Source: Saccharobesus litoralis (GTDB taxonomy: Bacteria > Pseudomonadota > Gammaproteobacteria > Enterobacterales > Alteromonadaceae). From it: a DNA stretch of 64,000 bases. Position 1 is the stretch's first letter. Each line of letters opens with the position of its first letter. The position numbers and the translations under genes were made by a program. The stretch lies in assembly GCF_003063625.1 (NCBI RefSeq), contig NZ_CP026604.1, forward strand, positions 1,798,001-1,862,000, read 5' to 3'. Below are positions 1 to 64,000 of the stretch, piece after piece. A model generated the notes under the pieces. That model saw only the letters and a list, made by a program, of their open reading frames with translations, was not told the DNA's origin and made no database searches.

Positions 1-1
1 T

Positions 2-640
2 CGCGTTAAGGTAACGGATCCAGTTCAATCGGCTTACTTAAGCTTATTTGGTAATACGGGTGAACAATCGCGTGCCATGGTGGATCTAAACTTGAAAACC
101 GATGGTTCAACGCAATTGCGCGGTGTTCAATCACGTTTAGTGACTTTTGATAAAAACCAAAGAACTTATGAAAACATTAACTTAGATCAGTCACACACTA
201 AAGGTGAGTGGAACACGATTGAAATGACATGGGACGCAACTAACGCGGTTAATGATACTGCAGATGGTGGTGTTGGTGGTGTTATGCCAATCGTGACTAT
301 GACGATCAATGGTGAAAAAGTCAGTGATGGCGCAGGCGGTAAAATTACTGACGGTGCTTTTGATTCACCTTCTTTTATCTCTAGCAACGTAGTTAATGGC
401 GTGAAAATGCTGGGCTTCAAATGTGGTACGAGTGCTAACGCTAATGCTGGTACATGCGACATTGATGACATCAAAATTTACCAAGATGTTGCCGGCAAAC
501 AGATGATATTTTCTCAATCTTTTGAGAAATCAGATCTCGGTACTGTTGCTAAAGGTGATATTCCAGCAAAAGACGAGGTGGGTCATGACACTGCCAAATA
601 TGGTGACTCGCGCTTAGTGACTGTAGTGGAAGTTAAATAA
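2..640 (+). CDS. C-terminal part of a secreted LamG/concanavalin-like protein (5' end outside window)
   Basis: The reading frame is open from base 2, so the gene begins before the window; the methionine at 77 is internal. About 212 residues are visible. They are rich in Asp, Gly, Asn and Thr and have alternating beta-strand-like segments, with phrases such as GEWNTIEMTWDAT, TMTINGEKV and CDIDDIKIYQDV. These resemble the final strands of LamG/concanavalin-like domains, where ligand-binding or polysaccharide-lyase jelly rolls end in a 'DDIxIY' strand. Two cysteines (FKCGTS and GTCDID) could form a disulfide, which fits an exported protein. It is followed directly by a strong terminator. Catalytic identity cannot be judged from this fragment; a polysaccharide-acting enzyme is plausible from the neighbours but is inference. 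Confidence 0.7.
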   Translation, partial: RVKVTDPVQSAYLSLFGNTGEQSRAMVDLNLKTDGSTQLRGVQSRLVTFDKNQRTYENINLDQSHTKGEWNTIEMTWDATNAVNDTADGGVGGVMPIVTMTINGEKVSDGAGGKITDGAFDSPSFISSNVVNGVKMLGFKCGTSANANAGTCDIDDIKIYQDVAGKQMIFSQSFEKSDLGTVAKGDIPAKDEVGHDTAKYGDSRLVTVVEVK

Positions 641-668
641 AGAAATTTTTTAGTCAAATTTAACGTTA

Positions 669-706
669 AAAGCGCTACTAACGCTTAGTTAGTAGCGCTT
701 TTTTTA
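669..706 (+). terminator. Rho-independent terminator
   Basis: A perfect 12-bp stem (AGCGCTACTAAC paired with GTTAGTAGCGCT) with a 5-nt loop is followed by a run of T. It lies about 30 bases after the stop at 640 and ends that gene. Confidence 0.9.
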
Positions 707-1562
707 TTTATGTTGCTAGTGAAAAGCTGCAAGTGAAATGTCGATACCCTTGTAACTACACTTGTAACTATTCAGTATTTCAAGCTGCAGACTTTAGCCC
801 TTCCTAAAGTTACAAAACAATAAGCCTTTTTGTAGGCAACACTTAGTTTCTCCCTCGCAACTTCTTGCAGCCTTTCTTCTTGATGCAAGTATAAAAAGCT
901 GTGTTTTTATAATTAGTACTGTTTCCAGAAAGAAATGATCAGTTGAATCACTCGCATAATTTACTATCACTCGTGATGTTTTTAACCATATTTAGAGTAA
1001 ACAAACAACTTCAGGCTGAGCTCGCTTAAGGCGCCTACTTTTGGTGTCGAAGTCTTATTACTTTCTAATTTATCGACACTTCGACTGCTTCGCGCTCAGT
1101 GTGAAAGTGATCATCAATGTTTTCAACTAATCAAAATTAAATTGAAAAGGTACTTGCTTTGTACCAAAGCCTCACAAAACCGCGGCTTTTGTGGGTGATC
1201 ATTTATGCTTGCAGAGCCTGCAAACCTTTCTGATCAAAAGAGTAAGAATATAAGAATGTGTTGCAGATAAACCTGAAGTGCTTGCTACACATGCAGGCAC
1301 ACGGCTTCCTGCTTGAGCCTAGAAACACAGTATGTAGCAGCTCTGCTACTATTGTCGGAATGATTTTCTCTCGAGCGTGACTATTCTCAGTAGGCCGCAT
1401 AAATCAAAAGCGAAAGTGTTATTTTTCTGAGCTAGTGAATATATTAATGATTGAAAGACAAGTTAATCCTGCTTGTTTATTCTTACAGGTTTGCTTGGCT
1501 GCCAATTTACTATATCAGTTAATACAAAGGGATATTGCAATGGAAATGGTGTTTTAAGAAAT
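707..1562. other. Long intergenic stretch with modular repeats, no credible gene
   Basis: I see no coding region here; short frames lack a start signal and family resemblance. The space contains parts of two dispersed repeats. One is 'tccagaaagaaatgatcagt' near 925-950, paired with 'aatcaaaattaaattgaaaa' near 1129-1150, and both recur near 30.2-30.4 kb. The other is the TGCTTGCAGAGCCTGCAAAC module near 1206-1225, which recurs near 18.0 and 30.2 kb. Confidence 0.6.
1187..1250. repeat. Dispersed repeat 'GCTTGCAGAGCCTGCAAACC', copy 1
   Basis: The core TGCTTGCAGAGCCTGCAAAC carries a self-complementary part (TTGCAG-AGC-CTGCAA) and is preceded by 'tttgtgggtga'. The same arrangement occurs at 18021-18083 and 30154-30212. 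All copies are intergenic. Confidence 0.75.
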
Positions 1563-1590
1563 GAAAAACCCCATGCAAGCATGGGGTTTG
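1563..1590 (-). terminator. Terminator of the first TonB receptor gene
   Basis: AAACCCCATGC and GCATGGGGTTT form an 11-bp stem with a 2-nt centre. Read on the minus strand it ends in a run of T, about 45 bases beyond the stop of the receptor gene. Confidence 0.8.
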
Positions 1591-1634
1591 GTTGTTACTC
1601 AGATTAACCGTTTAAGGTTACTTACAAACATACA

Positions 1635-4600
1635 TTAGAATTTGTAGTTAAATGACGCTTTGTAAATACGTCCGTTGTAAGTTAACTGGTGTATTGCACG
1701 GTCGTCGTCACCATAGTGCGAAGTGACCACTTCATCTGTTAAGTTAAAGGCTTGGAAGTATACCTTCATATTCTCGTTAATTTTGTAAGAACTTGAGAAA
1801 TCAAGGCGACCTTTCGCTGCAATTGTTCTATCTAACGTACCTAAGAAACTATTTGCACCAGAAGTCGTTTGGTCATCACGCCAGTTATAAGCAAAACGTA
1901 CACTTATGTCTTCATCTTCCCAATAAGTAATGATGTTATAAGACTCTGGTGATACGCGAGAAAGTAGGGTCTCACTACCAGATTGTCTTAGTTTAGTGTA
2001 GTTAAACACGCCACCAAAACCATTCCAAGGGTAAGGTAAAAAGTCTAGGTTTTGCTGAATTGCTAATTCAAAACCTTCTACTTTAAGTTCTTCGTCAACA
2101 TTGATAGAACGCTCAATGTTAACGTCGCGGTTAAATGACTCACCTTCAGTCTCACCTTCTGCTGGTGGTAATGTTGTAACAGCAATTTCTTCACAAGTAT
2201 AGTTTGTAGCATCCCCTACACGATGGAAACTATCACCTAAGAACTCATTAACAATTGGATCAGAGCCATCATCTGGGCAATAGCCTTTTTCGGTTTTAAA
2301 TAGATTGCTAATATTTTTCTGGAAGTAACCAATCGAAATAGCACTACCTTCACGGTTATACCATTCTAGTGATAAATCAAAGTTATCCGCTTCATATGGT
2401 TTTAAGGTTGCGCTTGGTAATTCAAGATCGATCTTTCTCTCAGCTGGAATGAAGCTAGGAGATGGAATTTGCTTGTTGATATTAGGTCTTACAATACCTT
2501 CGTAATATGCAGTACGTAAGATGATATCTTCAGTTAATTCCAAAGAGATGTTAGCCATAGGTAAAGTATTGCTGTAATCATCTTTAAAGGTGTATGGTGT
2601 ATTACTGCCTAGCTCAAAGCCGTCAAACGTATTTTCAGTTTTAACATAACGCACACCAAAATTACCTGAGTAGCTCATATCTAACGGTAAATCACCGGCA
2701 AAGTCTGTGGTCGCGTAAAACGCGGTTAATTCCTGTTTGACATCATAGTTGGTACTAACTAACCAGCCGTGACCATTACCTCTGGCTCTATCCCAGAAAC
2801 CCGCGCGGTTCATGGTTAGGGTCGGTTGCACTTCTACGCCATTCTTGCGTAATACTTTTGTTGGGTCTGTTTCTATGCCATTTTGAAATGCGGCAATAGC
2901 GAGGTCATTATCTAATGTTACCCAACCACTGTTATGGTCAAATGTGCCACCAATTTTACCGTTAAAGAATGCTGACTGGTGTGCTGAAAGGGGCTGATTT
3001 GATAAGTATGATGAACCAAAGTTAGAAGCATCAATACCGCCTAGCCCGTTAACTTTATCGATACTTTCAGTGTCTTCAACTTGATATCGTGTACCAAATT
3101 TAATTGAATCAAAACGCAACGCATCACTAAAGCTTAAATCTAGGAAACGTTGAGAATTAAATTCAAAGCTATCCAACGTCGACTTTAAGTCACGAGTACG
3201 ACCATTAAGATAGGTAGAAAGGTTACGATTTTGGTTTTGCGGATCTCGAACTGACAGTAAGTTTTCATCAATGCGAGGATCACGCCACGCTAAGTCATCG
3301 ACTACATAGTCTATATATGGCTCATAAACTTGTACGCCATCTAGCTTACCGTCATCGAGGCGCTCAACTCGGATTTTGTCTAAATCGCCACCACCCGTAT
3401 TGATATAGGCATTAAAACCAGTTTGTGCATTACTGGCTTTATTATCACCGCGGGCACGATAACCCAAACCAATATTAGTAAATTCATTTGACGCTTTCGA
3501 AGAAACGATTTGTGCATCAAAATTCCAATCGCCTACTGCATAGTCAGCATATAAAATGACACCTTGTGTTTTCTCTTCGAAGGTGGTTTTGCGGTTTTCA
3601 TGCTGTAAGTGACCGTTTGTGAAAGATATAGCAGGGGCGATATAGGCATCAGCACCCGTGCCATCTGTAGCTGTATTCACGTAAAAGAACGGCTCTACAT
3701 CCATATCTAATGTAACTTCACTGCCAAACCAGTCATTTTTTGGGTTAGTTTTATGTAAGCCGGATTCAAAGTTTGTCACTTCTTTAGTACCGTCATCAAG
3801 CACACGTTGTGATTTTAACAAGTGAGCTCCAACCTTGAAATTGTCACTAATACGGTATTCAAGGTTACCCGCAAATGAATAGCGATCACCTACACTGTAT
3901 TGCGTCACATTTTTCGCTTTTTGTGGAACGCGTAGTACTGCATCAGATGGTACATTCCATTTTTCACGATATTGATCAACGTTAGTTGAACGTTCATGGA
4001 CAATTTTGGTGATATTGCCATCGGCATCTTTTTTCTCTTCAATAAAGTCATCCGCATCGGTATAGTCAATAATGTCGAATGTATCGCGGCGGAATTCTTG
4101 CTTTGAATGGCTAAATTTAAAACCAACGGCTAGCTTGTCTTCAATTAAGTGCTTAACCCCCGAAAGCTTAATGTTAGGGTTAGTGGCTTCAGGTAGTGCT
4201 TCGTAGCTTGCACCAACACTGATATTGAATAAACCGTCTTTTTTCGATAATGCTTGTTGTAATTGCATATCAACCACACCAGCAACACCACCTTCTTGCA
4301 GGTCAGCTGTAGGAGATTTAACAACCGTTACCCCGTCGAAGATACCTGATTCGAATGCTGAAAATGGGTTAGGAGCACCAACTTCATGGCCTGCTGCGGC
4401 AGTGGGCGTAGCAAAAGATTGACCAAACGCTGTTGTTTTAACAAAACCACTGCTTAAGCCACGTAAACTAATGGTTGATTGGCGACCTTCTGTTTCTGAG
4501 TTTAACTGAATACCCGGTAAAGCTTGTAATGCTTCACCTAAATCTAATGCGGGCAAAGCTTCCATATCTGTTGCTGAGATCGCGTCAACAATTGAAGTTG

Positions 4601-4796
4601 CTTCACGCTTTACATGTAATGCTTGTTCTAATGAACCACGTACGCCTGAAACTTCAATGACTTCTGTTTCTTCTTCTGCTGCTAAAACCGTAGGTGATGC
4701 CAAGGCAACCATTAAACCTGCTGCGCTGCCGACGAGTATGTCTTTGGTTGCATATTTACGCGATAAGATTGCGCGAGTAATTCGTGTCTTTTGCAT
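1635..4796 (-). CDS. TonB-dependent outer-membrane receptor
   Basis: A 1053-residue outer-membrane active transporter, most likely for oligosaccharides. A signal peptide (hydrophobic segment about 19-38, ending VLAAEEE) is followed by a TonB-box-like EVIEVSGVRGSLEQAL at about 45-60. The plug domain follows, with DLGEALQALPGIQLN at about 85-99 and ISLRGLSSGFV at about 108-118. The rest is a long barrel ending in the aromatic terminus YKASFNYKF. This plug wording is typical of the large TonB receptors of Caulobacter and alteromonad type that import plant and algal glycans. It is divergent from the ulvan-lyase-like gene at 5.5 kb across a 700-base promoter region, so it probably imports the products of that lyase; the substrate is inferred. 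A terminator at 1563-1590 makes it monocistronic. Confidence 0.93.
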   Translation of the reverse strand: MQKTRITRAILSRKYATKDILVGSAAGLMVALASPTVLAAEEETEVIEVSGVRGSLEQALHVKREATSIVDAISATDMEALPALDLGEALQALPGIQLNSETEGRQSTISLRGLSSGFVKTTAFGQSFATPTAAAGHEVGAPNPFSAFESGIFDGVTVVKSPTADLQEGGVAGVVDMQLQQALSKKDGLFNISVGASYEALPEATNPNIKLSGVKHLIEDKLAVGFKFSHSKQEFRRDTFDIIDYTDADDFIEEKKDADGNITKIVHERSTNVDQYREKWNVPSDAVLRVPQKAKNVTQYSVGDRYSFAGNLEYRISDNFKVGAHLLKSQRVLDDGTKEVTNFESGLHKTNPKNDWFGSEVTLDMDVEPFFYVNTATDGTGADAYIAPAISFTNGHLQHENRKTTFEEKTQGVILYADYAVGDWNFDAQIVSSKASNEFTNIGLGYRARGDNKASNAQTGFNAYINTGGGDLDKIRVERLDDGKLDGVQVYEPYIDYVVDDLAWRDPRIDENLLSVRDPQNQNRNLSTYLNGRTRDLKSTLDSFEFNSQRFLDLSFSDALRFDSIKFGTRYQVEDTESIDKVNGLGGIDASNFGSSYLSNQPLSAHQSAFFNGKIGGTFDHNSGWVTLDNDLAIAAFQNGIETDPTKVLRKNGVEVQPTLTMNRAGFWDRARGNGHGWLVSTNYDVKQELTAFYATTDFAGDLPLDMSYSGNFGVRYVKTENTFDGFELGSNTPYTFKDDYSNTLPMANISLELTEDIILRTAYYEGIVRPNINKQIPSPSFIPAERKIDLELPSATLKPYEADNFDLSLEWYNREGSAISIGYFQKNISNLFKTEKGYCPDDGSDPIVNEFLGDSFHRVGDATNYTCEEIAVTTLPPAEGETEGESFNRDVNIERSINVDEELKVEGFELAIQQNLDFLPYPWNGFGGVFNYTKLRQSGSETLLSRVSPESYNIITYWEDEDISVRFAYNWRDDQTTSGANSFLGTLDRTIAAKGRLDFSSSYKINENMKVYFQAFNLTDEVVTSHYGDDDRAIHQLTYNGRIYKASFNYKF

Positions 4797-5499
4797 GTCT
4801 TTTCTCTCTAAATTGCTTTTTATTATGATTATTTCTGTTAATTAATGAGTCATGACTAGTCATGTGGGGTCAATGATACACTCATAGAAATCATTATCAA
4901 TCATGAAATGTAATAAAACTTAGCTTTTGTTATATCTTTTTTTAACATTTATCAAACAAGTGATTACTTTTGTTTATTACATGCTGGGTTATTTGCTGAT
5001 TTATGAAAAAATATAGTCAAAAAAATCAAATTTTCATGTTTATTTAACGGTTTTCTTTTTATTTAGGTTGGTCCAATTCATTTTAAAATGAGTTTGTAAG
5101 TAAAATTAGAATAGATTTTTCAGTGTTATTTTGATTTTAAGTTGCTGATATATAGGTATTAATTTCCATCTTGTTGATCTTTGTTTATCATTTTTCTATG
5201 AGTTTGAACCTTGTCATAGCGCTTTATAGACTATTTAATTATGCTTGAAATCTATCTTAGCGTTTTGCGTTACTTAATATTGGTTAACTGACGTTGCGAG
5301 CAGATATGTCTTACACGTTACAAGGCTAGTTGCGTGGCTTGGCGCCTATATTGTAAGTATGAACGAGAGATGTTACAGGTAACAAATGTTAACATTTAGT
5401 AATATCTCCAGTGATTGAAAATGATTGTAAAAGGTGTGTTTGTGAATATAATGCAACAAACTTAAACATAACGTGTTTTAATTTAGATTAAATACACAA
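4797..5499. promoter_or_regulatory. Divergent intergenic region between TonB receptor and BNR lyase
   Basis: About 700 AT-rich bases separate two divergent starts, with no credible gene inside. A small palindrome TTGGTCCAA lies at about 5068-5076 and ATGACTAGTCAT at about 4850-4861. Either could be an operator, but I cannot assign a regulator or mark the promoters with confidence. Confidence 0.5.
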
Positions 5500-6957
5500 A
5501 TGATTAGTGAGTTGTGTAACATGCTGACTTCTTTATTGTTCCCTCTATATTCTTGTCTATCATTTCGTCTTTTCTATTCACGATTAGTTGATTGGGTGAA
5601 ATTGGCAGTATTGTTTTGCTCTCTGTTGCTGGCGAATGCAAATATGGCTGTTGCTAATCCTGCTGCCGCGCCTTCCGCTAAGGTAAATAGTCTTGCCATG
5701 GATTTTGTTTGGTCTGGTCATCGAATTAAGCCTTATTTATTAACCAAAGGTAACAATCAGTTTGTCGCCTATTTTGATGCGAACAGACAAATGACAATTG
5801 CACAGCGTGAAATAGGGCGTCCTTGGCGTTACTACAAGGTTGATAGCTGGCTCGGGTGGGATAGCCATAATTATGTGACCTTGGAGTTAGATAAAGCAGG
5901 CCATATTCATGTGATGGGTAATATGCATGGCGACGCGATGGAGTATTTTCGAAGTAGTCGCCCTTTAGATGTTAGATCATTGCAACGTGTACCCATGATG
6001 GTTGACCAAAGTGTCGAATTACGCATGACTTATCCAATATTCCTGCTTAATAACCACAATGAGCTAGTGGTTAAATATCGCGACGGCGGTAGTGGTAACG
6101 GCAACGAAATTTACAATATTTATAACACTGAGACTAAACAGTGGCGCCGCTTACACCGCAACCAATTTTTAGATGGTGAAGGTAAAATGAGCGGTTACTT
6201 TGAAGGGCCGATCCGCGATGCTAATGGTCGTTTTCATTTAATCTGGGTATGGCGTAATACCCCTAATGCCGCGACTAATCATAGTTTGTCTTACGCAATG
6301 AGTGATGATTTGATCCATTGGCAAGACTCTAATGGTAAGCCTATTGCATTACCTTTAACTTTAGATAAAACAGAAGTGGTTGATCCCGTTCCCGCATTTG
6401 GTGGCATGATCAATGGTAATGTTAAGCTAGGTTTTGACCATAACAACCAACCCGTGATTGTTTATCATAAATATGATCAGCAAGGCTTCACGCAAATTTA
6501 CTTGGCTCGAAAATCAGGTAAAACTTGGCAAAGCCACAAGATCAGTCAATGGCAAGGTTTTCGCTGGGACTTTAGTGGCCATGGTTCGTTAGGGCGTTTT
6601 CAAGTTAAACCTTATGCGCCTGTTGCCATTGATAATAATCAGCTAGCCATCACTGTACGTCGTTTAGATTCCGTTAAACGTTTTATTGTTAATGGCGACA
6701 CACTTGAAACCATTCGCGTTGAGAATGGTTCGCTGTACCCACCAGAAATTTTAGCTAAAACGCAAGTTGCCAACCAACACTTGTTGCAAGCCAATACGTT
6801 AGCGTTGGAACATCACGTATTTGTCGGAAAAGGCGATTTGAGCCCGAGCGGTGGTCAATATTATTTATCTTGGTATAGCCAACCCGGAAATCGTGACAGA
6901 GCTCATGCTGTGATTTCACCAGCGAGTGTGTTGTCGCTGCATGAAGTGAAACAATAG
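5500..6957 (+). CDS. Secreted BNR-repeat (BNR_4) polysaccharide lyase, ulvan-lyase PL24/PL25 type
   Basis: Predicted to cleave the rhamnose-uronate bond of ulvan by beta-elimination outside the cell. From this start it is 485 residues. The long N-terminus is unusual, and an in-frame GTG at 5596 would give a cleaner signal peptide (KLAVLFCSLLLANANMAVA). The mature part has propeller-type repeats of the 'DANGRFHLIWVWR' and 'DKAGHIHVMGN' form. Histidines and tyrosines stand in the style of BNR_4 lyases (SHNYVTLEL, GNMHGD, YHKYDQQGFTQIYLA). Length and pattern suit the seven-bladed PL24/PL25 ulvan lyases. The neighbouring rhamnose and uronate pathways support the assignment. It is divergent from a TonB receptor and precedes FBPase. 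Family-level identity is fairly sure; the exact PL family and substrate are inference. Confidence 0.7.
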   Translation: MISELCNMLTSLLFPLYSCLSFRLFYSRLVDWVKLAVLFCSLLLANANMAVANPAAAPSAKVNSLAMDFVWSGHRIKPYLLTKGNNQFVAYFDANRQMTIAQREIGRPWRYYKVDSWLGWDSHNYVTLELDKAGHIHVMGNMHGDAMEYFRSSRPLDVRSLQRVPMMVDQSVELRMTYPIFLLNNHNELVVKYRDGGSGNGNEIYNIYNTETKQWRRLHRNQFLDGEGKMSGYFEGPIRDANGRFHLIWVWRNTPNAATNHSLSYAMSDDLIHWQDSNGKPIALPLTLDKTEVVDPVPAFGGMINGNVKLGFDHNNQPVIVYHKYDQQGFTQIYLARKSGKTWQSHKISQWQGFRWDFSGHGSLGRFQVKPYAPVAIDNNQLAITVRRLDSVKRFIVNGDTLETIRVENGSLYPPEILAKTQVANQHLLQANTLALEHHVFVGKGDLSPSGGQYYLSWYSQPGNRDRAHAVISPASVLSLHEVKQ

Positions 6958-7117
6958 TAAAGGTCGCTATTGTTTGGTTTGTCAGACAATGTCTTGCCAA
7001 AGTCCGCTGTAAGTTTGCGGACTTGTACTAAGAAAATATTAATCATTTACAACCAGACTTTTTATAGGCTGCCTAACTGGCGGCTTATCCTCCCTCAATT
7101 GCAGTAAAGGTAAAATT

Positions 7118-8080
7118 ATGAAACGACTTATCCCCGTGCTAAAGCAAGACGGAGTCTCAATTGATTTAATTATGTTGATCCGTACGGTATTAGCTGCATC
7201 AAAAGAGATCTCTTTTCGTGTCAGTCAAGGCGCTTTAGCCGGTGTGCTAGGTTCAACACTTGATGAAAACATCCAAGGAGAAGTACAAAAGAAATTAGAT
7301 GTGTTGGCCAATCAGTTAATAAAAGACATGTTATTGGCTGATGATTCTGTACGTGCTATTGCCTCGGAAGAAGAAGACCACGTGGTTGGCGGCAACCCGC
7401 AAGGTCAATATATAGTAGCGTTTGATCCATTAGACGGTTCTTCCAATATCGATATTAATGGTCAAATAGGCACTATTTTTACCATATATAAAGCCCGAGA
7501 TGATGTGCCGCATGACAGCGATTTACAGTTTTCACAAAAAGGCGCTGATCAGCTTTGTGCCGGTTATGTTTTGTATGGCGCCTCTACTTTATTGGTTATG
7601 TCTACCGGTGGTCCTACTCGTTGCTTTACCTTAGACCAAACTCACGGCGGTTATTTACTGACGCAACAGACTATGAGGGTTCCAGAAAAAAGAAATGAAT
7701 TTGCTGCCAATATGGCAAACTATCGATACTGGAATGATGCCAACCGTCAGTTTTTTGCGGATGTTACCCATCAAGATGAAAAGTATGACAAGTCATCAAT
7801 GCGCTGGAACGCAGCTATGGTCGGTGATGTCCATCGCGTTTTAAGCCGCGGCGGTGTATTTATCTACCCAGGAGATAAACGAGCAGGGGTTGAAAATGGT
7901 AAAATCCGTTTATTGTATGAAGCAAATCCACTGGCCATGCTGGTCGAAAATGCCGGCGGACTTGCACTGTCCAATGGTCAATCTATATTGCAGATAGCGC
8001 CGACGTCTTTGCATCAAAGAGTGCCAATTGCTATGGGCTCTAAGTTGAATGTTGAGCTATACACAGCAGCGACCACTTAG
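7118..8080 (+). CDS. fbp: Fructose-1,6-bisphosphatase class 1
   Basis: Hydrolyses fructose-1,6-bisphosphate to fructose-6-phosphate, the committed gluconeogenic step in the cytoplasm. The 320-residue protein is of usual length and has the class 1 signature: EEEDHV at about 86-91 followed by the metal-binding FDPLDGSSNID at about 107-117, and a C-terminal AGVENGKIRLLYEANPLAM segment for sugar phosphate binding. The start at 7118 has an AAGGT ribosome site. Its place beside a lyase and the rhamnose genes makes sense because rhamnose and uronates enter metabolism as triose or pentose phosphates, so growth on them needs hexose made by gluconeogenesis. It may be a second, locus-specific copy in addition to a housekeeping one; that needs the rest of the genome. 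A tandem repeat array begins 16 bases after its stop. Confidence 0.93.
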   Translation: MKRLIPVLKQDGVSIDLIMLIRTVLAASKEISFRVSQGALAGVLGSTLDENIQGEVQKKLDVLANQLIKDMLLADDSVRAIASEEEDHVVGGNPQGQYIVAFDPLDGSSNIDINGQIGTIFTIYKARDDVPHDSDLQFSQKGADQLCAGYVLYGASTLLVMSTGGPTRCFTLDQTHGGYLLTQQTMRVPEKRNEFAANMANYRYWNDANRQFFADVTHQDEKYDKSSMRWNAAMVGDVHRVLSRGGVFIYPGDKRAGVENGKIRLLYEANPLAMLVENAGGLALSNGQSILQIAPTSLHQRVPIAMGSKLNVELYTAATT

Positions 8081-8095
8081 CATGATTAATATCAA

Positions 8096-8334
8096 TTGTC
8101 GGGCCGAATTTATTTCGGCTAGCACAAGATTTGGCGATGTAAAATCGCCCCTGCAATCACCTATATTACAAAAAGAAAGTTTTATTGTAGGGCTGGCTTT
8201 ATGCCAGCTAACACAAGGTTTGTCGATGTAAAATCGACTCTGCAATCACCTATATTTCAATAAGAATGTTTTATTGTAGGGCAGGCTTTATGCCAGCTAG
8301 CACAAGGTTTGTCGATGTAAAATCAACCCTACAA
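8096..8334. repeat. Three tandem copies of an 89-bp palindromic unit
   Basis: Units begin TTGTCGGG (8096), TTGTAGGG (8185) and TTGTAGGG (8274), exactly 89 bp apart; the third ends CCCTACAA at 8334. Each holds two small hairpins: GCCGAA-TTTA-TTCGGC (GCTGGC-TTTAT-GCCAGC in copy 2) and GTCGAT-GTAAA-ATCGAC. They are joined by the constant 'AGCACAAGGTTTG'. The stems keep pairing while their sequence changes between copies. A single further copy lies at 14431-14490. Confidence 0.85.
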
Positions 8335-8798
8335 GTTAGCAAATGGATATAAATTTAACCCTTCATAACTTGAAAGTTGAAGTACTTGCTAGATCATCCT
8401 GTGCACTGACCTCAAGCTCCCAACAAATTAAACTCCATACAAGAATGCGAAATTCATATTAACAGGGTTGGCTTAAATGGCAGATTTTGAGCGTTTTGTT
8501 CGTTAACCTTGTTATCCAACCTGAATATCTTCAATTGTTACCCTGAACCATAATGGTACTAAGCTGTTCCAGTCATAAAATGGAAAACAAACGTCTTTAT
8601 TTATCAATATAAGAAGGTATCAGTCAAAATTATTCTAACTATAATAAAACCAATCACTTATCGATATAAGCCTGGAATTTAGTTTTAAATCCTTAAATAT
8701 CTATTTAAATCAGTAGTTTATACTGGTTGTTTAATATGTGTTTTTATTTTGTTATATCATTTTTTTCATTTTGTGTGATTGGTATTGATTAATTGTGC
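8335..8798. other. AT-rich intergenic region upstream of the rhamnose cluster
   Basis: About 460 bases without a credible gene. It lies between the 89-bp repeat array and the rhamnose promoter and probably holds regulatory sites. 'GATTGGTATTGATTAATTG' at about 8777-8795, just before the -35 box, is a possible operator, but I cannot name its regulator. Confidence 0.5.
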
Positions 8799-8826
8799 TT
8801 GACTGTGTTTGTTTGGGCGTTACTAT
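8799..8826 (+). promoter_or_regulatory. Sigma-70-type promoter of the rhamnose cluster
   Basis: TTGACT at 8799-8804 and TACTAT at 8821-8826 are separated by 16 bases, about 85 bases ahead of the chosen start at 8911. This is read from sequence only. Confidence 0.55.
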
Positions 8827-8910
8827 TAGGGCATTATTTAATCGTAAATCGTTATATTTCATTTTAAACACAGATTGTTGTTAGACATCACGAGTTGGAG
8901 AAGAAGGCCA

Positions 8911-11103
8911 ATGCCTATTAAAAAAGATGAATTTATCCATGTTGATTACAACTGGGATGATGCTGTAGCTGAAGGTTTAGACCCAGTAGAAAGTTTAGTT
9001 TACCGTTCAAATGTATTGGGTGCTGATCAACGTATTACAAACACGGGTGGTGGTAACACATCAGCCAAAATCATGGAACTTGACCCATTAACCGGTGAAG
9101 AAGTCGAAGTGTTGTGGGTTAAAGGCTCTGGTGGCGATTTACGTACAGCGAAAAAAGAAAACTTTTCTTCTTTGTATCAAGGTAAATTAGAAAACCTTGA
9201 AGAAGCTTACCAAAAGCAACCTGAAACGGGCTATAAGTCAGCCGGTGAAGATGCAATGGTGGGTATGTATAAGCATTGTAACTTCTGTTTAAATCCTCGC
9301 GCTTCGTCAATTGATACACCATTACACTCAATGATTTCTGACAAGCATGTTGACCACTTGCACCCGAATGCGGTTATTGCTGTGGCATCTTGTAAAGACC
9401 AAAAAGAGCTTACCGAAGTGATTTGGGGCGGCAAAATGGCTTATGTACCATGGATGCGTCCTGGGTGGGAAGCGGCAAAAGTATGTGAAGAAGCATATGC
9501 TGCGGCACCTGACAGTATAGGTATTTTGCTAGGTCAGCACGGCCACACTAACTGGAATAGCGAGAGCAAAAGCTGTTACGAAACGTCATTATGGGTTATT
9601 GAAACAGCAGCACGTTATATCGAAGAACATGACAAAGGTGAAATGACCTTTGGTGGTGCTAAAGTAGATAGCTTAGCAGAAGACGCACGTAACGAATTAC
9701 TTAGCAAATTTTTACCGGTTGCGCGTGGCTTATTGTCAAATAAAGTTAAATTTATTGGCACAGTGCAATCAGATGAAAATGCGTTACGTTTTGTTAATAG
9801 CGTAGATGCACCGCGTTTAGCTAAGTTAGGTACCTCTTGCCCTGATCACTTCTTACGTACCAAAATTCAACCATTGTATGTTGACTTTAACCCACAACAA
9901 GACAGCTTTGAAACCTTAGTTGAAAAGTTCAAAGCGGGTATTGAGCAATACCGTGAAGACTACACAGCGTACTACAATGCGTGTAAGCGTGACGATTCAC
10001 CAGCAATGCGTGATCCTAGCCCTACAGTCGTGTTAATCCCAGGTGTTGGTATTATTGGTTGGGGTAAAAACAAATCTGAATCACGTGTGACTACTGAATT
10101 CTATAACTGTGCAATTGAAGTGATGCGTGGTGCTGAAGCTATCAGTGAATACACAGCCTTACCACAACAAGAAGCCTTTGATATTGAATACTGGGCGTTA
10201 GAAGAAGCCAAGCTACAACGTATGCCAAAAGAAGCGCCACTAGCGCGTGATATCGTGGTTGTGATTGGTGCTGGCGACGGCATTGGTAAAGAAACTGCCT
10301 TCCGTGTTGCAAAAGAAGGTGCGCATGTAGTGTGTGCTGATTTACGTGCAGAAGCTGCGCAAAAAACTGCTGATGAATTAACCGCTATCTATGGTCAAGG
10401 TATTGGTGTAGCCGGTACGGGTATTTCAGGTTGTGGTCCAGCGATTGCGGCTGAAGTGAATATCACTGACCGTGAAAGTGTTAAAGCCATGTTCGACAAA
10501 GTGATTTTGGCTTACGGCGGTATCGACAAAGTTATCGTGACTGCGGGTGTCTTCTTAGCACCAGGTCAAGCGGGTATGTCAAACGACCAGCAATTTGATG
10601 TTAGCTTCGCGGTTAACGTTAAAGGTGGCTACATTGTTGGTACAGAAGCGAATGAAATCTGGCAAGCACAAGGCCTAAAAGGTGCCATGGTATTAACGAC
10701 TAGTGTTAATGCAGCAGTATCGAAAAAAGGTTCATTGGCTTATGACACGTCAAAAGCCGCTGCTAACCACTTGGTTCGTGAATTAGCGGTAGAGTTATCA
10801 CCATTAGTTAACGTAAACGGTCTAGCCCCAGCGACAGTAGTTAAAGGTAGCACCATGTTCCCACGTGACCGTGTGATTGCGTCATTAACTAAGTACGATG
10901 TCGAGTTTGCACAGAGCGATTCAGATGATGAATTACGTGACAAGCTAGCAAACTTCTATGCACAGCGTACCTTGACTAAAGCGCCAATTACGCCGGCTGA
11001 CCAAGCTGAAGCGGCATACTTAATGGTATCTGGCCAGTTAAGTAAAACCACAGGCCAAATCATTAGTGTTGATGGCGGTCTACACGAAGCGTTCTTGCGT
11101 TAA
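8911..11103 (+). CDS. Bifunctional rhamnulose-1-phosphate aldolase / lactaldehyde dehydrogenase
   Basis: Splits L-rhamnulose-1-phosphate into DHAP and L-lactaldehyde, then oxidises the aldehyde to L-lactate. The start at 8911 is preferred over an upstream frame start at 8875 because of GGAGAAGAAGG just before it; this gives 730 residues. The N-terminal half is a class II (zinc) aldolase domain with GGGNTSAKI, the histidine pair in DHLHPNAVIAVA and LLGQHGHTNW. The C-terminal half, from about residue 445, is a short-chain dehydrogenase with IGAGDGIGKETAFRVA for NAD and the catalytic YDTSKAA. The fusion is known from bacterial phosphorylative rhamnose pathways. It is first in the rhamnose cluster, followed by isomerase, permease and kinase. 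Its L-lactate product matters when judging the LarA homologue at 42.1 kb. Confidence 0.93.
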   Translation: MPIKKDEFIHVDYNWDDAVAEGLDPVESLVYRSNVLGADQRITNTGGGNTSAKIMELDPLTGEEVEVLWVKGSGGDLRTAKKENFSSLYQGKLENLEEAYQKQPETGYKSAGEDAMVGMYKHCNFCLNPRASSIDTPLHSMISDKHVDHLHPNAVIAVASCKDQKELTEVIWGGKMAYVPWMRPGWEAAKVCEEAYAAAPDSIGILLGQHGHTNWNSESKSCYETSLWVIETAARYIEEHDKGEMTFGGAKVDSLAEDARNELLSKFLPVARGLLSNKVKFIGTVQSDENALRFVNSVDAPRLAKLGTSCPDHFLRTKIQPLYVDFNPQQDSFETLVEKFKAGIEQYREDYTAYYNACKRDDSPAMRDPSPTVVLIPGVGIIGWGKNKSESRVTTEFYNCAIEVMRGAEAISEYTALPQQEAFDIEYWALEEAKLQRMPKEAPLARDIVVVIGAGDGIGKETAFRVAKEGAHVVCADLRAEAAQKTADELTAIYGQGIGVAGTGISGCGPAIAAEVNITDRESVKAMFDKVILAYGGIDKVIVTAGVFLAPGQAGMSNDQQFDVSFAVNVKGGYIVGTEANEIWQAQGLKGAMVLTTSVNAAVSKKGSLAYDTSKAAANHLVRELAVELSPLVNVNGLAPATVVKGSTMFPRDRVIASLTKYDVEFAQSDSDDELRDKLANFYAQRTLTKAPITPADQAEAAYLMVSGQLSKTTGQIISVDGGLHEAFLR

Positions 11104-11215
11104 TTTTTATCAATAGGGTGGATCGAGTTGGTTCATCCGATTGAATTATTAATTTGGTACGTGCAAGAAAGCACGTACACAAGGCATATTAACTAGTTTT
11201 TAGTTGGATTAAATC

Positions 11216-12478
11216 ATGAATAAAGATCAAGTACTTGCAGCGTATGAGCAAGCAAAAGAAGTTTTTGCTAAGCAAGGTATCGACACCGAGCAAGCACTAG
11301 CGCAATTAGCTAAAACGCCTATTTCAATTCACTGTTGGCAAGGCGATGATGTAAAAGGTTTTGAAATTGCACAACGTGAATTAAGCGGTGGTATTCAAGC
11401 CACTGGTAATTACCCAGGTAAAGCGACTACGGCGGTTGAGCTTCGTGCTGATATGGAAAAAGCGTTCAGCTTAATCCCTGGTGCTAAGCGCGTTAATTTA
11501 CACGCTATCTATATTGACTCTGAAGAAGATGTTGATCGTGACAAAATTGAACCACGCCATTTCGAGCGTTGGGTAACATGGGCCAAAGAGCAAGGTATTG
11601 GTTTAGACTTTAACCCGTCTCTTTTCTCGCATGAAAAATCAGATGATGGTTTTACTTTATCTCACCCTGATGATGAAATTCGTCAATTCTGGATCGATCA
11701 CGTTAAAGCCAGCCGTAAAGTATCTGAATACTTTGGTAGAGAATTAGGCACACCTTCATACATGAATATCTGGATCCCAGATGGTATGAAAGATCAGCCT
11801 GCTGATCGCTTGTCGCCGCGTAAGCGCCTGCAAGAATCATTAGACGAAGCGATTTCTGAAAAAATTGACACTAAGTATCACGTTGATGCGGTTGAGTGTA
11901 AATTATTCGGTATAGGCGCTGAAGCTTACACGGTTGGTAGTAATGAATTCTATTTAAGCTATGCTGCTACTCGTGGTACAGCGCTTTGTTTAGATGCCGG
12001 TCACTTCCATCCAACAGAAGTGATTTCTGACAAGATCAGTACGTGTTCACTTTACATTGAAAACATGCAGTTACACGTAACTCGTCCAATGCGCTGGGAT
12101 TCCGATCACATCGTATCTTTCGACGACGAAACGCAAGCAATCATGCGTGAAATCGTGCGTAACGACTTATTAGACCGCATGTCTATCGGTTTAGATTTCT
12201 TTGATGCGTCAGTAAACCGTATCGCTGCTTGGGTTATTGGTACACGTAACGCGCAAAAAGCATTGCTTAAAGCGCTTCTTGAGCCGGTTGCTAAAATCAA
12301 AGCGGCAGAGCAAGATTTTGATTACACGACTCGTTTAGCATTAATGGAAGAAGCACATTCACAACCTTGGGCGGCTGTATGGGATTACCATTGTTTACAG
12401 CAAGGCACGCCAGTAGGTGCTGATTGGTTACAAGATGTAAAAGCTTACGAAGAAGAAATTTTACTTAAGCGTTCGTAG
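11216..12478 (+). CDS. rhaA: L-rhamnose isomerase
   Basis: Converts L-rhamnose to L-rhamnulose in the cytoplasm. The 420-residue length equals that of the RhaA family (about 419 in E. coli). Characteristic stretches are [16 protein letters not shown] near the N-terminus, the metal- and substrate-binding region around [17 protein letters not shown] and [16 protein letters not shown], and the [10 protein letters not shown] segment. It follows the aldolase/dehydrogenase gene by 112 bases and precedes the permease. A hairpin after the stop may lower read-through into the permease gene. Assignment is secure at the family level. Confidence 0.96.
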
Positions 12479-12518
12479 TAACTTGTCTGATATGTGAAGA
12501 CTAATGTAATAATAAATA

Positions 12519-12542
12519 GTGAAGGTGCTTAGGCATCTTCAC
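12519..12542 (+). terminator. Hairpin after rhaA, possible attenuating terminator
   Basis: GTGAAGGTGC and GCATCTTCAC pair with one G-T and a 4-nt loop, followed by TTGTTTTA. The T tract is short, so it may be a partial terminator or a processing/stability stem between rhaA and the permease gene. Confidence 0.5.
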
Positions 12543-12638
12543 TTGTTTTAGATAATTAGAATTATAATTAATAACAACAATACATATTCATTGTTAGTAC
12601 ACAGCAAGCTGGGTGCTGGCAATAGCAAAGGGGCTAAT

Positions 12639-14342
12639 ATGTCATCAGCAGAAGAATTTGAAACTCAACCAGTCGGGCCTAAAAAGCTCCAAGGCGCAAA
12701 AACATTTGCGGCCAGTTACGCTGGTGAGCACGTTGCCGGTACAGAGTTTGTTATCGGTGCATTATTTGTTTCATGGGGCGTCGGCGCCATGGATGTCATT
12801 ATCGGTTTATTATTTGGTAACCTGTTAGCCGTTTTAACATGGGGCCTTATCACGGCTCCTATTGCAACCGATACCCGTTTAACCTTATACGCCTATTTAG
12901 AGAAAATTGCCGGCCCTGGCACGATCAAACTCTATAGTGTCGTTAACGGTATTTTGTTCTGTGTACTGGCGGGCGCAATGATCACGGTATCAGCGTCGGC
13001 GGTGCGTATTCCGTTTGGTATTCCTGATCAAGTTGGTTATTTCCCAACTGATATGCGGTTTGTCGCAGTGGTATTAGGGGTTGGTGCTGTTGTTGTGTAC
13101 ATGGCGGTTAAAGGCTTTAAAAAGCTTGCAGCATTTGCAGAAATTTGTGCACCTTGGATGATATTAATGTTTTTTGTTGGCGCATTAGTCATGATGCCGA
13201 CCACGGTTGGCGCAACAGCCGGCGTTGATAGCATTAACAGCTTTGGCGATTTTATGACGGTTGCCAGTCAATCTATTTGGAAAGATAGCGACGGCGACAT
13301 TGGTATTTGGCATGTTATTGCTTTTGCTTGGGTCGCTAACTTAGCCATGCACGGTAGCTTAGGTGATATGACCTTATTGCGTTTTGCTAAAAAAGCTAAG
13401 TATGGTTACTTCTCGGCATTAGGTATGTTTATTGGCCACTACATGGCTTGGATCTGTGCCGGTATTATGGGTGCAGGTGCAGCGATTTTACTCCAAACTA
13501 GCATTACAGCTATCGATCCGGGTTCTGTTGCTTATACCGCATTAGGTGTATCAGGCATTATTGCGGTTATCATTGCCGGTTGGACAACGTCAAACCCAAC
13601 TATTTATCGTGCTGGTTTAGCCTTTAGCTCGTTAAACCACGCTTGGGGTCGTACTAAAGTAACGATTGTCGTGGGTGTTATTACTACGATTATTGCTTGT
13701 TCGCCATTTGTATTCTCTGGCTTACTTGGCTTTGTTGGCTATATGGGCTTATTGCTTGCTCCTGTTGGTGCCATCATAGTGACTGAACATTGGTTGTTCC
13801 CTAAACTTGGCTTAACGCGTTACTGGTCAAGCTATAAAGGTAACACGACTAATATGGCCGCCTTTATCACTTGGATTGTATCAATGGCCGCTGGTATCGC
13901 CGTTGAGCAAGCAGGATTACTGCACTTATTCTTTATTCTTATCCCGTTATGGATTTTCTCTACCTTGCTTTATATCGGTTTAGCTTCAGCCATGGGGGCG
14001 AAAGAAACCTACCCACAAGCGGCGGTAGCTGAACAACAAGAATTAAAGCGTAAGCAAATTGAAGCTGAATATTTAGCATCACCAAGTGCTCAGCAATCAG
14101 CAGATGAGAACACCATACCAGCACTGGCTAAGATGGCTAAATATGTTTCTTGGGCAGCACTTGGACTATGCTTGTATTTAGGTGTTGCTTCATACGCTGA
14201 AGGCAATATTGCTTTAGTGACTGATTGGCTAATTTTCCCAACCTTGGTTTACTTTGTGACCGCGACTTATGCTTACATTGCTAGCAATAATGCAGAAGAA
14301 GCAGCCGTAGAAGCCAATGGCGAAACGGTTGAAGCTAATTAG
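12639..14342 (+). CDS. NCS1-like (purine/cytosine permease type) transporter, candidate L-rhamnose permease
   Basis: A polytopic inner-membrane permease with about 12 hydrophobic segments, 567 residues from the ATG at 12639. That ATG follows a good AGGGG site, and the TTG at 12591 looks too early. The opening GAKTFAASYAGEHVAGTEFVIGA and the helix pattern resemble the nucleobase-cation-symport-1 family, whose known members carry cytosine, purines, allantoin or hydantoins. Here it lies between rhaA and the kinase with no nucleobase genes nearby, and no RhaT or sugar ABC genes are present in the cluster. A role in rhamnose uptake is therefore the best inference. A charged, Ala/Glu-rich cytoplasmic stretch sits at about 465-510. 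Family confidence is moderate; substrate confidence is lower. Confidence 0.75.
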   Translation: MSSAEEFETQPVGPKKLQGAKTFAASYAGEHVAGTEFVIGALFVSWGVGAMDVIIGLLFGNLLAVLTWGLITAPIATDTRLTLYAYLEKIAGPGTIKLYSVVNGILFCVLAGAMITVSASAVRIPFGIPDQVGYFPTDMRFVAVVLGVGAVVVYMAVKGFKKLAAFAEICAPWMILMFFVGALVMMPTTVGATAGVDSINSFGDFMTVASQSIWKDSDGDIGIWHVIAFAWVANLAMHGSLGDMTLLRFAKKAKYGYFSALGMFIGHYMAWICAGIMGAGAAILLQTSITAIDPGSVAYTALGVSGIIAVIIAGWTTSNPTIYRAGLAFSSLNHAWGRTKVTIVVGVITTIIACSPFVFSGLLGFVGYMGLLLAPVGAIIVTEHWLFPKLGLTRYWSSYKGNTTNMAAFITWIVSMAAGIAVEQAGLLHLFFILIPLWIFSTLLYIGLASAMGAKETYPQAAVAEQQELKRKQIEAEYLASPSAQQSADENTIPALAKMAKYVSWAALGLCLYLGVASYAEGNIALVTDWLIFPTLVYFVTATYAYIASNNAEEAAVEANGETVEAN

Positions 14343-14747
14343 TACTCCGACACAAAAGTTTTGATAAGTTGAGCTGGCTTTTATTGTTAATCTAAGTTGA
14401 AAAGCATGCAAGATTAACGACCAGCTCCATTGTAGGGCCGAATTTATTTCGGCTAGCACAAGGTTTGTCGATGTAAAATCGACCCTACAATTTAGCAAGT
14501 GGTTGTAGATTCAACCGTTCAAACTTTTGGGGAATGCCTGTAGGGCTGAAGAATGAAGCCCAACAAAACCAATACTTGTTTTATGCGCATAAGGTCGTGA
14601 TTTAACCGAGTTCTAGGTTTTGCTCTACAGTAATTTCAACGGATCAATTTTTTAGCAAGCATCGATATATAACAAAGAAGCTAGTGACTAAGTTACTGGC
14701 TTTCATTTCCTTTATATTTTTTACAATTTTCAGTGCCAGATCTTGAT
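14343..14747. other. Intergenic region before the kinase, with one palindromic repeat
   Basis: About 400 bases without a credible gene. Apart from the repeat at 14431-14490 I see only AT-rich sequence and the short piece 'tgtagggctgaagaatgaag', which resembles other repeat modules in the window. Confidence 0.5.
14431..14490. repeat. Solo copy of the TTGTAGGG...CCCTACAA palindromic unit
   Basis: The ends TTGTAGGG and CCCTACAA are exact inverted repeats. Inside are GCCGAA-TTTA-TTCGGC and GTCGAT-GTAAA-ATCGAC hairpins, as in the array at 8096-8334. It looks like the intact form of that unit. Confidence 0.85.
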
Positions 14748-16154
14748 ATGACTCAATCAACTAATGAAAACACTCTGATCCTTGATATAGGTAAAACGCA
14801 TGTAAAGTTACATGTTTTAGATGACAGTTACTTATCTATTTATTCAAAAGAAATGGATAACCTTGTAGTACACACAGGTCAATATCCAGCAGCCAGTGTT
14901 TCTGCTATTTGGCATTGGTTTAAAACGAATGTTAAAGAATTTGCCGGTAACTTTAATATCACTCGCATCACTATTACGACCCATGGAGCGACAGCGGCAT
15001 TGATCGATCGCAATAGTGAGACAGACGACGGGTTAGTATTACCCGTTTTAGATTATGAATTTACAGGCACCGATGAGCAAAGCCCAAACTATGCTCAAGT
15101 GCGTCCCGATTTCAGTCAAACCTATTCACCAAATTTACCCGCTGGGCTTAATTTAGGTCGCCAATTATATTGGCTTAAAAATCAGTTCCCGCAGGAGTTT
15201 GCCAAAGCGACTGATATTTTGATGTATCCGCAATACTGGGTTTGGCGTTTAACAGGCCAGCGGTATTCTGAAATCACCTCGTTAGGTTGTCATACTGACC
15301 TTTGGTCTGTTGCCGGCAATGATTATTCGTCACTTGTTGATGAGTTGGAATGTCGTGATAAGTTTCCACCATTAGCGCCTGCTTGGCAAAATTGTGGTGG
15401 GCTACGTGCAGAGTTAAGCGAAGAGTTGGGTATTGATAGCCAGTGCCAAGTATTTAGTGGTTTGCATGACAGTAATGCCAGCTTTTTACGTTATAAATTA
15501 ACCCAAGGTGACAAGCCGTTTACGGTTGTCTCTTCAGGTACTTGGACTATTTTAATGGCATCGCAAGTGCCGTTAACTAACCTACAACAGTCAAAAGACA
15601 TGTTAGCCAATATTGATGCACTAAGCAGTCCGATTGCGTGTGCTCGCTTTATGGGCGGGCGAGAGTTCGCGGCTATTTGTGAGCAAACTCAGGCTAAAGT
15701 GAGTGATCATTTTGATGAGCAAGATTTGCAAGCGGTTATAGATAAAGCGGTATTGGCCTTGCCAGACTTTAGTGGCGGCAGTGGCCCATTTGGTGGCTGT
15801 GAGCCCGCATTTAAAGGCCCAGTCGATCAGGTGAAGGGCGCTGCGCTGGCCACCTTATATTGTGCTTTACTTGTTGATTATCAACTGAGTGTATTGCAGT
15901 CCAAGGGTACGGTTTATATTGAAGGGGCCTTCCTTAAAAACCCATTACTTTGTGCGCTGATTAATCAACTAAGAACTGAGCAAAATGTTGAACTTTCGCA
16001 AGATTCAACCGGTACTGTGATGGGCGCGGCTTATTTAACGGATTGGGATAATGTGCAAAGCCAAATTGAAACATCGCAAGCTAAAACAACCCAATTGCAA
16101 GGGCTTGCGGCATATCAAGCCTTGTGGTTAGCACAAATTAATCAGCAAAATTAA
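14748..16154 (+). CDS. rhaB: Rhamnulokinase-like FGGY carbohydrate kinase
   Basis: Predicted to phosphorylate L-rhamnulose at C1 with ATP. FGGY-family features are the N-terminal nucleotide loop LILDIGKTHVKLHVLD, the TTHGATAALIDRN segment, GLHDSNASFLRY (metal/base aspartate) near the middle, SSGTWTILMA, and the C-terminal VMGAAYL. Length is about 468 residues from the ATG at 14748, or 473 from a GTG at 14733; neither has a clear ribosome site. The cluster supplies isomerase and aldolase, so this kinase closes the pathway. The protein differs from the classic E. coli RhaB in wording and belongs to the variant kinases found with the fused aldolase/dehydrogenase. Function from context is strong. 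Confidence 0.85.
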   Translation: MTQSTNENTLILDIGKTHVKLHVLDDSYLSIYSKEMDNLVVHTGQYPAASVSAIWHWFKTNVKEFAGNFNITRITITTHGATAALIDRNSETDDGLVLPVLDYEFTGTDEQSPNYAQVRPDFSQTYSPNLPAGLNLGRQLYWLKNQFPQEFAKATDILMYPQYWVWRLTGQRYSEITSLGCHTDLWSVAGNDYSSLVDELECRDKFPPLAPAWQNCGGLRAELSEELGIDSQCQVFSGLHDSNASFLRYKLTQGDKPFTVVSSGTWTILMASQVPLTNLQQSKDMLANIDALSSPIACARFMGGREFAAICEQTQAKVSDHFDEQDLQAVIDKAVLALPDFSGGSGPFGGCEPAFKGPVDQVKGAALATLYCALLVDYQLSVLQSKGTVYIEGAFLKNPLLCALINQLRTEQNVELSQDSTGTVMGAAYLTDWDNVQSQIETSQAKTTQLQGLAAYQALWLAQINQQN

Positions 16155-16264
16155 CTATGCTATCTATACTCAATGTGAGGGAGATGTAAGTTAAGGAGTT
16201 TTATTAAAATATTTATGCTGTGCTTTTTGCACAGCGTTACCTTGAACAGTGGTTCGGAGCCAAC

Positions 16265-17956
16265 ATGCTAAAAAAAATGAAATTGCTTAAAAACAAATTG
16301 CTCGCAATTTGTACATTACCGCTAATTATCATTTCAGTTATTTTGTTGTGGGTTACTTTAAATGAGCTTGAGTCGTTTAAACAACAACAAATTGAGCGCG
16401 AACGAGCCACCTTGCTAGCTCAGAAAAAGAATGAGCTTAAATCACTTGTTTTGCTTGCCCTGTCTTCCATGGATGGCATTTTAAAACAAGCGCCATCCGA
16501 CTCTCGTGACCAAGCGATTAAAGACATGATTTACCGCCTGCGCTTTGGCGAAGGCACTTACTTTTTTATTAATAGCTACGATTTGTATGCTATTGCTAAC
16601 GGCAGAGTAGGGCCTAAACCGGCTAAAAAGCTCAATATAGACCCCAATAAATTTCCTGGTCGCAAACATCCATTGATTGAGATGGTTGATGTTGCAAAAC
16701 AGGGGGGCGGCTTTATTCACTATACCGCATTTAAAAAATTAGGTGACGAGGACCAAGCGCCTAAATTGGCTTATGCGCAAAATATTCCCGGCTATGACTG
16801 GCTGATTGGTACAGGTTATTTTATTGACGATATTGAAGTCATGGTACAAAAGAAAATAGATAGCTTTGACTCAACATTTCAGCGTATTACTACCAAAACT
16901 GTGATCACTGCAATTGTTATCTTAATTGTCTGTTGGAGCGCGTGTTTAATGCTGATCCTTAAAGCATTACGCCCATTAGACAACATGAATGAAGCGTTAC
17001 AAGATATCGCTCATGGTAACGGCGATTTAACCCATAAATTAAAAGTAGAATCTGATGATGAAGTGGGGCGTTGTGCAAAATCGTTTAACGATTTTTCTGA
17101 GAAAATTCGCCAGATCGTTAAAAACGTAACGGATGAGGCCAGTATTATCAATGATGCTACCGTGAGTTTAGATAACTCGTCGAAAGTCAGTTTGAAACTG
17201 GTGGAAGAGCAACGCATTAAAACCGAATACTTAAACCAAGTTATTTACGAAATGGTCGCCAGTGCGCAAGAAATCACTAAAAATGGTAACAGGGCAGCCA
17301 GTGCTGCAAATGATGCTACTAATGAAGCGTCAGCGACTTCAGAAGCTTTGTTGAAGGCAGTTAATAAACTGCAGTCGTTAGATGATGATATTCAGCAATC
17401 ATCTGTCGCAATGAATGAGCTAGAGCGCGAAACTGATGCCATCGGCAGTGTATTGGAAGTGATCCAACAAATCGCTGAGCAAACTAATTTACTCGCATTA
17501 AATGCCGCAATAGAGGCCGCTCGCGCAGGAGAGCAGGGTCGAGGTTTTGCCGTTGTCGCAGATGAAGTACGCACTTTAGCTAGCCGCACGCAAGCCAGTA
17601 CAGAAGAAATTCGCGAGATGATTGATAAGTTGCAATCAGGCGCTGCCAATGCCGCCGCGGCTATGCAAGTGAGTAAAGCTTCTAGTATGGAAGCGCGAGA
17701 TGTTGCCGTGGCCTCGAATGAGTCATTGCAAAAAGTCAATTTGGCCATAAAGGTTATTAACGAGGTTAACTCTGTCGTCGCGACAGCCGCCGCGCAACAA
17801 ACCAGTGTTACAGAAGAGCTTAATAAAAACCTCCATGACTTACACGAACTCACGAGTAATACCGAGCAAGAATCGAGAATTGTCACCGAAACTGGCCAAA
17901 AGTTAAAATCGAATGTGTTAGTGCTGAACAAAGAGGTTGGGTGTTTTACGGTTTAA
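16265..17956 (+). CDS. Methyl-accepting chemotaxis protein with a single Cache domain
   Basis: An inner-membrane chemoreceptor of 563 residues. The ATG at 16265 is chosen for its GGAG site. There is a first membrane helix at about 10-30. A periplasmic single-Cache domain follows, with [17 protein letters not shown] and an ending of [17 protein letters not shown] second helix lies at about 215-235, then a HAMP domain with GNGDLTHKL and [11 protein letters not shown], and the signalling domain with the hairpin tip [20 protein letters not shown]. It follows the rhamnose kinase directly on the same strand, so it may sense rhamnose, its oligomers or a small carboxylate made from them; Cache_2 receptors often bind carboxylates. 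The ligand is inference. Confidence 0.92.
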
Positions 17957-18371
17957 TTTCTTTAAATAAGGTAATTAATTTACCAAGTTTTGTGGAAAAT
18001 TAGCGTTTTAAAATATTCAGTTTTTGTGGGTGAGTTTTTATGCTTGCAGAGCCTGCAAACCTTTTTGACTAAAAGAGCAAGTCAACAAGCTCTTGATCCA
18101 GTCAAATCATAAGTACAAGCTATCCATGCAGGCAAAGCTACCGCGCCCTGCTAGCGCTAAGTTCCTGCATCTATAGACAGCAAAAGTTGCTCCCTGAAGC
18201 CAAATCTAGCCTAAAACAAGGCTGATTGTGTTGTAACTTTTAGCTGCTGCTGGAGATATTGCTGTCAATCACCCCTTGGTATCACTATTTACTACTTTTT
18301 ACCTTTATATCTTCTTTACGAAAAAAATGTGGTTAACTATCGATACTTAATTCCGAGATAAAAAATGCAAT
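17957..18371. other. Intergenic region with dispersed repeat modules
   Basis: About 415 bases without a credible gene. It holds the second copy of the TGCTTGCAGAGCCTGCAAAC module (18021-18083). Next comes 'catgcaggcaaagctaccgc', which resembles the internal sequence of the repeat element near 35.3 kb. Confidence 0.55.
18021..18083. repeat. Dispersed repeat 'GCTTGCAGAGCCTGCAAACC', copy 2
   Basis: Has the same 'tttgtgggtga' lead and the same core as the copies at 1187-1250 and 30154-30212. It differs mainly in the short spacer between lead and core. Confidence 0.75.
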
Positions 18372-18869
18372 ATGAAAATTTTAGCTGCTGTATTAGTTTT
18401 AATTACCTTAAATGGTTGCACTGTTGTTCCAGCTACAGTTGCAGGTTTGGATAGTTTGATTCCTCGTGAATCAAAACCAATTCCAGGACACTTTCTAATT
18501 TCATACCAAGACTTGCGAACATCAGAAACTACCCATATTAAAATTAGCTGCGAACACTATTATCGTGCAGGATTTAGTACCCAAGGTAACGCTTGGAGTT
18601 TGCGATACGTTCAAGAGCCGCAAAAATTCCAGTTCACTTTACCTGATGGTCAACAGGGAGAGTTTGATAATCCCAGTTGTTTTCAATTGCTAGAGCCTGA
18701 ACACTATAAATTCAACAATATTCGATTCAATTTAGCGGCTCAAAAATATATCTGGTTTAGTAAAGAAAGTGATAAGTGGGTTTATCGTAAATATAACCGT
18801 ACCTTAAAAAAGCCAGAGGTAATATTTGAAGTACCTATCAAAATTGAATTGCAAAAAGTAGAAGATTAA
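18372..18869 (+). CDS. Hypothetical lipoprotein
   Basis: 165 residues. The N-terminus is a lipoprotein signal (hydrophobic run then LNGC, with the lipidated Cys at residue 16). The rest is a soluble domain with several aromatic residues and cysteines (ISCEHYY, NPSCFQLLE). I do not recognise the family. It stands alone, followed by a large perfect hairpin, and shows no obvious link to the sugar genes. An envelope location is well supported; function is unknown. Confidence 0.75.
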   Translation: MKILAAVLVLITLNGCTVVPATVAGLDSLIPRESKPIPGHFLISYQDLRTSETTHIKISCEHYYRAGFSTQGNAWSLRYVQEPQKFQFTLPDGQQGEFDNPSCFQLLEPEHYKFNNIRFNLAAQKYIWFSKESDKWVYRKYNRTLKKPEVIFEVPIKIELQKVED

Positions 18870-18904
18870 AAGACCAACCAATTTATATATTCGTCAACTA
18901 ATTA

Positions 18905-18946
18905 CATAACAACCAAAATGACATCGCTGTCATTTTGGTTGTTATG
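18905..18946. terminator. 19-bp perfect inverted repeat between small genes
   Basis: CATAACAACCAAAATGACA and its exact complement enclose a 4-nt TCGC loop. No long T tract follows, so it could be a bidirectional terminator, an mRNA-end stabiliser or a small-RNA-like hairpin. Confidence 0.6.
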
Positions 18947-19023
18947 TGTTATATATTTGTCTGTAAACCCATTTTTTCTTGATCTGTATTGATAGTTCTT
19001 GAGTAACCGGAGACAAATATTTA

Positions 19024-19428
19024 ATGAAACGCTTAACTAAAATCACCTTGATAGGTATTTTTATCCTGTCTGCCAACGCTTTTGCCAATCCGTTTTCAGG
19101 TACATGGAAATTGGTTGCTGGTGAATATATCAACCATGAAGGTGTGTTGGTCAACTACCAAGATTTAAACCTGAGTTCAATTAAAGTCATCACTAATCGC
19201 TATTTTAGTTTTGTTAGCATGTCCGGCGATAAATTTTGGAGCTCAGGTACAGGTAAGTTTAGTTACACTAATGACGAATATATTGAGGTACCTATCTACA
19301 CGTCATACAAAACAGCGAGCGGTAAAACTTATACGTTTTCATATCAATTACTCGGTGATATATGGCATAACGCTAGATGGGAAAATGGCCTTAGAGTAGA
19401 GTATGAAACTTGGCAGCGTATTGAGTAG
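19024..19428 (+). CDS. Small secreted lipocalin-like hypothetical protein
   Basis: 134 residues with a clear cleavable signal peptide (KITLIGIFILSANAFA). The mature part begins NPFSGTWKLVAGEYINHEG and continues in alternating strands to an ending of YETWQRIE. The 'F(S/T)GTWKLVSGEY' opening is shared by small lipocalin-like proteins whose function is mostly unknown. It probably folds as a small beta barrel in the periplasm. The long hairpin upstream separates it from the lipoprotein gene. I assign no activity. Confidence 0.75.
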   Translation: MKRLTKITLIGIFILSANAFANPFSGTWKLVAGEYINHEGVLVNYQDLNLSSIKVITNRYFSFVSMSGDKFWSSGTGKFSYTNDEYIEVPIYTSYKTASGKTYTFSYQLLGDIWHNARWENGLRVEYETWQRIE

Positions 19429-19553
19429 TGCTTTTCCAATAATGGAATGACCTGCTATCCTGCCGGCACCCAGTGTTGCTAGCTTAACCGAGCGGCGCAC
19501 TGACAGAAAGTATTAGTATTACTTTAACTGTTTATAATTAATAAGGATTTTTG

Positions 19554-20450
19554 ATGAAAATTTGCCAATTAATGCCACTGTTATTTTTGCTTGTTTGTGG
19601 CATAACACATGCTAGTACAATCAAAGATCCTGAGACACAACACTTATTAAATTTTACGGGTTTAAAAACAGATATTCTAATTGGTGAAATAGAAGGGGTT
19701 AAGTTAACAATTAATATTGCCCAGCCCAAAGTAAGAGGGAAGAAGCCAAGACCCGTATTGGTATTCATCCATGGTGGCGGGCTTATTAAAGGCGATAAAA
19801 ATTCGTTAAACCAACGTATTGTTAAAATGGCTAGTAAAGGCGTTGTTACTGCCAGTTTGATGTATCGCCTAGCGCCAGAATATAAGTTCCCTGCTGCGAT
19901 TGAAGATGTAAAAGCCGGCATTCGGTTTATAAAGGCGAATGCCAAAGTGCTGCATATTGACCCTGATAATATCGTGGTTAATGGCGCGTCAGCCGGCGGG
20001 TATTTGGCGGTTATGTTGGGGGTTACAGGCAATTCATCGGCTTTTGCCAAGCATGGCTTATACACAGAGTATGATTCGGTTGTCAAAGCGGTTATGGCGC
20101 AATCACCGCCGGTGGGCGATTATACTAAAGCCAATTATCAGGATTTTGCTTTAGTAAAACGATTTAAAAACAATAGTAACGACATGCAAAAGTCACTAGC
20201 TGCTATTTCCCCCGTTACTTATTTAGATAAACAAGACCCACCGTTTTTTATTTCGCACGGTACTGCGGATACCGTTGTCCCAGTCGAAATGAGTCGACAC
20301 TTTACAGCCGAACTTAAAAAACTAGGGCATGAGTACGAATATATAGAAGTGGAGGGCGGAAAGCACAGCCTAACGCGTTCTAAGCCTCTACAAGCGAAGC
20401 TAGTATTTAAAGCTACGATGCAGTTTTTCGCGAAGCATACTAGGGACTGA
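19554..20450 (+). CDS. Secreted alpha/beta-hydrolase, esterase of the HGGG (BD-FAE/hormone-sensitive lipase-like) type
   Basis: Predicted carboxylester hydrolase in the periplasm or outside the cell. A signal peptide (LMPLLFLLVCGITHA) is followed by the oxyanion-hole motif FIHGGG. The nucleophile elbow GASAGGY is in the middle of the protein, the acid lies in HGTADTVVP, and the catalytic His is in GGKHSLT near the C-terminus. At 298 residues it fits the family. Together these are a full Ser-Asp-His set. Such enzymes in polysaccharide loci often remove acetyl groups, but this one is followed 15 bases later by an AraC regulator rather than by sugar genes, so the substrate is open. Confidence 0.88.
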   Translation: MKICQLMPLLFLLVCGITHASTIKDPETQHLLNFTGLKTDILIGEIEGVKLTINIAQPKVRGKKPRPVLVFIHGGGLIKGDKNSLNQRIVKMASKGVVTASLMYRLAPEYKFPAAIEDVKAGIRFIKANAKVLHIDPDNIVVNGASAGGYLAVMLGVTGNSSAFAKHGLYTEYDSVVKAVMAQSPPVGDYTKANYQDFALVKRFKNNSNDMQKSLAAISPVTYLDKQDPPFFISHGTADTVVPVEMSRHFTAELKKLGHEYEYIEVEGGKHSLTRSKPLQAKLVFKATMQFFAKHTRD

Positions 20451-20465
20451 ACTTAAAATTCTATT

Positions 20466-21269
20466 ATGAGTACTTTGTATAAACCTTTTCAACCGACGTT
20501 AACCCTAGCCGGTTTAACAAAATTTGGCTTAGCTTTAAATATTTGTGCCTCAAGTCCAGGTTTAAAAAATACGGTTAGCGCGTTTGTTCAAGTTTCAACT
20601 CAGCAGGCTACTTTATATCGAGTGTTGCCTGATGGAACTCAAGCTATTTATTTATCAAAAAGCGGCGCGCTTTTTTCTGGGGCGCAAATCAAGGTTTGTG
20701 ATGTGCCTATGTATATGTATGCTGACGAAGAATATTTTGGGGTGTGGTTTTGCCCCGGTGTACTGAGGCGGTTGTTTAATATCGATTTATCAGAAGTGGC
20801 TGGGCAACTGGTACCGGCCGATGATCTGTTAAATAGCGAGTTACAAAGACTTACTTATCAAGTATACGATAAAGCCACTTTTGCAGAGCGTGTTACCTTA
20901 TTCGAGTCATGGCTAATGACACGATTCCATCAAGTGTTAAACCCGAAATTAGAGCATGCATTGTCTTTGATATTATATTTGCCAGAGCGGCCGTCAACAT
21001 TCGAAAAGGTTTCAATAATTGCAGAAAAAATTGGTGTTACAAGTCGTCATTTAAATCGCTTGTTCTTACAAAATATCGGGTTAAATACCAAGCAATTTAT
21101 CAATGTAATTCGAGCCCAGCAGGCTTGTAGAACACTATTCAATCAATCTAAGGCTAAGCATTTAATCGACAATGAGCTTGGTTATTATGATCAAGCTCAC
21201 TGTATAAATGAGTTTAAAACCTATTTTGGTGCTACACCGATTAACCTAGTTAACCAATATACGGTTTAA
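20466..21269 (+). CDS. AraC-family transcriptional regulator
   Basis: 267 residues. The C-terminal third carries the paired helix-turn-helix of AraC proteins: VSIIAEKIGVTSRHLNRLFLQ, then an LNTKQFINVIRAQQA linker helix and the second motif ending ELGYYDQAHCINEFKTYFG. The N-terminal part (about 1-150) is a sensing domain resembling DUF6597-type AraC proteins. It lies 15 bases after the esterase gene and is probably co-transcribed with it, so it may control the esterase or the neighbouring fabA-like gene. The ligand is unknown. Confidence 0.88.
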   Translation: MSTLYKPFQPTLTLAGLTKFGLALNICASSPGLKNTVSAFVQVSTQQATLYRVLPDGTQAIYLSKSGALFSGAQIKVCDVPMYMYADEEYFGVWFCPGVLRRLFNIDLSEVAGQLVPADDLLNSELQRLTYQVYDKATFAERVTLFESWLMTRFHQVLNPKLEHALSLILYLPERPSTFEKVSIIAEKIGVTSRHLNRLFLQNIGLNTKQFINVIRAQQACRTLFNQSKAKHLIDNELGYYDQAHCINEFKTYFGATPINLVNQYTV

Positions 21270-21361
21270 ATATTGGCCTTGATTAAAATGTCCGATTCTT
21301 CCAATCAATTTGTATTTATCTAAATAAAACTAGATGTCTCAATCATTTAAGAGGCAAACAA

Positions 21362-21847
21362 ATGCAGTTTTCAAACAAACAAATATTGGCTATGGCGCGA
21401 GGTGGCTTTTTTGGTGAGGGCAACGCTCAACTGCCTTCAGAACAAATGCTAATGATAGATCAGATTAACAATATCTGTTCCGAGGGTGGGGTTTATGATA
21501 AAGGTCAACTGGCTGCAAGTTTTAACATTAAACCAGAGCATTGGTTTTTTGATTGTCACTTTGCTGGCGATCCTGTTATGCCGGGCTGTTTGGGGCTAGA
21601 TGCTTTGTGGCAACTATTAGGCGTATATCTCGGTTGGCTAGGTTTACCTGGTAGAGGACGTGCTTTAGGCGTAAATAAAGTTAAGTTTAGCGGGCAAATT
21701 TATCCAGACGCCAAAAAAATTGAATATCGGCTTGATATAAAAAGAGTGATCAAACGACCTTTGCCAGTTGGCATTGCTGATGGCAAAGTATTGTTAAACA
21801 ATGAAGTGATTTATCAAGCTGATTCACTTAAAGTTGGCCTGATTTAA
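21362..21847 (+). CDS. FabA-like beta-hydroxyacyl-ACP dehydratase, slightly short
   Basis: Hot-dog-fold 3-hydroxydecanoyl-ACP dehydratase/isomerase-type enzyme of unsaturated fatty-acid synthesis. The match to FabA is long and close: CHFAGDPVMPGCLGLDALWQ holds the catalytic His66 and Asp80, and RALGVNKVKFSGQIYP follows. It is 161 residues, about 10 shorter than usual FabA; the normal tail after LKVGL is missing. The ribosome site AGAGG lies just ahead of the start. Beside an AraC and a LuxR regulator rather than fabB, it looks like an accessory copy under special control, but I cannot see whether another FabA exists. Confidence 0.88.
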   Translation: MQFSNKQILAMARGGFFGEGNAQLPSEQMLMIDQINNICSEGGVYDKGQLAASFNIKPEHWFFDCHFAGDPVMPGCLGLDALWQLLGVYLGWLGLPGRGRALGVNKVKFSGQIYPDAKKIEYRLDIKRVIKRPLPVGIADGKVLLNNEVIYQADSLKVGLI

Positions 21848-21932
21848 CATATATCGAGTAAATTTTGAAATTATTATTGGCTTGCTTGGGTCAATTTAGA
21901 GCCAGTAATATTTCAGTAAAAGGAACTTATTT

Positions 21933-22667
21933 GTGCTCTTCGAACATACAACCTCTCAAGCATTACTTTCTTTGCTCTCTAACTGTGTAAAAGCATCGAG
22001 CGAACCACAGGATATTGCTAATGTGTTAGAAGAGCTAAACAACATCATTCCGTTTGAAAGTGCAATCATTGTTTTAGACACAGAATTAAATTTTGCTTTA
22101 AAAGATCAGCAACAAGTTGTGAGTTACAACCTTGATCATGCCTGGCCTGAAATTTATTTTAAACGCCAGTTTTACAATGTAGATCCGATTCTTAAGGCGG
22201 TTAACGAAGTGGATCAGGTTGTCAAATGGCAGGATGTGTATAACAACACTCGATTTGACGCTGTTGAATTTAAAAATATGGCCAAGCAGTATGTCGGTGA
22301 GAACGGTTTAAGCATATTAAGAAAAAACCAGCAAGGTTCTACACTTATCTCGCTAGTGTTTAGTCATGAAGATATTGAACAATGGCGCGATATTTTAGAG
22401 TTTGTAACTCCCCATATTCACGAAATATTTAATCGTGAAGGGCAATATCAACGAAAAACCTTGTGGCAGCCACAGCTTACTGATCGCGAGCTAGACGTGC
22501 TTAACTGGGTAAAAGAAGGCAAAAGTAACTGGGATATATCTCAGTTACTCTCTATTTCTGAACGCACGGTTAAATTTCATCTTTCCAATATCTATGAAAA
22601 ACTCTCGGTTGTTAATCGCTCGCAGTCTATCGCAAAGGCAATTCACTTTGGTCTGATTTCGACTTAA
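21933..22667 (+). CDS. LuxR-family regulator with autoinducer-domain-like N-terminus (LuxR solo)
   Basis: 244 residues from a GTG with an AAAGGAA ribosome site. The C-terminus is a classic LuxR/FixJ helix-turn-helix: LTDRELDVLNWVKEGKSNWD, then ISERTVKFHLSNIYEKL. The N-terminal about 160 residues resemble the autoinducer-binding fold (WPEIYFKRQFYNVDPILKAV, and a VVKWQDV segment). No LuxI synthase is present nearby, so it is a solo. It may respond to external signals or to a different ligand; binding of acyl-homoserine lactones is not shown by sequence alone. Confidence 0.88.
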   Translation: MLFEHTTSQALLSLLSNCVKASSEPQDIANVLEELNNIIPFESAIIVLDTELNFALKDQQQVVSYNLDHAWPEIYFKRQFYNVDPILKAVNEVDQVVKWQDVYNNTRFDAVEFKNMAKQYVGENGLSILRKNQQGSTLISLVFSHEDIEQWRDILEFVTPHIHEIFNREGQYQRKTLWQPQLTDRELDVLNWVKEGKSNWDISQLLSISERTVKFHLSNIYEKLSVVNRSQSIAKAIHFGLIST

Positions 22668-22697
22668 AGCGCTTTTAATGTAAAGGCTAGATTTAAT

Positions 22698-22946
22698 CTA
22701 CCCGTGCAAGGTGACTTTTGCTGCCATTATTGCTGCTAATTTAGTTGCTAAAGCATCGACAATAGGAGCCAATAAAAATACCGTAGGTAAAGCGATTACA
22801 AAAGATAAAGCCCATGTCGAGATAAACTGCATAAATGCTAAATTAAAATTTGAAAACACAAACTCAAGTGCTGCCGACATGACACCTGACATAAAAAACG
22901 CCATGAGTATTGCCGCTAAATTAGCTTTATTACTTAGCCATTTCAT
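22698..22946 (-). CDS. DUF2798-like small membrane protein
   Basis: 82 residues with two hydrophobic helices, about 10-32 and 42-66. The pattern (AAILMAFFMSGVMSAALEF, then ALSFVIALPTVFLLAPIVDALA) is typical of the DUF2798 family of small inner-membrane proteins of unknown function. It starts at 22946 with an AAGGAATT sequence just upstream on the minus strand. It stands alone, convergent with the LuxR gene. Confidence 0.75.
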   Translation of the reverse strand: MKWLSNKANLAAILMAFFMSGVMSAALEFVFSNFNLAFMQFISTWALSFVIALPTVFLLAPIVDALATKLAAIMAAKVTLHG

Positions 22947-23291
22947 TGTTAATTCCTTGTTGTATTGTAATTACTAAACGTTGTAAATTTCACAGGCCTT
23001 AGGCTCGTCATTGTCGTCCCTACAGGACATAGGTCTATCTCTTATACACAATTTTCAGAAGCGTTCTTTTACCTCAATCGGTTGTAATTTTATCACCGAG
23101 GTTTAGGAAAATACCCTCGTCATCCTCGCGCATACGGGGAACCAGCGACTTTTGTTGGATAAATATTGTTAGGTTTAAGTAAAAGACACTGGATACCTGA
23201 ATTCTCAGGTATGACGGTACGCTTAGAGGCTAGCAGCCAATTTTATCTCTGCATTTAAAACTCACTGAGTAGGTACGTTGTACTTAACTTA
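22947..23291. other. Intergenic region, no gene seen
   Basis: About 345 bases with a short palindrome 'ATACCTGAATTCTCAGGTAT' (about 23195-23214) of the kind common in intergenic repeats. Nothing else can be supported. Confidence 0.5.
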
Positions 23292-23861
23292 TTAAACCGC
23301 CTGACAATAGCTATCGATACTCAGTACAAACTGGTTTAGTAGATTGTCGAGTTCGCTTTCGATTAACGCAGAAAACTGGCCATCAGCATAAACATTGTAG
23401 AAATCTCCTATAGCCAGTTTGCTGATAATATTGGCTCCCCACCAAGGCATTACGTCTGATAAATGATTCAGATTAGTTAATCCACCGCGTTTACCCGGAG
23501 AGGTACTTAATAATAAAACAGGCTGGTTTTTAGGAAATACCATTTGCTGTTTGGTCTCCAAACGTGACATCCAATCTATCAGATTTTTAAAAACCGCAGG
23601 TGTTGAGCCATTATGTTCAGGGCAGCAAATAACCATAGCATCAGCATTTGCAAATAATTCTCGTGCAACATGCACTGGTTCAGGAAAGCCATGTTGTTTT
23701 TCAAATGGCAAACTATAAATAGGCAATGGGTAATCGCGAATATCGGCGAGCTTAGTTTGCACTGAATATCGAGTTGCTATTTTGTTTACGACAATATTAG
23801 CAAGAGTACGGTTAATCGATTGGTCATTATTACTGGCGCAAAAAACGGTGATTTTGTTCAT
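23292..23861 (-). CDS. NADPH-dependent FMN reductase-like flavodoxin-fold protein
   Basis: 189 residues of the NADPH-dependent FMN reductase/chromate-quinone reductase family. It opens KITVFCASNNDQSINRTLAN (phosphate-binding turn) and has PEHNGSTPAVFKNLIDWMSR, the family's flavin-binding 'P-E-(Y/H)-N-x-S-x-P-x-x-K-N-x-x-D' signature, at about 80-100. It is cytoplasmic and likely reduces quinones or flavins. A pirin gene follows on the same strand further out (24.0-24.7 kb), separated by a MITE-like repeat; both are often found in oxidative-stress contexts. Confidence 0.9.
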   Translation of the reverse strand: MNKITVFCASNNDQSINRTLANIVVNKIATRYSVQTKLADIRDYPLPIYSLPFEKQHGFPEPVHVARELFANADAMVICCPEHNGSTPAVFKNLIDWMSRLETKQQMVFPKNQPVLLLSTSPGKRGGLTNLNHLSDVMPWWGANIISKLAIGDFYNVYADGQFSALIESELDNLLNQFVLSIDSYCQAV

Positions 23862-23898
23862 GTTTAATTTTCCTCACATTACTATTATTTAAAGGTTA

Positions 23899-24027
23899 TA
23901 TAGTCTTCTCGCTCAGGCTTTATGGTTCATTGTCAGCGCTTACTCGCCCCAATCACATAGTAGAGCATATGCTCATGGGGTCTCGAAGCTTGACGGCTTC
24001 CCCTAAAACCCGATCGCTTTGACTATA
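23899..24027. repeat. MITE-like element TATAGTC...GACTATA, copy A (129 bp)
   Basis: The left end TATAGTCTTCTCGCTCAGG and the right end 'CGATCGCTTTGACTATA' form imperfect terminal inverted repeats. Inside is the palindrome GAGCATATGCTC. The right end contributes the stop codon (TAG on the minus strand) of the pirin gene. Further copies lie at 35071, 59372 and 60598. Confidence 0.85.
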
Positions 24028-24700
24028 GTTCAACGTAAAAAACGCTTAGGTGGACTTGTTCACTGGTAACCAATAAATTGAGATCTGCCCCGCGAACTAA
24101 ATCACCATCTTGAACAAGCTGATCATTTATCGTCGCTTGGCCGTTAACGACATAGATTAAGCAGTCTCCTTGGCGCTCGATAACCGCTCCTTTGTTAAGT
24201 ACGCCAACCTCAATAACCGTGTTGCTATCGAATGTTTCGGTTTGCGTTTTATTACCACCGTAAATACGTTGCATTTGATTTAAAGCTGGGTTGTACACTT
24301 TGTATTGTGCGGGTAATCCTGCTTGCTCGGGCAATACCCAAATTTGTAGCAAACGCGTTCCGTCTTCGTTAGGGTTTATTTCGTTGTGAGAAAAACCTTC
24401 ACCCCCAGCACGTTGCACTTGCACCTGCGGTGCTTCTAACGATTGACCGTGTTCAAGTGAGCCTTCATGTGCGAGCTGTCCTTCCAATAACACTGTAACT
24501 ATGTCTATTTCTTTATGGCTATGCATTTTCGTTTCGCCATATGGTAAGTACTTAGCATCGGCTAGATAAACAAAGTTCCCTAAGCCTTGCCAAACGTGAT
24601 CAGGAGCGGAAGGGTTAATTCGTTTATCGTAAATTAAACGAGTTTCGCGTAAGCCAGCAAAGCCGCCACGAGGTAAAGAGTCTCTGTGTAAAATTTTCAT
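24023..24700 (-). CDS. Pirin-family protein
   Basis: 225 residues with the bicupin pirin pattern. The metal-binding set of the N-terminal cupin is visible in KMHSHKEIDIVTVLLEGQLAHEG together with GGEGFSHNEINP. The C-terminal cupin is degenerate. Pirins of this length (YhaK/YhhW-like) act as metal-dependent quercetin dioxygenase-like or redox-sensing proteins. The gene's last codon and stop overlap the end of a MITE-like repeat, so the C-terminus (FYVEL) may have been set by the insertion. Confidence 0.9.
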   Translation of the reverse strand: MKILHRDSLPRGGFAGLRETRLIYDKRINPSAPDHVWQGLGNFVYLADAKYLPYGETKMHSHKEIDIVTVLLEGQLAHEGSLEHGQSLEAPQVQVQRAGGEGFSHNEINPNEDGTRLLQIWVLPEQAGLPAQYKVYNPALNQMQRIYGGNKTQTETFDSNTVIEVGVLNKGAVIERQGDCLIYVVNGQATINDQLVQDGDLVRGADLNLLVTSEQVHLSVFYVEL

Positions 24701-25170
24701 TGATATTTTCCTTAGTGCTTTTTCAAATTTATCGCGAATAATTGAAGCAACTAGCAGTTCAGCCTTTGCTGAAACGCTAATTATTCGCGGCCTGAGTTAT
24801 CAACTCTGTGTAACCGTGAGTTTAAATAAATTGTAAAGTGATTAATTTGTTTCACACCTGTCTGAATGGGCAGTACTGAGGGTATAGGCTGCAGAGGGTC
24901 AGTTTTACGCAGATTGTTTTAGAAACGTAGATGGCAATTAGTTGAATGTGTATATTTCGGGGAACTGTATAGAAAAACCAGATTTTTTAGCTGATGAATA
25001 AATAGGGGAAATCAGCAATGATTACCCCTATTTAACCAATTGTGGCCTGTTCAAGAAAGAACCGTATAGTTGGGTTTATTCGCTCGGCGAGCAGCAATTA
25101 TTAACACCCTGATGTTAGTATGCTTATTTTGATTACATAAAATGGATTACGCTGAGTAATTACATCTAAA
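24701..25170. other. Intergenic region, no gene seen
   Basis: About 470 bases upstream of the pirin gene, AT-rich, with no coding signal. An inverted pair around 'GCGAATAATTGAAG' (24731) and 'AATTATTCGC' (24778-24787) could form a stem, perhaps part of the pirin gene's leader. Confidence 0.45.
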
Positions 25171-25542
25171 TTAAGACTTATCCTGATTTTCAACAAATTC
25201 TCGGCGATAATAACCAGGGGTATAGCCTAAATAACGTTTGAAAATTAGGCGTAATGATAACGCTGAAACGTAGCCACACTTTTGCGCTATTTTGTCTATT
25301 GAATGCGAAGTTGTCGCTAATAAATGTAAAGCCTTTTTAAGACGCATTTGAATTAACCAAGTGCGTGGACTCACTTGTTGAGTTTGCTTAAAAAATCGCT
25401 CAAACGTACTGCGAGTTAAATAGGCTTTTTCCGCAATATCAGCAATACTGATCGGTAAATGTAGGTTTAATTCCGCCCATTTTAGTGCGGCATTAACATG
25501 TTCATATTTTCTTTGTTGTTTGTTACGTGTGTTGGTCGTCAT
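25171..25542 (-). CDS. Short AraC-type DNA-binding protein (MarA/SoxS size)
   Basis: A stand-alone AraC DNA-binding domain of about 123 residues. It has two helix-turn-helix parts, ISIADIAEKAYLTRSTFERFF and IDKIAQKCGYVSALSLRLIFKR, ending in the conserved GYTPGYYRREF. The ATG at 25542 is chosen because a TAGGAAAC ribosome site precedes it. The frame continues upstream to 25770, but that part is Ile/Asn/Lys-rich and unlike a sensing domain. It points toward the pirin and FMN reductase genes and may control them, as SoxS-like proteins do, though nothing in the sequence proves it. Confidence 0.8.
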   Translation of the reverse strand: MTTNTRNKQQRKYEHVNAALKWAELNLHLPISIADIAEKAYLTRSTFERFFKQTQQVSPRTWLIQMRLKKALHLLATTSHSIDKIAQKCGYVSALSLRLIFKRYLGYTPGYYRREFVENQDKS

Positions 25543-25841
25543 GTATAGTTGTTTCCTATGCTTGGCAATATGCAACAGTGGATACGTTATTATTATTCTG
25601 TCACTGTTAAGTATTGGATTGTGACTGCCGTATTTAAACGAACATTTATTGATCACAACCTTGATTGTGTGTGCAAGCAAGTTAAAACGCGCTAAGTTGT
25701 TTCTAGTCTTTTTTATCATCCGTATAACAAACGAATAATTGTAACTAAATAATGTAGTGCTGGTTATCATGTTATATGATAACTAAGATTGATTTTATAC
25801 ACTGATATTTATATTCACTATTTATTTAGAGGTAATAGCTC

Positions 25842-26534
25842 TTGAAAAAACGTACCTATTTTAAAATAGGAGAGCTGATTAAAGAGGATATTTTGCAAGC
25901 GCGTTATCGGATTGGTGGCCGCCTGCCGTCTGAACGTATTTTAGCTGAGCGATTTAAAGTGACTCGCGCGATAGTGCGCGATGCTATAACTATGCTTGAA
26001 TTACAAGGTTTAGTTGAAGCGCGTAAGGGCTCAGGAGTTTACGTTATCGCTTTTCCTATGGTAGTTAAGGAGCAAAGCTCTGCTAAGCAATTTCATGCTT
26101 TTAGTAAACCATATTCAACTAGTTTGCATGCGGCCGATATTTTTCAAGCCAGACAAGTGGTTGAATGCCAAGTGGCTGAACTGGCGGCAATGAACATGAC
26201 TAAACCCGATTTAATTAAGGTAAAAAACGTTATAAAACAAGAGTTAACTTGTAAAAGTCATGAATTGGATGATAGCGGGTTTTATATTTCAGTAGCACAG
26301 GCCTCGCAAAATACGGTTTTGGTTGATGCCGTTCAGCGCTTACTTTCTTTATATCAATCTTCCCGCCAATGGCCGGCCATGCGCGCCAAACTATTCGATG
26401 AAAAGGCAAGGTTGAGTTGGATTGCCGAACACCAAGCCATTTACAGTGCATTACAATGTAAACAACCAAGCTTAGCTCGCAACGCGATGTGGCAGCATTT
26501 ACAAAATAGCAAAAGCTTAGCCGAAGGTTTGTAA
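25842..26534 (+). CDS. GntR-family regulator, FadR subfamily (1)
   Basis: 230 residues from a TTG start with an AGAGGT ribosome site. The winged helix-turn-helix occupies the first 70 residues (GGRLPSERILAERFKVTRAIVRDAI, then LVEARKGSGVYV). The remaining all-helical domain matches the FCD ligand-binding fold in outline, but its usual metal-binding histidines are less evident than in the two relatives at 26.7 and 49.6 kb. It lies ahead of a second GntR gene on the same strand. It is probably a carbohydrate-acid-sensing repressor of this locus; the effector is unknown. Confidence 0.85.
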   Translation: MKKRTYFKIGELIKEDILQARYRIGGRLPSERILAERFKVTRAIVRDAITMLELQGLVEARKGSGVYVIAFPMVVKEQSSAKQFHAFSKPYSTSLHAADIFQARQVVECQVAELAAMNMTKPDLIKVKNVIKQELTCKSHELDDSGFYISVAQASQNTVLVDAVQRLLSLYQSSRQWPAMRAKLFDEKARLSWIAEHQAIYSALQCKQPSLARNAMWQHLQNSKSLAEGL

Positions 26535-26706
26535 ATTCAGTTAGGTTAGGTGGTCAGACAGAAATACCAGCTAAATAGCGGCTTATTGAACCCAAACGAA
26601 GCCATAAACCTAAGCGAGAAGACGATACAATTGTTTATCGTTTGCTTGGTAAATGGTAAGATAACCTTAATAAGTAGCCATTCACGTTCGATTAGGAGTT
26701 TTCAAA

Positions 26707-27405
26707 TTGGCATTTAAAGTTATCACCACAGATCGCCTTTATATAAAAGTGGCAGACCAATTACGACAACTTATCGAAGATGGTACGTTTAAAACTGGGG
26801 ATAGATTTCCTGCCGAGCGCACCTTAGCAGAGAAATTGGGAGTCAGCCGTCCGACAATTCGCGAAGCCATGGTTGCGTTGGAATTAGCGGGTCTTATAGA
26901 AATTCGTACAGGTTCTGGTATTTATGTTGCCGATACCCCAGTCGAAGAGCAAACCGAGCTATCGCAAGATGGCATTGGCCCGTTTGAAATATTGGAAATG
27001 CGCTATGTGCTTGAATCGGAAATTTGTGCCTTAGCTGCTAGACGTATCACAGATGACCAATTGCAAGAATTAGAAGATATATTGCAGGAAATGGAAGGGG
27101 CGTTAAGTGATGGTAAAGCCTGTGAAGAGGCCGACAATAAGTTCCATTTAATTATTGCTCAAGCTAGCCAGAATACGGCTATGTATGAGTCGGTTAAATG
27201 GCTTTGGAATTTACGTAATCGAGAGTACAAAAACACTGCGTTTTTTGAAAAAATTCGTGATGAAGGTATTCTTCCATCCATTGAAGAGCATCGTAAAATT
27301 CTGTCGGCATTAAAAAACCGCGACGGTGAACGTGCCCGCTTAGCCATGAAGAATCATATTGATAGCGCGACCGAAAATGCTGCCAAGCACTTTGATCACG
27401 AATAA
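26707..27405 (+). CDS. GntR-family regulator, FadR subfamily (2), ExuR/UxuR-like
   Basis: 232 residues from a TTG with a clean AGGAG site. The wHTH is TGDRFPAERTLAEKLGVSRP, then IREAMVALELAGLIEIRTGS. The FCD domain contains MRYVLESEICALAARRI, DNKFHLIIAQASQN and the conserved IEEHRKILSALKNRDGERAR histidine helix. It is a close paralogue of the protein at 49560: both begin (T/K)TDRLY(I/V)KVADQ. Uronate repressors ExuR and UxuR belong to this subfamily. It is likely to bind TTGGTAAGGCCA-type sites near the uronate genes, which is inference. A strong terminator follows. Confidence 0.9.
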   Translation: MAFKVITTDRLYIKVADQLRQLIEDGTFKTGDRFPAERTLAEKLGVSRPTIREAMVALELAGLIEIRTGSGIYVADTPVEEQTELSQDGIGPFEILEMRYVLESEICALAARRITDDQLQELEDILQEMEGALSDGKACEEADNKFHLIIAQASQNTAMYESVKWLWNLRNREYKNTAFFEKIRDEGILPSIEEHRKILSALKNRDGERARLAMKNHIDSATENAAKHFDHE

Positions 27406-27430
27406 ATATTAATATAGCAAATGAATGTAA

Positions 27431-27459
27431 AAAGCCCGCTGCAATAGCGGGCTTTTTTT
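27431..27459 (+). terminator. Rho-independent terminator
   Basis: AAAGCCCGCT and AGCGGGCTTT pair perfectly around GCAAT and are followed by seven T in all. It ends the GntR gene. Confidence 0.9.
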
Positions 27460-27460
27460 G

Positions 27461-27580
27461 TAGGTCGAAGGCCTACTTATGAAGCCTCGACAAAAGCTAC
27501 AAAACTAAGGCAATGTAACCTCTGGAAACTAAGTCTGTGCCTAGAACGCTGCTGATGTCGAAATAAATTTCGACCTACTC
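27461..27580. repeat. Intergenic repeat bounded by GTAGGTCGAA...TTCGACCTAC
   Basis: GTAGGTCGAA near 27461 and TTCGACCTAC near 27570 are exact inverted ends. They enclose about 100 bases between two convergent genes. The motif 'TCGAAATTTATTTCGAC' near 49.4 kb is related. Confidence 0.6.
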
Positions 27581-27601
27581 AACCAAGCAAAACTTAATTG
27601 A

Positions 27602-29860
27602 TTAATAAGCTTTAACCTTGATGTAAGGACAACTGTTGTTTGACTCAATTAATAAGGTTGTGCCACTAAGCGCTTGGCTTGAAACATAATTACTATTAAT
27701 TGCCAAACTACCTGAACCATCCACCGATGTCACTGTGCCACGGAAGTTACACGAAGTATTTTCATCGCTGTCCCAAAATTGATTGTTTTCGCCGCTTAAG
27801 TCACGATCAAATCTGATACAAGTCCCAGCTGCTAGAGTGACTTCCGTTTTCGTGCTCCAAGGTATATCTATAATTTGGCTACAGCCGCCGACAACCACTT
27901 CACAACCATTGCTATCAACAGTTGAGCCGGCTGGCGTATTCGGACATTGATCAACGTTATCTAATACGCCGTCATTGTCGCTATCACCAATCACTTGACA
28001 ACCATTGCTATCAACAGTTGCACCGGCTGGCGTGTTTGGACATTGATCAACATTATCTAATACGCCGTCATTGTCACTGTCGCCAATCACTTCACAGCCA
28101 TAGCTATCAACAGTTGCACCGGCTGGTGTATTTGGACATTGATCAACGTTATCCAACACGCCGTCATTGTCTGTATCGTAAGTGGATGTCGAACTGGTTG
28201 TTACACCTGAATTGGGAATATTGGCGTAAACTTCTTCGGCTATTTGTTGAGTCCAAGTGGCGACTGGGCCAGAGTTATCTTCTAAATGCTTATAGCCAGT
28301 GCCATCCCAACCGAGGTAGTAAGTGACGTTTGGTGTATCAAACAATCCCCAAGTGTTGATTGCAGCGCCAGATGATAAGGCTTTTTTAAAGGTGTTATTG
28401 GTAAGCTGATTGTTTGGTCCTGTTGGCCCCGACCAGTTAGTTGCATGGTCGCCTGATGCCCACCAGAAGGGTTGCCAAGTGCCTGTTCCCGGTGCGCCAC
28501 TGCTCCAGCTTTGATGTTCATAAGGGACTAACACCGTGTTATTGCGAATAATGTTATTACGCTCCCAGCCACCGTGTAAGTTGATATCGCAATTTAATGT
28601 ATTGTTTTCGACAAGGTTGCCCGTGGCTGACCACTGCAATGTGATGTGTCGTACGTTTTGAATATCATTACCTGTAATCCAGCTATCATATAGTTTCGAA
28701 CCACGTATATAGCCATTGCCACCAGCCCCTTTGTTCCAAGAGCCGTTAAAGGTATTGTTGGAAATCGTCATGTTTTTAGCAAATTCAGTAACAATTGGAT
28801 GAGAACCAATCATTTCCATTGCGACATTATCTACCCAACCATTGTAGGCCCATTTAAATAATATGCCGTGAATGGCATCTTGTGGGCATAAGTTTTCATA
28901 GCGAAAAGTGACACCATTAGGGTTAGAGGCAGCATCGTACACTCCCGTATTATAGGGCGCACAATCTGTATTGGATTTGTCCATGGTTAAGTAAAAGTCT
29001 TGAAAACCGGCCTGTTCAATGGCAGTGACTGGCATAACCCGACTTTTATAACCACTGTCGTTGGTTAAAGCGATGTCAAATTCAAGAGGCTGATCTAAAG
29101 TCACTTGATCATTGCTATTGTTTACCGCAGTGACTTTAAATATTTGAGTACGCATGTGACCTGTTGTGACGTGACTCTTGTTACGTTTGCTACTTGGTAC
29201 TTGGCCTAAATCTAAAAAAGCGGTGTCATTAGCGGCACCAACATAGATTAAATCACCTACTGAGAAGTGGCTTGCGCCGTTGTTTTCAAGCTTCAAAACG
29301 GTATCGCCAATGGCTGCACTTTGATCAAATTCAATGGCATGCTTCCAGTGAAAGTTAATACTGCCTTCGTAGGCTTGTTCATTTGGGTGTTTTAAGCGCG
29401 TTTCAACACGAAAAGCGGCAAAACCTGGCCAGTATTTTTTATCAAAATCAGGTGCACCATCGCTCGCTGTGCCATAAGGCTGCCAAGAGTTGATTACAAT
29501 GTTTGTGCCGCTTGTAGGGGAGTTACCCATACCTTTGATAATTATGCCTGAGCGATCAATATGAACTTCTTGAGCAATATTAATTTCCCCTGCTGGAAGT
29601 TGAATGGTGATCAAGTTGTCAGGACTATTGTTAAGGTTTATTTCGTTATCGATGATAGATTGAATAGCCGCAGCGTCATCTTGCCCATCATTGGCAATAA
29701 CACCGTAATCGACAGCATTAATAACACTATTGCTGGTGGTTGGTAATGCTGATCCATTATTAAAGCCAGCTGTGGCATAGGCTGAGCTTACGGTCGCCAT
29801 ACAGAGCATAGCTAAAGGCGCAACTGTATACCTTGTCTTCATTTTTATCGTGTTGTTCAT
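27602..29860 (-). CDS. Secreted right-handed beta-helix lyase-like protein with thrombospondin type 3 repeats
   Basis: About 752 residues from the ATG at 29860, which has a TAGGT site and gives a clear signal peptide ending VSSAYATA. Domain order is as follows. First is a pectate-lyase/GH28-related beta-helix (about 40-560), with the pectate-lyase-superfamily opening VINAVDYGVIANDGQDDAAA and many Asn-rich rungs (MTISNNTFNGS, LVENNTLNCD, IIRNNTVLV). Then come three 32-residue thrombospondin type 3 calcium repeats (DNDGVLDNVDQCPNTPAGAT). Last is a cysteine-containing C-terminal domain of about 95 residues that looks like a carbohydrate-binding or anchoring module. It probably degrades a uronate-rich polysaccharide outside the cell. 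A TTGGTAAGGCCA site lies about 70 bases upstream of the start. The precise family is not recognised. Confidence 0.8.
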   Translation of the reverse strand: MNNTIKMKTRYTVAPLAMLCMATVSSAYATAGFNNGSALPTTSNSVINAVDYGVIANDGQDDAAAIQSIIDNEINLNNSPDNLITIQLPAGEINIAQEVHIDRSGIIIKGMGNSPTSGTNIVINSWQPYGTASDGAPDFDKKYWPGFAAFRVETRLKHPNEQAYEGSINFHWKHAIEFDQSAAIGDTVLKLENNGASHFSVGDLIYVGAANDTAFLDLGQVPSSKRNKSHVTTGHMRTQIFKVTAVNNSNDQVTLDQPLEFDIALTNDSGYKSRVMPVTAIEQAGFQDFYLTMDKSNTDCAPYNTGVYDAASNPNGVTFRYENLCPQDAIHGILFKWAYNGWVDNVAMEMIGSHPIVTEFAKNMTISNNTFNGSWNKGAGGNGYIRGSKLYDSWITGNDIQNVRHITLQWSATGNLVENNTLNCDINLHGGWERNNIIRNNTVLVPYEHQSWSSGAPGTGTWQPFWWASGDHATNWSGPTGPNNQLTNNTFKKALSSGAAINTWGLFDTPNVTYYLGWDGTGYKHLEDNSGPVATWTQQIAEEVYANIPNSGVTTSSTSTYDTDNDGVLDNVDQCPNTPAGATVDSYGCEVIGDSDNDGVLDNVDQCPNTPAGATVDSNGCQVIGDSDNDGVLDNVDQCPNTPAGSTVDSNGCEVVVGGCSQIIDIPWSTKTEVTLAAGTCIRFDRDLSGENNQFWDSDENTSCNFRGTVTSVDGSGSLAINSNYVSSQALSGTTLLIESNNSCPYIKVKAY
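27905..28180 (-). repeat. Three tandem 96-bp coding repeats (thrombospondin type 3)
   Basis: Nearly identical 96-base units encode DNDGVLDNVDQCPNTPAG followed by variable V-D-S-x-G-C. The low divergence at DNA level suggests recent duplication and possible length variation between strains. Confidence 0.8.
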
Positions 29861-29921
29861 AGTGTGAGTACCTAATACATTTAATTTATAGTGAACTATC
29901 ATCAACCTCTTACTTGTTTAA

Positions 29922-29933
29922 TTGGTAAGGCCA
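29922..29933 (+). promoter_or_regulatory. TTGGTAAGGCCA operator-like site upstream of the beta-helix gene
   Basis: Exact 12-base match to the sites before the uronate operon (35422) and gnd (50288). The flanking CTATCA...ATTAAA arrangement is shared with the site at 33750. Confidence 0.7.
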
Positions 29934-30153
29934 TATGATAGTGATATAAGTATTGGTGATCTTTTACACTTAGGCAATGTATGTAACTAAAAATTAACAA
30001 ATAATATCGCTATATGTTATTACCTTGTGTTTTTTAGTTTTTTGTAAGGGGGGTAATTTGCTTTGGTAAATAAGGTTTGCTGTAGGTTAAGGCTGGATTT
30101 TATACAGCGCTCTTGCTTTTTCAGGCTTAAAATAATCGTTTTCAAAAATAAAA

Positions 30154-30212
30154 TTTTTGTGGGCGAGTATTTATGCTTGCAGAGCCTGCAAACCTTTATG
30201 TCGAAAAAGCAA
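30154..30212. repeat. Dispersed repeat 'GCTTGCAGAGCCTGCAAACC', copy 3
   Basis: Has the 'tttgtgggcga' lead and the same core as copies 1 and 2. A degenerate fourth copy (TTATGCTTGCAGAGTC) lies near 34110. Confidence 0.75.
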
Positions 30213-30215
30213 AGC

Positions 30216-30380
30216 TAGTGCTGATTCCAGAAAGAAATGATCAGTTGAATCCCTTGTAGGTTGGCCTTCAGGCCAATATTTAAACCCTTGTAACTCGCGT
30301 ACCCATCGGCCTAAAGACCGGCCTACACTGAACAACCTCAATTAATCAAAATTAAATTGAAAAAGTACTAGCAAAAGAAA
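30216..30380. repeat. Modular repeat sharing both ends with 925-1160
   Basis: The left part 'tccagaaagaaatgatcagt' and the right part 'aatcaaaattaaattgaaaa' match the region near 925-1160, while the middle differs. Here the middle holds palindromes around TTGGCC/GGCCAA. The right part also occurs inverted at 49226-49251. Confidence 0.65.
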
Positions 30381-30480
30381 AGTAGGGACTTTTAAGCCAA
30401 GTCTCGTCATAACAGCTTTAGTATGTTTTAACTTATCGCGAGAAGCTCGCTGCTTGAGATGTTGAATGGTTAGCTTTAAA

Positions 30481-30514
30481 TAAAAAAGCGGTACTAACTG
30501 AGTTAATACCGCTT
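30481..30514 (-). terminator. Terminator of the second TonB receptor gene
   Basis: AAGCGGTA-C-TAAC and GTTA-A-TACCGCTT pair around TGA. On the minus strand the stem is followed by six T, about 40 bases after the receptor's stop. Confidence 0.85.
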
Positions 30515-30550
30515 GCATATAGACAAGGGAGTTAATGAAGTTATGCGAGC

Positions 30551-33526
30551 TTAGAAGAAGTTATATTTAAGCCCAACTGTAAATACTTTACCTGCGTACT
30601 TGGTTGTACGTGGCATCCAGTCATTGGCTTGATATTCCTCATATAAGCTCTCAGTTAAGTTGTATGCTTTAAAGCTGATTTCTGCATCTTTGGTTATCTT
30701 GTAGTAAGCAGAGGCGTCTAAACGTCCCGCGGCTGCTACACTTCTATCACCTGAACCATTAGCCGTTCCTGTTGTTCTTAGGTCATAGGCTGTACGATAG
30801 TTATAAGCTAAACGCACACCAAAGCTTTCTTGCTCGTAATAAACGATAGCGTTGTACGTATCATCTGAAATACCAGGAATACGGCTTTCGTCATCATCAT
30901 CTTGGCTAGTTTTCGAGTAGTTAAGAACACCGCCTAAGCCATTGAATGGGTAAGGTAAAAAGTCCAGATTTTGCTGGATTGAAAGTTCAAAGCCGCTAAC
31001 TGATATTGTCTCAGCTAAGTTGACTAAACCAGACATGCGAACTTCATCACCAGCGCTTAATAAGCTTGGGTCTGACAAATTATGATTACCATCAGTAATA
31101 CACGTGCCGTCAGCTTGCTCAGATAATTTACCTAAATTAACCCCAGTACCTTCTAGTGCGCTTGAATCACAAATACCCACACTATCAAATAAATTGCTAA
31201 TTTCTTTTTGGAAATACGCTAACGTAATTGCACTGCCTTCTCGGTTATACCATTCAAGCGACAAATCGTACGAATCAGCTTCGAAAGGTTTTATTCCTGT
31301 ACCTGGTAAGTCAACGGTAGCTAAACCTGGAATATACTTAAACTTGGCTGTTGGCGATGCAGAACGCAGATCAGGACGCGCTAAGTTTTTGTTATAAGCA
31401 AATCGCATGATCAGCTTTTCATCTTCATCTAAATTTGCCGATAAATTCACACTGGGTAAAAAGTGGTTATAGTCATCAGTGTATACACCAACTGGCAAGT
31501 TATTAATATCGCCTTGCCCCGCTAATGGCGCTTTAGCTTCAGTTTCTGATTGAATATAGCGACCTCCAACATTACCGCGTAAGTAAGTCGGACCAAATAA
31601 TTCAGCTTCAAAGTTAGCCATACCGTATAAAGCATGAGTTTTAAGCCCTGAGCTATACACGAAACCATCAGCTTGACGGCCACCACGTTTAATGTACCCA
31701 GTTGGTGTAAATTCAGCGACTTCGCCATCAGATGAAGGAGCGATGTCGTTAATATTGATACTGCCAATTAATGCTGCACTCATGCTATCAAAATCAAATG
31801 AACGCCAACCTTGTGCTGCAGTAACAAAACCATCTGCTTTACCATCAAAGAAATGTTGCTCCGACACATAAGAAGGATCGGTGATTTTGCTACTGGTCAT
31901 GATTCCAGTGGGATCAATACCAATAGAGGAGCCTTTAGCATAAGTTGAATCTTGGAAAGAATCGGCAAAGCGGTAACCAAATTTAATACTGCTAATTAAA
32001 CCATCGTCAAAGTCACGCTTAGCGTTAAAACTAAATGAATCTTTTGAATGCTCAATTTGCTCAAAATTACCGGTTATCAACATATACAGTTTGTTAGCAG
32101 ATTCAGCTGATGAAAACACGGTGGCAGTATTGGCAACGGCCATTTTAGGACTCCAAACAGCGTTGTCAAAATCCATCGCGTTTTCAGTGCCTGTCATATT
32201 GAAATAAAATGCGCCAATATCACCTTCACCTGTGTAAACCGAGCCATCGACTCCTGTTTCTACTTTATCAATACGGTTTGATAATAGAACTTCGGTACGG
32301 CGGTTAGTGGCGTCAGATAAGGTTAAATTCCCATCAAATGTCCATTGTTCGCCTTCCCATTTTGCGTCAAACATAAAGGCTTGGGCATCTTGTAATTGTT
32401 CATCTTTACGGTTGTCGTAGTAATAGCCGGCATCACTAAAGTCGATGCCAGATAATACGTATATCGATTGACCGTCTTTACCTTTTGTACCAGTATCTCG
32501 TGGCCCGAACTGTGCAACAGGCGTAATACCTGAAGTACCTTTGTCTAAACGCACCTCCAATTGCTCTAAGCGCGAATCATCTAAGTTACGCTCTGTAATA
32601 ATAGTGGTGGCACCTAAGGTTAAATTATCATTCGGTTTATATTCGATACCGCCTGAGAAAGAGAAACGGTCACCGCCTGTCACTTCACTTTGTTGGCGAT
32701 ATTCTCCAGGGAATTGCACGATAGCATCGTCAGCAAGGTTGTTTGCCGCTTTCCACTCAGCAAAGGTTTGGTTGCCATTCTCGAACCATGAATCTTTCAT
32801 AGTTTCGTAAGCATTGATTTTAATTACGTCTTGGCGGAAAGTTTGCTTGGAATAGGCTAACGTACCAGAAACGGCTAATTCACCCTCAATTAATTGTTTT
32901 GACGCGGCGATAGATACTTGAGGATCCATTGAGTCCGCTAGCTCCTCGTAACGCGTACCAATTTGCATACGTAATGAATCTTTGCGTTGTAACGGGCTTT
33001 TAACTTTTTTATTGACTGTTCCAGCTATACCACCTTCTACCATATCAGCAGTTAATGATTTTTGTACGCTAATGCCGTTGAATACTGAAGGGTTATATGC
33101 GCCAAATGGGTTTCCTGGGCCATAGGGTGAGGTGCCACGAGTTGGTGTAGCCATGGCTTGCCCATTTGCGGTAGTGGCAACAAAACCTGAAGGTAAACCA
33201 CGTAAGTTAATACTTGATTCGCGGCGAGTGCCTTCACGGTTTAATTGTACACCTGGTACCGCCTGTAAAGCTTCACCCATGTCTAAAGCGGGTAAAGAAC
33301 CTATGTCGTCTGCTGAAATACCGTCTACAATAGTAGGTGACATTTTTTTCTCGTTTATGGCTGACTCTAAGTTGCCTCTAAAACTACTAACGATTTCGAT
33401 TACTTCGACTTCGTCATCTGAACTTTGCTCATTGGCATAGGCGCTGGTGCAGGCTAATGCAATACAAGCACTGATAGTTGTTTTTTTAAATAGTGCAATG
33501 TGTGTGTTTGGTTGCTTAATGGTCAT
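30551..33526 (-). CDS. TonB-dependent outer-membrane receptor (second)
   Basis: 991 residues. A signal peptide (CIALACTSAYA) precedes the TonB-box-like EVEVIEIVSSFRGNLE. The plug then carries ALDMGEALQAVPGVQLNREG and SINLRGLPSGFVATT. The long barrel ends KVFTVGLKYNFF. It belongs to the same subfamily as the receptor at 1.6-4.8 kb, with shared phrases such as FEADSYDLSLEWYNREGSAI, but has clearly diverged. A TCAGTAAGGCCA site in its promoter region links it to the uronate operon and the beta-helix gene, so it probably imports a uronate-containing oligosaccharide. Confidence 0.93.
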   Translation of the reverse strand: MTIKQPNTHIALFKKTTISACIALACTSAYANEQSSDDEVEVIEIVSSFRGNLESAINEKKMSPTIVDGISADDIGSLPALDMGEALQAVPGVQLNREGTRRESSINLRGLPSGFVATTANGQAMATPTRGTSPYGPGNPFGAYNPSVFNGISVQKSLTADMVEGGIAGTVNKKVKSPLQRKDSLRMQIGTRYEELADSMDPQVSIAASKQLIEGELAVSGTLAYSKQTFRQDVIKINAYETMKDSWFENGNQTFAEWKAANNLADDAIVQFPGEYRQQSEVTGGDRFSFSGGIEYKPNDNLTLGATTIITERNLDDSRLEQLEVRLDKGTSGITPVAQFGPRDTGTKGKDGQSIYVLSGIDFSDAGYYYDNRKDEQLQDAQAFMFDAKWEGEQWTFDGNLTLSDATNRRTEVLLSNRIDKVETGVDGSVYTGEGDIGAFYFNMTGTENAMDFDNAVWSPKMAVANTATVFSSAESANKLYMLITGNFEQIEHSKDSFSFNAKRDFDDGLISSIKFGYRFADSFQDSTYAKGSSIGIDPTGIMTSSKITDPSYVSEQHFFDGKADGFVTAAQGWRSFDFDSMSAALIGSININDIAPSSDGEVAEFTPTGYIKRGGRQADGFVYSSGLKTHALYGMANFEAELFGPTYLRGNVGGRYIQSETEAKAPLAGQGDINNLPVGVYTDDYNHFLPSVNLSANLDEDEKLIMRFAYNKNLARPDLRSASPTAKFKYIPGLATVDLPGTGIKPFEADSYDLSLEWYNREGSAITLAYFQKEISNLFDSVGICDSSALEGTGVNLGKLSEQADGTCITDGNHNLSDPSLLSAGDEVRMSGLVNLAETISVSGFELSIQQNLDFLPYPFNGLGGVLNYSKTSQDDDDESRIPGISDDTYNAIVYYEQESFGVRLAYNYRTAYDLRTTGTANGSGDRSVAAAGRLDASAYYKITKDAEISFKAYNLTESLYEEYQANDWMPRTTKYAGKVFTVGLKYNFF

Positions 33527-34145
33527 TCTATGTCCCCATGAAATTACGATATGTGTACAACTTCGATTTAAAGATTAGCATCAAGTTAGATGATGATAAA
33601 GTGGCCTGTCCAATATTTTTTAAATAAAAGTTAATTTTCGTCAGTTTTGTTACAATGGTGAAACAAGTTTTCATGTCTTGATAATTGGTGGATTTGATGA
33701 AAATTGATTTAAAATCAGTTTGTTATGATTTTGTTGGTTGGTTTTTTAATCAGTAAGGCCAGTTGATAGATTTTTTGGATCTAAATTTAGTGCTGTTAGT
33801 ATATTTTTGACTTAAAAGGTGAAATGGTAAATTTATCTATTGCTGTGATGTGCTTATCAGGCCAATTTGTGGAGGTAATGAGAATACATTAGAACGCGAT
33901 TCAATCTAGGCTGGTCATTGCACATTCATTGTGGGTATTTAGCTGGGGGCTGTGTCTTTTGTGTAGGCGAGCATTTATGCCAATGTCGTTAACTTAAGCC
34001 AACGTAGGTTGGCGCTGAGCTTGCGAAGCCCAACACAAGCTTTATTTTTTGTTGGGCTTCATTCTTCAGCCCAACCTACCAAAAATCGTTAACTTAATGG
34101 CATTGGCATTTATGCTTGCAGAGTCTTAAAATTTTGCATTTTTTA
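33527..34145. other. Intergenic region with operator site and repeat debris
   Basis: About 620 bases, no gene. It contains the TCAGTAAGGCCA site (33750-33761). It also has a nested palindromic repeat near 33990-34105, with 'TTGGCGCTGAGCTTGCGAAG', 'GCCCAAC...GTTGGGC' stems and 'AATCGTTAACTTAATGGCAT', the last also present at 49262. Confidence 0.6.
33750..33761 (+). promoter_or_regulatory. TCAGTAAGGCCA operator-like site upstream of TonB receptor 2
   Basis: Differs from TTGGTAAGGCCA in the first bases only. It is placed about 225 bases before the receptor start and preceded on the minus strand by CTATCA, as at the beta-helix gene. Confidence 0.6.
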
Positions 34146-34173
34146 AATTAAAACCTGATCGCTTTGGCTATAG
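34146..34173. repeat. Right-end remnant of the TATAGTC MITE-like element
   Basis: 'AAACCTGATCGCTTTGGCTATAG' matches the right end of the MITE-like elements with one change and stops two bases before the stop codon of the next gene. No left end is present. Confidence 0.65.
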
Positions 34174-34174
34174 A

Positions 34175-35023
34175 TTATTGCGCAACCTTAAAAACTTTGC
34201 GAGTGGATAAATTTAATGCCTGATCTAAATGGGCAAAATACTGATTAAATAAGCGATCAAATTGACCTGTGTGCTCTAGGGTATCTAAGCCTCGTGTTAT
34301 ATCGACAGCTAATTGCGGCTTGGAAGGCGTAACATAAAAGTATACGGGTAGGTCAAGTTGTAACAGTATGGTTTTTTCAATAGTCAAATTAGGGTATTGC
34401 GGTTTACGATAGCGATACTCAGCAATGACTTCGTTAATGCCACGTGGAAAATAGTCAAATCGTTGCTTGCTTAACATAGCAAATAATCCGTCATAGCTAG
34501 AAGAAGTGACAAGGTTAAAGCCATGGCGTTTTAAAATGGGAGTAATCGACCAGATATGTCCGGTTCCTAAATTGAGTGCTTTAAGTTGATGTAAATGATT
34601 AATTTGATTAAACCTCACTTGCTCTTGTTGATTGATTAAAAAAACACGTTGGCCGAGCAATCCTTTTAGTATGGGTTTATTGATTTGGTTGAGTTGTTGC
34701 TGCCAATGTGCTCTATAGGCTGCCCACATAACGTGTAAGCTTCGGCCTTGGGTTAATTGTTTATAGGCGCGGGCCTCGTTAATCGGTTGGCTTAACTCGA
34801 CTTGGTAGTTTTGATTGAGTTGACTGGCGTTGAGCGCCTTTTGTAAAAGAGTAAATGCATACTCGCCTCGTGCATCATTTGGCGAGTCACTCGGAGAAAT
34901 TAAAATAACTTTTTCAGCGCAATAGACTGGCCAACTACAGACTAAACAAACGAGCAATATTAAAACCCTTTTGGTTAATCTATTGATAAACATTGATTTT
35001 TTATCTAAATAACGCCAAAGCAT
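34175..35023 (-). CDS. Orphan periplasmic solute-binding-like protein (1)
   Basis: 282 residues with a signal peptide (LILLVCLVCSWPVYCA). The fold appears to be the type 2 periplasmic-binding protein: VILISPSDSPNDARGEYAF strand start, PILKGLLGQRVFLI in the hinge region, and RFDYFPRGINEVIAEY in lobe two. No permease or ATPase gene adjoins it. It shares the PILKGL...R and DY-x-PRG-x-x-E motifs with the protein at 46927 in the uronate operon, so the two are paralogues. It may sense or capture a small acid for a partner encoded elsewhere; the ligand is unknown. The start at 35023 has a GAGG site. Confidence 0.75.
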   Translation of the reverse strand: MLWRYLDKKSMFINRLTKRVLILLVCLVCSWPVYCAEKVILISPSDSPNDARGEYAFTLLQKALNASQLNQNYQVELSQPINEARAYKQLTQGRSLHVMWAAYRAHWQQQLNQINKPILKGLLGQRVFLINQQEQVRFNQINHLHQLKALNLGTGHIWSITPILKRHGFNLVTSSSYDGLFAMLSKQRFDYFPRGINEVIAEYRYRKPQYPNLTIEKTILLQLDLPVYFYVTPSKPQLAVDITRGLDTLEHTGQFDRLFNQYFAHLDQALNLSTRKVFKVAQ

Positions 35024-35421
35024 AAAGCTTAGCCTCGAACTGGTTTAATCTACTCACACTCATTATAGTGTATAATCTTCTCGCTCAGGTCTTATGGTTC
35101 ATTGTCAGCGCTTACTCTCGACTTGGCTTACATGGATGTAAGTGCTTAGGTTTCGTCTGGAACAGGAAACCTGTGGCTCCTGCGTCGTCCTAATACCTAA
35201 ATCCACTTTCTTCCATTAAGAGCGGCAGCCCTAATCACATAGTAGAGCATATGCTCATGGGGTCTCGAAGCTTGCCTGCATGGATGCAGGTAAGGGGCGA
35301 GAGCAGGACGCGGTAGCTTTGACGGCTTTGCTTACATGGATGTAAGTACTTAGGTTTTGTCTGGAACTAGAAACCTGCCCCTAAAACCTGATCGCTTTGA
35401 CTATATATTAGTGTAATTATA
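35024..35421. other. Intergenic region dominated by a MITE-like repeat
   Basis: About 400 bases between two divergent genes, most of it filled by the element at 35071-35405. No gene is seen. Confidence 0.6.
35071..35405. repeat. MITE-like element, copy B (335 bp, longest)
   Basis: The left end TATAATCTTCTCGCTCAGG and right end CCTGATCGCTTTGACTATA are as in the other copies. The interior has extra modules: 'TTACATGGATGTAAG' twice, 'CTGCATGGATGCAGG' and the constant GAGCATATGCTC palindrome. It lies just upstream of the uronate operon promoter. Confidence 0.85.
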
Positions 35422-35462
35422 TTGGTAAGGCCACTTGACTATACTATTTCTATGCTTATACT
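35422..35462 (+). promoter_or_regulatory. Operator plus sigma-70 promoter of the uronate/nickel operon
   Basis: TTGGTAAGGCCA at 35422-35433 touches the -35 box TTGACT (35435-35440). After 16 bases comes TATACT (35457-35462). The gnd promoter at 50288 has the same geometry: operator, then -35 within 2 bases, 16-base spacer, -10. A repressor of the FadR type bound here would block polymerase. Confidence 0.75.
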
Positions 35463-35521
35463 GTGATTATTGCATACACAAATGATAGCTCAAATTCGTT
35501 AAAATTTAGTTATCGTATAAC

Positions 35522-37003
35522 TTGATAGGTATAACAGTGAGATTAGGTGAGCCGTTGTTGGCGCAGTTCAAGCTAAATACGCATGCGCAATTGATTGATT
35601 ATCCAAAATATCAGCGTCAGGACTTACAAATAGGGATTGTCCACCTAGGTTTAGGTGCATTTCATCGTTCTCATCAAGCGGTCTTTACCGACCTTGCGTT
35701 AAATAAAACTCAAGATACCCGCTGGGGAATTTGTGGCGTTGCTTTTAGAAATGAAGCATTAAAAAGCGCACTTAATGAACAACAAGGTTTATATACCAAT
35801 GTTATTTGTGGTACCGAGCAACATTTCCAAGTGATTGGCTCGATTAAACATGCGTTAGTGGCGTCCAGCCAAATTGACCAAGTGTTGGCGACCATTGCTT
35901 TACCTAGCGTAAAAATGGTTTCACTGACGGTTACTGAAAAAGGCTATTGCCTGAACGAATTAGGCCAATTGAATCAAGAAATTGCCGATGTCCAGCACGA
36001 CATTGCCCACATTGAGCAGCCAAAAACCGCGGTCGGTATTTTAGTGGCCGGTTTTAAACAACGCTTTGATAATCAACAACCGGCTTTTAATGTATTGGCC
36101 TGTGATAATTTGCCTGATAACGGCGATAAATTAAAGTCAGCTGTGATTGCTATGGCCAATCATATCAATCCTGCTTTAGCGAGTTGGATTGAAAGTCAGG
36201 CATTATTCCCTAATACCATGGTGGACTGCATTACCCCTAAAACAGAAAGCGAAACATTAAATGCTGTGGAAGCTAACTTAGGGTTTAGTGATTTAGTGCC
36301 CGTGCAAAGAGAACCTTTTGCGCAATGGGTAATAGAAGATTTAGACGGCTTTGAGCGCCCTGCGTGGGAACAAGCCGGTGTATTGTTTACCAATGATGTA
36401 GCCGGTTTTGAACGCGCTAAGTTACGCATCTTAAATGGTACCCATTCAGCGCTGGCGTATATTGGCACCTTGCTGGGCTATGAAACAGTATACGACGCGA
36501 TAAGCAATGATAAAGTTCGCAGCTTTATCGCTAGCCTATTAACTTACGAAATTATCCCGAGTATAGATGCGCCAACTGGACTTGATTTAGCAAGCTATGC
36601 TGACGATATATTAAGTCGCTACCAAAACCCTGCTATTCGTCATTTATTGCTGCAAATTGCGGCAGACGGTTCGTTGAAAATTCCTGTACGCACCTTAGCC
36701 CCAATTGAAGAAAACATTAAAGCGGGACGTTCTATCGAGCAGTTAAGTATGGTGGTTGCTGCTTGGATCCGCTTTGTCGTTGCTCGCACAAAACAGGGTG
36801 ATGAAATAGCAGATCCTAAAGCACAGGCTTTAGTTTTGGCAGTTAATCGTTTTAATGGTGATGTCGCTCAAGATATTAAAGCGTTTTTATCCATTGACGG
36901 TGTGGTGTGTCAGTCATTACTGGAAAACTCAATTTTCATTGATTCAGTTGTGTCTGCTTATCACAGGTTGGATGATTTATTAGCTAGATTAGCGGCTCGC
37001 TAA
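35522..37003 (+). CDS. uxuB: Mannitol-dehydrogenase-family oxidoreductase, probable fructuronate reductase
   Basis: NAD-dependent reduction of D-fructuronate to D-mannonate in the cytoplasm is predicted. The 493-residue length suits UxuB. Family features are IVHLGLGAFHRSHQAV near residues 39-54 (nucleotide binding), VTEKGYC at 137-143, NTMVDCITP at 231-239, and the catalytic AKLRILNGTHSALAYIG with Lys300, Asn305 and His308. The frame starts with TTG at 35522; a GTG at 35537 with an ATAGG site just before it is an equally good choice. It is first in a 14-gene same-strand train that holds KduD, KduI, a TRAP transporter, gluconokinase and the LarA set. No mannonate dehydratase (UxuA) is in the window, which raises the question of where mannonate goes. 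Altronate- or mannitol-type substrates are alternatives. Confidence 0.88.
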   Translation: MIGITVRLGEPLLAQFKLNTHAQLIDYPKYQRQDLQIGIVHLGLGAFHRSHQAVFTDLALNKTQDTRWGICGVAFRNEALKSALNEQQGLYTNVICGTEQHFQVIGSIKHALVASSQIDQVLATIALPSVKMVSLTVTEKGYCLNELGQLNQEIADVQHDIAHIEQPKTAVGILVAGFKQRFDNQQPAFNVLACDNLPDNGDKLKSAVIAMANHINPALASWIESQALFPNTMVDCITPKTESETLNAVEANLGFSDLVPVQREPFAQWVIEDLDGFERPAWEQAGVLFTNDVAGFERAKLRILNGTHSALAYIGTLLGYETVYDAISNDKVRSFIASLLTYEIIPSIDAPTGLDLASYADDILSRYQNPAIRHLLLQIAADGSLKIPVRTLAPIEENIKAGRSIEQLSMVVAAWIRFVVARTKQGDEIADPKAQALVLAVNRFNGDVAQDIKAFLSIDGVVCQSLLENSIFIDSVVSAYHRLDDLLARLAAR

Positions 37004-37118
37004 ATGGATTTGTCGCTGGGCTTTTATTTAATGAAAGCACATTTAAAAAACTAGATGCTGTCGCAGAGTAACGTTAAAGCAACAGCCAATACGTAATAGA
37101 AAAAATAAAAGGTTTATC

Positions 37119-37889
37119 ATGCTTGATGCAAATAAGATGTTCTCTTTACAAGGTAAAACAGCCTTAGTCACTGGTAGTAGTCGAGGCTTAGGTCAAGCAC
37201 TGGCTTTAGGTTTGGCTAACGCCGGTGCCAAGGTAGTTTGTAGCAGCTCTCGCATGGGCGGCTGTGATGATACGGTGCAAAAAATTACTGAAATGGGTGG
37301 CGAAGCGATCCAGATTGCAGCTGATTTAAACGACAGTGAGTCGGTTAGCGCACTTGCCCAATCTGCTCTTGAATGGCAAGGCAGTATTGATGTGTTAATT
37401 AATAACGGCGGCACTATTGCTCGCTATCCGGCTGTAGACTTTCCTGAAGACGAATGGCTAAAAGTCATTAATATCAATTTAAACAATGCATTTTTGTTAA
37501 GCCGCTTAATTGGCAAAAAAATGATTGAGCAAGGCAGTGGTAAAATCGTCAATATCGCCTCTATGTTGTCTTACTCAGGCGGTATTACTGTACCTGCTTA
37601 CACAGCCAGTAAACACGGTATTGCCGGTGTAACCAAAGCATTAGCCAACGAGTGGGCCGCTAACAATATTCAAGTTAATGCTATTGCGCCAGGTTATTTT
37701 AGAACGGATAACACACAAGCATTACAAGACAATCCTGAGCGTAATCGCGACATTCAAAATCGTATACCCGCTGGTCAATGGGGTGAGCCAGAGCAATTGG
37801 TTGGGGCTGCGGTATTTTTATCGTCTGCTGCAAGTGACTATGTCAATGGCCACATATTGGCTGTTGATGGCGGTTGGTTAGCTCGCTAA
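37119..37889 (+). CDS. kduD: 2-dehydro-3-deoxy-D-gluconate 5-dehydrogenase (KduD)
   Basis: Short-chain dehydrogenase that reduces 2,5-diketo-3-deoxygluconate to KDG in uronate lyase-product catabolism. 256 residues: NAD loop TGSSRGLG at 18-25, NNGGTIARYPA, and catalytic Ser148, Tyr161 and Lys165 in IASMLSYSGG and YTASKHG. The C-terminus SDYVNGHILAVDGGWLAR closely follows the E. coli KduD ending. The kduI gene follows 17 bases later. KduD enzymes are also known to act on other keto-uronates, so a side role in fructuronate reduction is possible. Confidence 0.95.
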   Translation: MLDANKMFSLQGKTALVTGSSRGLGQALALGLANAGAKVVCSSSRMGGCDDTVQKITEMGGEAIQIAADLNDSESVSALAQSALEWQGSIDVLINNGGTIARYPAVDFPEDEWLKVININLNNAFLLSRLIGKKMIEQGSGKIVNIASMLSYSGGITVPAYTASKHGIAGVTKALANEWAANNIQVNAIAPGYFRTDNTQALQDNPERNRDIQNRIPAGQWGEPEQLVGAAVFLSSAASDYVNGHILAVDGGWLAR

Positions 37890-37906
37890 ATATTGAGGAA
37901 AGAAAA

Positions 37907-38749
37907 ATGACAGTTAATTGTACTACGCGCTACGCCATTGGCCGCAATGAAGTTAAAACCTTTGTAACCGAACAGTTACGTGACGAGTTTTTGTGCCAAG
38001 ACTTTATGACGCAAGATCAGATCACTTTAATCTATACTCACTATGACAGATACATTGTCGGTGGTGTGGTGCCGGTTGATGAGGCGTTAAGCTTAACCGC
38101 TATCGATGAAACAAAGTCTGAACACTTTTTAGACCGTCGTGAGTTAGGCGTAGTTAATGTGGGTGGTTTAGGCACTGTTACTATTGACGGTACTGAATAT
38201 CAGTTGGCAGCTAAAGAGGCCTTATATGTTGGTCAAGGTAATAAAGAGGTTGTGTTTAGCAGTGTTGACAAGGCTAACCCTGCTCACTTTTATATAAACT
38301 CGTCACCCGCTCATAAAGCATTTCCGATTAAAAAGGTTGGTTTGCAGGATGCTAATATTTTAGAACTGGGTAGTTTAGAAACGTCTAATCAGCGCCGTAT
38401 TCACCAGCTTATTGTCAATGGTGTGGTTGATACCTGTCAGTTACAAATGGGGATCACTTGCCTACAACCGGGTAGCGTTTGGAATACGATGCCTGCGCAT
38501 CAACATGATCGCCGAATGGAAGCTTATTTTTATTTTGATTTACCTGAGAATCAAGCCGTTTGTCATTTTATGGGCGAACCACAGGAAACGCGTCATATTT
38601 GGGTTGCCAATGAGCAAGCTGTCGTATCACCGCCTTGGTCTATCCATTCGGGGTGTGGTACGTCTAACTACTCATTTGTATGGGGTATGGCAGGTGAAAA
38701 CTTGGCCTATGATGATATGGATGTTCATCAAGCAAGCGATTTACGATAA
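37907..38749 (+). CDS. kduI: 5-dehydro-4-deoxy-D-glucuronate isomerase (KduI)
   Basis: Converts 5-keto-4-deoxyuronate from lyase products to 2,5-diketo-3-deoxygluconate. The ATG at 37907 follows GAGGAAAG; the protein is 280 residues, near the 278 of E. coli. The zinc site is intact: His198 and His200 in MPAHQHDRR, Glu205, and His247 in PPWSIHSGCG, a constant offset of two from E. coli numbering. The tail KduI motif WGMAGENLAYDDMD is also conserved. It is paired with kduD as usual. KduI is also reported to isomerise hexuronates, which could feed fructuronate to the reductase at 35522 in the absence of a visible UxaC. Confidence 0.95.
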   Translation: MTVNCTTRYAIGRNEVKTFVTEQLRDEFLCQDFMTQDQITLIYTHYDRYIVGGVVPVDEALSLTAIDETKSEHFLDRRELGVVNVGGLGTVTIDGTEYQLAAKEALYVGQGNKEVVFSSVDKANPAHFYINSSPAHKAFPIKKVGLQDANILELGSLETSNQRRIHQLIVNGVVDTCQLQMGITCLQPGSVWNTMPAHQHDRRMEAYFYFDLPENQAVCHFMGEPQETRHIWVANEQAVVSPPWSIHSGCGTSNYSFVWGMAGENLAYDDMDVHQASDLR

Positions 38750-38821
38750 CAGTTTGTGTGTGCGAAGGCAGTGGAGGATGGATTTATCTCTCTGCCTTCT
38801 TTTTAAAACGAGGCATTAAAA

Positions 38822-39811
38822 ATGCGGTGGATTAAAACGAGTTTTCTCATCGGTTTAACATGGTTAATCGTTGGCTGTATGGATGGTGGCGATAAGGTTG
38901 TGTTACGCATGGGACACACCTTAGATACAGAGCATAGTGTACATAAAGCTATGGTGCACATGGCGCAGCGCTTGGCTCATTACTCTAATGGCACAATGGA
39001 AATTATAATCTATCCGAGTGCTCAGTTAGGTAACGAACGCGAAATGGTCGAATTACTGCAAATTGGTAGTTTAGCCATGGCTAAAGTGTCGGCTGCGACG
39101 ATTGAGGGCTTCGTACCTGAGATGAAGGTATTTAGTCTGCCGTATATTTTTCAAAGTCGTGATCATCGTTGGTCGGTATTAAATAGCGATATCGGCAAAA
39201 GCCTGTTGTATGAGGCGCAAAAAGCGCATTTGGTAGGACTCGGTTTTTATGATGCAGGCAGTCGTAGTTTTTATATGACTGACACTAAAGTTGAGACGCC
39301 TAAAGATTTAATTAGTAAAAAAATCCGCGTGATGGAAAGCCAAACAGCGGTGCGTATGGTTGAAGCCTTTGGCGGTGCAGCAACGCCAATTTCATTTGGT
39401 GAGTTATATGCAGCGTTGCAGCAAGGCGTGGTAGACGGTGCCGAAAACAATCCCCCTTCGTTTTATTTGTCGCGCCACTACGAAATCAGTCAATATTATA
39501 TTTTAAACGAACATACCTCTGTTCCCGATGTTGTCATGGGCAGTAAGCATATTTATGACAATTTAACTGCCCAGCAAAAACAATGGCTTGAATTAGCCAT
39601 GGCTGACTCCGTTGAATTACAAAAAGAGCTATGGCGAGCAGGCGAGCTAGAAGCCCTGGCCGAAGTGAAAAAAGCTGGGGTTGAGGTGATTTATCCTGAT
39701 AAAGCCCCTTTTGTTAATGCGGTAAAAGATTTTCATGCATCCTTTAAAGGGACGCGTATTGGCAATTACTTAGAGCGTATTGCAGCTATGTATAGGGGGG
39801 ATAATGGGTAA
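38822..39811 (+). CDS. dctP: TRAP transporter solute-binding protein (DctP family), lipoprotein
   Basis: Captures an organic acid in the periplasm for the TRAP membrane subunits that follow. 329 residues. The N-terminus ends in a lipobox (IVGC, Cys at about 19), so it is membrane-anchored rather than free. DctP features are LRMGHTLDTEHSVHKAM, the conserved carboxylate-binding arginine in KKIRVMESQTAVRMVEAFGG, FGELYAALQQGVVDGAENNP, and the SRHYEISQYY motif. The closest known functions with this pattern are uptake of glucuronate and galacturonate. It overlaps the next gene by 8 bases. Confidence 0.94.
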   Translation: MRWIKTSFLIGLTWLIVGCMDGGDKVVLRMGHTLDTEHSVHKAMVHMAQRLAHYSNGTMEIIIYPSAQLGNEREMVELLQIGSLAMAKVSAATIEGFVPEMKVFSLPYIFQSRDHRWSVLNSDIGKSLLYEAQKAHLVGLGFYDAGSRSFYMTDTKVETPKDLISKKIRVMESQTAVRMVEAFGGAATPISFGELYAALQQGVVDGAENNPPSFYLSRHYEISQYYILNEHTSVPDVVMGSKHIYDNLTAQQKQWLELAMADSVELQKELWRAGELEALAEVKKAGVEVIYPDKAPFVNAVKDFHASFKGTRIGNYLERIAAMYRGDNG

Positions 39812-40295
39812 TTTAGACTCAGTGGTATTTCATATCGAGGCTTTACTGAAAAAGTTACTGGTTGCGCTTATGGCGATTATTGTTGTTGGGGTAACTTGGC
39901 AAGTGTTTAGTCGTTATGTATTGCAGTCGCCTAGCTCAACAACCGAAGAAGCAGCGCGTTTTGTTCTTATTTGGATCAGCTTGTTTGGTGCGGCTTATGC
40001 TTATCAATTGGGATCTCATTTAGGTTTGGATGTTGTGGTAAACAAACTGTCTGAGCGCGGTAAGTTGTTGGCGGCAACCTTGTCTCATAGCTTGGTTGTT
40101 GGCTTTGCTATTTTTGTAATGGTGTACGGCGGAATATCTTTGGTCGATTTAACCATGACACCAGTACAAACCTCGGCAGCGCTTGGCTTGAAAATGGGTT
40201 ACGTTTATTTTGCTGTCCCTATCGCCGGTGCCATTATTGCTTTATTTGGTATTAATAAAGTTCGCCACCTCATTACTCAAATTAAATCCTTGTAG
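39804..40295 (+). CDS. dctQ: TRAP transporter small membrane subunit (DctQ)
   Basis: 163 residues from the ATG at 39804, with an AGGGGGG site inside the end of dctP. Four hydrophobic helices lie at about 18-38, 53-72, 90-112 and 130-150. The family segment FSRYVLQSPSSTTEEAARFVLIW is typical of DctQ, including the E-E-x-A-R motif. It couples with DctP and DctM for sodium-driven uronate uptake. Confidence 0.93.
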   Translation: MGNLDSVVFHIEALLKKLLVALMAIIVVGVTWQVFSRYVLQSPSSTTEEAARFVLIWISLFGAAYAYQLGSHLGLDVVVNKLSERGKLLAATLSHSLVVGFAIFVMVYGGISLVDLTMTPVQTSAALGLKMGYVYFAVPIAGAIIALFGINKVRHLITQIKSL

Positions 40296-40302
40296 GTTCA
40301 TC

Positions 40303-41601
40303 ATGGAATATTCAGGCATTGTATTAGTTGTCACTTTCTTTGCGTTATTGCTATTGAACGTGCCGATCTCCTTTAGCATAGGTATTGCCACTGCGGTTAC
40401 CATGCTGTTCAGTATCGATTTTGCGCCAGCCGTGACTACCGTTTCTCAGCGTTTGGCTGGTGGGGTCAACAGCTTTGTATTATTGGCTATCCCATTTTTT
40501 GTGCTTTCAGGTTTGATCATGGGACGCGGCGGAATAGCCAAGCGGTTAATCGAATGTGCCATGGCATTGATTGGTATGTTACCTGGTGGTTTAGCGCTAG
40601 TTAACGTGCTGTCTTGTACTATGTTTGGTGCTATTTCCGGTTCAGCCGTGGCGGCCACGAGTGCGATTGGTAGCTTTATGATCCCGCAAATGGAACAAAA
40701 AGGTTACGACAAAAACTTTGCTACTGCGGTGACCAGTGCAGCGGCAACAACCGGTATGTTGATACCACCGAGCAATATTTTAATTATTTACGCCATCGCT
40801 AGTGGCGGGGTGTCAATTGCGGCGTTATTTGTGGCGGGTTATTTACCGGGTATTTTGGTGGCATTAGCACTGATGATTGTTTGTGCTGGTTATTCAAAAC
40901 TGCATGGTTACCCAACGGGTGATCGTTTACCTTTCAGTATTGTTATTGAAAAAGTGGTTGCGGCCCTACCCAGCTTATTGCTTATTTTTATTGTCATCGG
41001 CGGCATTATAGGTGGTGTGTTTACCGCGACTGAAGCGGGCGCCATTGCTGTACTGTATTCTTTAATTTTATCCGTTGGTATTTACAAAGAAGTTAAGATT
41101 AGTGAGCTTTCTAGCATTTTACTTAAAGCCGCTGAAACCACAGCCATTGTTATGTTGCTGATTGGCGCGTCGTCGGCTATGTCTTGGATTATGTCCTATG
41201 TCAATATTCCACAAGCTATCAGCGAGTTCTTATTAACCCTAAGTGAAAACCCGATTTTAATTCTACTTTTGATTAATTTGTGTTTGATTTTAATTGGCGC
41301 CTTTATGGATATGACGCCTGCGGTATTAATTTTCACACCGATCTTTTTACCGGTTGCTGAGCAGCTTGGTATGTCGCCGTTACATTTCGGTATCATGATA
41401 GTACTTAACTTGTCGATTGGTTTATGTTCGCCACCAGTTGGTTCCGTATTATTTGTTGGCTGTGCCGTGGCAAAAACCTCAATAGAGAAAATCATTAAGC
41501 CGTTATTACCTCTGTATTTTGCCATGTTTTGTGTACTCATGTTGGTAACTTACGTGCCAGCGATTAGTGAGTTTTTACCGGCATTATTCGGTTTAGGTTA
41601 A
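40303..41601 (+). CDS. dctM: TRAP transporter large membrane subunit (DctM)
   Basis: 432 residues from the ATG at 40303; longer in-frame starts at 40210 lie inside dctQ and are unlikely. About 12 membrane segments are present. Diagnostic pieces are LNVPISFSIGIA near the start, SGSAVAATSAIGSFMIPQM and GMLIPPSNILIIYA in the middle, and LGMSPLHFGIMIVLNLSIG with CSPPVGSVLFVG near the end. It forms the transport channel for the acid bound by the lipoprotein DctP. Confidence 0.95.
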   Translation: MEYSGIVLVVTFFALLLLNVPISFSIGIATAVTMLFSIDFAPAVTTVSQRLAGGVNSFVLLAIPFFVLSGLIMGRGGIAKRLIECAMALIGMLPGGLALVNVLSCTMFGAISGSAVAATSAIGSFMIPQMEQKGYDKNFATAVTSAAATTGMLIPPSNILIIYAIASGGVSIAALFVAGYLPGILVALALMIVCAGYSKLHGYPTGDRLPFSIVIEKVVAALPSLLLIFIVIGGIIGGVFTATEAGAIAVLYSLILSVGIYKEVKISELSSILLKAAETTAIVMLLIGASSAMSWIMSYVNIPQAISEFLLTLSENPILILLLINLCLILIGAFMDMTPAVLIFTPIFLPVAEQLGMSPLHFGIMIVLNLSIGLCSPPVGSVLFVGCAVAKTSIEKIIKPLLPLYFAMFCVLMLVTYVPAISEFLPALFGLG

Positions 41602-41612
41602 GGATAAGTTAG

Positions 41613-42092
41613 ATGATCTATGTCGTAATGGGAGTAAGTGGTTGCGGAAAATCAACCGTAGGGCAAATGCTAGCTGAACAGCTCAATGTCGCTTTTTATG
41701 ATGCTGATGATTTTCACCCTAAGGCCAATGTCGCCAAGATGACGGCAGGCATGCCGTTAAACGATGAAGATAGATGGCCTTGGTTGCAAAGTTTGGCTGA
41801 CAATATGGCGCAGTGGCAACGTGATGGCGGTGCGGTATTAGCTTGCTCAGCGTTAAAGCAGAGCTATCGTGATTTATTGGCGTCAGTTGATAGCCAAGTT
41901 GTGCAATTTATCTATTTACAAGGTTCGTTTGCGACTTTGCTTGCTCGCTTAAAAGGGCGTAAAGGTCATTTTATGCAAGCTGACCTTTTGCAATCTCAGT
42001 TAGATACGTTGGAAGAACCAGCATCCGCTATTACCGTTTCGATTGATCAACCCGTAGATGAGCTTGTCTCCGATATTTTAAAGGCTTTATAA
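41613..42092 (+). CDS. gntK: Gluconokinase
   Basis: ATP-dependent phosphorylation of D-gluconate to 6-phosphogluconate. 159 residues with the P-loop GVSGCGKST at 7-15, the family's DADDFHPKANVAKM at 30-43, PLNDEDRWPWL at 48-58, and CSALKQSYRDLL. It lies 11 bases after dctM and 4 bases before the LarA homologue, so the two are translated in close company. No gluconate permease, gluconate dehydrogenase or Entner-Doudoroff gene is present here, so gluconate must arise inside the cell or come through the TRAP system. This placement is the main clue to the LarA homologue's substrate. Confidence 0.95.
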   Translation: MIYVVMGVSGCGKSTVGQMLAEQLNVAFYDADDFHPKANVAKMTAGMPLNDEDRWPWLQSLADNMAQWQRDGGAVLACSALKQSYRDLLASVDSQVVQFIYLQGSFATLLARLKGRKGHFMQADLLQSQLDTLEEPASAITVSIDQPVDELVSDILKAL

Positions 42093-42096
42093 TTTT

Positions 42097-43386
42097 ATGA
42101 CTTTTTCTCTTCATCAAACGGCTGAAAACGCCCAGATTAACGACACTCAATTATGCGCGTTAATTGACCAATATATTGCTACGCGTTTATCGACAGCAAA
42201 ACGTGTGTTGCTATTACCGCCAGACTTAACCCGTTTTCATTCTAAAGCAGGATTCATCACTCAGCACTTATATCAACAACTTAAAGACCAATGTGAGATC
42301 CAAATTATGCCAGCGCTTGGCACTCATGATCCGATGACCGACAAGGAATTGGATATGATGTTTGGCACAGATATTCCAAAGTCTTGTTTTAAACCGCATT
42401 TTTGGCGCAAAGATGTAAAAAAAGTTGGGCAAATCAGCTCAGAGCGTATGTTGGCTTTATCTGAAGGTAAACTTAATTACACCATGGATGTTGGGGTGAA
42501 TAAGTTGCTATTAGATGAAGATTGGGATGCCATTGTTTCAATAGGGCAAATTGTGCCGCACGAAGTGATTGGCATGGCTAACTATACTAAGAATATTCTC
42601 ATTGGTGTTGGCGGTGAAGATACTATACATAAGTCTCACTTTTTGGGGGCTGCGTATGGTATGGAGCGTATTATGGGGCGTATTTTAACCCCAGTGCGTC
42701 AGGCATTGAATGAAGGGTTTGATCAATATCTAGCTCACTTACCTATTGATTTTATTTTTACAGTATTGGGTAAACATCAGGATGAGTTAGCGCTTAAAGG
42801 TGTATTTTGTGGCAATAGTTATGCGACCTACGAGCAAGCCAGTTTATTAAGCCAGCAGCAAAACCTAAATTTATTAGATAAGCCAATTAAAAAAGCCGTG
42901 GTGTATCTTGATCCGACAGAATTTAAAACCACTTGGTTAGGCAATAAGTCGATTTATCGTACTCGCATGGCGATTGCCGATGGTGGTGAATTAATTGTGT
43001 TGGCACCTGGCTTAAAACGCTTTGGTGAAGACATATCTATTGACGGCTTGATCCGTAAATTTGGTTACCGCACGACGGACGAAACCTTAGCGGCAATTGA
43101 CAATAATCCTGATTTAAAAGACAACTTGTCTGCGGCGGCTCATTTGATCCACGGCACGAGTGATAATCGTTTTACTGTGACTTATTGTCCAAAAGATGAA
43201 GTGAGTCAGCAAGAAATTGAGCAAGTTAACTATCAATATTGCCATTACGATGAGATGGTTCAACGTTACCCAATTGAGTCTTTAAAAAATGGCTGGAATA
43301 CCCTGCCTGACGGCGAAGAGATTTTCTATGTGAGTAATCCGGCGCTAGGGTTATGGACAACCAAAGAAAACTTTGAAAATCAGTAA
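42097..43386 (+). CDS. LarA-superfamily nickel-pincer racemase/epimerase, probable D-mannonate/D-gluconate 2-epimerase
   Basis: 429 residues of the lactate racemase superfamily. Expected functional positions are present: D43 and R46 in PPDLTRFHSK, catalytic-type His77 in LGTHDPMTDKEL, His155 in PHEVIG, the cofactor-linking Lys165 in YTKNILIGVGG, and the nickel-ligand region TIHKSH (His178 and His181). The usual D-x-T-R-P is D-L-T-R-F here, so the substrate pocket differs from lactate racemase. LarA homologues acting as D-gluconate 2-epimerases are established in the literature. Between gluconokinase and the LarC/E/B set, in an operon headed by a fructuronate reductase, the natural role is C2 epimerisation of D-mannonate to D-gluconate. 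The superfamily is seen directly; the substrate is inferred. Lactate racemisation is the main alternative. Confidence 0.85.
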   Translation: MTFSLHQTAENAQINDTQLCALIDQYIATRLSTAKRVLLLPPDLTRFHSKAGFITQHLYQQLKDQCEIQIMPALGTHDPMTDKELDMMFGTDIPKSCFKPHFWRKDVKKVGQISSERMLALSEGKLNYTMDVGVNKLLLDEDWDAIVSIGQIVPHEVIGMANYTKNILIGVGGEDTIHKSHFLGAAYGMERIMGRILTPVRQALNEGFDQYLAHLPIDFIFTVLGKHQDELALKGVFCGNSYATYEQASLLSQQQNLNLLDKPIKKAVVYLDPTEFKTTWLGNKSIYRTRMAIADGGELIVLAPGLKRFGEDISIDGLIRKFGYRTTDETLAAIDNNPDLKDNLSAAAHLIHGTSDNRFTVTYCPKDEVSQQEIEQVNYQYCHYDEMVQRYPIESLKNGWNTLPDGEEIFYVSNPALGLWTTKENFENQ

Positions 43387-43421
43387 TTATCAGCCTATTT
43401 TAAAGTTTTAAGAGGTTAATT

Positions 43422-44708
43422 ATGAGTTCCACACACATTCATCTCGATATTGTTGGCGGGATTGCCGGCGATATGTTTATTGCCGCTATGCTCGATTGTC
43501 AGCCTAGCTTAAAAAAGCCTGTGTTAGAGGCTGTAGCTCAGGTGATCCCTGACAATATTGGGCAGGCGGAGCTTTATGCTGGGATTAACTCAGGGATCAG
43601 TGGTTTAAAATTTAAGTTAGCACTTAACAATAACGCTGAAGAAAATGGCCATCATCATACACACGAACACGAACACGAACACGAACATAAGCACGAGCAT
43701 GGACATAAGCACACACATGACCATACTCATCATGAGCATGAGCATAGCCATTCTGAACGCACAACTTACCGATTTATTTGCCAACTAATCAATCAAAGTC
43801 AGTTAGCTGAGTCAGTTAAATTGATTGCGATTGATTTATTAACCATCATAGGTAAAGCCGAAGCCAAGGTGCACAACAAAACCTTAGACGATGTGCATTT
43901 TCACGAATTAGCCGATTGGGATTCTGTGATGGATGTGGTCGCGATAGCCGTTATTCTGGCGCAATTAACCAAGGTTAAATGGAGTATTTCTGATCTGCCT
44001 TTGGGAAGTGGTTTAGTGAAAACGGCTCATGGTTTGATCCCCGTGCCGGCACCGGCCACGGCCGAGATATTAACGGGTTTTCGTTTTATTGATGATGGCG
44101 TAGCAGGTGAACGAATAACCCCAACAGGCGCGGCTATTCTTAGGTATTTAAAGCAACAAAAATGCTTGGTTACGCGTAGTTGCGGCGTATTACAAGCCAT
44201 AGGTTACGGGCTAGGTACTAAGCAATTTAAAGGCATGCCGAATATTTTACGGGCCACCGCCTTTACCCAAAACACTTCGTTAAGTGAAGAACCCAGCTCT
44301 GAATCCATTACCGTGGTCGAGTTTGATATTGACGACATGACAGGTGAAGAGTTGGCGTTAGCAGCAGATAAATTACGTTCTTTTACCGGAGTTGTCGATT
44401 TAGTCACTTATGCTAGCAAAGGGAAAAAAAACCGAGCGACAGAATCTTTCCGTTTATTGGTTAAACCACAACAGTTAGATGAAGTCGTTCAGGCTTGTTT
44501 TCAGCAAACCTCAACGATTGGCCTGCGTTATCACCAGCAAGCGCGACAATGTTTAGCGCGTACCGCAGGTCATATTGAAAATTTAGCGGTTAAATGGGTA
44601 GACAGACCCGAAGGGCAACGCACGGTAAAAGTGGAACATGATGAGCTAGTTAGCTTACCGACACTCGCTGCGCGTCGAGCGGTAAAATACAGTAAAGAGT
44701 CAGTTTAA
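43422..44708 (+). CDS. larC: Nickel-pincer cofactor biosynthesis protein LarC, with His-rich loop
   Basis: Inserts nickel into the pincer nucleotide (CTP-dependent cyclometallase). 428 residues in one uninterrupted frame, whereas the Lactobacillus gene needs a ribosomal frameshift to join its halves. The family opening HLDIVGGIAGDMFIAAMLD is followed at 77-110 by a segment with 19 histidines alternating with Glu/Lys/Thr, likely for nickel storage or delivery. Later come DDVHFHELADWDSVMD and VEFDIDDMTGEELA. The ribosome site AAGAGGT lies at the start. It follows larA by 35 bases and precedes larE by 18. Confidence 0.95.
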   Translation: MSSTHIHLDIVGGIAGDMFIAAMLDCQPSLKKPVLEAVAQVIPDNIGQAELYAGINSGISGLKFKLALNNNAEENGHHHTHEHEHEHEHKHEHGHKHTHDHTHHEHEHSHSERTTYRFICQLINQSQLAESVKLIAIDLLTIIGKAEAKVHNKTLDDVHFHELADWDSVMDVVAIAVILAQLTKVKWSISDLPLGSGLVKTAHGLIPVPAPATAEILTGFRFIDDGVAGERITPTGAAILRYLKQQKCLVTRSCGVLQAIGYGLGTKQFKGMPNILRATAFTQNTSLSEEPSSESITVVEFDIDDMTGEELALAADKLRSFTGVVDLVTYASKGKKNRATESFRLLVKPQQLDEVVQACFQQTSTIGLRYHQQARQCLARTAGHIENLAVKWVDRPEGQRTVKVEHDELVSLPTLAARRAVKYSKESV

Positions 44709-44726
44709 TTTTGTGGGGTAAGTATT

Positions 44727-45599
44727 ATGCTAGTTGATATTCGAATGTTGCTTGATCCACAGCTTAGTGAAAAATTTAATAAGTTAGTGGCGTTTGCTGA
44801 TCGTTACTCGCAAATATCTGTTGCTGTTAGCGGTGGTATCGACAGTATGTTGCTAACCTATTTACTGCATCGTTTCTCTAATAGTCAAATTACCCCTGTA
44901 CATGCTTACTCACCGGCTGTACCTGCGGCTGCTTTTGCCCGCGTACAGTTTTATGCTGAAGAATATCATTGGCCATTAAAAGTGATTGATGCTAATGAGT
45001 TAGATGACGAAAATTATCGACGTAATCCGGTAAATCGTTGTTATTTTTGTAAAAGCAATTTGTATGAGCGAATTTTTAGCACGACAAAGTCGGTTATTTT
45101 TTCTGGCACTAATGTTGATGATCTCGATGACTATCGTCCAGGGTTAACTGCAGCCAAAGAGCGTAAAGTCCAGCACCCTTATGTTGAAGCAGGTATTAGT
45201 AAATCGGATATTTATCAGTTAGCTACTGCATTTAAATTAACCGAGTTACAATCCTTACCTGCTCAACCCTGTCTCGCTAGCCGCATTGAAACGGGGATCC
45301 AAGTTAGCAAGCAGGATATGCGTTTTATAGACAATATTGAAAATCAAACCCGAGCGTATTTTCCTAACTTGCAACATATTCGCTGCCGTATTACTCACCA
45401 AGGCGTGATGATTGAATTAGATCATTTGCCGGAACAAAAAATATTAAACCAATTTACAACCTACATAACGCCAACTTGTCGCAAAAAAGGCTACAAGTTA
45501 CTTGGGGTTCGACCGTATAAAAAAGGCGCGGCTTTTTTAACAAATAATCCGCACTCAATGCCGGCTCAGGTTATCGCGATTAAAGAGGTTAGAGCATGA
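44727..45599 (+). CDS. larE: Nickel-pincer cofactor sulfur transferase LarE (three-cysteine type)
   Basis: Installs the sulfur atoms of the pincer nucleotide. 290 residues with the PP-loop AVSGGIDSM at 33-41. Cys182 in the PCLASRIETG motif equals the position of the sacrificial cysteine of the Lactobacillus enzyme. Two further cysteines, Cys105 and Cys108 in NRCYFCKSNLYE, make the CxxC + C set associated with LarE proteins that carry a [4Fe-4S] cluster and can recycle sulfur. It overlaps larB by four bases (ATGA). Assignment is firm; the cluster type is inference. Confidence 0.95.
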   Translation: MLVDIRMLLDPQLSEKFNKLVAFADRYSQISVAVSGGIDSMLLTYLLHRFSNSQITPVHAYSPAVPAAAFARVQFYAEEYHWPLKVIDANELDDENYRRNPVNRCYFCKSNLYERIFSTTKSVIFSGTNVDDLDDYRPGLTAAKERKVQHPYVEAGISKSDIYQLATAFKLTELQSLPAQPCLASRIETGIQVSKQDMRFIDNIENQTRAYFPNLQHIRCRITHQGVMIELDHLPEQKILNQFTTYITPTCRKKGYKLLGVRPYKKGAAFLTNNPHSMPAQVIAIKEVRA

Positions 45600-46267
45600 A
45601 TGATGCATTTATTTGGGATGCGGAGCGAGCCAGTCGCACAGGTGTAGCTGAAGCGGTTTTTTGTCAAGGCAAAGCCAATGGCGATTTAATTGCGATTATT
45701 GAGCACAATTTAAGTCAGCAACGGCCTTTATTCATGACACGTTTATCACAAGAGCAGTGGTGTGCGTTGCTTGAACAGCAGCAGTCAATTTTAGATTATG
45801 ACCCGCATTCACAAACAGCCATGGCCAATGTTAAAGCCAATAGTGTCGATACCAAGTCGGTTTGTATTGTTTGTGCAGGCACATCTGACCTTAGTGTAGC
45901 AAAAGAAGCTCAGCGCAGTTTGTTGTTTAACGGCGTTACTGCGCCACTTATTGCAGATGTCGGTGTTGCAGGCCTTTGGCGCTTAATGGATAAGATAGAG
46001 CTTATCCGCCAGTACAAAATGATAATCGCGGTTGCGGGTATGGAAGGCGCGCTGTTTAGTGTACTGGCCGGCCTTGTGACTGCGCCCATTGTGGCCGTAC
46101 CAAGCGCGGTGGGTTATGGGGTTTCTGCTCATGGCCAAGCTGCGTTGTCGAGTGCCCTTGCATCCTGTTCTCCGGGTATTATGACGGTCAATATCAATAA
46201 TGGCTTTGGTGCAGCCGCTTGCGTGGTGAAAACCTTGCGTCAATTTAAGCAATTAGAGGATCAGTAA
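45596..46267 (+). CDS. larB: Nickel-pincer cofactor biosynthesis protein LarB
   Basis: Carboxylates and hydrolyses nicotinic acid adenine dinucleotide, the first step to the pincer nucleotide. 223 residues. The C-terminal two thirds resemble AIR carboxylase (PurE-like): VCIVCAGTSDLSVAKEAQ, AVAGMEGALFSVLAGLV, PSAVGYGVSAHGQAALSSAL. Cys191 in LASCSPGIMTVNINNGFGAA corresponds to the catalytic cysteine region of the family. It overlaps larE and the following permease gene, so the three are translationally coupled. Confidence 0.94.
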   Translation: MNDAFIWDAERASRTGVAEAVFCQGKANGDLIAIIEHNLSQQRPLFMTRLSQEQWCALLEQQQSILDYDPHSQTAMANVKANSVDTKSVCIVCAGTSDLSVAKEAQRSLLFNGVTAPLIADVGVAGLWRLMDKIELIRQYKMIIAVAGMEGALFSVLAGLVTAPIVAVPSAVGYGVSAHGQAALSSALASCSPGIMTVNINNGFGAAACVVKTLRQFKQLEDQ

Positions 46268-46893
46268 TGATGGATATGCAAACACTTAGTGCGCTAGCGT
46301 TAGGCTTATTCGTTGGGGTATTTCACGCGTTCGATGCTGATCATGTTATGGCTATGTCATCCTACGCCAATCAAACGCAAAAGCGATTAATGGTTTTAAA
46401 ATATGCCAGCAAATGGGGATTAGGTCATGGCGGTATTTTATTACTGCTGGCATTAACATTGGTTTTAGTTGGTTATCAATTACCTAACTGGTTTGTGCAT
46501 TCTGCTGAATTAGCGGTCGGACTATTATTAATCTATTTAGGCGCGCGGTTATTTATTTTATTTAAGCGTAAGCGCTTAGTGGGTTATCAAGACTCATCCG
46601 CTGATAAACAGACAAAAAAAGCTGACCATGTGCCTTTATTCATTGGTATGTTGCATGGTGTTGCCGGCAGTGCGCCTATGCTGGCTTTGCTGCCAAGTAT
46701 GTTAGATACGCAATTTTTACAACATATTGGCCTTTTTTCAGTGGGTTGTTTGGTAGGTATGTTTTGTTTTGGTTTGGGGTTTTCGCAAATACAAGCCAAA
46801 CTTAACTTGCACGCCAAGGCATCTCAAGGGTTTACTTTGGGTCTTGGCTCTTTATCAATAGGTTTGGGTGGTTACTGGCTAATCCTTGGTTAG
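46267..46893 (+). CDS. NicO/UreH-like nickel permease
   Basis: Inner-membrane transporter of 208 residues with about six helices. The nickel signature H-x4-D-H is in the first helix (His20, Asp25, His26 in FHAFDADHVMAM). It is followed by WGLGHGGILL and GMLHGVAGSAPMLAL, typical of the UreH/HupE-like branch of nickel/cobalt permeases. It overlaps larB by one base, so nickel uptake is tied to cofactor making. The Lactobacillus lar operon also carries its own nickel transporter, but of a different (ABC-like) type. Confidence 0.88.
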   Translation: MMDMQTLSALALGLFVGVFHAFDADHVMAMSSYANQTQKRLMVLKYASKWGLGHGGILLLLALTLVLVGYQLPNWFVHSAELAVGLLLIYLGARLFILFKRKRLVGYQDSSADKQTKKADHVPLFIGMLHGVAGSAPMLALLPSMLDTQFLQHIGLFSVGCLVGMFCFGLGFSQIQAKLNLHAKASQGFTLGLGSLSIGLGGYWLILG

Positions 46894-46926
46894 TTTAAGT
46901 ACTTTTATATTGAGCGGAGTTTAAAG

Positions 46927-47814
46927 ATGAAAATAGCCGATATTGTTTCAACAAATAGGGTTAAACGTTACATAAGCCTATTGTGTTTATTTGGCGCTTT
47001 CATTGGTAATGGGTTTGCTCAAACGATCAATATATATATTGAAGAATTATCTCTTAAGGAATACAACCAACATTTGTTAACAATGGCATTACGCCACGCT
47101 AATGCGCAACACATTAAAATTAATGTTATTAATAAACAGTTGTCACGAGCTCAAGCATTTAGCCAGATGGATGCCGGTTTAATTGACGTTATGTGGCTTA
47201 ACACCAATCAAGAAATAGAAGACCGCTTTATTCCTGTTCGTGTGCCCATTTTAAAAGGCCTAATGAGTTATCGCACCTTGATGATCCGTGAAGGGCAAGA
47301 AGCGGTATTTAAAGATGTTGAAACGTTTGAACAACTTAAAGCGATCCGCTCTGGGGTTGGACGTTTTTGGACAACCACCAAGGTGTTTAATGCCGAAGGG
47401 ATTAATACAGTACTCACCACAAAATCGAGAAATTTATACCCTATGCTTGAAGGTGGCCGTTTTGATTATATTCCGCGCGGTGTCATGGAAATAGCGCCAG
47501 AGCTTGAAAAATACAATCATTTACCGCTTAAGCTAGAAACCACTATCCTGTTACGTTTACCAACGGCGGTTTATCCATTTGTCACCAAAGCCAAGCCTGA
47601 ACTTGCCACAATCATCGAGCAAGGCATGTTGAAGTCTATTGATTCAGGCGAGTTTGATCAATACTTTGAATCGACCACCTTATACAAGGATACGCTGAAA
47701 ATTATTAGTCAGCACAAATGGAAAGTGATCCCGATTAATAATCCCATTTTGCCTAAAGAAACGCCATTGGATGAAGCAAAACTTTGGGTTGATTTCAGCC
47801 AATATTTACAATAA
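46927..47814 (+). CDS. Orphan periplasmic solute-binding-like protein (2)
   Basis: 295 residues with a signal peptide (YISLLCLFGAFIGNGFAQ) and a GGAG site. The pattern is again type 2 periplasmic-binding: INIYIEELSLKEYNQHLL, VPILKGLMSYRTLMIREGQ, and RFDYIPRGVMEIAPELEKY. It is the paralogue of the protein at 34175. It lies 33 bases after the nickel permease and 83 before the PL38-like lyase, on the same strand, without a cognate permease. Roles such as nickel-complex capture or ligand sensing for a histidine kinase elsewhere are possible; none is shown by sequence. Confidence 0.75.
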   Translation: MKIADIVSTNRVKRYISLLCLFGAFIGNGFAQTINIYIEELSLKEYNQHLLTMALRHANAQHIKINVINKQLSRAQAFSQMDAGLIDVMWLNTNQEIEDRFIPVRVPILKGLMSYRTLMIREGQEAVFKDVETFEQLKAIRSGVGRFWTTTKVFNAEGINTVLTTKSRNLYPMLEGGRFDYIPRGVMEIAPELEKYNHLPLKLETTILLRLPTAVYPFVTKAKPELATIIEQGMLKSIDSGEFDQYFESTTLYKDTLKIISQHKWKVIPINNPILPKETPLDEAKLWVDFSQYLQ

Positions 47815-47897
47815 CGCTTAGAGATTACAGTAAAAGCGATAAGGCTATAGCTATTGTTAAATAGCTTGCTAGAGCTAATGTTAATAAGGTAACCATA

Positions 47898-49220
47898 ATG
47901 ATAAAACGCGCTACGGCACTGCTAGCGGCAGTGGGCTGTTTGACAGCTTGTGCTTTAAACGACCAAACACCATCTGCCAATAAATTAACATCTGTTAATC
48001 CAATCATTATTAATGCTGAGTGGTTAAATCAAGGCTTACAAAGGTATAGCGACAACGAACCGGTCACCCGCCGAGTGGTTGATAGTTTAATTAGTGCGGC
48101 CGACTCAGCACTAGAGGCGAAGCCGGTTTCTGTGCAGGATAAAAATTTAATCCCGCCCAGCGGTAACAAAGCCGATTATATTAGTGTCGGACCTTATTGG
48201 TGGCCTGATCCCGATAAGCCAGATGGTTTGCCTTGGATTAAAAAAGATGGCCAAGTGAACCCCGCGAGTAAGGGTTCTGGATCAGACAAACCTGCAATGA
48301 ATGACATGTTGATGCAAATTAGCAGTTTGTCTTTAGCCTATCATTATACCAAGCGTGAGCAGTATGCTCAGCACGCGGCTTTACTCATTGATACTTGGTT
48401 TTTAAACCCACAAACTGCGATGAATCCGTCTTTAAACTATGGGCAAGCTGTACCCGGTAAAAGTGACGGTCGTCCCTATGGTGTAATCGAAACACGTTGG
48501 TACATGCGTATGTTAGACGATGTTGCGTTACTTGCACCTTCGGGTGCTTTATCAACCCGCCAACAAACCCAATTAAAAACATGGTTTGCTGATTATTTAC
48601 AATGGCTAACGACAAACCCCATTGGGCAGCAAGCTTGTCAGGCCCATAATAATCACGGTACTTATTGTGAGGCTCAGGTTGCTTTTTATGCTTTGTATAC
48701 AGGGCAGAAGTCATTAGCTAAAACATTTGTTGATAAAGTGTTTAAACAGCGTTTGGCTCAACAAGTTGATGAGCGTGGCGCACAACCGGATGAATTAGCG
48801 CGTACTCGGCCTATTCATTATTCGCTGTTTAATTTAGAGGCCTACTTTATTGCTGCTCGTGTTGCTGACCAACTTGGTTTAGATATGTGGCGTTATCAAA
48901 CAGAACAAGGCATAGGTTTACAGCAAATGATCGACTTTATTTTGCCGGCTATTAAACAGCAAGGTTATTGGCAAAATGTGAAAGATAAAAAAATGCGTTT
49001 AGGTCGCCTTTACTATTTCTTACAGCTTGCATTTGATAAGTATCAACACCCTAAATATTTTAATGGCATGCAAGATTTGTTGGCCATTGTTGCAACCGAA
49101 GACAGGGCTGAACTGGCGCAATGTTTATTGATACAACCAAAACCTGATTTTATAACACTAGATGTGCTGAAACATATCGACCCAACTGGCAGTAAATCAG
49201 CATATCGTTGTTATTATTAG
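47898..49220 (+). CDS. Alginate_lyase-domain lipoprotein, PL38-like uronan lyase
   Basis: 440 residues with a lipoprotein signal (LTAC, Cys18). The alpha/alpha-toroid alginate-lyase domain (as in PL5/PL38) fits YISVGPYWWPDPDKPDGLPW at 94-113, the SLSLAYHY helix, RPYGVIETRWYMRMLDDV, the catalytic-type AHNNHGTYCEAQ at 249-260, and RTRPIHYSLFNLEAY with a catalytic-type Tyr/His set. PL38 members cleave glucuronan and alginate-like polyuronates. As a periplasm-facing enzyme at the end of the uronate operon, it would cut imported oligouronates to unsaturated monomers for KduI/KduD. The PL38 assignment and substrate are inferred from pattern. Confidence 0.8.
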   Translation: MIKRATALLAAVGCLTACALNDQTPSANKLTSVNPIIINAEWLNQGLQRYSDNEPVTRRVVDSLISAADSALEAKPVSVQDKNLIPPSGNKADYISVGPYWWPDPDKPDGLPWIKKDGQVNPASKGSGSDKPAMNDMLMQISSLSLAYHYTKREQYAQHAALLIDTWFLNPQTAMNPSLNYGQAVPGKSDGRPYGVIETRWYMRMLDDVALLAPSGALSTRQQTQLKTWFADYLQWLTTNPIGQQACQAHNNHGTYCEAQVAFYALYTGQKSLAKTFVDKVFKQRLAQQVDERGAQPDELARTRPIHYSLFNLEAYFIAARVADQLGLDMWRYQTEQGIGLQQMIDFILPAIKQQGYWQNVKDKKMRLGRLYYFLQLAFDKYQHPKYFNGMQDLLAIVATEDRAELAQCLLIQPKPDFITLDVLKHIDPTGSKSAYRCYY

Positions 49221-49559
49221 TCCCTTTTCAATTTAATTTTGATTAGTTGACAGAAGCTAGAAATCGTTAACTTAATGGCATTGACATCCATGTAGGTCGC
49301 CGTACGCTGTTCCAGACGCTTAACGGCATTCCCTACATCCATGTAGGTCGCCGTGCGCTGTTCCAGACGCTTAACGGCATTCCCTACATCCATGTAGGTC
49401 GAAATTTATTTCGACAATAGCAGCATAGCTGCTACGGGCTTGATTTCTAGCGGCGACATGACTTTAGTTTCTTAACCTTGAACGAGGCAGAATAAAAGGC
49501 GCTTTTAGCGCACAAGCCATTTTTCTTGATAAACGCGAACATAATAAAAAAACGGTGAA
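49221..49559. other. Intergenic region made of repeat modules
   Basis: About 340 bases. It contains the inverted 'TTTTCAATTTAATTTTGATT' module (49226-49251), the 'AATCGTTAACTTAATGGCAT' piece shared with 34.1 kb, a 51-bp tandem repeat, and a TCGAAATTTATTTCGA palindrome. No gene is seen. Confidence 0.6.
49285..49397. repeat. 51-bp tandem repeat, two full units plus partial third
   Basis: Units start at 49285, 49336 and 49387 with CATCCATGTAGGTCG. The first two continue with 'CGCTGTTCCAGACGCTTAAC' and differ by one base; the third breaks off after 13-15 bases into a TCGAAATTTATTTCGA palindrome. Confidence 0.8.
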
Positions 49560-50276
49560 ATGATGGAACTAACCGCTATTAAAACAGACAGGCTGTACGT
49601 AAAGGTTGCTGATCAAATTACCACTTTGGTTGAGCAGCAAGTGTTAAAGCCTGGCAGTCGCTTACCCTCTGAACGAACGCTGGCGGAACAACTTAATGTC
49701 AGTCGTCCAATTATTCGCGAAGCCATGATTGCGCTTGAATTGTCGGGTATTATTGAGATCCGCACTGGGTCAGGCATTTTTATCAATGAGGTGCAAACTA
49801 AGTTACCGGTATTGGATAAAGGGGCTGGGCCATTTGAAATTTTGCAACTTAGGTTAGTTGTTGAAACCGAAGCTTGTGCATTGGCCGCGCAATATATTAG
49901 TCAAGCTCAATTATTGGCATTGCAACAGGCCATTTCAGGTATGGAAGGCGCAGTAAACTCGAAAGAATGTGCTGAAGCTTTTGATCATTTATTTCATTCC
50001 ATTATAGCGGATGCGTCAAACAACAGCGCCATTAGCTCAGTGATCAATTGGCTTTGGGAGCTACGTAAACAATCTGATCTAAGCCGCTCTTTTTCATCAC
50101 GCTTGTTAAAACGTGGTGTGCATCCATCGATCCACGATCACAAAGAAATTTATCAAGCCTTATCGCAAGGCGATAGCGAAAAATCAAGGCAAGCCATGCG
50201 TAAGCATATAGAGCAAGCGACAGAAGACGCAGCGACCTTTTTTGACTCTACGTCATTCAAGAAGATCAAAGTTTAA
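49560..50276 (+). CDS. GntR-family regulator, FadR subfamily (3), ExuR/UxuR-like
   Basis: 238 residues. The wHTH is PGSRLPSERTLAEQLNVSRP, then IREAMIALELSGIIEIRTGS. The FCD domain has LRLVVETEACALAAQYI, FDHLFHSIIADASNN and the HPSIHDHKEIYQALSQGDSEKSR histidine helix. It is a close paralogue of the protein at 26707. It sits between the uronate operon and gnd, whose promoter 12 bases after its stop carries a TTGGTAAGGCCA site. It is the best candidate for the regulator of that motif; probable ligands are fructuronate, mannonate or gluconate (6-phospho)derivatives. Confidence 0.9.
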   Translation: MMELTAIKTDRLYVKVADQITTLVEQQVLKPGSRLPSERTLAEQLNVSRPIIREAMIALELSGIIEIRTGSGIFINEVQTKLPVLDKGAGPFEILQLRLVVETEACALAAQYISQAQLLALQQAISGMEGAVNSKECAEAFDHLFHSIIADASNNSAISSVINWLWELRKQSDLSRSFSSRLLKRGVHPSIHDHKEIYQALSQGDSEKSRQAMRKHIEQATEDAATFFDSTSFKKIKV

Positions 50277-50287
50277 ATGTATCTTTA

Positions 50288-50328
50288 TTGGTAAGGCCAC
50301 TTTACAATCATATTTCTAGGTGTACAAT
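50288..50328 (+). promoter_or_regulatory. Operator plus promoter of gnd
   Basis: TTGGTAAGGCCA at 50288-50299 is followed immediately by TTTACA (50301-50306), a 16-base spacer and TACAAT (50323-50328). Spacing is the same as at the uronate operon promoter, so both are likely controlled by the same protein. Confidence 0.75.
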
Positions 50329-50391
50329 GCGTATATGTCGGCTTTTGGGTATAAGAGCCAATTTAACGTCTCTAAACTGGAACTGTGAAAC

Positions 50392-51846
50392 ATGAAACAA
50401 AAATCAGATATTGGCTTAGTGGGATTAGCTGTAATGGGTGAAAACCTAATCTTAAACATGGAGTCAAAAGGCTTTACGGTAACGGCGTTTAATCGTAGTT
50501 ACGCTAAAGTTGAGAAGTTTTTACACGGCCGAGCAGAAGGTAAAAATATTCGTGGTGCTGCAAGTATTGCAGAGTTGGTCGACTCATTAGCAACGCCACG
50601 TAAAGTCATGTTAATGGTTAAAGCTGGCCAGCCCGTCGACGATTTTATTGAGTTACTCGTACCGCATTTAGATGAAGGCGACATCATTATTGATGGCGGT
50701 AACACACATTACCCAGACACTATCCGTCGTGAAGCTTACCTTAAAGAAAAAGGTATTCACTTTGTCGGTGCGGGTGTGTCAGGTGGTGAAGAAGGCGCTT
50801 TGAAAGGGCCTTCAATTATGCCGGGTGGCTCGTTAGAAGCATGGCAACAGGTTAAGCCTATCTTCCAAGGTATTTCAGCTAAAGTTGAAGGTGGTGAGCC
50901 TTGTTGTGACTATGTTGGTGAAAATGGCGCTGGCCACTTCGTTAAAATGGTACACAACGGTATTGAATACGGCGACATGCAATTGTTGTGTGAAGCGTAT
51001 CAAATCATGAAAGAAGTGGTTGGTTTGTCAGCCGACGAAATTCATCAAGTATTCAAACAATGGAATACCACTGAATTAGATTCTTACCTAGTTGAAATCT
51101 CACGCGATATCATGGCGTTTAAAGATGAAGACGGTGAGCCATTAGTTGAGAAAATTCTTGATACGGCTGGTCAAAAAGGTACAGGTAAATGGACAGGGGT
51201 TGTCGCCCTAGATTTAGGTGTTCCGCTTACCCTTATCGCCGAATCAGTCTTCGCTCGTTGTATTTCGGCATTAAAAGACGAGCGTGTTGCAGCATCTAAG
51301 ATTTTAGCAGGCCCAGAAAAGTCATTCACTGGCGACAAAGCTGCGTTTATCGAAGACTTACGTCAAGCAGTACTAGCGTCGAAAATTGTTAGTTACGCAC
51401 AAGGTTATACCCTAATGCGTGAAGCGGCGAAAGAGTTCAACTGGAACCTTAACTACGGCGGTATCGCGTTAATGTGGCGTGGAGGTTGTATTATTCGCTC
51501 GGCTTTCTTAGGTGACATCAAAAAAGCGTTTGAGAAGAACCCAGAGCTTAATAACTTACTACTGGATGACTACTTTAAAGAGACTGTCGTCAACGCTCAA
51601 TCAAGCTGGCGTAATGTCGCAGCGACAGCAATTGCTAATGGTGTGCCAGCGCCTTGCTTAACTGCGGCACTTAACTACTTTGATGGTTACCGTACAGCGC
51701 GTTTACCCGCTAACTTGTTACAAGCGCAACGTGATTACTTTGGTGCTCACACTTATGAGCGTACAGACAAACCACGTGGTGAATTCTTCCATACTAACTG
51801 GACAGGGCGAGGGGGCGATACCGCCTCTACTACTTACGACGTGTAA
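50392..51846 (+). CDS. gnd: 6-phosphogluconate dehydrogenase, decarboxylating
   Basis: Oxidises 6-phosphogluconate to ribulose-5-phosphate with loss of CO2. 484 residues, full length. The nucleotide-binding start is IGLVGLAVMGENLILNM, then IDGGNTHYPDT, the signature GVSGGEEGALKGPSIMPGG (catalytic Lys in GHFVKMVHNGIEYGDMQL), and WRGGCIIRS with the C-terminal tail motif. Its promoter shares the operator of the uronate operon, so it is induced with gluconokinase and the LarA homologue. This argues that 6-phosphogluconate from uronates is sent to the pentose phosphate route rather than through Entner-Doudoroff alone. Confidence 0.97.
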   Translation: MKQKSDIGLVGLAVMGENLILNMESKGFTVTAFNRSYAKVEKFLHGRAEGKNIRGAASIAELVDSLATPRKVMLMVKAGQPVDDFIELLVPHLDEGDIIIDGGNTHYPDTIRREAYLKEKGIHFVGAGVSGGEEGALKGPSIMPGGSLEAWQQVKPIFQGISAKVEGGEPCCDYVGENGAGHFVKMVHNGIEYGDMQLLCEAYQIMKEVVGLSADEIHQVFKQWNTTELDSYLVEISRDIMAFKDEDGEPLVEKILDTAGQKGTGKWTGVVALDLGVPLTLIAESVFARCISALKDERVAASKILAGPEKSFTGDKAAFIEDLRQAVLASKIVSYAQGYTLMREAAKEFNWNLNYGGIALMWRGGCIIRSAFLGDIKKAFEKNPELNNLLLDDYFKETVVNAQSSWRNVAATAIANGVPAPCLTAALNYFDGYRTARLPANLLQAQRDYFGAHTYERTDKPRGEFFHTNWTGRGGDTASTTYDV

Positions 51847-51857
51847 ATTGTTAAAAA

Positions 51858-51880
51858 CAGGGGCTGTATTGCCCCTTTTT
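51858..51880 (+). terminator. Terminator of gnd
   Basis: GGGGC and GCCCC around TGTATT are followed by five T, within 20 bases of the stop of gnd. Confidence 0.75.
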
Positions 51881-51905
51881 GTTATTTATTTTATAGGGCA
51901 AAATT

Positions 51906-52811
51906 ATGTATAAATTTAGCTTTCTTCACCTTCTGGTTGCGAGCGTCATTATTGGATGCAATGCGACAACCCCTTTATCCTCTCAAGACCAACAGGTTGA
52001 AGTGGCATCCGCCACTAAGTCGACTTACGCTCGCTACGTACCAGAACGCAAAGATGACTTTGCTTGGGAGAACGATTTGGTGGCGTTTCGTGCTTATGGT
52101 CCTGCTGCGCGAGCTGGCGCAGAGAACGCTGGCGTTGATTGTTGGTTAAAGCGTGTTGACTATCCCATTATCAATAAATGGTACAAGTTGCATTTTGAGC
52201 AAGGTAAAAGCTATCACGAAGACCATGGTGAAGGGTTAGATAACTATCATGTTGGCTCATCTGCTGGTTGTGGTGGTACCTCGTTGTGGCTAAATGGCCA
52301 ACGAGAGCCTTTGGAAACTTGGACAAAATGGCAGATCCTTGAACAGACAAAAGAAAAGACAAAATTTAAACTGTTTTATGAACGTGACATTGCGGGTAAA
52401 ACCTATCAAGAAGAAAAGTTGATCACAATCGAATTAGGTCAGCGTTTATATTCAGTGTCTTCGCGTTTTTTGGTTGATGGTCAACCTGCTCCTTCGTTAG
52501 CCGTTACTGTTGGTGTTACCACGCATGATGGCAAAGCTCAGGTTAAAACCAACAAAGATAAAGGTTGGATAGCCACTTGGGAAAACCTAGATGGTTACGG
52601 GCTAGGTACTGCGGTTGTCGTTAACCCTGAAAGTGTTGTGGAATTTAAGACGATCGACAGCAATGGAGTTAAGGATGCAGGTCATGCGTTAATTTTACTC
52701 AATACCAATAGTCAGGGTGAAATTAGCTATAAAGCGGGTTATGGCTGGCAAAAAGCCAAGGCGATTGAAACATTTAGTCAATGGCAAAACTACCTGAACA
52801 ATCACAAGTAA
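51906..52811 (+). CDS. DUF4861-family lipoprotein
   Basis: 301 residues. The signal peptide ends in a lipobox-like IIGC (Cys18). The domain has DFAWENDLVAFRAYGPAAR near residue 52, WLKRVDYPIINKWY, and GEGLDNYHVGSSAGCGGTSLW at about 110-130, which are characteristic of DUF4861. Proteins of this family recur in pectin, alginate and ulvan utilisation loci, and a role on unsaturated uronides has been suggested, but the reaction is not settled. It follows gnd by 60 bases, past a terminator. Its product faces the periplasm, where lyase products would be met. Confidence 0.85.
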   Translation: MYKFSFLHLLVASVIIGCNATTPLSSQDQQVEVASATKSTYARYVPERKDDFAWENDLVAFRAYGPAARAGAENAGVDCWLKRVDYPIINKWYKLHFEQGKSYHEDHGEGLDNYHVGSSAGCGGTSLWLNGQREPLETWTKWQILEQTKEKTKFKLFYERDIAGKTYQEEKLITIELGQRLYSVSSRFLVDGQPAPSLAVTVGVTTHDGKAQVKTNKDKGWIATWENLDGYGLGTAVVVNPESVVEFKTIDSNGVKDAGHALILLNTNSQGEISYKAGYGWQKAKAIETFSQWQNYLNNHK

Positions 52812-52816
52812 TTTGC

Positions 52817-52843
52817 TTGCAGCGTGTGCTAAGCACGCTGCAA
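52817..52843. terminator. Bidirectional hairpin between convergent genes
   Basis: TTGCAGCGTG and CACGCTGCAA pair perfectly around TGCTAAG in the 36-base gap between the DUF4861 gene and a convergent GntR gene. There is no long T run on either side. Confidence 0.6.
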
Positions 52844-52847
52844 CTTA

Positions 52848-53594
52848 CTATAAGTTTGGCTCTGCTACCAGATTAGCTTCCACTTGGCTGTGGCGTTTAA
52901 TGCTATTGCCAAGGTGAGCTTTGACTGAGGCTTTGGCTAACTCAGGATCTTGAGCTTGAATAGCACGAGCAATCTGTCTATGTTCATCTTGGATTAAATC
53001 GAGCAATCCTTGAGCTGCGGGCTCCTGCTCATATTTGGTAATAATTTCGCGAGCTGGGATCACGCCTGAACCAATATACTCAATAAAACGCCTAAAGTAG
53101 GGGTTGCCAGACGCGTCCGCAATGGCTTTGTGGAACTCGAAATCTTCTTTAATTGCGTCTTCACCTTGGGCAATCTTTTGTTCCATTTCTAGCATGCGAT
53201 CAAGTATGTTTTGCATTTGTTGCTCGGTGCGTTTTTGCGCTGCCATGGCACTCATTTCCACTTCTACCGACATGCGTAATTCTAAAATTTGCACTGCGTT
53301 GTGCACAGTTTCAAATTCGGCTTGATCTATTTCGAATCCGGCTTTTTTTGGTTTAGAGGAAACAAAAACGCCTACGCCTTGGCGGCTGTCGACTAAGCCT
53401 TCTGCGCGTAATTGAGCAATGGCTTCGCGCACTACACTGCGGCTCACACCCGTTTGTTCTTCTATTTCCTTGGAAGGGGGTAATTTTTCACCTACTTTAA
53501 ATTTACCGGAGAGAATACCTTGCCTTAATAGCTCAGCGAGTTCATGAGTCAGACTATGGCTTTTCTGCACTTGAGTAAATTGGAACGACTTCAT
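52848..53594 (-). CDS. GntR-family regulator, FadR subfamily (4)
   Basis: 248 residues. The wHTH is VGEKLPPSKEIEEQTGVSRS, then VREAIAQLRAEGLVDSRQGV. The FCD domain follows with LELRMSVEVEMSAMAAQ, DFEFHKAIADASGN and IQDEHRQIARAIQAQDPELAK. It is distinct from the three other GntR proteins in the window and closer to LldR/KdgR-like FadR proteins. It is divergent from the sulfatase gene pair, so it may control them as well as itself. 'AAATGGTAAGTTGGTTCTAA' near 53731 is a possible site. Confidence 0.88.
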   Translation of the reverse strand: MKSFQFTQVQKSHSLTHELAELLRQGILSGKFKVGEKLPPSKEIEEQTGVSRSVVREAIAQLRAEGLVDSRQGVGVFVSSKPKKAGFEIDQAEFETVHNAVQILELRMSVEVEMSAMAAQKRTEQQMQNILDRMLEMEQKIAQGEDAIKEDFEFHKAIADASGNPYFRRFIEYIGSGVIPAREIITKYEQEPAAQGLLDLIQDEHRQIARAIQAQDPELAKASVKAHLGNSIKRHSQVEANLVAEPNL

Positions 53595-53845
53595 ATCAGA
53601 TAACAGTTTTCATATAAGTAAAGATAAGAATATCAAATCAATAGATAATGCGCTATGAATCGACTCACTCCCTAGCATTATTTACAAACAGTGCAAGCAT
53701 AAACCTTCTTCTAGCAATATTTTGTAAATAAATGGTAAGTTGGTTCTAATATAGCAACAAAATTGTTAGTTTTAGCCTATCATTTGTGTCATTTATAAAC
53801 CTGCTGACATAGTCAAGTTAAGGTTTCTAACTAAAGATTAACAAA

Positions 53846-55798
53846 ATGCAAATTGCCCAAATTACAAAAACGTTAATATTAGCCGCTGGACTCGTTACGA
53901 ATTTTTTCAGTGTACAGGTTAACGCAAATACCGTTAATACAACGAATAACTCAGATAATACCGTCTCCAGTAACACAGCAAAAAAACCGAACTTCGTTTG
54001 GATTATTTCAGAGGATAATTCAGCCGAATATTTACGTTTATATAATTTAGAGCACGGCGCAGCCATGCCAAATGTAGAGCGACTGGCGGCACAAGGGTTA
54101 ACGTTTGATAACGCTTATGCCAATGCGCCTGTTTGCTCAACGGCGCGTAGTACTTTAGCTTTAGGCGCTTATGCGCCAAAAGTGGGTACTATGCATCACC
54201 GAGCTTTTGCCCGCGCACAATATCAAAATAGTATTAAATCGATTTATCGGTTGATGAAAGAGTCGGGTTATTTTGTGACTAATAATGCCAAGACTGATTT
54301 CAATTTTACCCATGATCCGTTAATTGAATTCAACGAGAATGGCAAAAAAGCCCATTGGCAAAATCGTCGCGCCGGTCAAGCGTTTTTCCATATTCAAACT
54401 TTCACGACCACGCACGAATTTAATTTAATGTTCAAAGCGGGTGATGTGAACAATAAACCGACTCAGCATGATCCGGCTAAAGTCGCTTTAGCCGCGAAAC
54501 ATCCAGATACCGCCTTATTTCGATATACTTATGCACGTTATCTTGATCAGCACCTTAAGCTTGATGTTCAAATAGGTAAAGTGATAGCGGAATTGCAGCA
54601 AGCAGGCGAACTCGACAATACATTTGTGTTTTATTTTGGTGATCATGGCGGTGTTTTACCGGGTTCTAAAAGCTTTGCTAATGAGCAAGGCTTACGCATT
54701 CCATTAGTTGTACGCATACCTGATAATTTTCGCCACCTATTGCATGATGATTTGACCTCAGGTAGTCGGGTTAACAACATGGTGAGCTTTGTTGATATGG
54801 CGCCGACAGTGCTGGATTTAGCTGGGCTACCAAGTGCTAACTACCAAGACGGACAGTCGTTTTTGGGTAAACAAAGCGAGCAAAATCGCGACAAGGTGTT
54901 TGCTTATGCCGATCGTTTTGGTGAGCGTTATGATTTGGTGCGTACGTTAAGAATAGGTAAATATAAGTATGTACGTAATTACTTACCTATGAATCCAGAT
55001 GGATTGCAGCAAAATTACCGCTTTAAAAACCTAGCTTACCAACAGTGGCGAGAGCTGTATAAAGCCGACAAGTTAAATGCGACTCAGGCGCAGTTTTTTA
55101 AAGCTAAACCTGTTGAGGCCTTGTATGACTTATCTGTTGATCCGCAAGAGCTGAATAACTTAGCAACACAGGCTGAACACATTAAGCAACTTACTTTGAT
55201 GCGCAAACAAGTGCAAAATCAGGTAAAAAACAGCGGTGACTTAGGCTTTATTTCAGAGGCTAAGCTTGATCAATTGCAAAACCATGACAGCGTCAAATTT
55301 GCCGCAAGCCAGAAAGCGCATATCGCTAAATTAGTCAGCGCGGCCGATCTCATGTTACTGCCTTTTAATCAAGCGCGCCCTCAGCTCAAGCGAATATTAC
55401 AACTGGGCAATCAAGATGAAAAATACTGGGCGTTAGTGGCGTTAAATTATTTTGGCCAGCAAGCTAAAGCCTTCACGCGTCAAGTGCAAACCTTAACGAC
55501 AAACAATCATTTTAAGTTAGTTCAAGCGCGGGCAATTGAGTTTTTAGCACGAGTTAATAATTCGGATCCAGTTGCAGCTTTTGAAAAGCTGATTGCGCAA
55601 TCGGAGCATCAACTTGAAGCGCTAGAGATCATGAATATTGCAGCAGTACTGCATGATACGCTGGGCTACCAATTTAATATAACACCTAAAGAGGAATGGT
55701 CGAGTTTACCCGATAAATCAGACCCGTATTACAGCCCGAAAAAATACCAAAATGGCTCGGTCGCTGCACGTATTGCCTACTTGAAAACGGCTTGGTAG
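53846..55798 (+). CDS. S1-family sulfatase with unusual CSTAR active-site motif
   Basis: Predicted to remove sulfate esters from polysaccharide fragments in the periplasm or outside. 650 residues with a signal peptide ending QVNA. The metal/active-site start is VWIISEDNSAEY, and the formylglycine site is PVCSTARSTLALG with Cys97. The second metal site is YFGDHGGVLPGSK. The motif is C-S-T-A-R, lacking the Pro or Ala at +2 of the usual C-x-P/A-x-R. The C-terminal about 150 residues form a helical, HEAT-like extension that is not part of the core enzyme. It is paired with a second sulfatase 41 bases on. The target sulfate (for example rhamnose-3-sulfate of ulvan) is inferred from the locus. Confidence 0.9.
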   Translation: MQIAQITKTLILAAGLVTNFFSVQVNANTVNTTNNSDNTVSSNTAKKPNFVWIISEDNSAEYLRLYNLEHGAAMPNVERLAAQGLTFDNAYANAPVCSTARSTLALGAYAPKVGTMHHRAFARAQYQNSIKSIYRLMKESGYFVTNNAKTDFNFTHDPLIEFNENGKKAHWQNRRAGQAFFHIQTFTTTHEFNLMFKAGDVNNKPTQHDPAKVALAAKHPDTALFRYTYARYLDQHLKLDVQIGKVIAELQQAGELDNTFVFYFGDHGGVLPGSKSFANEQGLRIPLVVRIPDNFRHLLHDDLTSGSRVNNMVSFVDMAPTVLDLAGLPSANYQDGQSFLGKQSEQNRDKVFAYADRFGERYDLVRTLRIGKYKYVRNYLPMNPDGLQQNYRFKNLAYQQWRELYKADKLNATQAQFFKAKPVEALYDLSVDPQELNNLATQAEHIKQLTLMRKQVQNQVKNSGDLGFISEAKLDQLQNHDSVKFAASQKAHIAKLVSAADLMLLPFNQARPQLKRILQLGNQDEKYWALVALNYFGQQAKAFTRQVQTLTTNNHFKLVQARAIEFLARVNNSDPVAAFEKLIAQSEHQLEALEIMNIAAVLHDTLGYQFNITPKEEWSSLPDKSDPYYSPKKYQNGSVAARIAYLKTAW

Positions 55799-55839
55799 TT
55801 CTTTCATTTAATAGTTGTCATTTTATAAAGGAAAAGATT

Positions 55840-57609
55840 ATGTTGCGCTCATTGTTATCAATGTTGGGTTATTTGAGTTTATGCTTAGGCTTGATTAGCC
55901 TGCTTGGCGCTTGCCAATCTAATCAATCTAACCAATCCAATATCGGTACCCAACATGCAATCAAGGAGGGCGGAAACCAAGGGGTATCTTCTCCATCTAG
56001 TGTTTTAGCGTCTAATGCAGGTCAATCTAGCCCTGCAAAAGTCAACACACAGCAACGGCCTAATATATTGTTTATCATGTCAGACGACCATGCTTATCAA
56101 GCGATAAGTGCTTATGGTTCTAACTTGATCCAAACACCTAATATCGACCGCATTGCTAAGCAAGGTATTCGCTTTACTAATGCTAGCGTAACCAATTCGA
56201 TTTGTGCGCCATCACGCGCCACCATACTGACGGGTAAACATACTCATATAAACGGCAAAATAGATAACCGTATGCCGTTTGATAGTACGCAGATCACCTT
56301 TCCGCAATTGTTACAACGTAATGGTTATCAAACCGCTATGTTTGGTAAGTTGCACTTTGGTAATAATCCCAAAGGGGTTGATGATTTTATGATTTTGCCG
56401 GGGCAAGGCGATTATATTAACCCTGACTTTATTACCAAACAGGGCACGGTGCGCAAGCAAGGGTATGTGACAGATATCATCACAGATGAAACCTTAAACT
56501 GGTTGAAGCACAATAGAGATGAGTCAAAACCTTTTATGTTGGCTTATTTGCACAAAGCCCCACATCGCTCTTGGTGGCCACGCGCAGATAAATTTGCCGA
56601 ATTTTATGGTAAGCAATATCCCATTCCAGACACGTTATTTGATGACTATGCAACACGAGGAGCTGCGGCAAAAAGTGCAGAAATGACATTGCGCAAACAT
56701 TTATTACCCGTTAAAGACACGAAAGTATCGCCAGACAGATACGATCCGCGTTACGAGCCTTATGTAAACCCGTGGGATAACATTAAAGTATTTGAACGTC
56801 AGTACACTAACCGCGCAACGCCAGCTCAAAAAGCGCAATATGAAAAAGTTCTAAGCCAAATAGCCAAAGACTACAATGAAAATTGGCCAAATATGACTGA
56901 ACGAGAAAAAACCATCTGGAAATACCAGCGCTATATGCAAGATTACTTAGCGACGATTTCGTCAGTCGATGACAATATTGGTCGGGTGCTCGATTATTTA
57001 GACGAGGCGGGTTTAGCCGACAACACCATAGTTGTCTATACCTCTGATCAAGGGTTTTATTTAGGTGAGCATGGTTGGTACGACAAACGCTTTGCTTACC
57101 AAGAATCCATGAAAACACCTTTGGTTATTCGTTGGCCGCAAAAGATAAAACCGGGGCAAGTGTCAGATGAGTTAGTGCAAAATTTAGATTACGCTCAAAC
57201 GTTTCTTGATGCGGCGGGACTAAAACAGCCAGAAGATATGCAGGGGCAAAGCTTTTTACCTTTGTTAACTGGCCAAACGCATAAATGGCAGCGTGAAGGG
57301 GTTTACTATCACTATTACGAATTTCCGGGCGCGCATGCGGTTAAACGCCACTATGCCATCATGACTAAACGTTACAAGTTGATCCACTTTTATCATGACG
57401 TTGATGAATGGGAGTTATATGACTTACAGCGTGATCCAAAGGAAGTAAATAATGTTTATCATGATGCTAGCTATCGCGATCAATTAGCAAAACTTAAACA
57501 ACAACTGCGCGACTTAAGGATCCAATACAAAGATTCCCCTGAGCTTGATCAACAAATGATTGAGCGAACCAAAAATTGGAAAAATAGCAAAAACAAAGCG
57601 AAGCACTAA
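55840..57609 (+). CDS. S1-family sulfatase, lipoprotein
   Basis: 589 residues from the ATG at 55840, which follows AAAGGAAAAG; the earlier in-frame start at 55792 overlaps the previous gene. The lipobox LLGAC puts lipidated Cys at 25. A Ser/Gln/Asn-rich linker follows, then the sulfatase core: ILFIMSDDHAYQAIS with the metal-binding Asp pair at 82-83, canonical formylglycine motif CAPSR at 122-126, AMFGKLHFG, and YTSDQGFYLGEHGWYDKR. It ends in a basic, Lys/Asn-rich tail. It is likely a surface or periplasmic enzyme acting with the preceding sulfatase on sulfated oligosaccharides. Confidence 0.94.
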   Translation: MLRSLLSMLGYLSLCLGLISLLGACQSNQSNQSNIGTQHAIKEGGNQGVSSPSSVLASNAGQSSPAKVNTQQRPNILFIMSDDHAYQAISAYGSNLIQTPNIDRIAKQGIRFTNASVTNSICAPSRATILTGKHTHINGKIDNRMPFDSTQITFPQLLQRNGYQTAMFGKLHFGNNPKGVDDFMILPGQGDYINPDFITKQGTVRKQGYVTDIITDETLNWLKHNRDESKPFMLAYLHKAPHRSWWPRADKFAEFYGKQYPIPDTLFDDYATRGAAAKSAEMTLRKHLLPVKDTKVSPDRYDPRYEPYVNPWDNIKVFERQYTNRATPAQKAQYEKVLSQIAKDYNENWPNMTEREKTIWKYQRYMQDYLATISSVDDNIGRVLDYLDEAGLADNTIVVYTSDQGFYLGEHGWYDKRFAYQESMKTPLVIRWPQKIKPGQVSDELVQNLDYAQTFLDAAGLKQPEDMQGQSFLPLLTGQTHKWQREGVYYHYYEFPGAHAVKRHYAIMTKRYKLIHFYHDVDEWELYDLQRDPKEVNNVYHDASYRDQLAKLKQQLRDLRIQYKDSPELDQQMIERTKNWKNSKNKAKH

Positions 57610-57632
57610 ATTTATTTGCCTGATATTTGAGT

Positions 57633-57665
57633 AACAATGTCAATCAGTTTTTGATTGGCATTGTT
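57633..57665 (+). terminator. Terminator-like hairpin after the sulfatases
   Basis: AACAATGTCAATCA and TGATTGGCATTGTT pair with one G-T around GTTTT, ending in TTGTTTG. It closes the sulfatase pair. Confidence 0.65.
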
Positions 57666-57740
57666 TGTATAAAAACTGTCGCTAGTTTGATTGTTTTACG
57701 TTAAGTTACTGTTGGATATTGATTTTTTAATAGTAGTTTT

Positions 57741-58098
57741 ATGAAGTTCAAACTGGCAATTGCCGCTAGCTGCTTGTTGTTTACCTCGCTTTCTAGCTAT
57801 TGTAAAACGACTTATCCGCAGTTGATCCATCATCAGGTTAATCCTTACGATATTTATGTCAGAACGGGTCGAGGCGAGCAAAACTGTGGTCGTAAGAAAA
57901 TGGCAGAAAATCGACATTCCAAGGCCTAAACATTTAATGCAAGGCTATCGTGGTAGAGATGCTTATCAAGTAACGGACCAAGGTATTGCTTGGACATTTC
58001 CAGTCTATGTTAAAGGCGACGCCAATGCCCAAGCGACAGGAGGTGAACGCAAGCTAGTTTATTCGTTTAAAGAACAGGTTTGGTCAGAAGTACATTAA
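57741..58098 (+). pseudogene. Small exported protein gene broken by a frameshift
   Basis: A good signal peptide (LAIAASCLLFTSLSSYC) starts at 57741 and continues PQLIHHQVNPYDIY. Around 57855-57905 the sensible reading moves to the +1 frame, which gives VVVRKWQKIDIPRPKHLMQG and then AYQVTDQGIAWTFPVYVKGD to a stop at 58098. Neither frame alone makes a credible exported protein: the first ends soon after in a Lys/Arg-rich tail, and the second lacks a start with signal. A single-base loss or a sequencing error would explain both. The intact product would be about 118 residues, of unknown function. Confidence 0.55.
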
Positions 58099-58153
58099 AA
58101 TTTATTCGGCTAAAATCGACATATTTAAGGATAATTAAAAATTGAGAACATTT

Positions 58154-58573
58154 ATGAAAACCATTGTTGCCCTGTTGTTTAGCTTAGTGTTAATGGCTTG
58201 CCAATCGACCCAAGTTGAACCAGACACAAGCATTTTAGTTAAGTTACCAGTTAACCCTGTAATAAAAGTGCAGCCTCGCTTAGTATCGGGCATTAACTAT
58301 CAGCAAGCGGTTTGGGTTGATCTGGCTTTTGAGTTTGACAATGCTCAATCAGCCAAGATAACAGAGGTTAAGTTTGTTGATTCCAGTCATCCCAACTCAA
58401 GCCAATTAACGGAAAACTCCATTAAAGCTTTTACCAAGTGGAAGTATTCGCCTAAAAATATTAAACCTTACGTAGGCCAACGTCTTTTGGTTAGGGTACA
58501 TAGTACTAAATCAAATAAACAGCCGGATTTTCGCTGTAATGCTCAAGGTTGTAAAAAGGTCAAAAAGCCTTAA
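58154..58573 (+). CDS. Small lipoprotein with TonB-C-like domain
   Basis: 139 residues from the ATG at 58154, or 143 from a TTG at 58142. The lipoprotein signal is FSLVLMAC. The C-terminal part (SAKITEVKFVDSSHPNSSQL, then AFTKWKYSPKNIKPYVGQRL) resembles the TonB C-terminal fold found in energy transducers and free-standing 'TonB_C' proteins. There is no membrane anchor of TonB type. It ends in a Cys/Lys-rich tail. It may bind a receptor plug or peptidoglycan; function unknown. Confidence 0.75.
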   Translation: MKTIVALLFSLVLMACQSTQVEPDTSILVKLPVNPVIKVQPRLVSGINYQQAVWVDLAFEFDNAQSAKITEVKFVDSSHPNSSQLTENSIKAFTKWKYSPKNIKPYVGQRLLVRVHSTKSNKQPDFRCNAQGCKKVKKP

Positions 58574-58587
58574 CGGTATGTAATGGT

Positions 58588-59334
58588 ATGACGCAGCCTA
58601 ATTCGTATTACATTGCAAGAGTCAAAGCTGATTTAAACAAGCTGGCGACAGTTGAAAAGGCCATTGCCAGTCAGCGTTATTTTCCCGCGGGTATTCATTG
58701 TATAGGGGCGAATGCAGCTGATATCAAAACGATTATCAGCATTTTGCAAGTTGAACACCCAAATCTTAGCGCGCAAGATTGGTTGGCGATCTGCGAAGGG
58801 GTTTTAGCTCAAGCCGAATACAGCGAAGAGGTGTTGGTTGCATTTGGCTTAATTAATAAGTTTGTCAAAAAGTCGTTTGACGACAGCTTGTTAGAACGTT
58901 TTCAGTTTTGGCTAGAAAACTATGCGTCTAATTGGGCCCATGTTGATGATTTATGTATTAAAACCATTTACCAATTCTTTTTAGCTCGGCCTCATTTAAT
59001 ACCCCGCACTCAACATTGGACATTATCGCCAAGCCCTTGGTGCCGGCGCGCGAGCTGCGTGGTTTGGGTTAAATTTATTCAACGTAAAATAGGTAAAGCG
59101 GTTTACTGTTTAGATACGGCATTGGTGTTTAATAACTGTGATGTGCTGTTAAATGACGATGATGAATTTGTGCAAAAAGGCGTTGGTTGGCTATTAAAAG
59201 TCACTGCCCAGCATCACCCACAAAAAGTCATCAATTATTTAGAAAGTAATATTGCCAACATGCCACGCTCGACAATACGTTACGCCATTGAGAAGTTAGA
59301 CCCGCAGCAACGAAAAGCTATTTTGTCTTTATAG
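58588..59334 (+). CDS. AlkD-like DNA alkylation repair protein
   Basis: 248 residues of HEAT-like helical repeats as in the AlkC/AlkD DNA glycosylase family (removal of N3- and N7-alkylated purines). Typical pieces are VALLxFGLI-like helices, YASNWAHVDDLCIKTI at about 112-127, SPWCRRASCVVWVKFI (the W-x-R-R-x(3)-V block), and FVQKGVGWLLKVTAQHHP followed by STIRYAIEKL. It starts 15 bases after the lipoprotein gene. There is no link to the polysaccharide genes. Confidence 0.85.
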   Translation: MTQPNSYYIARVKADLNKLATVEKAIASQRYFPAGIHCIGANAADIKTIISILQVEHPNLSAQDWLAICEGVLAQAEYSEEVLVAFGLINKFVKKSFDDSLLERFQFWLENYASNWAHVDDLCIKTIYQFFLARPHLIPRTQHWTLSPSPWCRRASCVVWVKFIQRKIGKAVYCLDTALVFNNCDVLLNDDDEFVQKGVGWLLKVTAQHHPQKVINYLESNIANMPRSTIRYAIEKLDPQQRKAILSL

Positions 59335-59371
59335 TGCATTAATATCTCGGTATTTTCTCACAATGACTCGA

Positions 59372-59551
59372 TATAGTCTTCTCGCTCAGGCTTTATGGTT
59401 CAATGTCAGCGCTTACTCTACACAAATATTAATTATCTCAAGCTAACCAAAAGGCGAATAAAATTGCGGATTAGTAGGTAGTATTTAATGGTTAAAAAAG
59501 TACCGTCTTTCCTGCGAAAGCTGCCCCTAAAACCTGATCGCTTTGACTATA
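59372..59551. repeat. MITE-like element, copy C (180 bp)
   Basis: Has the same ends as the other copies (TATAGTCTTCTCGCTCAGG and CCTGATCGCTTTGACTATA) with a different, AT-rich middle that lacks the GAGCATATGCTC palindrome. It fills the space between the AlkD-like gene and the hexamer repeat. Confidence 0.85.
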
Positions 59552-59571
59552 GTTAATCGATAAATTATCGT

Positions 59572-59625
59572 CCGAAACCGAAACCGAAACCGAAACCGAA
59601 ACCGAAACCGAAACCGAAACCGAAA
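59572..59625. repeat. Nine tandem CCGAAA hexamers ending on a start codon
   Basis: An uninterrupted run of nine CCGAAA units; the last A is the A of the ATG at 59625. No ribosome site other than the repeat itself lies within reach. Slippage would change promoter-to-start distance and leader structure in steps of six. Confidence 0.95.
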
Positions 59626-60602
59626 TGGAAATTTTAGCTGAAATAAAAGCCTTGCTTAACGATGACAGTGTCACGCTAGGCGAACAAGTGCAATCGCTTT
59701 GGAGTGGTTATGGACAAATTGTTCGTTGCTATTCAGCACAGCAGCAAGCAAGTTATATTGTTAAAGCGATAGCACCGGCTAACGCGACTCGTCACCCGCG
59801 AGGCTGGAATACATCAGCCAGTCATCAGCGCAAACTTAAGTCGTATCAAGTTGAGGCTAATTTTTATTTGCACTATGCGAAATGGGTTAGTTTTGACTGC
59901 AAAGTACCACAATTACTCGCCTGTAAAGCGACTGACGACTTTACCTTATTAGTGATGGAAGACTTAGATGCGCTGGGTTATAGCGAGCGCAAAGACTTTG
60001 CGACATGGCATGACTTATCGCGAGCCATTAAGTGGTTAGCTTATTTTCACGCAAGGTTTATGAAAGAAGTAAACGATGGGCCCAGCTTTGATTTATGGCC
60101 AATGGGGACGTATTGGCATTTAGCCACGCGGCAAGATGAATTAGCGGCCATGCCAGATAATGTTTTCAAAACTTATGCGGGTGCGCTAGATACGCTATTG
60201 CAACAAGTCAAATTTCCAACTTTGCTGCATGGCGATGCTAAGTTTGCCAACTTGTGTTTTCATACTGATGGAGAGCTAGTGGCGGCGATTGATTTTCAAT
60301 ACGTAGGATTGGGGTCTGGGGTACGTGATCTGGCTTACTTGGTGGGCAGTTGTTTAAAGCAAGACAAGTTAATGGAATATGATCGCTTAATTGTGCCCGA
60401 GTATCTTAAGTATTTACAACAAGCCCTAAACACTTATGGCAAAACTATAGATTTTAGTGCGTTACAAGCAGAAACCGAGTTGTTGTACCCCGTTGCTTGG
60501 GCTGATTTTTATCGATTTTTGTTAGGTTGGAACCCCAAAAGTTGGAAAATAGGCGACTATATGTTGCAAAAAGCGCAACAGGGGTTAGATCGCGTTCTAT
60601 AG
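59625..60602 (+). CDS. Aminoglycoside/choline kinase-like phosphotransferase
   Basis: 325 residues of the protein-kinase-like APH/choline-kinase (EcKinase-like) fold. The ATP lobe includes SYIVKAIAP and the Glu-containing helix KSYQVEANFYLHY. The hinge is LLVMEDLDALGYS. The catalytic loop is LLHGDAKFANLCF (Asp in H-G-D, Asn five on), and the metal site is VAAIDFQYVGLGSGVRDLAY. The substrate is a small alcohol or amine, not identifiable here. Upstream is only the hexamer repeat and a MITE-like element, and the stop TAG comes from the end of another MITE-like element, so the gene is framed by repeats on both sides. Confidence 0.88.
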   Translation: MEILAEIKALLNDDSVTLGEQVQSLWSGYGQIVRCYSAQQQASYIVKAIAPANATRHPRGWNTSASHQRKLKSYQVEANFYLHYAKWVSFDCKVPQLLACKATDDFTLLVMEDLDALGYSERKDFATWHDLSRAIKWLAYFHARFMKEVNDGPSFDLWPMGTYWHLATRQDELAAMPDNVFKTYAGALDTLLQQVKFPTLLHGDAKFANLCFHTDGELVAAIDFQYVGLGSGVRDLAYLVGSCLKQDKLMEYDRLIVPEYLKYLQQALNTYGKTIDFSALQAETELLYPVAWADFYRFLLGWNPKSWKIGDYMLQKAQQGLDRVL

Positions 60603-60820
60603 TCTTCTCGCTCAGGTCTTATGGTTCATTGTCGGCGCTTACTCTCGACTTTGGCTCCTGCGTCGTCCTACTACCTAAATCCCTTTAGGCAGCCCCAATC
60701 ACATAGTAGAGCATATGCTCATGGGGTCTCGAAGCTTGACGGCTTTGCTTACATGGATGTAAGTACTTAGCGTGAGCAGGATGCGGAAGCTGCCCCTAAA
60801 ACCTGATCGCTTTGACTATA
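60598..60820. repeat. MITE-like element, copy D (223 bp)
   Basis: The left end overlaps the stop of the kinase gene (CTATAG). The interior carries the GAGCATATGCTC palindrome and a 'TTACATGGATGTAAG' module as in copy B. The right end is CCTGATCGCTTTGACTATA. Confidence 0.85.
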
Positions 60821-61052
60821 TAGTTTATAACCCTACCTTACGTCAGCATTCTGGGCGAAATTGATCAAATCAGGCCATGTGAGCAAGTGATTGAAATAAT
60901 TCTATAAATATTCGGTCTTATTATGACTATGGTTCAAAAAGTTATTCGACGTTACTGGTGACTGGGTCTATCTTGAGAAGTTAGAAAGTGGCAACGAATC
61001 AACTGCAAACTCAATACTAAGATCAATAACTAAGATCAATAAGATCACTTTT
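60821..61052. other. Intergenic region before the ATP-grasp-like gene
   Basis: AT-rich sequence with the near-direct repeat 'ACTAAGATCAATA' at about 61016 and 61029 just before the start. There is no obvious ribosome site at 61053. No gene is seen. Confidence 0.45.
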
Positions 61053-62189
61053 ATGAATGAACAACCAACGGCCAATGTGAGCACGAAATCCTCAGCAAAT
61101 TCTTCAGCCGATTTGCCAGCAAACTTGTCATCAGAAAAGGTCACCTCCTTTTTTGAGTTTTGGCCTACTTGGGTTATGTATCTGCCAGTGATTATCCAAA
61201 CTATGATATTGGCGGTGCGCTATCGATCATTGTCATTGCCTTTACTGGCCAACCCTAAATTAACTATTTCCGGTATGGTTGGGGTGGCGAAAAGTGAATT
61301 GATGATGCAAGCACAAAATGAATGCCAACAGGCGATTTTGGATTGGTATCAGTTTCTTGTCACTAACCAACCCGCTGCAGAACAAGTGGCTGATATTATG
61401 CCTTTGGTTAAACAGCAAGCTTTAGATTTTCCCTTGGTATGTAAGCCAGATATTGGTTGTCGCGGATCTGGGGTTAAACTGGTTAAAAATAGCCAACAAC
61501 TGGCAGAGGTTATTGCCAGTTACCCGCGTGGCACATCGTTATTACTGCAAAAATTGGCGGATTATGAACCTGAAGTGGGCGTGTTTTATGTCAAAATGCC
61601 TAATCAAACCCAAGGTAAAGTGGTTTCCTTGACCTTTAAAGACAGCCCAACTGTAATGGGTAACGGCGAGTTAACATTAGAAGAATTAGTCTTGTTAGAT
61701 CCGCGTGCTAGCAAGCTAACCCATTTGTATCAAGAGCGTCATCCAAAGCGCTGGCAACAAGTGATCCCGTTAGGCGAGGTTGTGCGCTTAGTCTTTTCTG
61801 CTAGTCATTGCCGTGGCGCGGTGTTTACCGATGCTAGAGCGCATATCACCCCAGAGCTTGAACAACGCATTGAGTTGATAATGACGGGGTTACCCGAATT
61901 TTATTATGGCCGCCTTGATGTTAAATACCCTGACTTAGACAGTTTAAAACGAGGTGAAAACCTGCAAATTGTCGAGATAAATGGCGCAAGTGCAGAGTCT
62001 ATTCATATTTGGGACAAAAACACGTCGTTTTTAGAGGCGGTTAAAACCTTAATGTGGCAATACCGCACGCTATACAAAATAGGGGCTTATCAGCGCCGCC
62101 GTGGTTTTAAAACCCCAGGTATTGGCAAATTGTTTAAGCATTTAGCGATTGAAAAACGCTTAGCCCGTTATTACCCAACCACAGACTAA
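61053..62189 (+). CDS. ATP-grasp-like protein of unknown function
   Basis: 378 residues. A Ser/Ala-rich N-terminus precedes a hydrophobic segment (WPTWVMYLPVIIQTMILAV, about 37-55). The rest fits an ATP-grasp fold: FPLVCKPDIGCRGSGVKLV at about 128-146 (the glycine-rich nucleotide loop), then TSLLLQKLADYEPEVGVFY, and FYYGRLDVKYPDL with LQIVEINGASAESIH (metal-binding D-V-K...E-x-N-G). Such proteins join carboxylates to amines. The gene is followed 24 bases later by the OlsF-like acyltransferase, suggesting a joint role in an aminolipid or envelope modification; that is inference. Confidence 0.75.
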   Translation: MNEQPTANVSTKSSANSSADLPANLSSEKVTSFFEFWPTWVMYLPVIIQTMILAVRYRSLSLPLLANPKLTISGMVGVAKSELMMQAQNECQQAILDWYQFLVTNQPAAEQVADIMPLVKQQALDFPLVCKPDIGCRGSGVKLVKNSQQLAEVIASYPRGTSLLLQKLADYEPEVGVFYVKMPNQTQGKVVSLTFKDSPTVMGNGELTLEELVLLDPRASKLTHLYQERHPKRWQQVIPLGEVVRLVFSASHCRGAVFTDARAHITPELEQRIELIMTGLPEFYYGRLDVKYPDLDSLKRGENLQIVEINGASAESIHIWDKNTSFLEAVKTLMWQYRTLYKIGAYQRRRGFKTPGIGKLFKHLAIEKRLARYYPTTD

Positions 62190-62213
62190 CCATAAAAAAG
62201 CAAGGACGTTGGT

Positions 62214-63992
62214 ATGAGCCAATCTTTAAATAACCCGCTGGATTTCGCTTTTCGCTCCTCATGGCTCAAGTGGCTAGTTGAACGGGCAACTCGCTTACAC
62301 GTGGTTAAACAATGGTATCAAGATTGGCTTGAAAATGACCTACCGCAACGCAGCCTTGATAACCCACAAATTGGCAGTGAATTTTTGGATTATACCTTGG
62401 GGCGGCTCAATGCTGGCACTGTGGTTCTTAACGAAGCACCTTGTGCAATTAAACCGACAGGTGCGCAATTATTTGTGGCCAATCATCCGTTAGGTGGATT
62501 AGACGGTATGTTATTAACCCAATATTTGTTAAAGCTCCGGCCAGATCTAAAAGTATTAACCAACGAGTTGTTATTAGCGTTTCCTGAGTTTAAGCACTTA
62601 TTTGTTGGGGTTGATGTATTAAACCCCAACAAGCAGCGCGAGAATGCCAAAGGGATCCGCGCGATTAATCAGCATTTAAAAGCGGGCGGCGCGGTATTGA
62701 TATTTCCTGCGGGTACGGTATCAGAATTAAAGCTGTCGCAAATGAAAATTAGCGACGCACCTTGGCATGAATTGGTGGCTAAGTTGCAACGTAAACATCA
62801 AGTAGATTGCACGCCTATTTTTGTTGAAGCGAAAAACAACATTCCGTTTTATGTCTCAGGGCTGATCCATAAGCGTTTACGAACCGTGTTTTTGTTACGA
62901 GCCATGTTGGCTAATAAAGGCATACGCATGCCTATTCGTATCGGTAACACCATTACAGCGCAAGAAGTGGCAAGTTTGCGTGATGGTCGCGCTCATACAG
63001 ACTTTTTGCGTTTATGTTGTGAATCATTACAAAGCAAGCCGCATAAACCGAAAACTCGGCAAGTTAGCAGTATTAAAGGCAATGCCAATCGTGAAAAACT
63101 TATCGCCCATCATCAGCAATTAGATGAGTATTTATTGGTCGAGCAAGGCGATTTTGCGGTTTACTGTGCGCCGCATGCAAAAATGGGCTGCGTGATGCAG
63201 CAAATTAGCATTAGCCGAGAATTAACCTTTCGCGCTGTCGATGAAGGAACAGGCAAAGAATTAGATAGCGATGGCTTTGACCCTTATTACTGGCATTTAT
63301 GGGTATGGGACAAGCAAGCTCACACTGTCGTTGGTGGCTATCGCATGGCTAAGGTCGATGAGTTGATCAATCAACATGGTGTTAAACGGTTATACAGCAA
63401 TTCCTTGTATAACTATGATCCTAGCTTTATTGCCAAGTTGCAAAACTCGGTTGAGGTTGGCCGCTCTTTTATTGTGCCTGAATATCAAAAACACCCACGC
63501 GCGCTAGACATGTTATGGAAAGGCATTGGTGCTTATATGGTTAAAAACCCGCAATACCATACCATTTTTGGTTGTGTCAGCATTTCGTCGCAATATTCGC
63601 AAATGGCGCGTAGTTTACTCGCCGACACGTTTGCCTATCATTACGCGACAGATAAAGCGGTAACTAAACTGGTTAAGCCGCGCAAGCCTTTGAAAAACAA
63701 TTATAAACCTTGGAGTGATGCCTTACTGCAATCCATGGCCGAGATCCCCATTATTAATAAATTAATTGGTCGGCTAGACGCTGGCAAAACTGTACCTGTG
63801 CTTATTCGCCACTATTTAGCGCTAAACGGCAAATTTATTTCGTTTACGGTTAATTCCAGTTTTAATAATTCGCTTGATGGCCTTATTACGGTTGATTTAC
63901 GTTGCGCGCCAGACAAATATGTAAAACGTTATTTAGGCAAACAGGGCGCTGAGCAATTTAAAATAAAATGGGGATTGCAAGATGCTGCTTAG
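62214..63992 (+). CDS. Fused acyltransferase, OlsF-like (ornithine/amino-acid lipid synthesis)
   Basis: 592 residues with two domains. Residues about 60-260 are a PlsC/lysophospholipid-type O-acyltransferase with the N-H-x4-D-like NHPLGGLDGM, FVGVDVLNPNK and LIFPAGTVSE. Residues about 310-560 are an OlsB-like N-acyltransferase of GNAT fold: ISRELTFRAVDEGTGKELDS, LYNYDPSFIAKLQNSVEVGR, FIVPEYQK and IFGCVSISSQYS. The same order occurs in OlsF, which makes ornithine lipids alone. The classic H-x4-D is kept in the O-acyltransferase half. It follows the ATP-grasp-like gene in an apparent operon. Lipid class (ornithine, lysine or other) cannot be told. Confidence 0.85.
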   Translation: MSQSLNNPLDFAFRSSWLKWLVERATRLHVVKQWYQDWLENDLPQRSLDNPQIGSEFLDYTLGRLNAGTVVLNEAPCAIKPTGAQLFVANHPLGGLDGMLLTQYLLKLRPDLKVLTNELLLAFPEFKHLFVGVDVLNPNKQRENAKGIRAINQHLKAGGAVLIFPAGTVSELKLSQMKISDAPWHELVAKLQRKHQVDCTPIFVEAKNNIPFYVSGLIHKRLRTVFLLRAMLANKGIRMPIRIGNTITAQEVASLRDGRAHTDFLRLCCESLQSKPHKPKTRQVSSIKGNANREKLIAHHQQLDEYLLVEQGDFAVYCAPHAKMGCVMQQISISRELTFRAVDEGTGKELDSDGFDPYYWHLWVWDKQAHTVVGGYRMAKVDELINQHGVKRLYSNSLYNYDPSFIAKLQNSVEVGRSFIVPEYQKHPRALDMLWKGIGAYMVKNPQYHTIFGCVSISSQYSQMARSLLADTFAYHYATDKAVTKLVKPRKPLKNNYKPWSDALLQSMAEIPIINKLIGRLDAGKTVPVLIRHYLALNGKFISFTVNSSFNNSLDGLITVDLRCAPDKYVKRYLGKQGAEQFKIKWGLQDAA

Positions 63993-64000
63993 CCATGCCG

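Follow-up and report, generated by a model that had tools for sequence, protein, structure and literature searches.

Does this locus of Saccharobesus litoralis carry uronates into the pentose phosphate pathway by way of a nickel-dependent epimerase? The window analysed is a 64,000-nt stretch (GCF_003063625.1, contig NZ_CP026604.1, 1,798,001-1,862,000); feature coordinates are window positions, the region of interest is 35522-51846 (Table 1), and the genome searched comprises 5.87 Mb. All genes named in an earlier note on this DNA were found in place and in a single operon, although that list had overlooked KduD, KduI and the TRAP subunits DctP, DctQ and DctM inside it. We consider it likely that the operon serves uronate catabolism in a polysaccharide-degrading marine gammaproteobacterium of the Catenovulum type, leading from uronate to pentose phosphate through a nickel-dependent epimerase. 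The data establish which genes are present, their homology, linkage and fusion, the operator and a predicted fold; the substrates, directions, cellular use and regulator of the following pathway are inferred. The TRAP transporter would import uronates. Unsaturated units would pass through KduI and KduD to 2-keto-3-deoxygluconate, and saturated units would be isomerised to fructuronate by UxaC, encoded elsewhere in the genome, or perhaps by KduI. The UxuB-like reductase would then convert fructuronate to D-mannonate, and the group-18 LarA homologue, with a nickel-pincer cofactor presumably made by LarB, LarC and LarE, would invert C2 to give D-gluconate. GntK would phosphorylate D-gluconate, and the co-regulated Gnd would turn 6-phosphogluconate into ribulose-5-phosphate, CO2 and NADPH.

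Table 1. Features of the locus, in window positions.
Feature	Position	Strand	Evidence
Operator ATTGGTAAGGCCACTT, 16 bp, overlapping the -35 of the operon promoter	35421..35436	+	exact match
UxuB-like reductase, mannitol dehydrogenase family	35522..37003	+	PF01232/PF08125; best NCBIfam model fructuronate reductase, below cut-off
KduD, 2-dehydro-3-deoxy-D-gluconate 5-dehydrogenase	37119..37889	+	TIGR01832 347.3 vs cut-off 338.85
KduI, 5-dehydro-4-deoxy-D-glucuronate isomerase (inner ATG at 37907 is the probable start)	37874..38749	+	NF002091 436.3 vs cut-off 250
DctP, TRAP solute-binding protein, resembles uronate binders	38822..39811	+	PF03480; PDB matches 4x8r, 4n8y
DctQ, TRAP small membrane subunit	39780..40295	+	PF04290
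DctM, TRAP large membrane subunit	40210..41601	+	PF06808
GntK gluconokinase	41613..42092	+	TIGR01313 190.5 vs cut-off 113.75
LarA homologue, group 18, putative Ni-pincer D-mannonate/D-gluconate 2-epimerase	42097..43386	+	NF052594 623.6 vs 500 bits
LarC, nickel insertion	43422..44708	+	TIGR00299, NF052512 above cut-offs
LarE, sacrificial sulfur transferase	44727..45599	+	TIGR00268 227.3 vs 150
LarB	45596..46267	+	NF033503 240.4 vs 175
NicO-like putative nickel permease	46267..46893	+	PF03824 E 1.1e-4, below cut-off
Protein of unknown family, signal-peptide-like start (judged by eye)	46927..47814	+	without Pfam match
Alginate-lyase-domain polysaccharide lyase	47898..49220	+	PF05426 7.9e-80; PDB 3nfv, 8bdq
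GntR/FCD regulator, candidate operator reader	49560..50276	+	PF00392, PF07729
Second operator ATTGGTAAGGCCACTT, before gnd	50287..50302	+	exact match
Gnd, NADP 6-phosphogluconate dehydrogenase	50392..51846	+	TIGR00873 781.3 vs 426.7
DUF4861 protein	51906..52811	+	PF16153

The assignment of the LarA homologue begins with its family: it passes the model NF052594 'NPN_18_hexonate', which it matches over nearly the full length. When compared with the PDB by sequence, its best match was 4nar, the GntE2 structure (1.4e-31, vs 0.0037 for Mar2 and 0.15 for LarA), and 4nar was also best for the predicted fold (Z 43.8; next 32.5 among the chains compared). By both measures, the nearest solved relative is Thermotoga GntE2, a D-mannonate/D-gluconate epimerase. 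Besides the fold, the host protein shares with GntE2, in alignment, the NPN-binding residues R46, K165 and H181, the catalytic residues D43, H77, H155 and K284, the glutamate of the loop H155-E156-V157 and W280 of alpha-11; E156, V157 and W280 fit the signature of groups 18-20 (loop E-V/S, alpha-11 W). Residue roles and group signature follow Desguin 2020 (PMC7583248). The alignment bears out the earlier description of a LarA-superfamily protein with catalytic histidines and the cofactor lysine. Unlike GntE2, to which it is 27% identical over a 332-residue stretch, the protein belongs to group 18, whose substrate was hypothesised merely as 'a hexonate' (PMC7583248); in the literature searched, itself seen in part, we found no activity reported for any group-18 enzyme. 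We regard it as a putative D-mannonate/D-gluconate 2-epimerase.

The gene that accompanies larA most closely encodes the gluconokinase. At the locus, gntK lies 4 bp 5' of larA. The taxonomic family of the host has 18 larA copies; 16 of them have gntK immediately 5', with a gap of -4 to +4 bp, and the remaining 2 are fusions with gntK. One fusion is on the second contig of the host, in a cluster of uxaC, gnd, UxaE (PF16257), nicO, larB, larE and gntK::larA; the existence of such a fused form is a point of difference from the NCBIfam family NPN_18_hexonate, whose model the protein encoded in the window passes. The genome holds two gluconokinases of the GntK/IdnK type above the TIGR01313 cut-off, both attached to LarA. 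This attachment would also suit an order in which the kinase acts first, on D-mannonate, and the resulting 6-phosphomannonate is epimerised to 6-phosphogluconate by the LarA homologue, gntK::larA being bifunctional. Both of these activities were measured in Lactobacillus suebicus extracts, which formed no gluconate from mannonate; as proposed for the host, mannonate is joined to 6-phosphogluconate in the galacturonate pathway of that organism, where, however, the phosphorylation comes before the epimerisation and no genes have been assigned (PMC6978723). The KM for mannonate is high as well (120 and 17 mM for the GntE enzymes, PMC7583248; 9.4 mM for LarAH15). However, unphosphorylated mannonate is turned over by GntE2 with a kcat of 197 per s (PMC7583248) and by LarAH15 with a kcat of 111 per s, and we hold the kinase-first order to be unlikely. 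If true, it would make a phosphorylated sugar acid a substrate of the nickel-pincer family, of which none was seen in the literature searched, and the host would offer candidate genes, and candidates only, for the L. suebicus activities.

The neighbours of group-18 genes in other phyla also favour a link from mannonate to gluconate. Among 72 group-18 loci outside the gammaproteobacteria, with partners counted if they lay on the same strand and no more than 4 kb away, gnd was found in 38, a PfkB kinase in 29 and an SDR mannonate oxidoreductase in 24, and at least one expected partner in 47; without the four loci that had supplied SDR or PfkB queries, the counts were 34/68 for gnd, 25/68 for PfkB and 21/68 for the SDR. 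No expected partner occurred within 4 kb in 25 of the 72 loci (7 of the 28 with full flanks). Group-18 genes lie beside gnd also in Bacteroidota and Lentisphaerota. The SDR, an unrelated enzyme, passed NF006132 'D-mannonate oxidoreductase' in 4/4 cases tested. The PfkB kinase need not phosphorylate gluconate, because its nearest relatives are KDG kinases and it adjoins a GntK in one of these loci (L093). Given the kinship with GntE2, the coupling and fusion with gntK, and the gnd and SDR neighbours, the sequence of steps from mannonate through gluconate and 6-phosphogluconate to ribulose-5-phosphate is well supported though not proven, and so is the earlier proposal that the LarA homologue links mannonate to gluconate, which family, fold and residues favour too.

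The remaining partners were assigned with differing firmness. The reductase scored 361.5 against the NF011611 fructuronate reductase cut-off of 603, which was passed in 0/246 family genomes, and is 40% identical to E. coli UxuB and 26% to UxaB. In a tree it fell in a LarA-linked clade (support 0.99) whose sister clade includes uxaA-linked proteins. Because the cut-off was missed we name it UxuB-like only, and for this reason and the partly uxaA-linked sister clade it could reduce tagaturonate. The NicO-like permease also stayed below its cut-off (PF03824, 22.1 vs 27.7 bits), so that both genes are present as had been described but both names are likely rather than established. Counting the present locus, 11 of the 18 family copies of larA have a nicO-like gene no more than 10 kb away. 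Complete LarC, LarE and LarB, as well as the gluconokinase and 6-phosphogluconate dehydrogenase, were confirmed above their cut-offs; LarC unites its LarC1 and LarC2 parts in a single ORF and is the sole PF01969 match in the genome, and Gnd is one of four 6PGD genes. Among the PDB matches of DctP, those ranked second and third are 4x8r and 4n8y, for which bound glucuronate and galacturonate have been reported (PMC11668362). Could the epimerase act on another C2-epimer pair, such as altronate/allonate or idonate/gulonate formed from tagaturonate or iduronate? The sister clade of the reductase and the broad 'hexonate' of group 18 leave room for this, whereas such products would not feed gluconokinase or gnd, and partners such as UxaE and the SDR mannonate oxidoreductase speak for mannonate; we judge it very improbable. 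As to the genes at the 3' side, relatives (61-66%) of the protein of unknown family occur in L027, L028 and L030, and its gene lies 3' of the cluster in several relatives; a DUF4861 gene accompanies larA at a distance of up to 10 kb in 4 of the 18 family copies, the present locus counted.

The regulatory sequences probably tie gnd to the operon. In the whole genome ATTGGTAAGGCCACTT has just two exact matches, one preceding the operon and the other gnd, against 0.003 expected from base composition, which confirms the common operator noted earlier; two further copies, at 29921 and 33599 and each with 2 mismatches, had been overlooked. At both promoters the operator overlaps a -35-like hexamer, that of TTGACT-16-TATACT at 35435-35462 for the operon (found by computed search) and that of TTTACA-16-TACAAT before gnd (by eye). 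The LarA homologue, gntK, gnd and the reductase stand under one operator, as in a Thermotoga-type pathway. Of the 17 other family loci, 8 have the operator, with up to 2 mismatches, ahead of the cluster; L030, a close relative, has none before its cluster. The GntR/FCD regulator probably controls both promoters through ATTGGTAAGGCCACTT.

The earlier note had further claimed that uxuA is absent and that the cell degrades glucuronate without mannonate dehydratase. The absence is true for the window, but the genome carries uxuA (393 aa, with a UxuR-like regulator, at G000:C1:686532-687695), together with three uxaC, three matches to the KDPG/KHG aldolase family and four gnd. On this gene content the shunt is not required, and its being the sole glucuronate route is refuted for the host at gene level. 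We find this strong form of the claim, in which the shunt replaces the dehydratase, barely conceivable: although UxuA (PF03786) has no match in 12 of the 14 family genomes that carry the gene and 3 of the 14 (G009, G084, G192) have neither UxuA nor an NF011654 match above cut-off, a UxuA or ManD-type dehydratase is present in 11/14, host included, vs 37/47 without the gene. When only the high-scoring ManD subgroup (>700 bits) was counted, the figures were 8/14 vs 37/47 (P 0.16), leaving 6/14 with neither. Because of the host uxuA and the likely mannonate dehydratase in 11/14 genomes, the group-18 route would run beside, not instead of, the dehydratase route. Since the 20-kb uxuA locus holds no operator copy with up to 3 mismatches, its sequence gives no indication that uxuA is induced jointly with the operon. 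These dehydratases, the reversibility of epimerases and a uxuA adjoining the cluster in G040 (L034) would fit use in reverse, from external gluconate to mannonate that is burned through UxuA or ManD and KDG. This is highly improbable: gluconokinase and gnd belong to the same regulon and would use up the gluconate beforehand, the host uxuA lies in a separate locus without the operator, and the TRAP transporter resembles uronate binders.

The forward route is itself already proposed for a heat-loving bacterium. Rodionova 2012 (via PMC3750489 and PMC6978723) proposed the same steps for T. maritima, and GntE1 (LarAH19) and GntE2 (LarAH20) were reported in 2020 to epimerise D-mannonate in vitro (PMC7583248). 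The earlier claim of a route new to textbook pathways thus fails in part, but we found no description of the group-18 branch, its gluconate kinase fusion or its spread in the literature searched. Like the host locus, the T. maritima UxaR regulon, aldH-pelB-gnd-uxaRED-gntEK (PMC3750489, PMC6978723), combines a GntR-type regulator with gnd, gntK and a LarA homologue for which conversion of mannonate to gluconate was proposed. The regulon also contains uxuA. In Thermotoga, a group-20 GntE is accompanied by UxaE and UxaD, whereas the host has a group-18 protein and a UxuB-like reductase, and only the host operon holds KduD/KduI, the TRAP transporter, larC, larE and larB. Compared with the canonical UxaC-UxuB-UxuA-KdgK-Eda pathway, the first steps are the same and the host route would epimerise mannonate instead of dehydrating it; uxaC, uxuA and aldolase genes exist in parallel in the host genome. 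This genome resembles that of Catenovulum sp. CCB-QB4, which did not grow on saturated galacturonate (PMC7953866), a result that counts against the proposed pathway; no glucuronate growth test was seen in the available text of that paper. Its authors considered the epimerase pathway perhaps non-functional, as the genes are scattered. The text seen contains no 'racemase' and a single 'gntE', about Thermotoga, and the group-18 gene is a candidate link not named in it.

Group 18 of LarA, so far a guess in the literature searched, as far as that was available, here gains a putative specific substrate and, by natural fusion, a tie to gluconokinase. To judge from the distribution of the gene, a nickel-dependent passage of uronates into the pentose phosphate pathway seems to extend beyond Thermotoga to polysaccharide degraders of the sea and the rumen. 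Such a route would turn algal and plant uronates into NADPH and pentose phosphates, and would tie this capacity to nickel.

The row of 11 closely spaced genes listed in the table encodes, in this order, a mannitol-dehydrogenase-family reductase, KduD, KduI, the TRAP components DctP, DctQ and DctM, GntK, the LarA homologue, LarC, LarE and LarB. A NicO-like gene is twelfth in the row, and 3' of the operon lie genes for a protein without Pfam match, an alginate-lyase-domain protein, a GntR/FCD regulator, Gnd and a DUF4861 protein. The earlier note had read this region of the genome (5.87 Mb, two contigs) as a nickel-dependent route from fructuronate via mannonate, gluconate and 6-phosphogluconate to ribulose-5-phosphate, and its gene list and shared operator are sound: the genes are present and the operator is exact before both the operon and gnd. 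The LarA homologue scored 623.6 bits (cut-off 500) against the NCBIfam group-18 model, 'putative hexonate epimerase'. Its best solved structure by sequence was 4nar (1.4e-31), with malate and lactate racemases far weaker; 4nar is GntE2, a D-gluconate 2-epimerase (Desguin 2020, PMC7583248; all papers here are cited from excerpts). A structure model built from the homologue and 23 relatives (mean pLDDT 93) also aligned best with 4nar among 1000 chains compared (Z 43.8, 395 residues, rmsd 2.2), followed by lactate racemases at Z 32.5 and below. The homologue has the residues for catalysis and for binding the nickel-pincer cofactor, and also the loop and helix signatures common to groups 18-20, with roles as described in PMC7583248. 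In that paper D-mannonate epimerisation was shown for groups 19 and 20, and a hexonate was merely hypothesised for group 18; PMC11770544 added a GntE from an oomycete, and the excerpt of PMC12611868 holds no information on group 18.

Group 18 was found in 14/246 genomes of the taxonomic family (5/52 genera), with 18 copies. In 16 of these gntK lies directly 5' of larA (gap of -4 to +4 bp), and in the other 2 the genes are fused (table). Both fusions align with the full length of the GntK and LarA homologue of the window, and the S. litoralis fusion passes both the GntK and the group-18 cut-offs. To the extent covered by the sequence retrieved, larE (18/18), larB (17/18), larC (14/18), a UxuB-like gene (9/18), uxaC (8/18), TRAP genes (7/18), gnd (6/18) and UxaE (6/18) occur within 10 kb of larA. 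The contig-2 copy of S. litoralis is grouped with uxaC, gnd, UxaE (PF16257), nicO, larB and larE, with another reductase approximately 20 kb away; this cluster probably serves the same route starting from galacturonate. It has no larC and must borrow it, since the single larC match of the genome is in the window operon. Two GntK/IdnK-type gluconokinases pass the cut-off in the genome, both attached to LarA; a third match is weak (27.7 bits).

To look beyond the family, we scanned named genomes for group 18 and took the best 80 loci of a longer list, so that the counts are no census. Eight were gammaproteobacterial; the titles of the other 72 give a different phylum, most often Lentisphaerota or Bacteroidota, or no phylum. 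Within 4 kb and on the same strand, these 72 loci carry gnd (38), an SDR mannonate oxidoreductase (24), a PfkB-type kinase (29) or at least one of these partners (47). Among loci with full 4-kb flanks the counts were 19/28, 12/28, 13/28 and 21/28, respectively. The SDR and PfkB queries came from four of the 72 loci; without these, gnd was found in 34/68, SDR in 21/68 and PfkB in 25/68. On both strands of the best 80 loci, gnd density was 6.3 per 100 kb inside the 4 kb versus 0.4 outside. The 25 loci of the 72 without partner include many that end at contig edges and 7 that do not. All 4 SDR proteins tested passed the D-mannonate oxidoreductase model; in these loci an unrelated mannonate oxidoreductase takes the place that the UxuB-like enzyme has in S. 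litoralis, with LarA and often Gnd kept. The six kinases tested are PfkB proteins nearest to KDG kinases, and one locus (L093) carries a GntK besides the PfkB kinase. These PfkB kinases may act on gluconate or on KDG, and are no more than candidate stand-ins for GntK. We regard these neighbours as the best context evidence for mannonate as input and 6-phosphogluconate as end. Altogether, family, fold, residues, gntK linkage and the context in other phyla indicate that the LarA homologue is probably the link between mannonate and gluconate, as had been proposed.

The pathway, which the earlier note expected to be new to textbooks, is not new to the literature. Rodionova 2012 proposed epimerisation of mannonate to gluconate, followed by gluconokinase and Gnd, in T. 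maritima (per PMC6978723), where the operon aldH-pelB-gnd-uxaRED-gntEK is under the GntR regulator UxaR (PMC3750489). PMC7583248 demonstrated mannonate epimerisation in vitro and considers it a probable point of entry of mannonate into the pentose phosphate pathway. L. suebicus differs from the Rodionova proposal in that kinase and epimerase act in opposite order (PMC6978723). Among the open-licence papers searched, by title and start of abstract, we found neither a substrate assignment for group 18 nor a description of a gntK-larA fusion. What is new here is a group without known assay, the kinase fusion, the cofactor genes in the operon, the dedicated, co-regulated gnd and the multi-phylum spread.

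The identity of the reductase was approached with a tree of 38 sequences. Nine reductases, eight adjoining larA and one 20 kb away, form one clade (support 0.99). The tree does not settle fructuronate versus tagaturonate as substrate, because the sister clade contains both uxuA-linked and uxaA-linked members, as well as the reductase of L034, which adjoins larA.

The operator ATTGGTAAGGCCACTT has exactly 2 exact matches in the genome (table), with 0.003 expected from base composition. At the operon, the operator and the -35 of a promoter-like pair overlap, and before gnd a like arrangement (TTTACA, 16 bases, TACAAT) was read by eye. An operator site with 2 or fewer mismatches lies 5' of the cluster in 8/17 other family loci: it is exact in L027, L028, L031 and L043, has 1 mismatch in L033, L034 (between uxuB and gntK) and L041, and 2 in L037. 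In L043 it precedes a GH88-like gene that is followed by the TRAP genes, with more same-strand genes upstream. No operator was found before the cluster in L030, a close relative, or in the seven loci with LacI-type regulators (L029, L035, L036, L038, L039, L040 and L042). The loci share descent, so this recurrence is conservation and not a set of independent counts. Sites with at most 2 mismatches also occur away from the cluster start in L028 (174, 8737 and 18035), L033 (4829) and L040 (13254). With up to 3 mismatches, 66 copies were found genome-wide versus 81 for the reversed control; we therefore used only exact sites and those adjoining cluster genes. A generic TTGGT-NN-ACCAA operator gave 61 loose matches versus a mean of 39 in shuffles, and the exact 16-mer was preferred. 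The gene behind the 29921 copy encodes a protein of 767 aa with thrombospondin type 3 repeats as sole Pfam match, which may act on polysaccharides at the cell surface as part of the operator regulon. Because the GntR/FCD regulators at 26707-27405 and 49560 are 49% identical, either might read the operator. A repeat search around the operator yielded nothing. The 16-mer TACATCCATGTA is common to a set of repeats in the window. Among them, two 51-bp units in tandem preceding the GntR gene are nearly identical, and the two members of a 55-bp pair preceding the operon are 89% identical. Allowing up to 3 mismatches, this 16-mer has 7 matches in the window versus 0.19 in shuffles.

Coordinates of the features discussed (window positions unless prefixed)
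Feature	Position	Strand	Remark
Operon, 11 closely spaced genes, reductase to LarB	35522-46267	+	gene order and profile matches
NicO-like gene	ends 46893	+	
Operator, exact	35421		before operon
Operator, exact	50287		before gnd
Operator, 2 mismatches	29921		16 bp before ORF start of 27602-29905 (-)
Operator, 2 mismatches	33599		before TonB-receptor-like gene (plug domain) 30551-33526
GntR/FCD regulators	25842-26534; 26707-27405	+	
Repeats with common 16-mer	35119-35377; 49284-49385; 60746		
Proteins without Pfam match	34175-35023; 46927-47814	-; +	flank operon
Cache-domain chemoreceptor	16220-17956	+	
Two sulfatase genes	53846-57609	+	downstream
gntK::larA	L036:9359-11128		589 aa, one ORF; second contig of S. 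litoralis
gntK::larA	L040		591 aa; Catenovulum maritimum Q1; same fusion in L086
uxuA, UxuR-like regulator, uxaC	L044 (G000:C1:677001-697000); G000:C1:696104-697501		outside window

KduD, KduI and the transporter had been overlooked, and their presence inside the operon suggests that it also takes unsaturated uronates released by lyases. KduI activity on glucuronate has been reported for E. coli (PMC3578941), and by analogy the window KduI may share it. Catenovulum sp. CCB-QB4, whose uronate use is treated in PMC7953866, resembles S. litoralis in the consecutive accessions of its UxuB, KduD and KduI, in having three glucuronate isomerases of which one is plasmid-encoded, and in its plasmid-borne UxaE. 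The sulfatase genes point to a polysaccharide that carries both sulfate and uronate, for example ulvan. The two flanking proteins without Pfam match are 33% identical to each other, and relatives of the 46927-47814 protein adjoin group-18 clusters in L027, L028 and L030. A chemoreceptor like that of the window is near the cluster in L028, and inspection by eye places one near the L027 cluster too. This hints at chemotaxis toward the operon substrate.

The route had been thought to serve a cell without UxuA. This fails: S. litoralis has uxuA (TIGR00695) adjoining the UxuR-like regulator, together with three uxaC, three KDPG/KHG aldolase matches and four gnd, and the 20-kb uxuA locus holds no operator copy within 3 mismatches. 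A profile search for dehydratases covered the 246 family genomes. All 14 group-18 genomes have uxaC and a reductase match; 2 have UxuA, 9 a ManD-type protein and 3 neither. The comparison set comprised 47 genomes with uxaC and reductase and without group 18. Five genomes whose reductase matches were all weak (G033, G079, G104, G168 and G205) had been left out of all these counts. UxuA alone is rarer with group 18 (2/14 versus 22/47, Fisher P 0.03; UxuA matches include partial ones in G003, G079 and G226). This depletion is gone once the unrelated ManD-type dehydratases (NF011654 over cut-off) are counted (11/14 versus 37/47), and replacement of UxuA by the group-18 gene was rejected. Three of the 9 ManD-type proteins in group-18 genomes belong to a lower-scoring subgroup, and with the high-scoring subgroup only the counts are 8/14 versus 37/47 (P 0.16); the one protein checked, from L037, passes the ManD equivalog model. 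In G040, the genome of L034, uxuA-uxaC stands back to back with kdgK-uxuB-gntK-larA-larC-larE-larB-nicO-gnd. Given these dehydratase counts, a comparison of whole genomes gives no clear sign that the group-18 gene takes over from the dehydratase; it provides an additional branch, as seen in G040.
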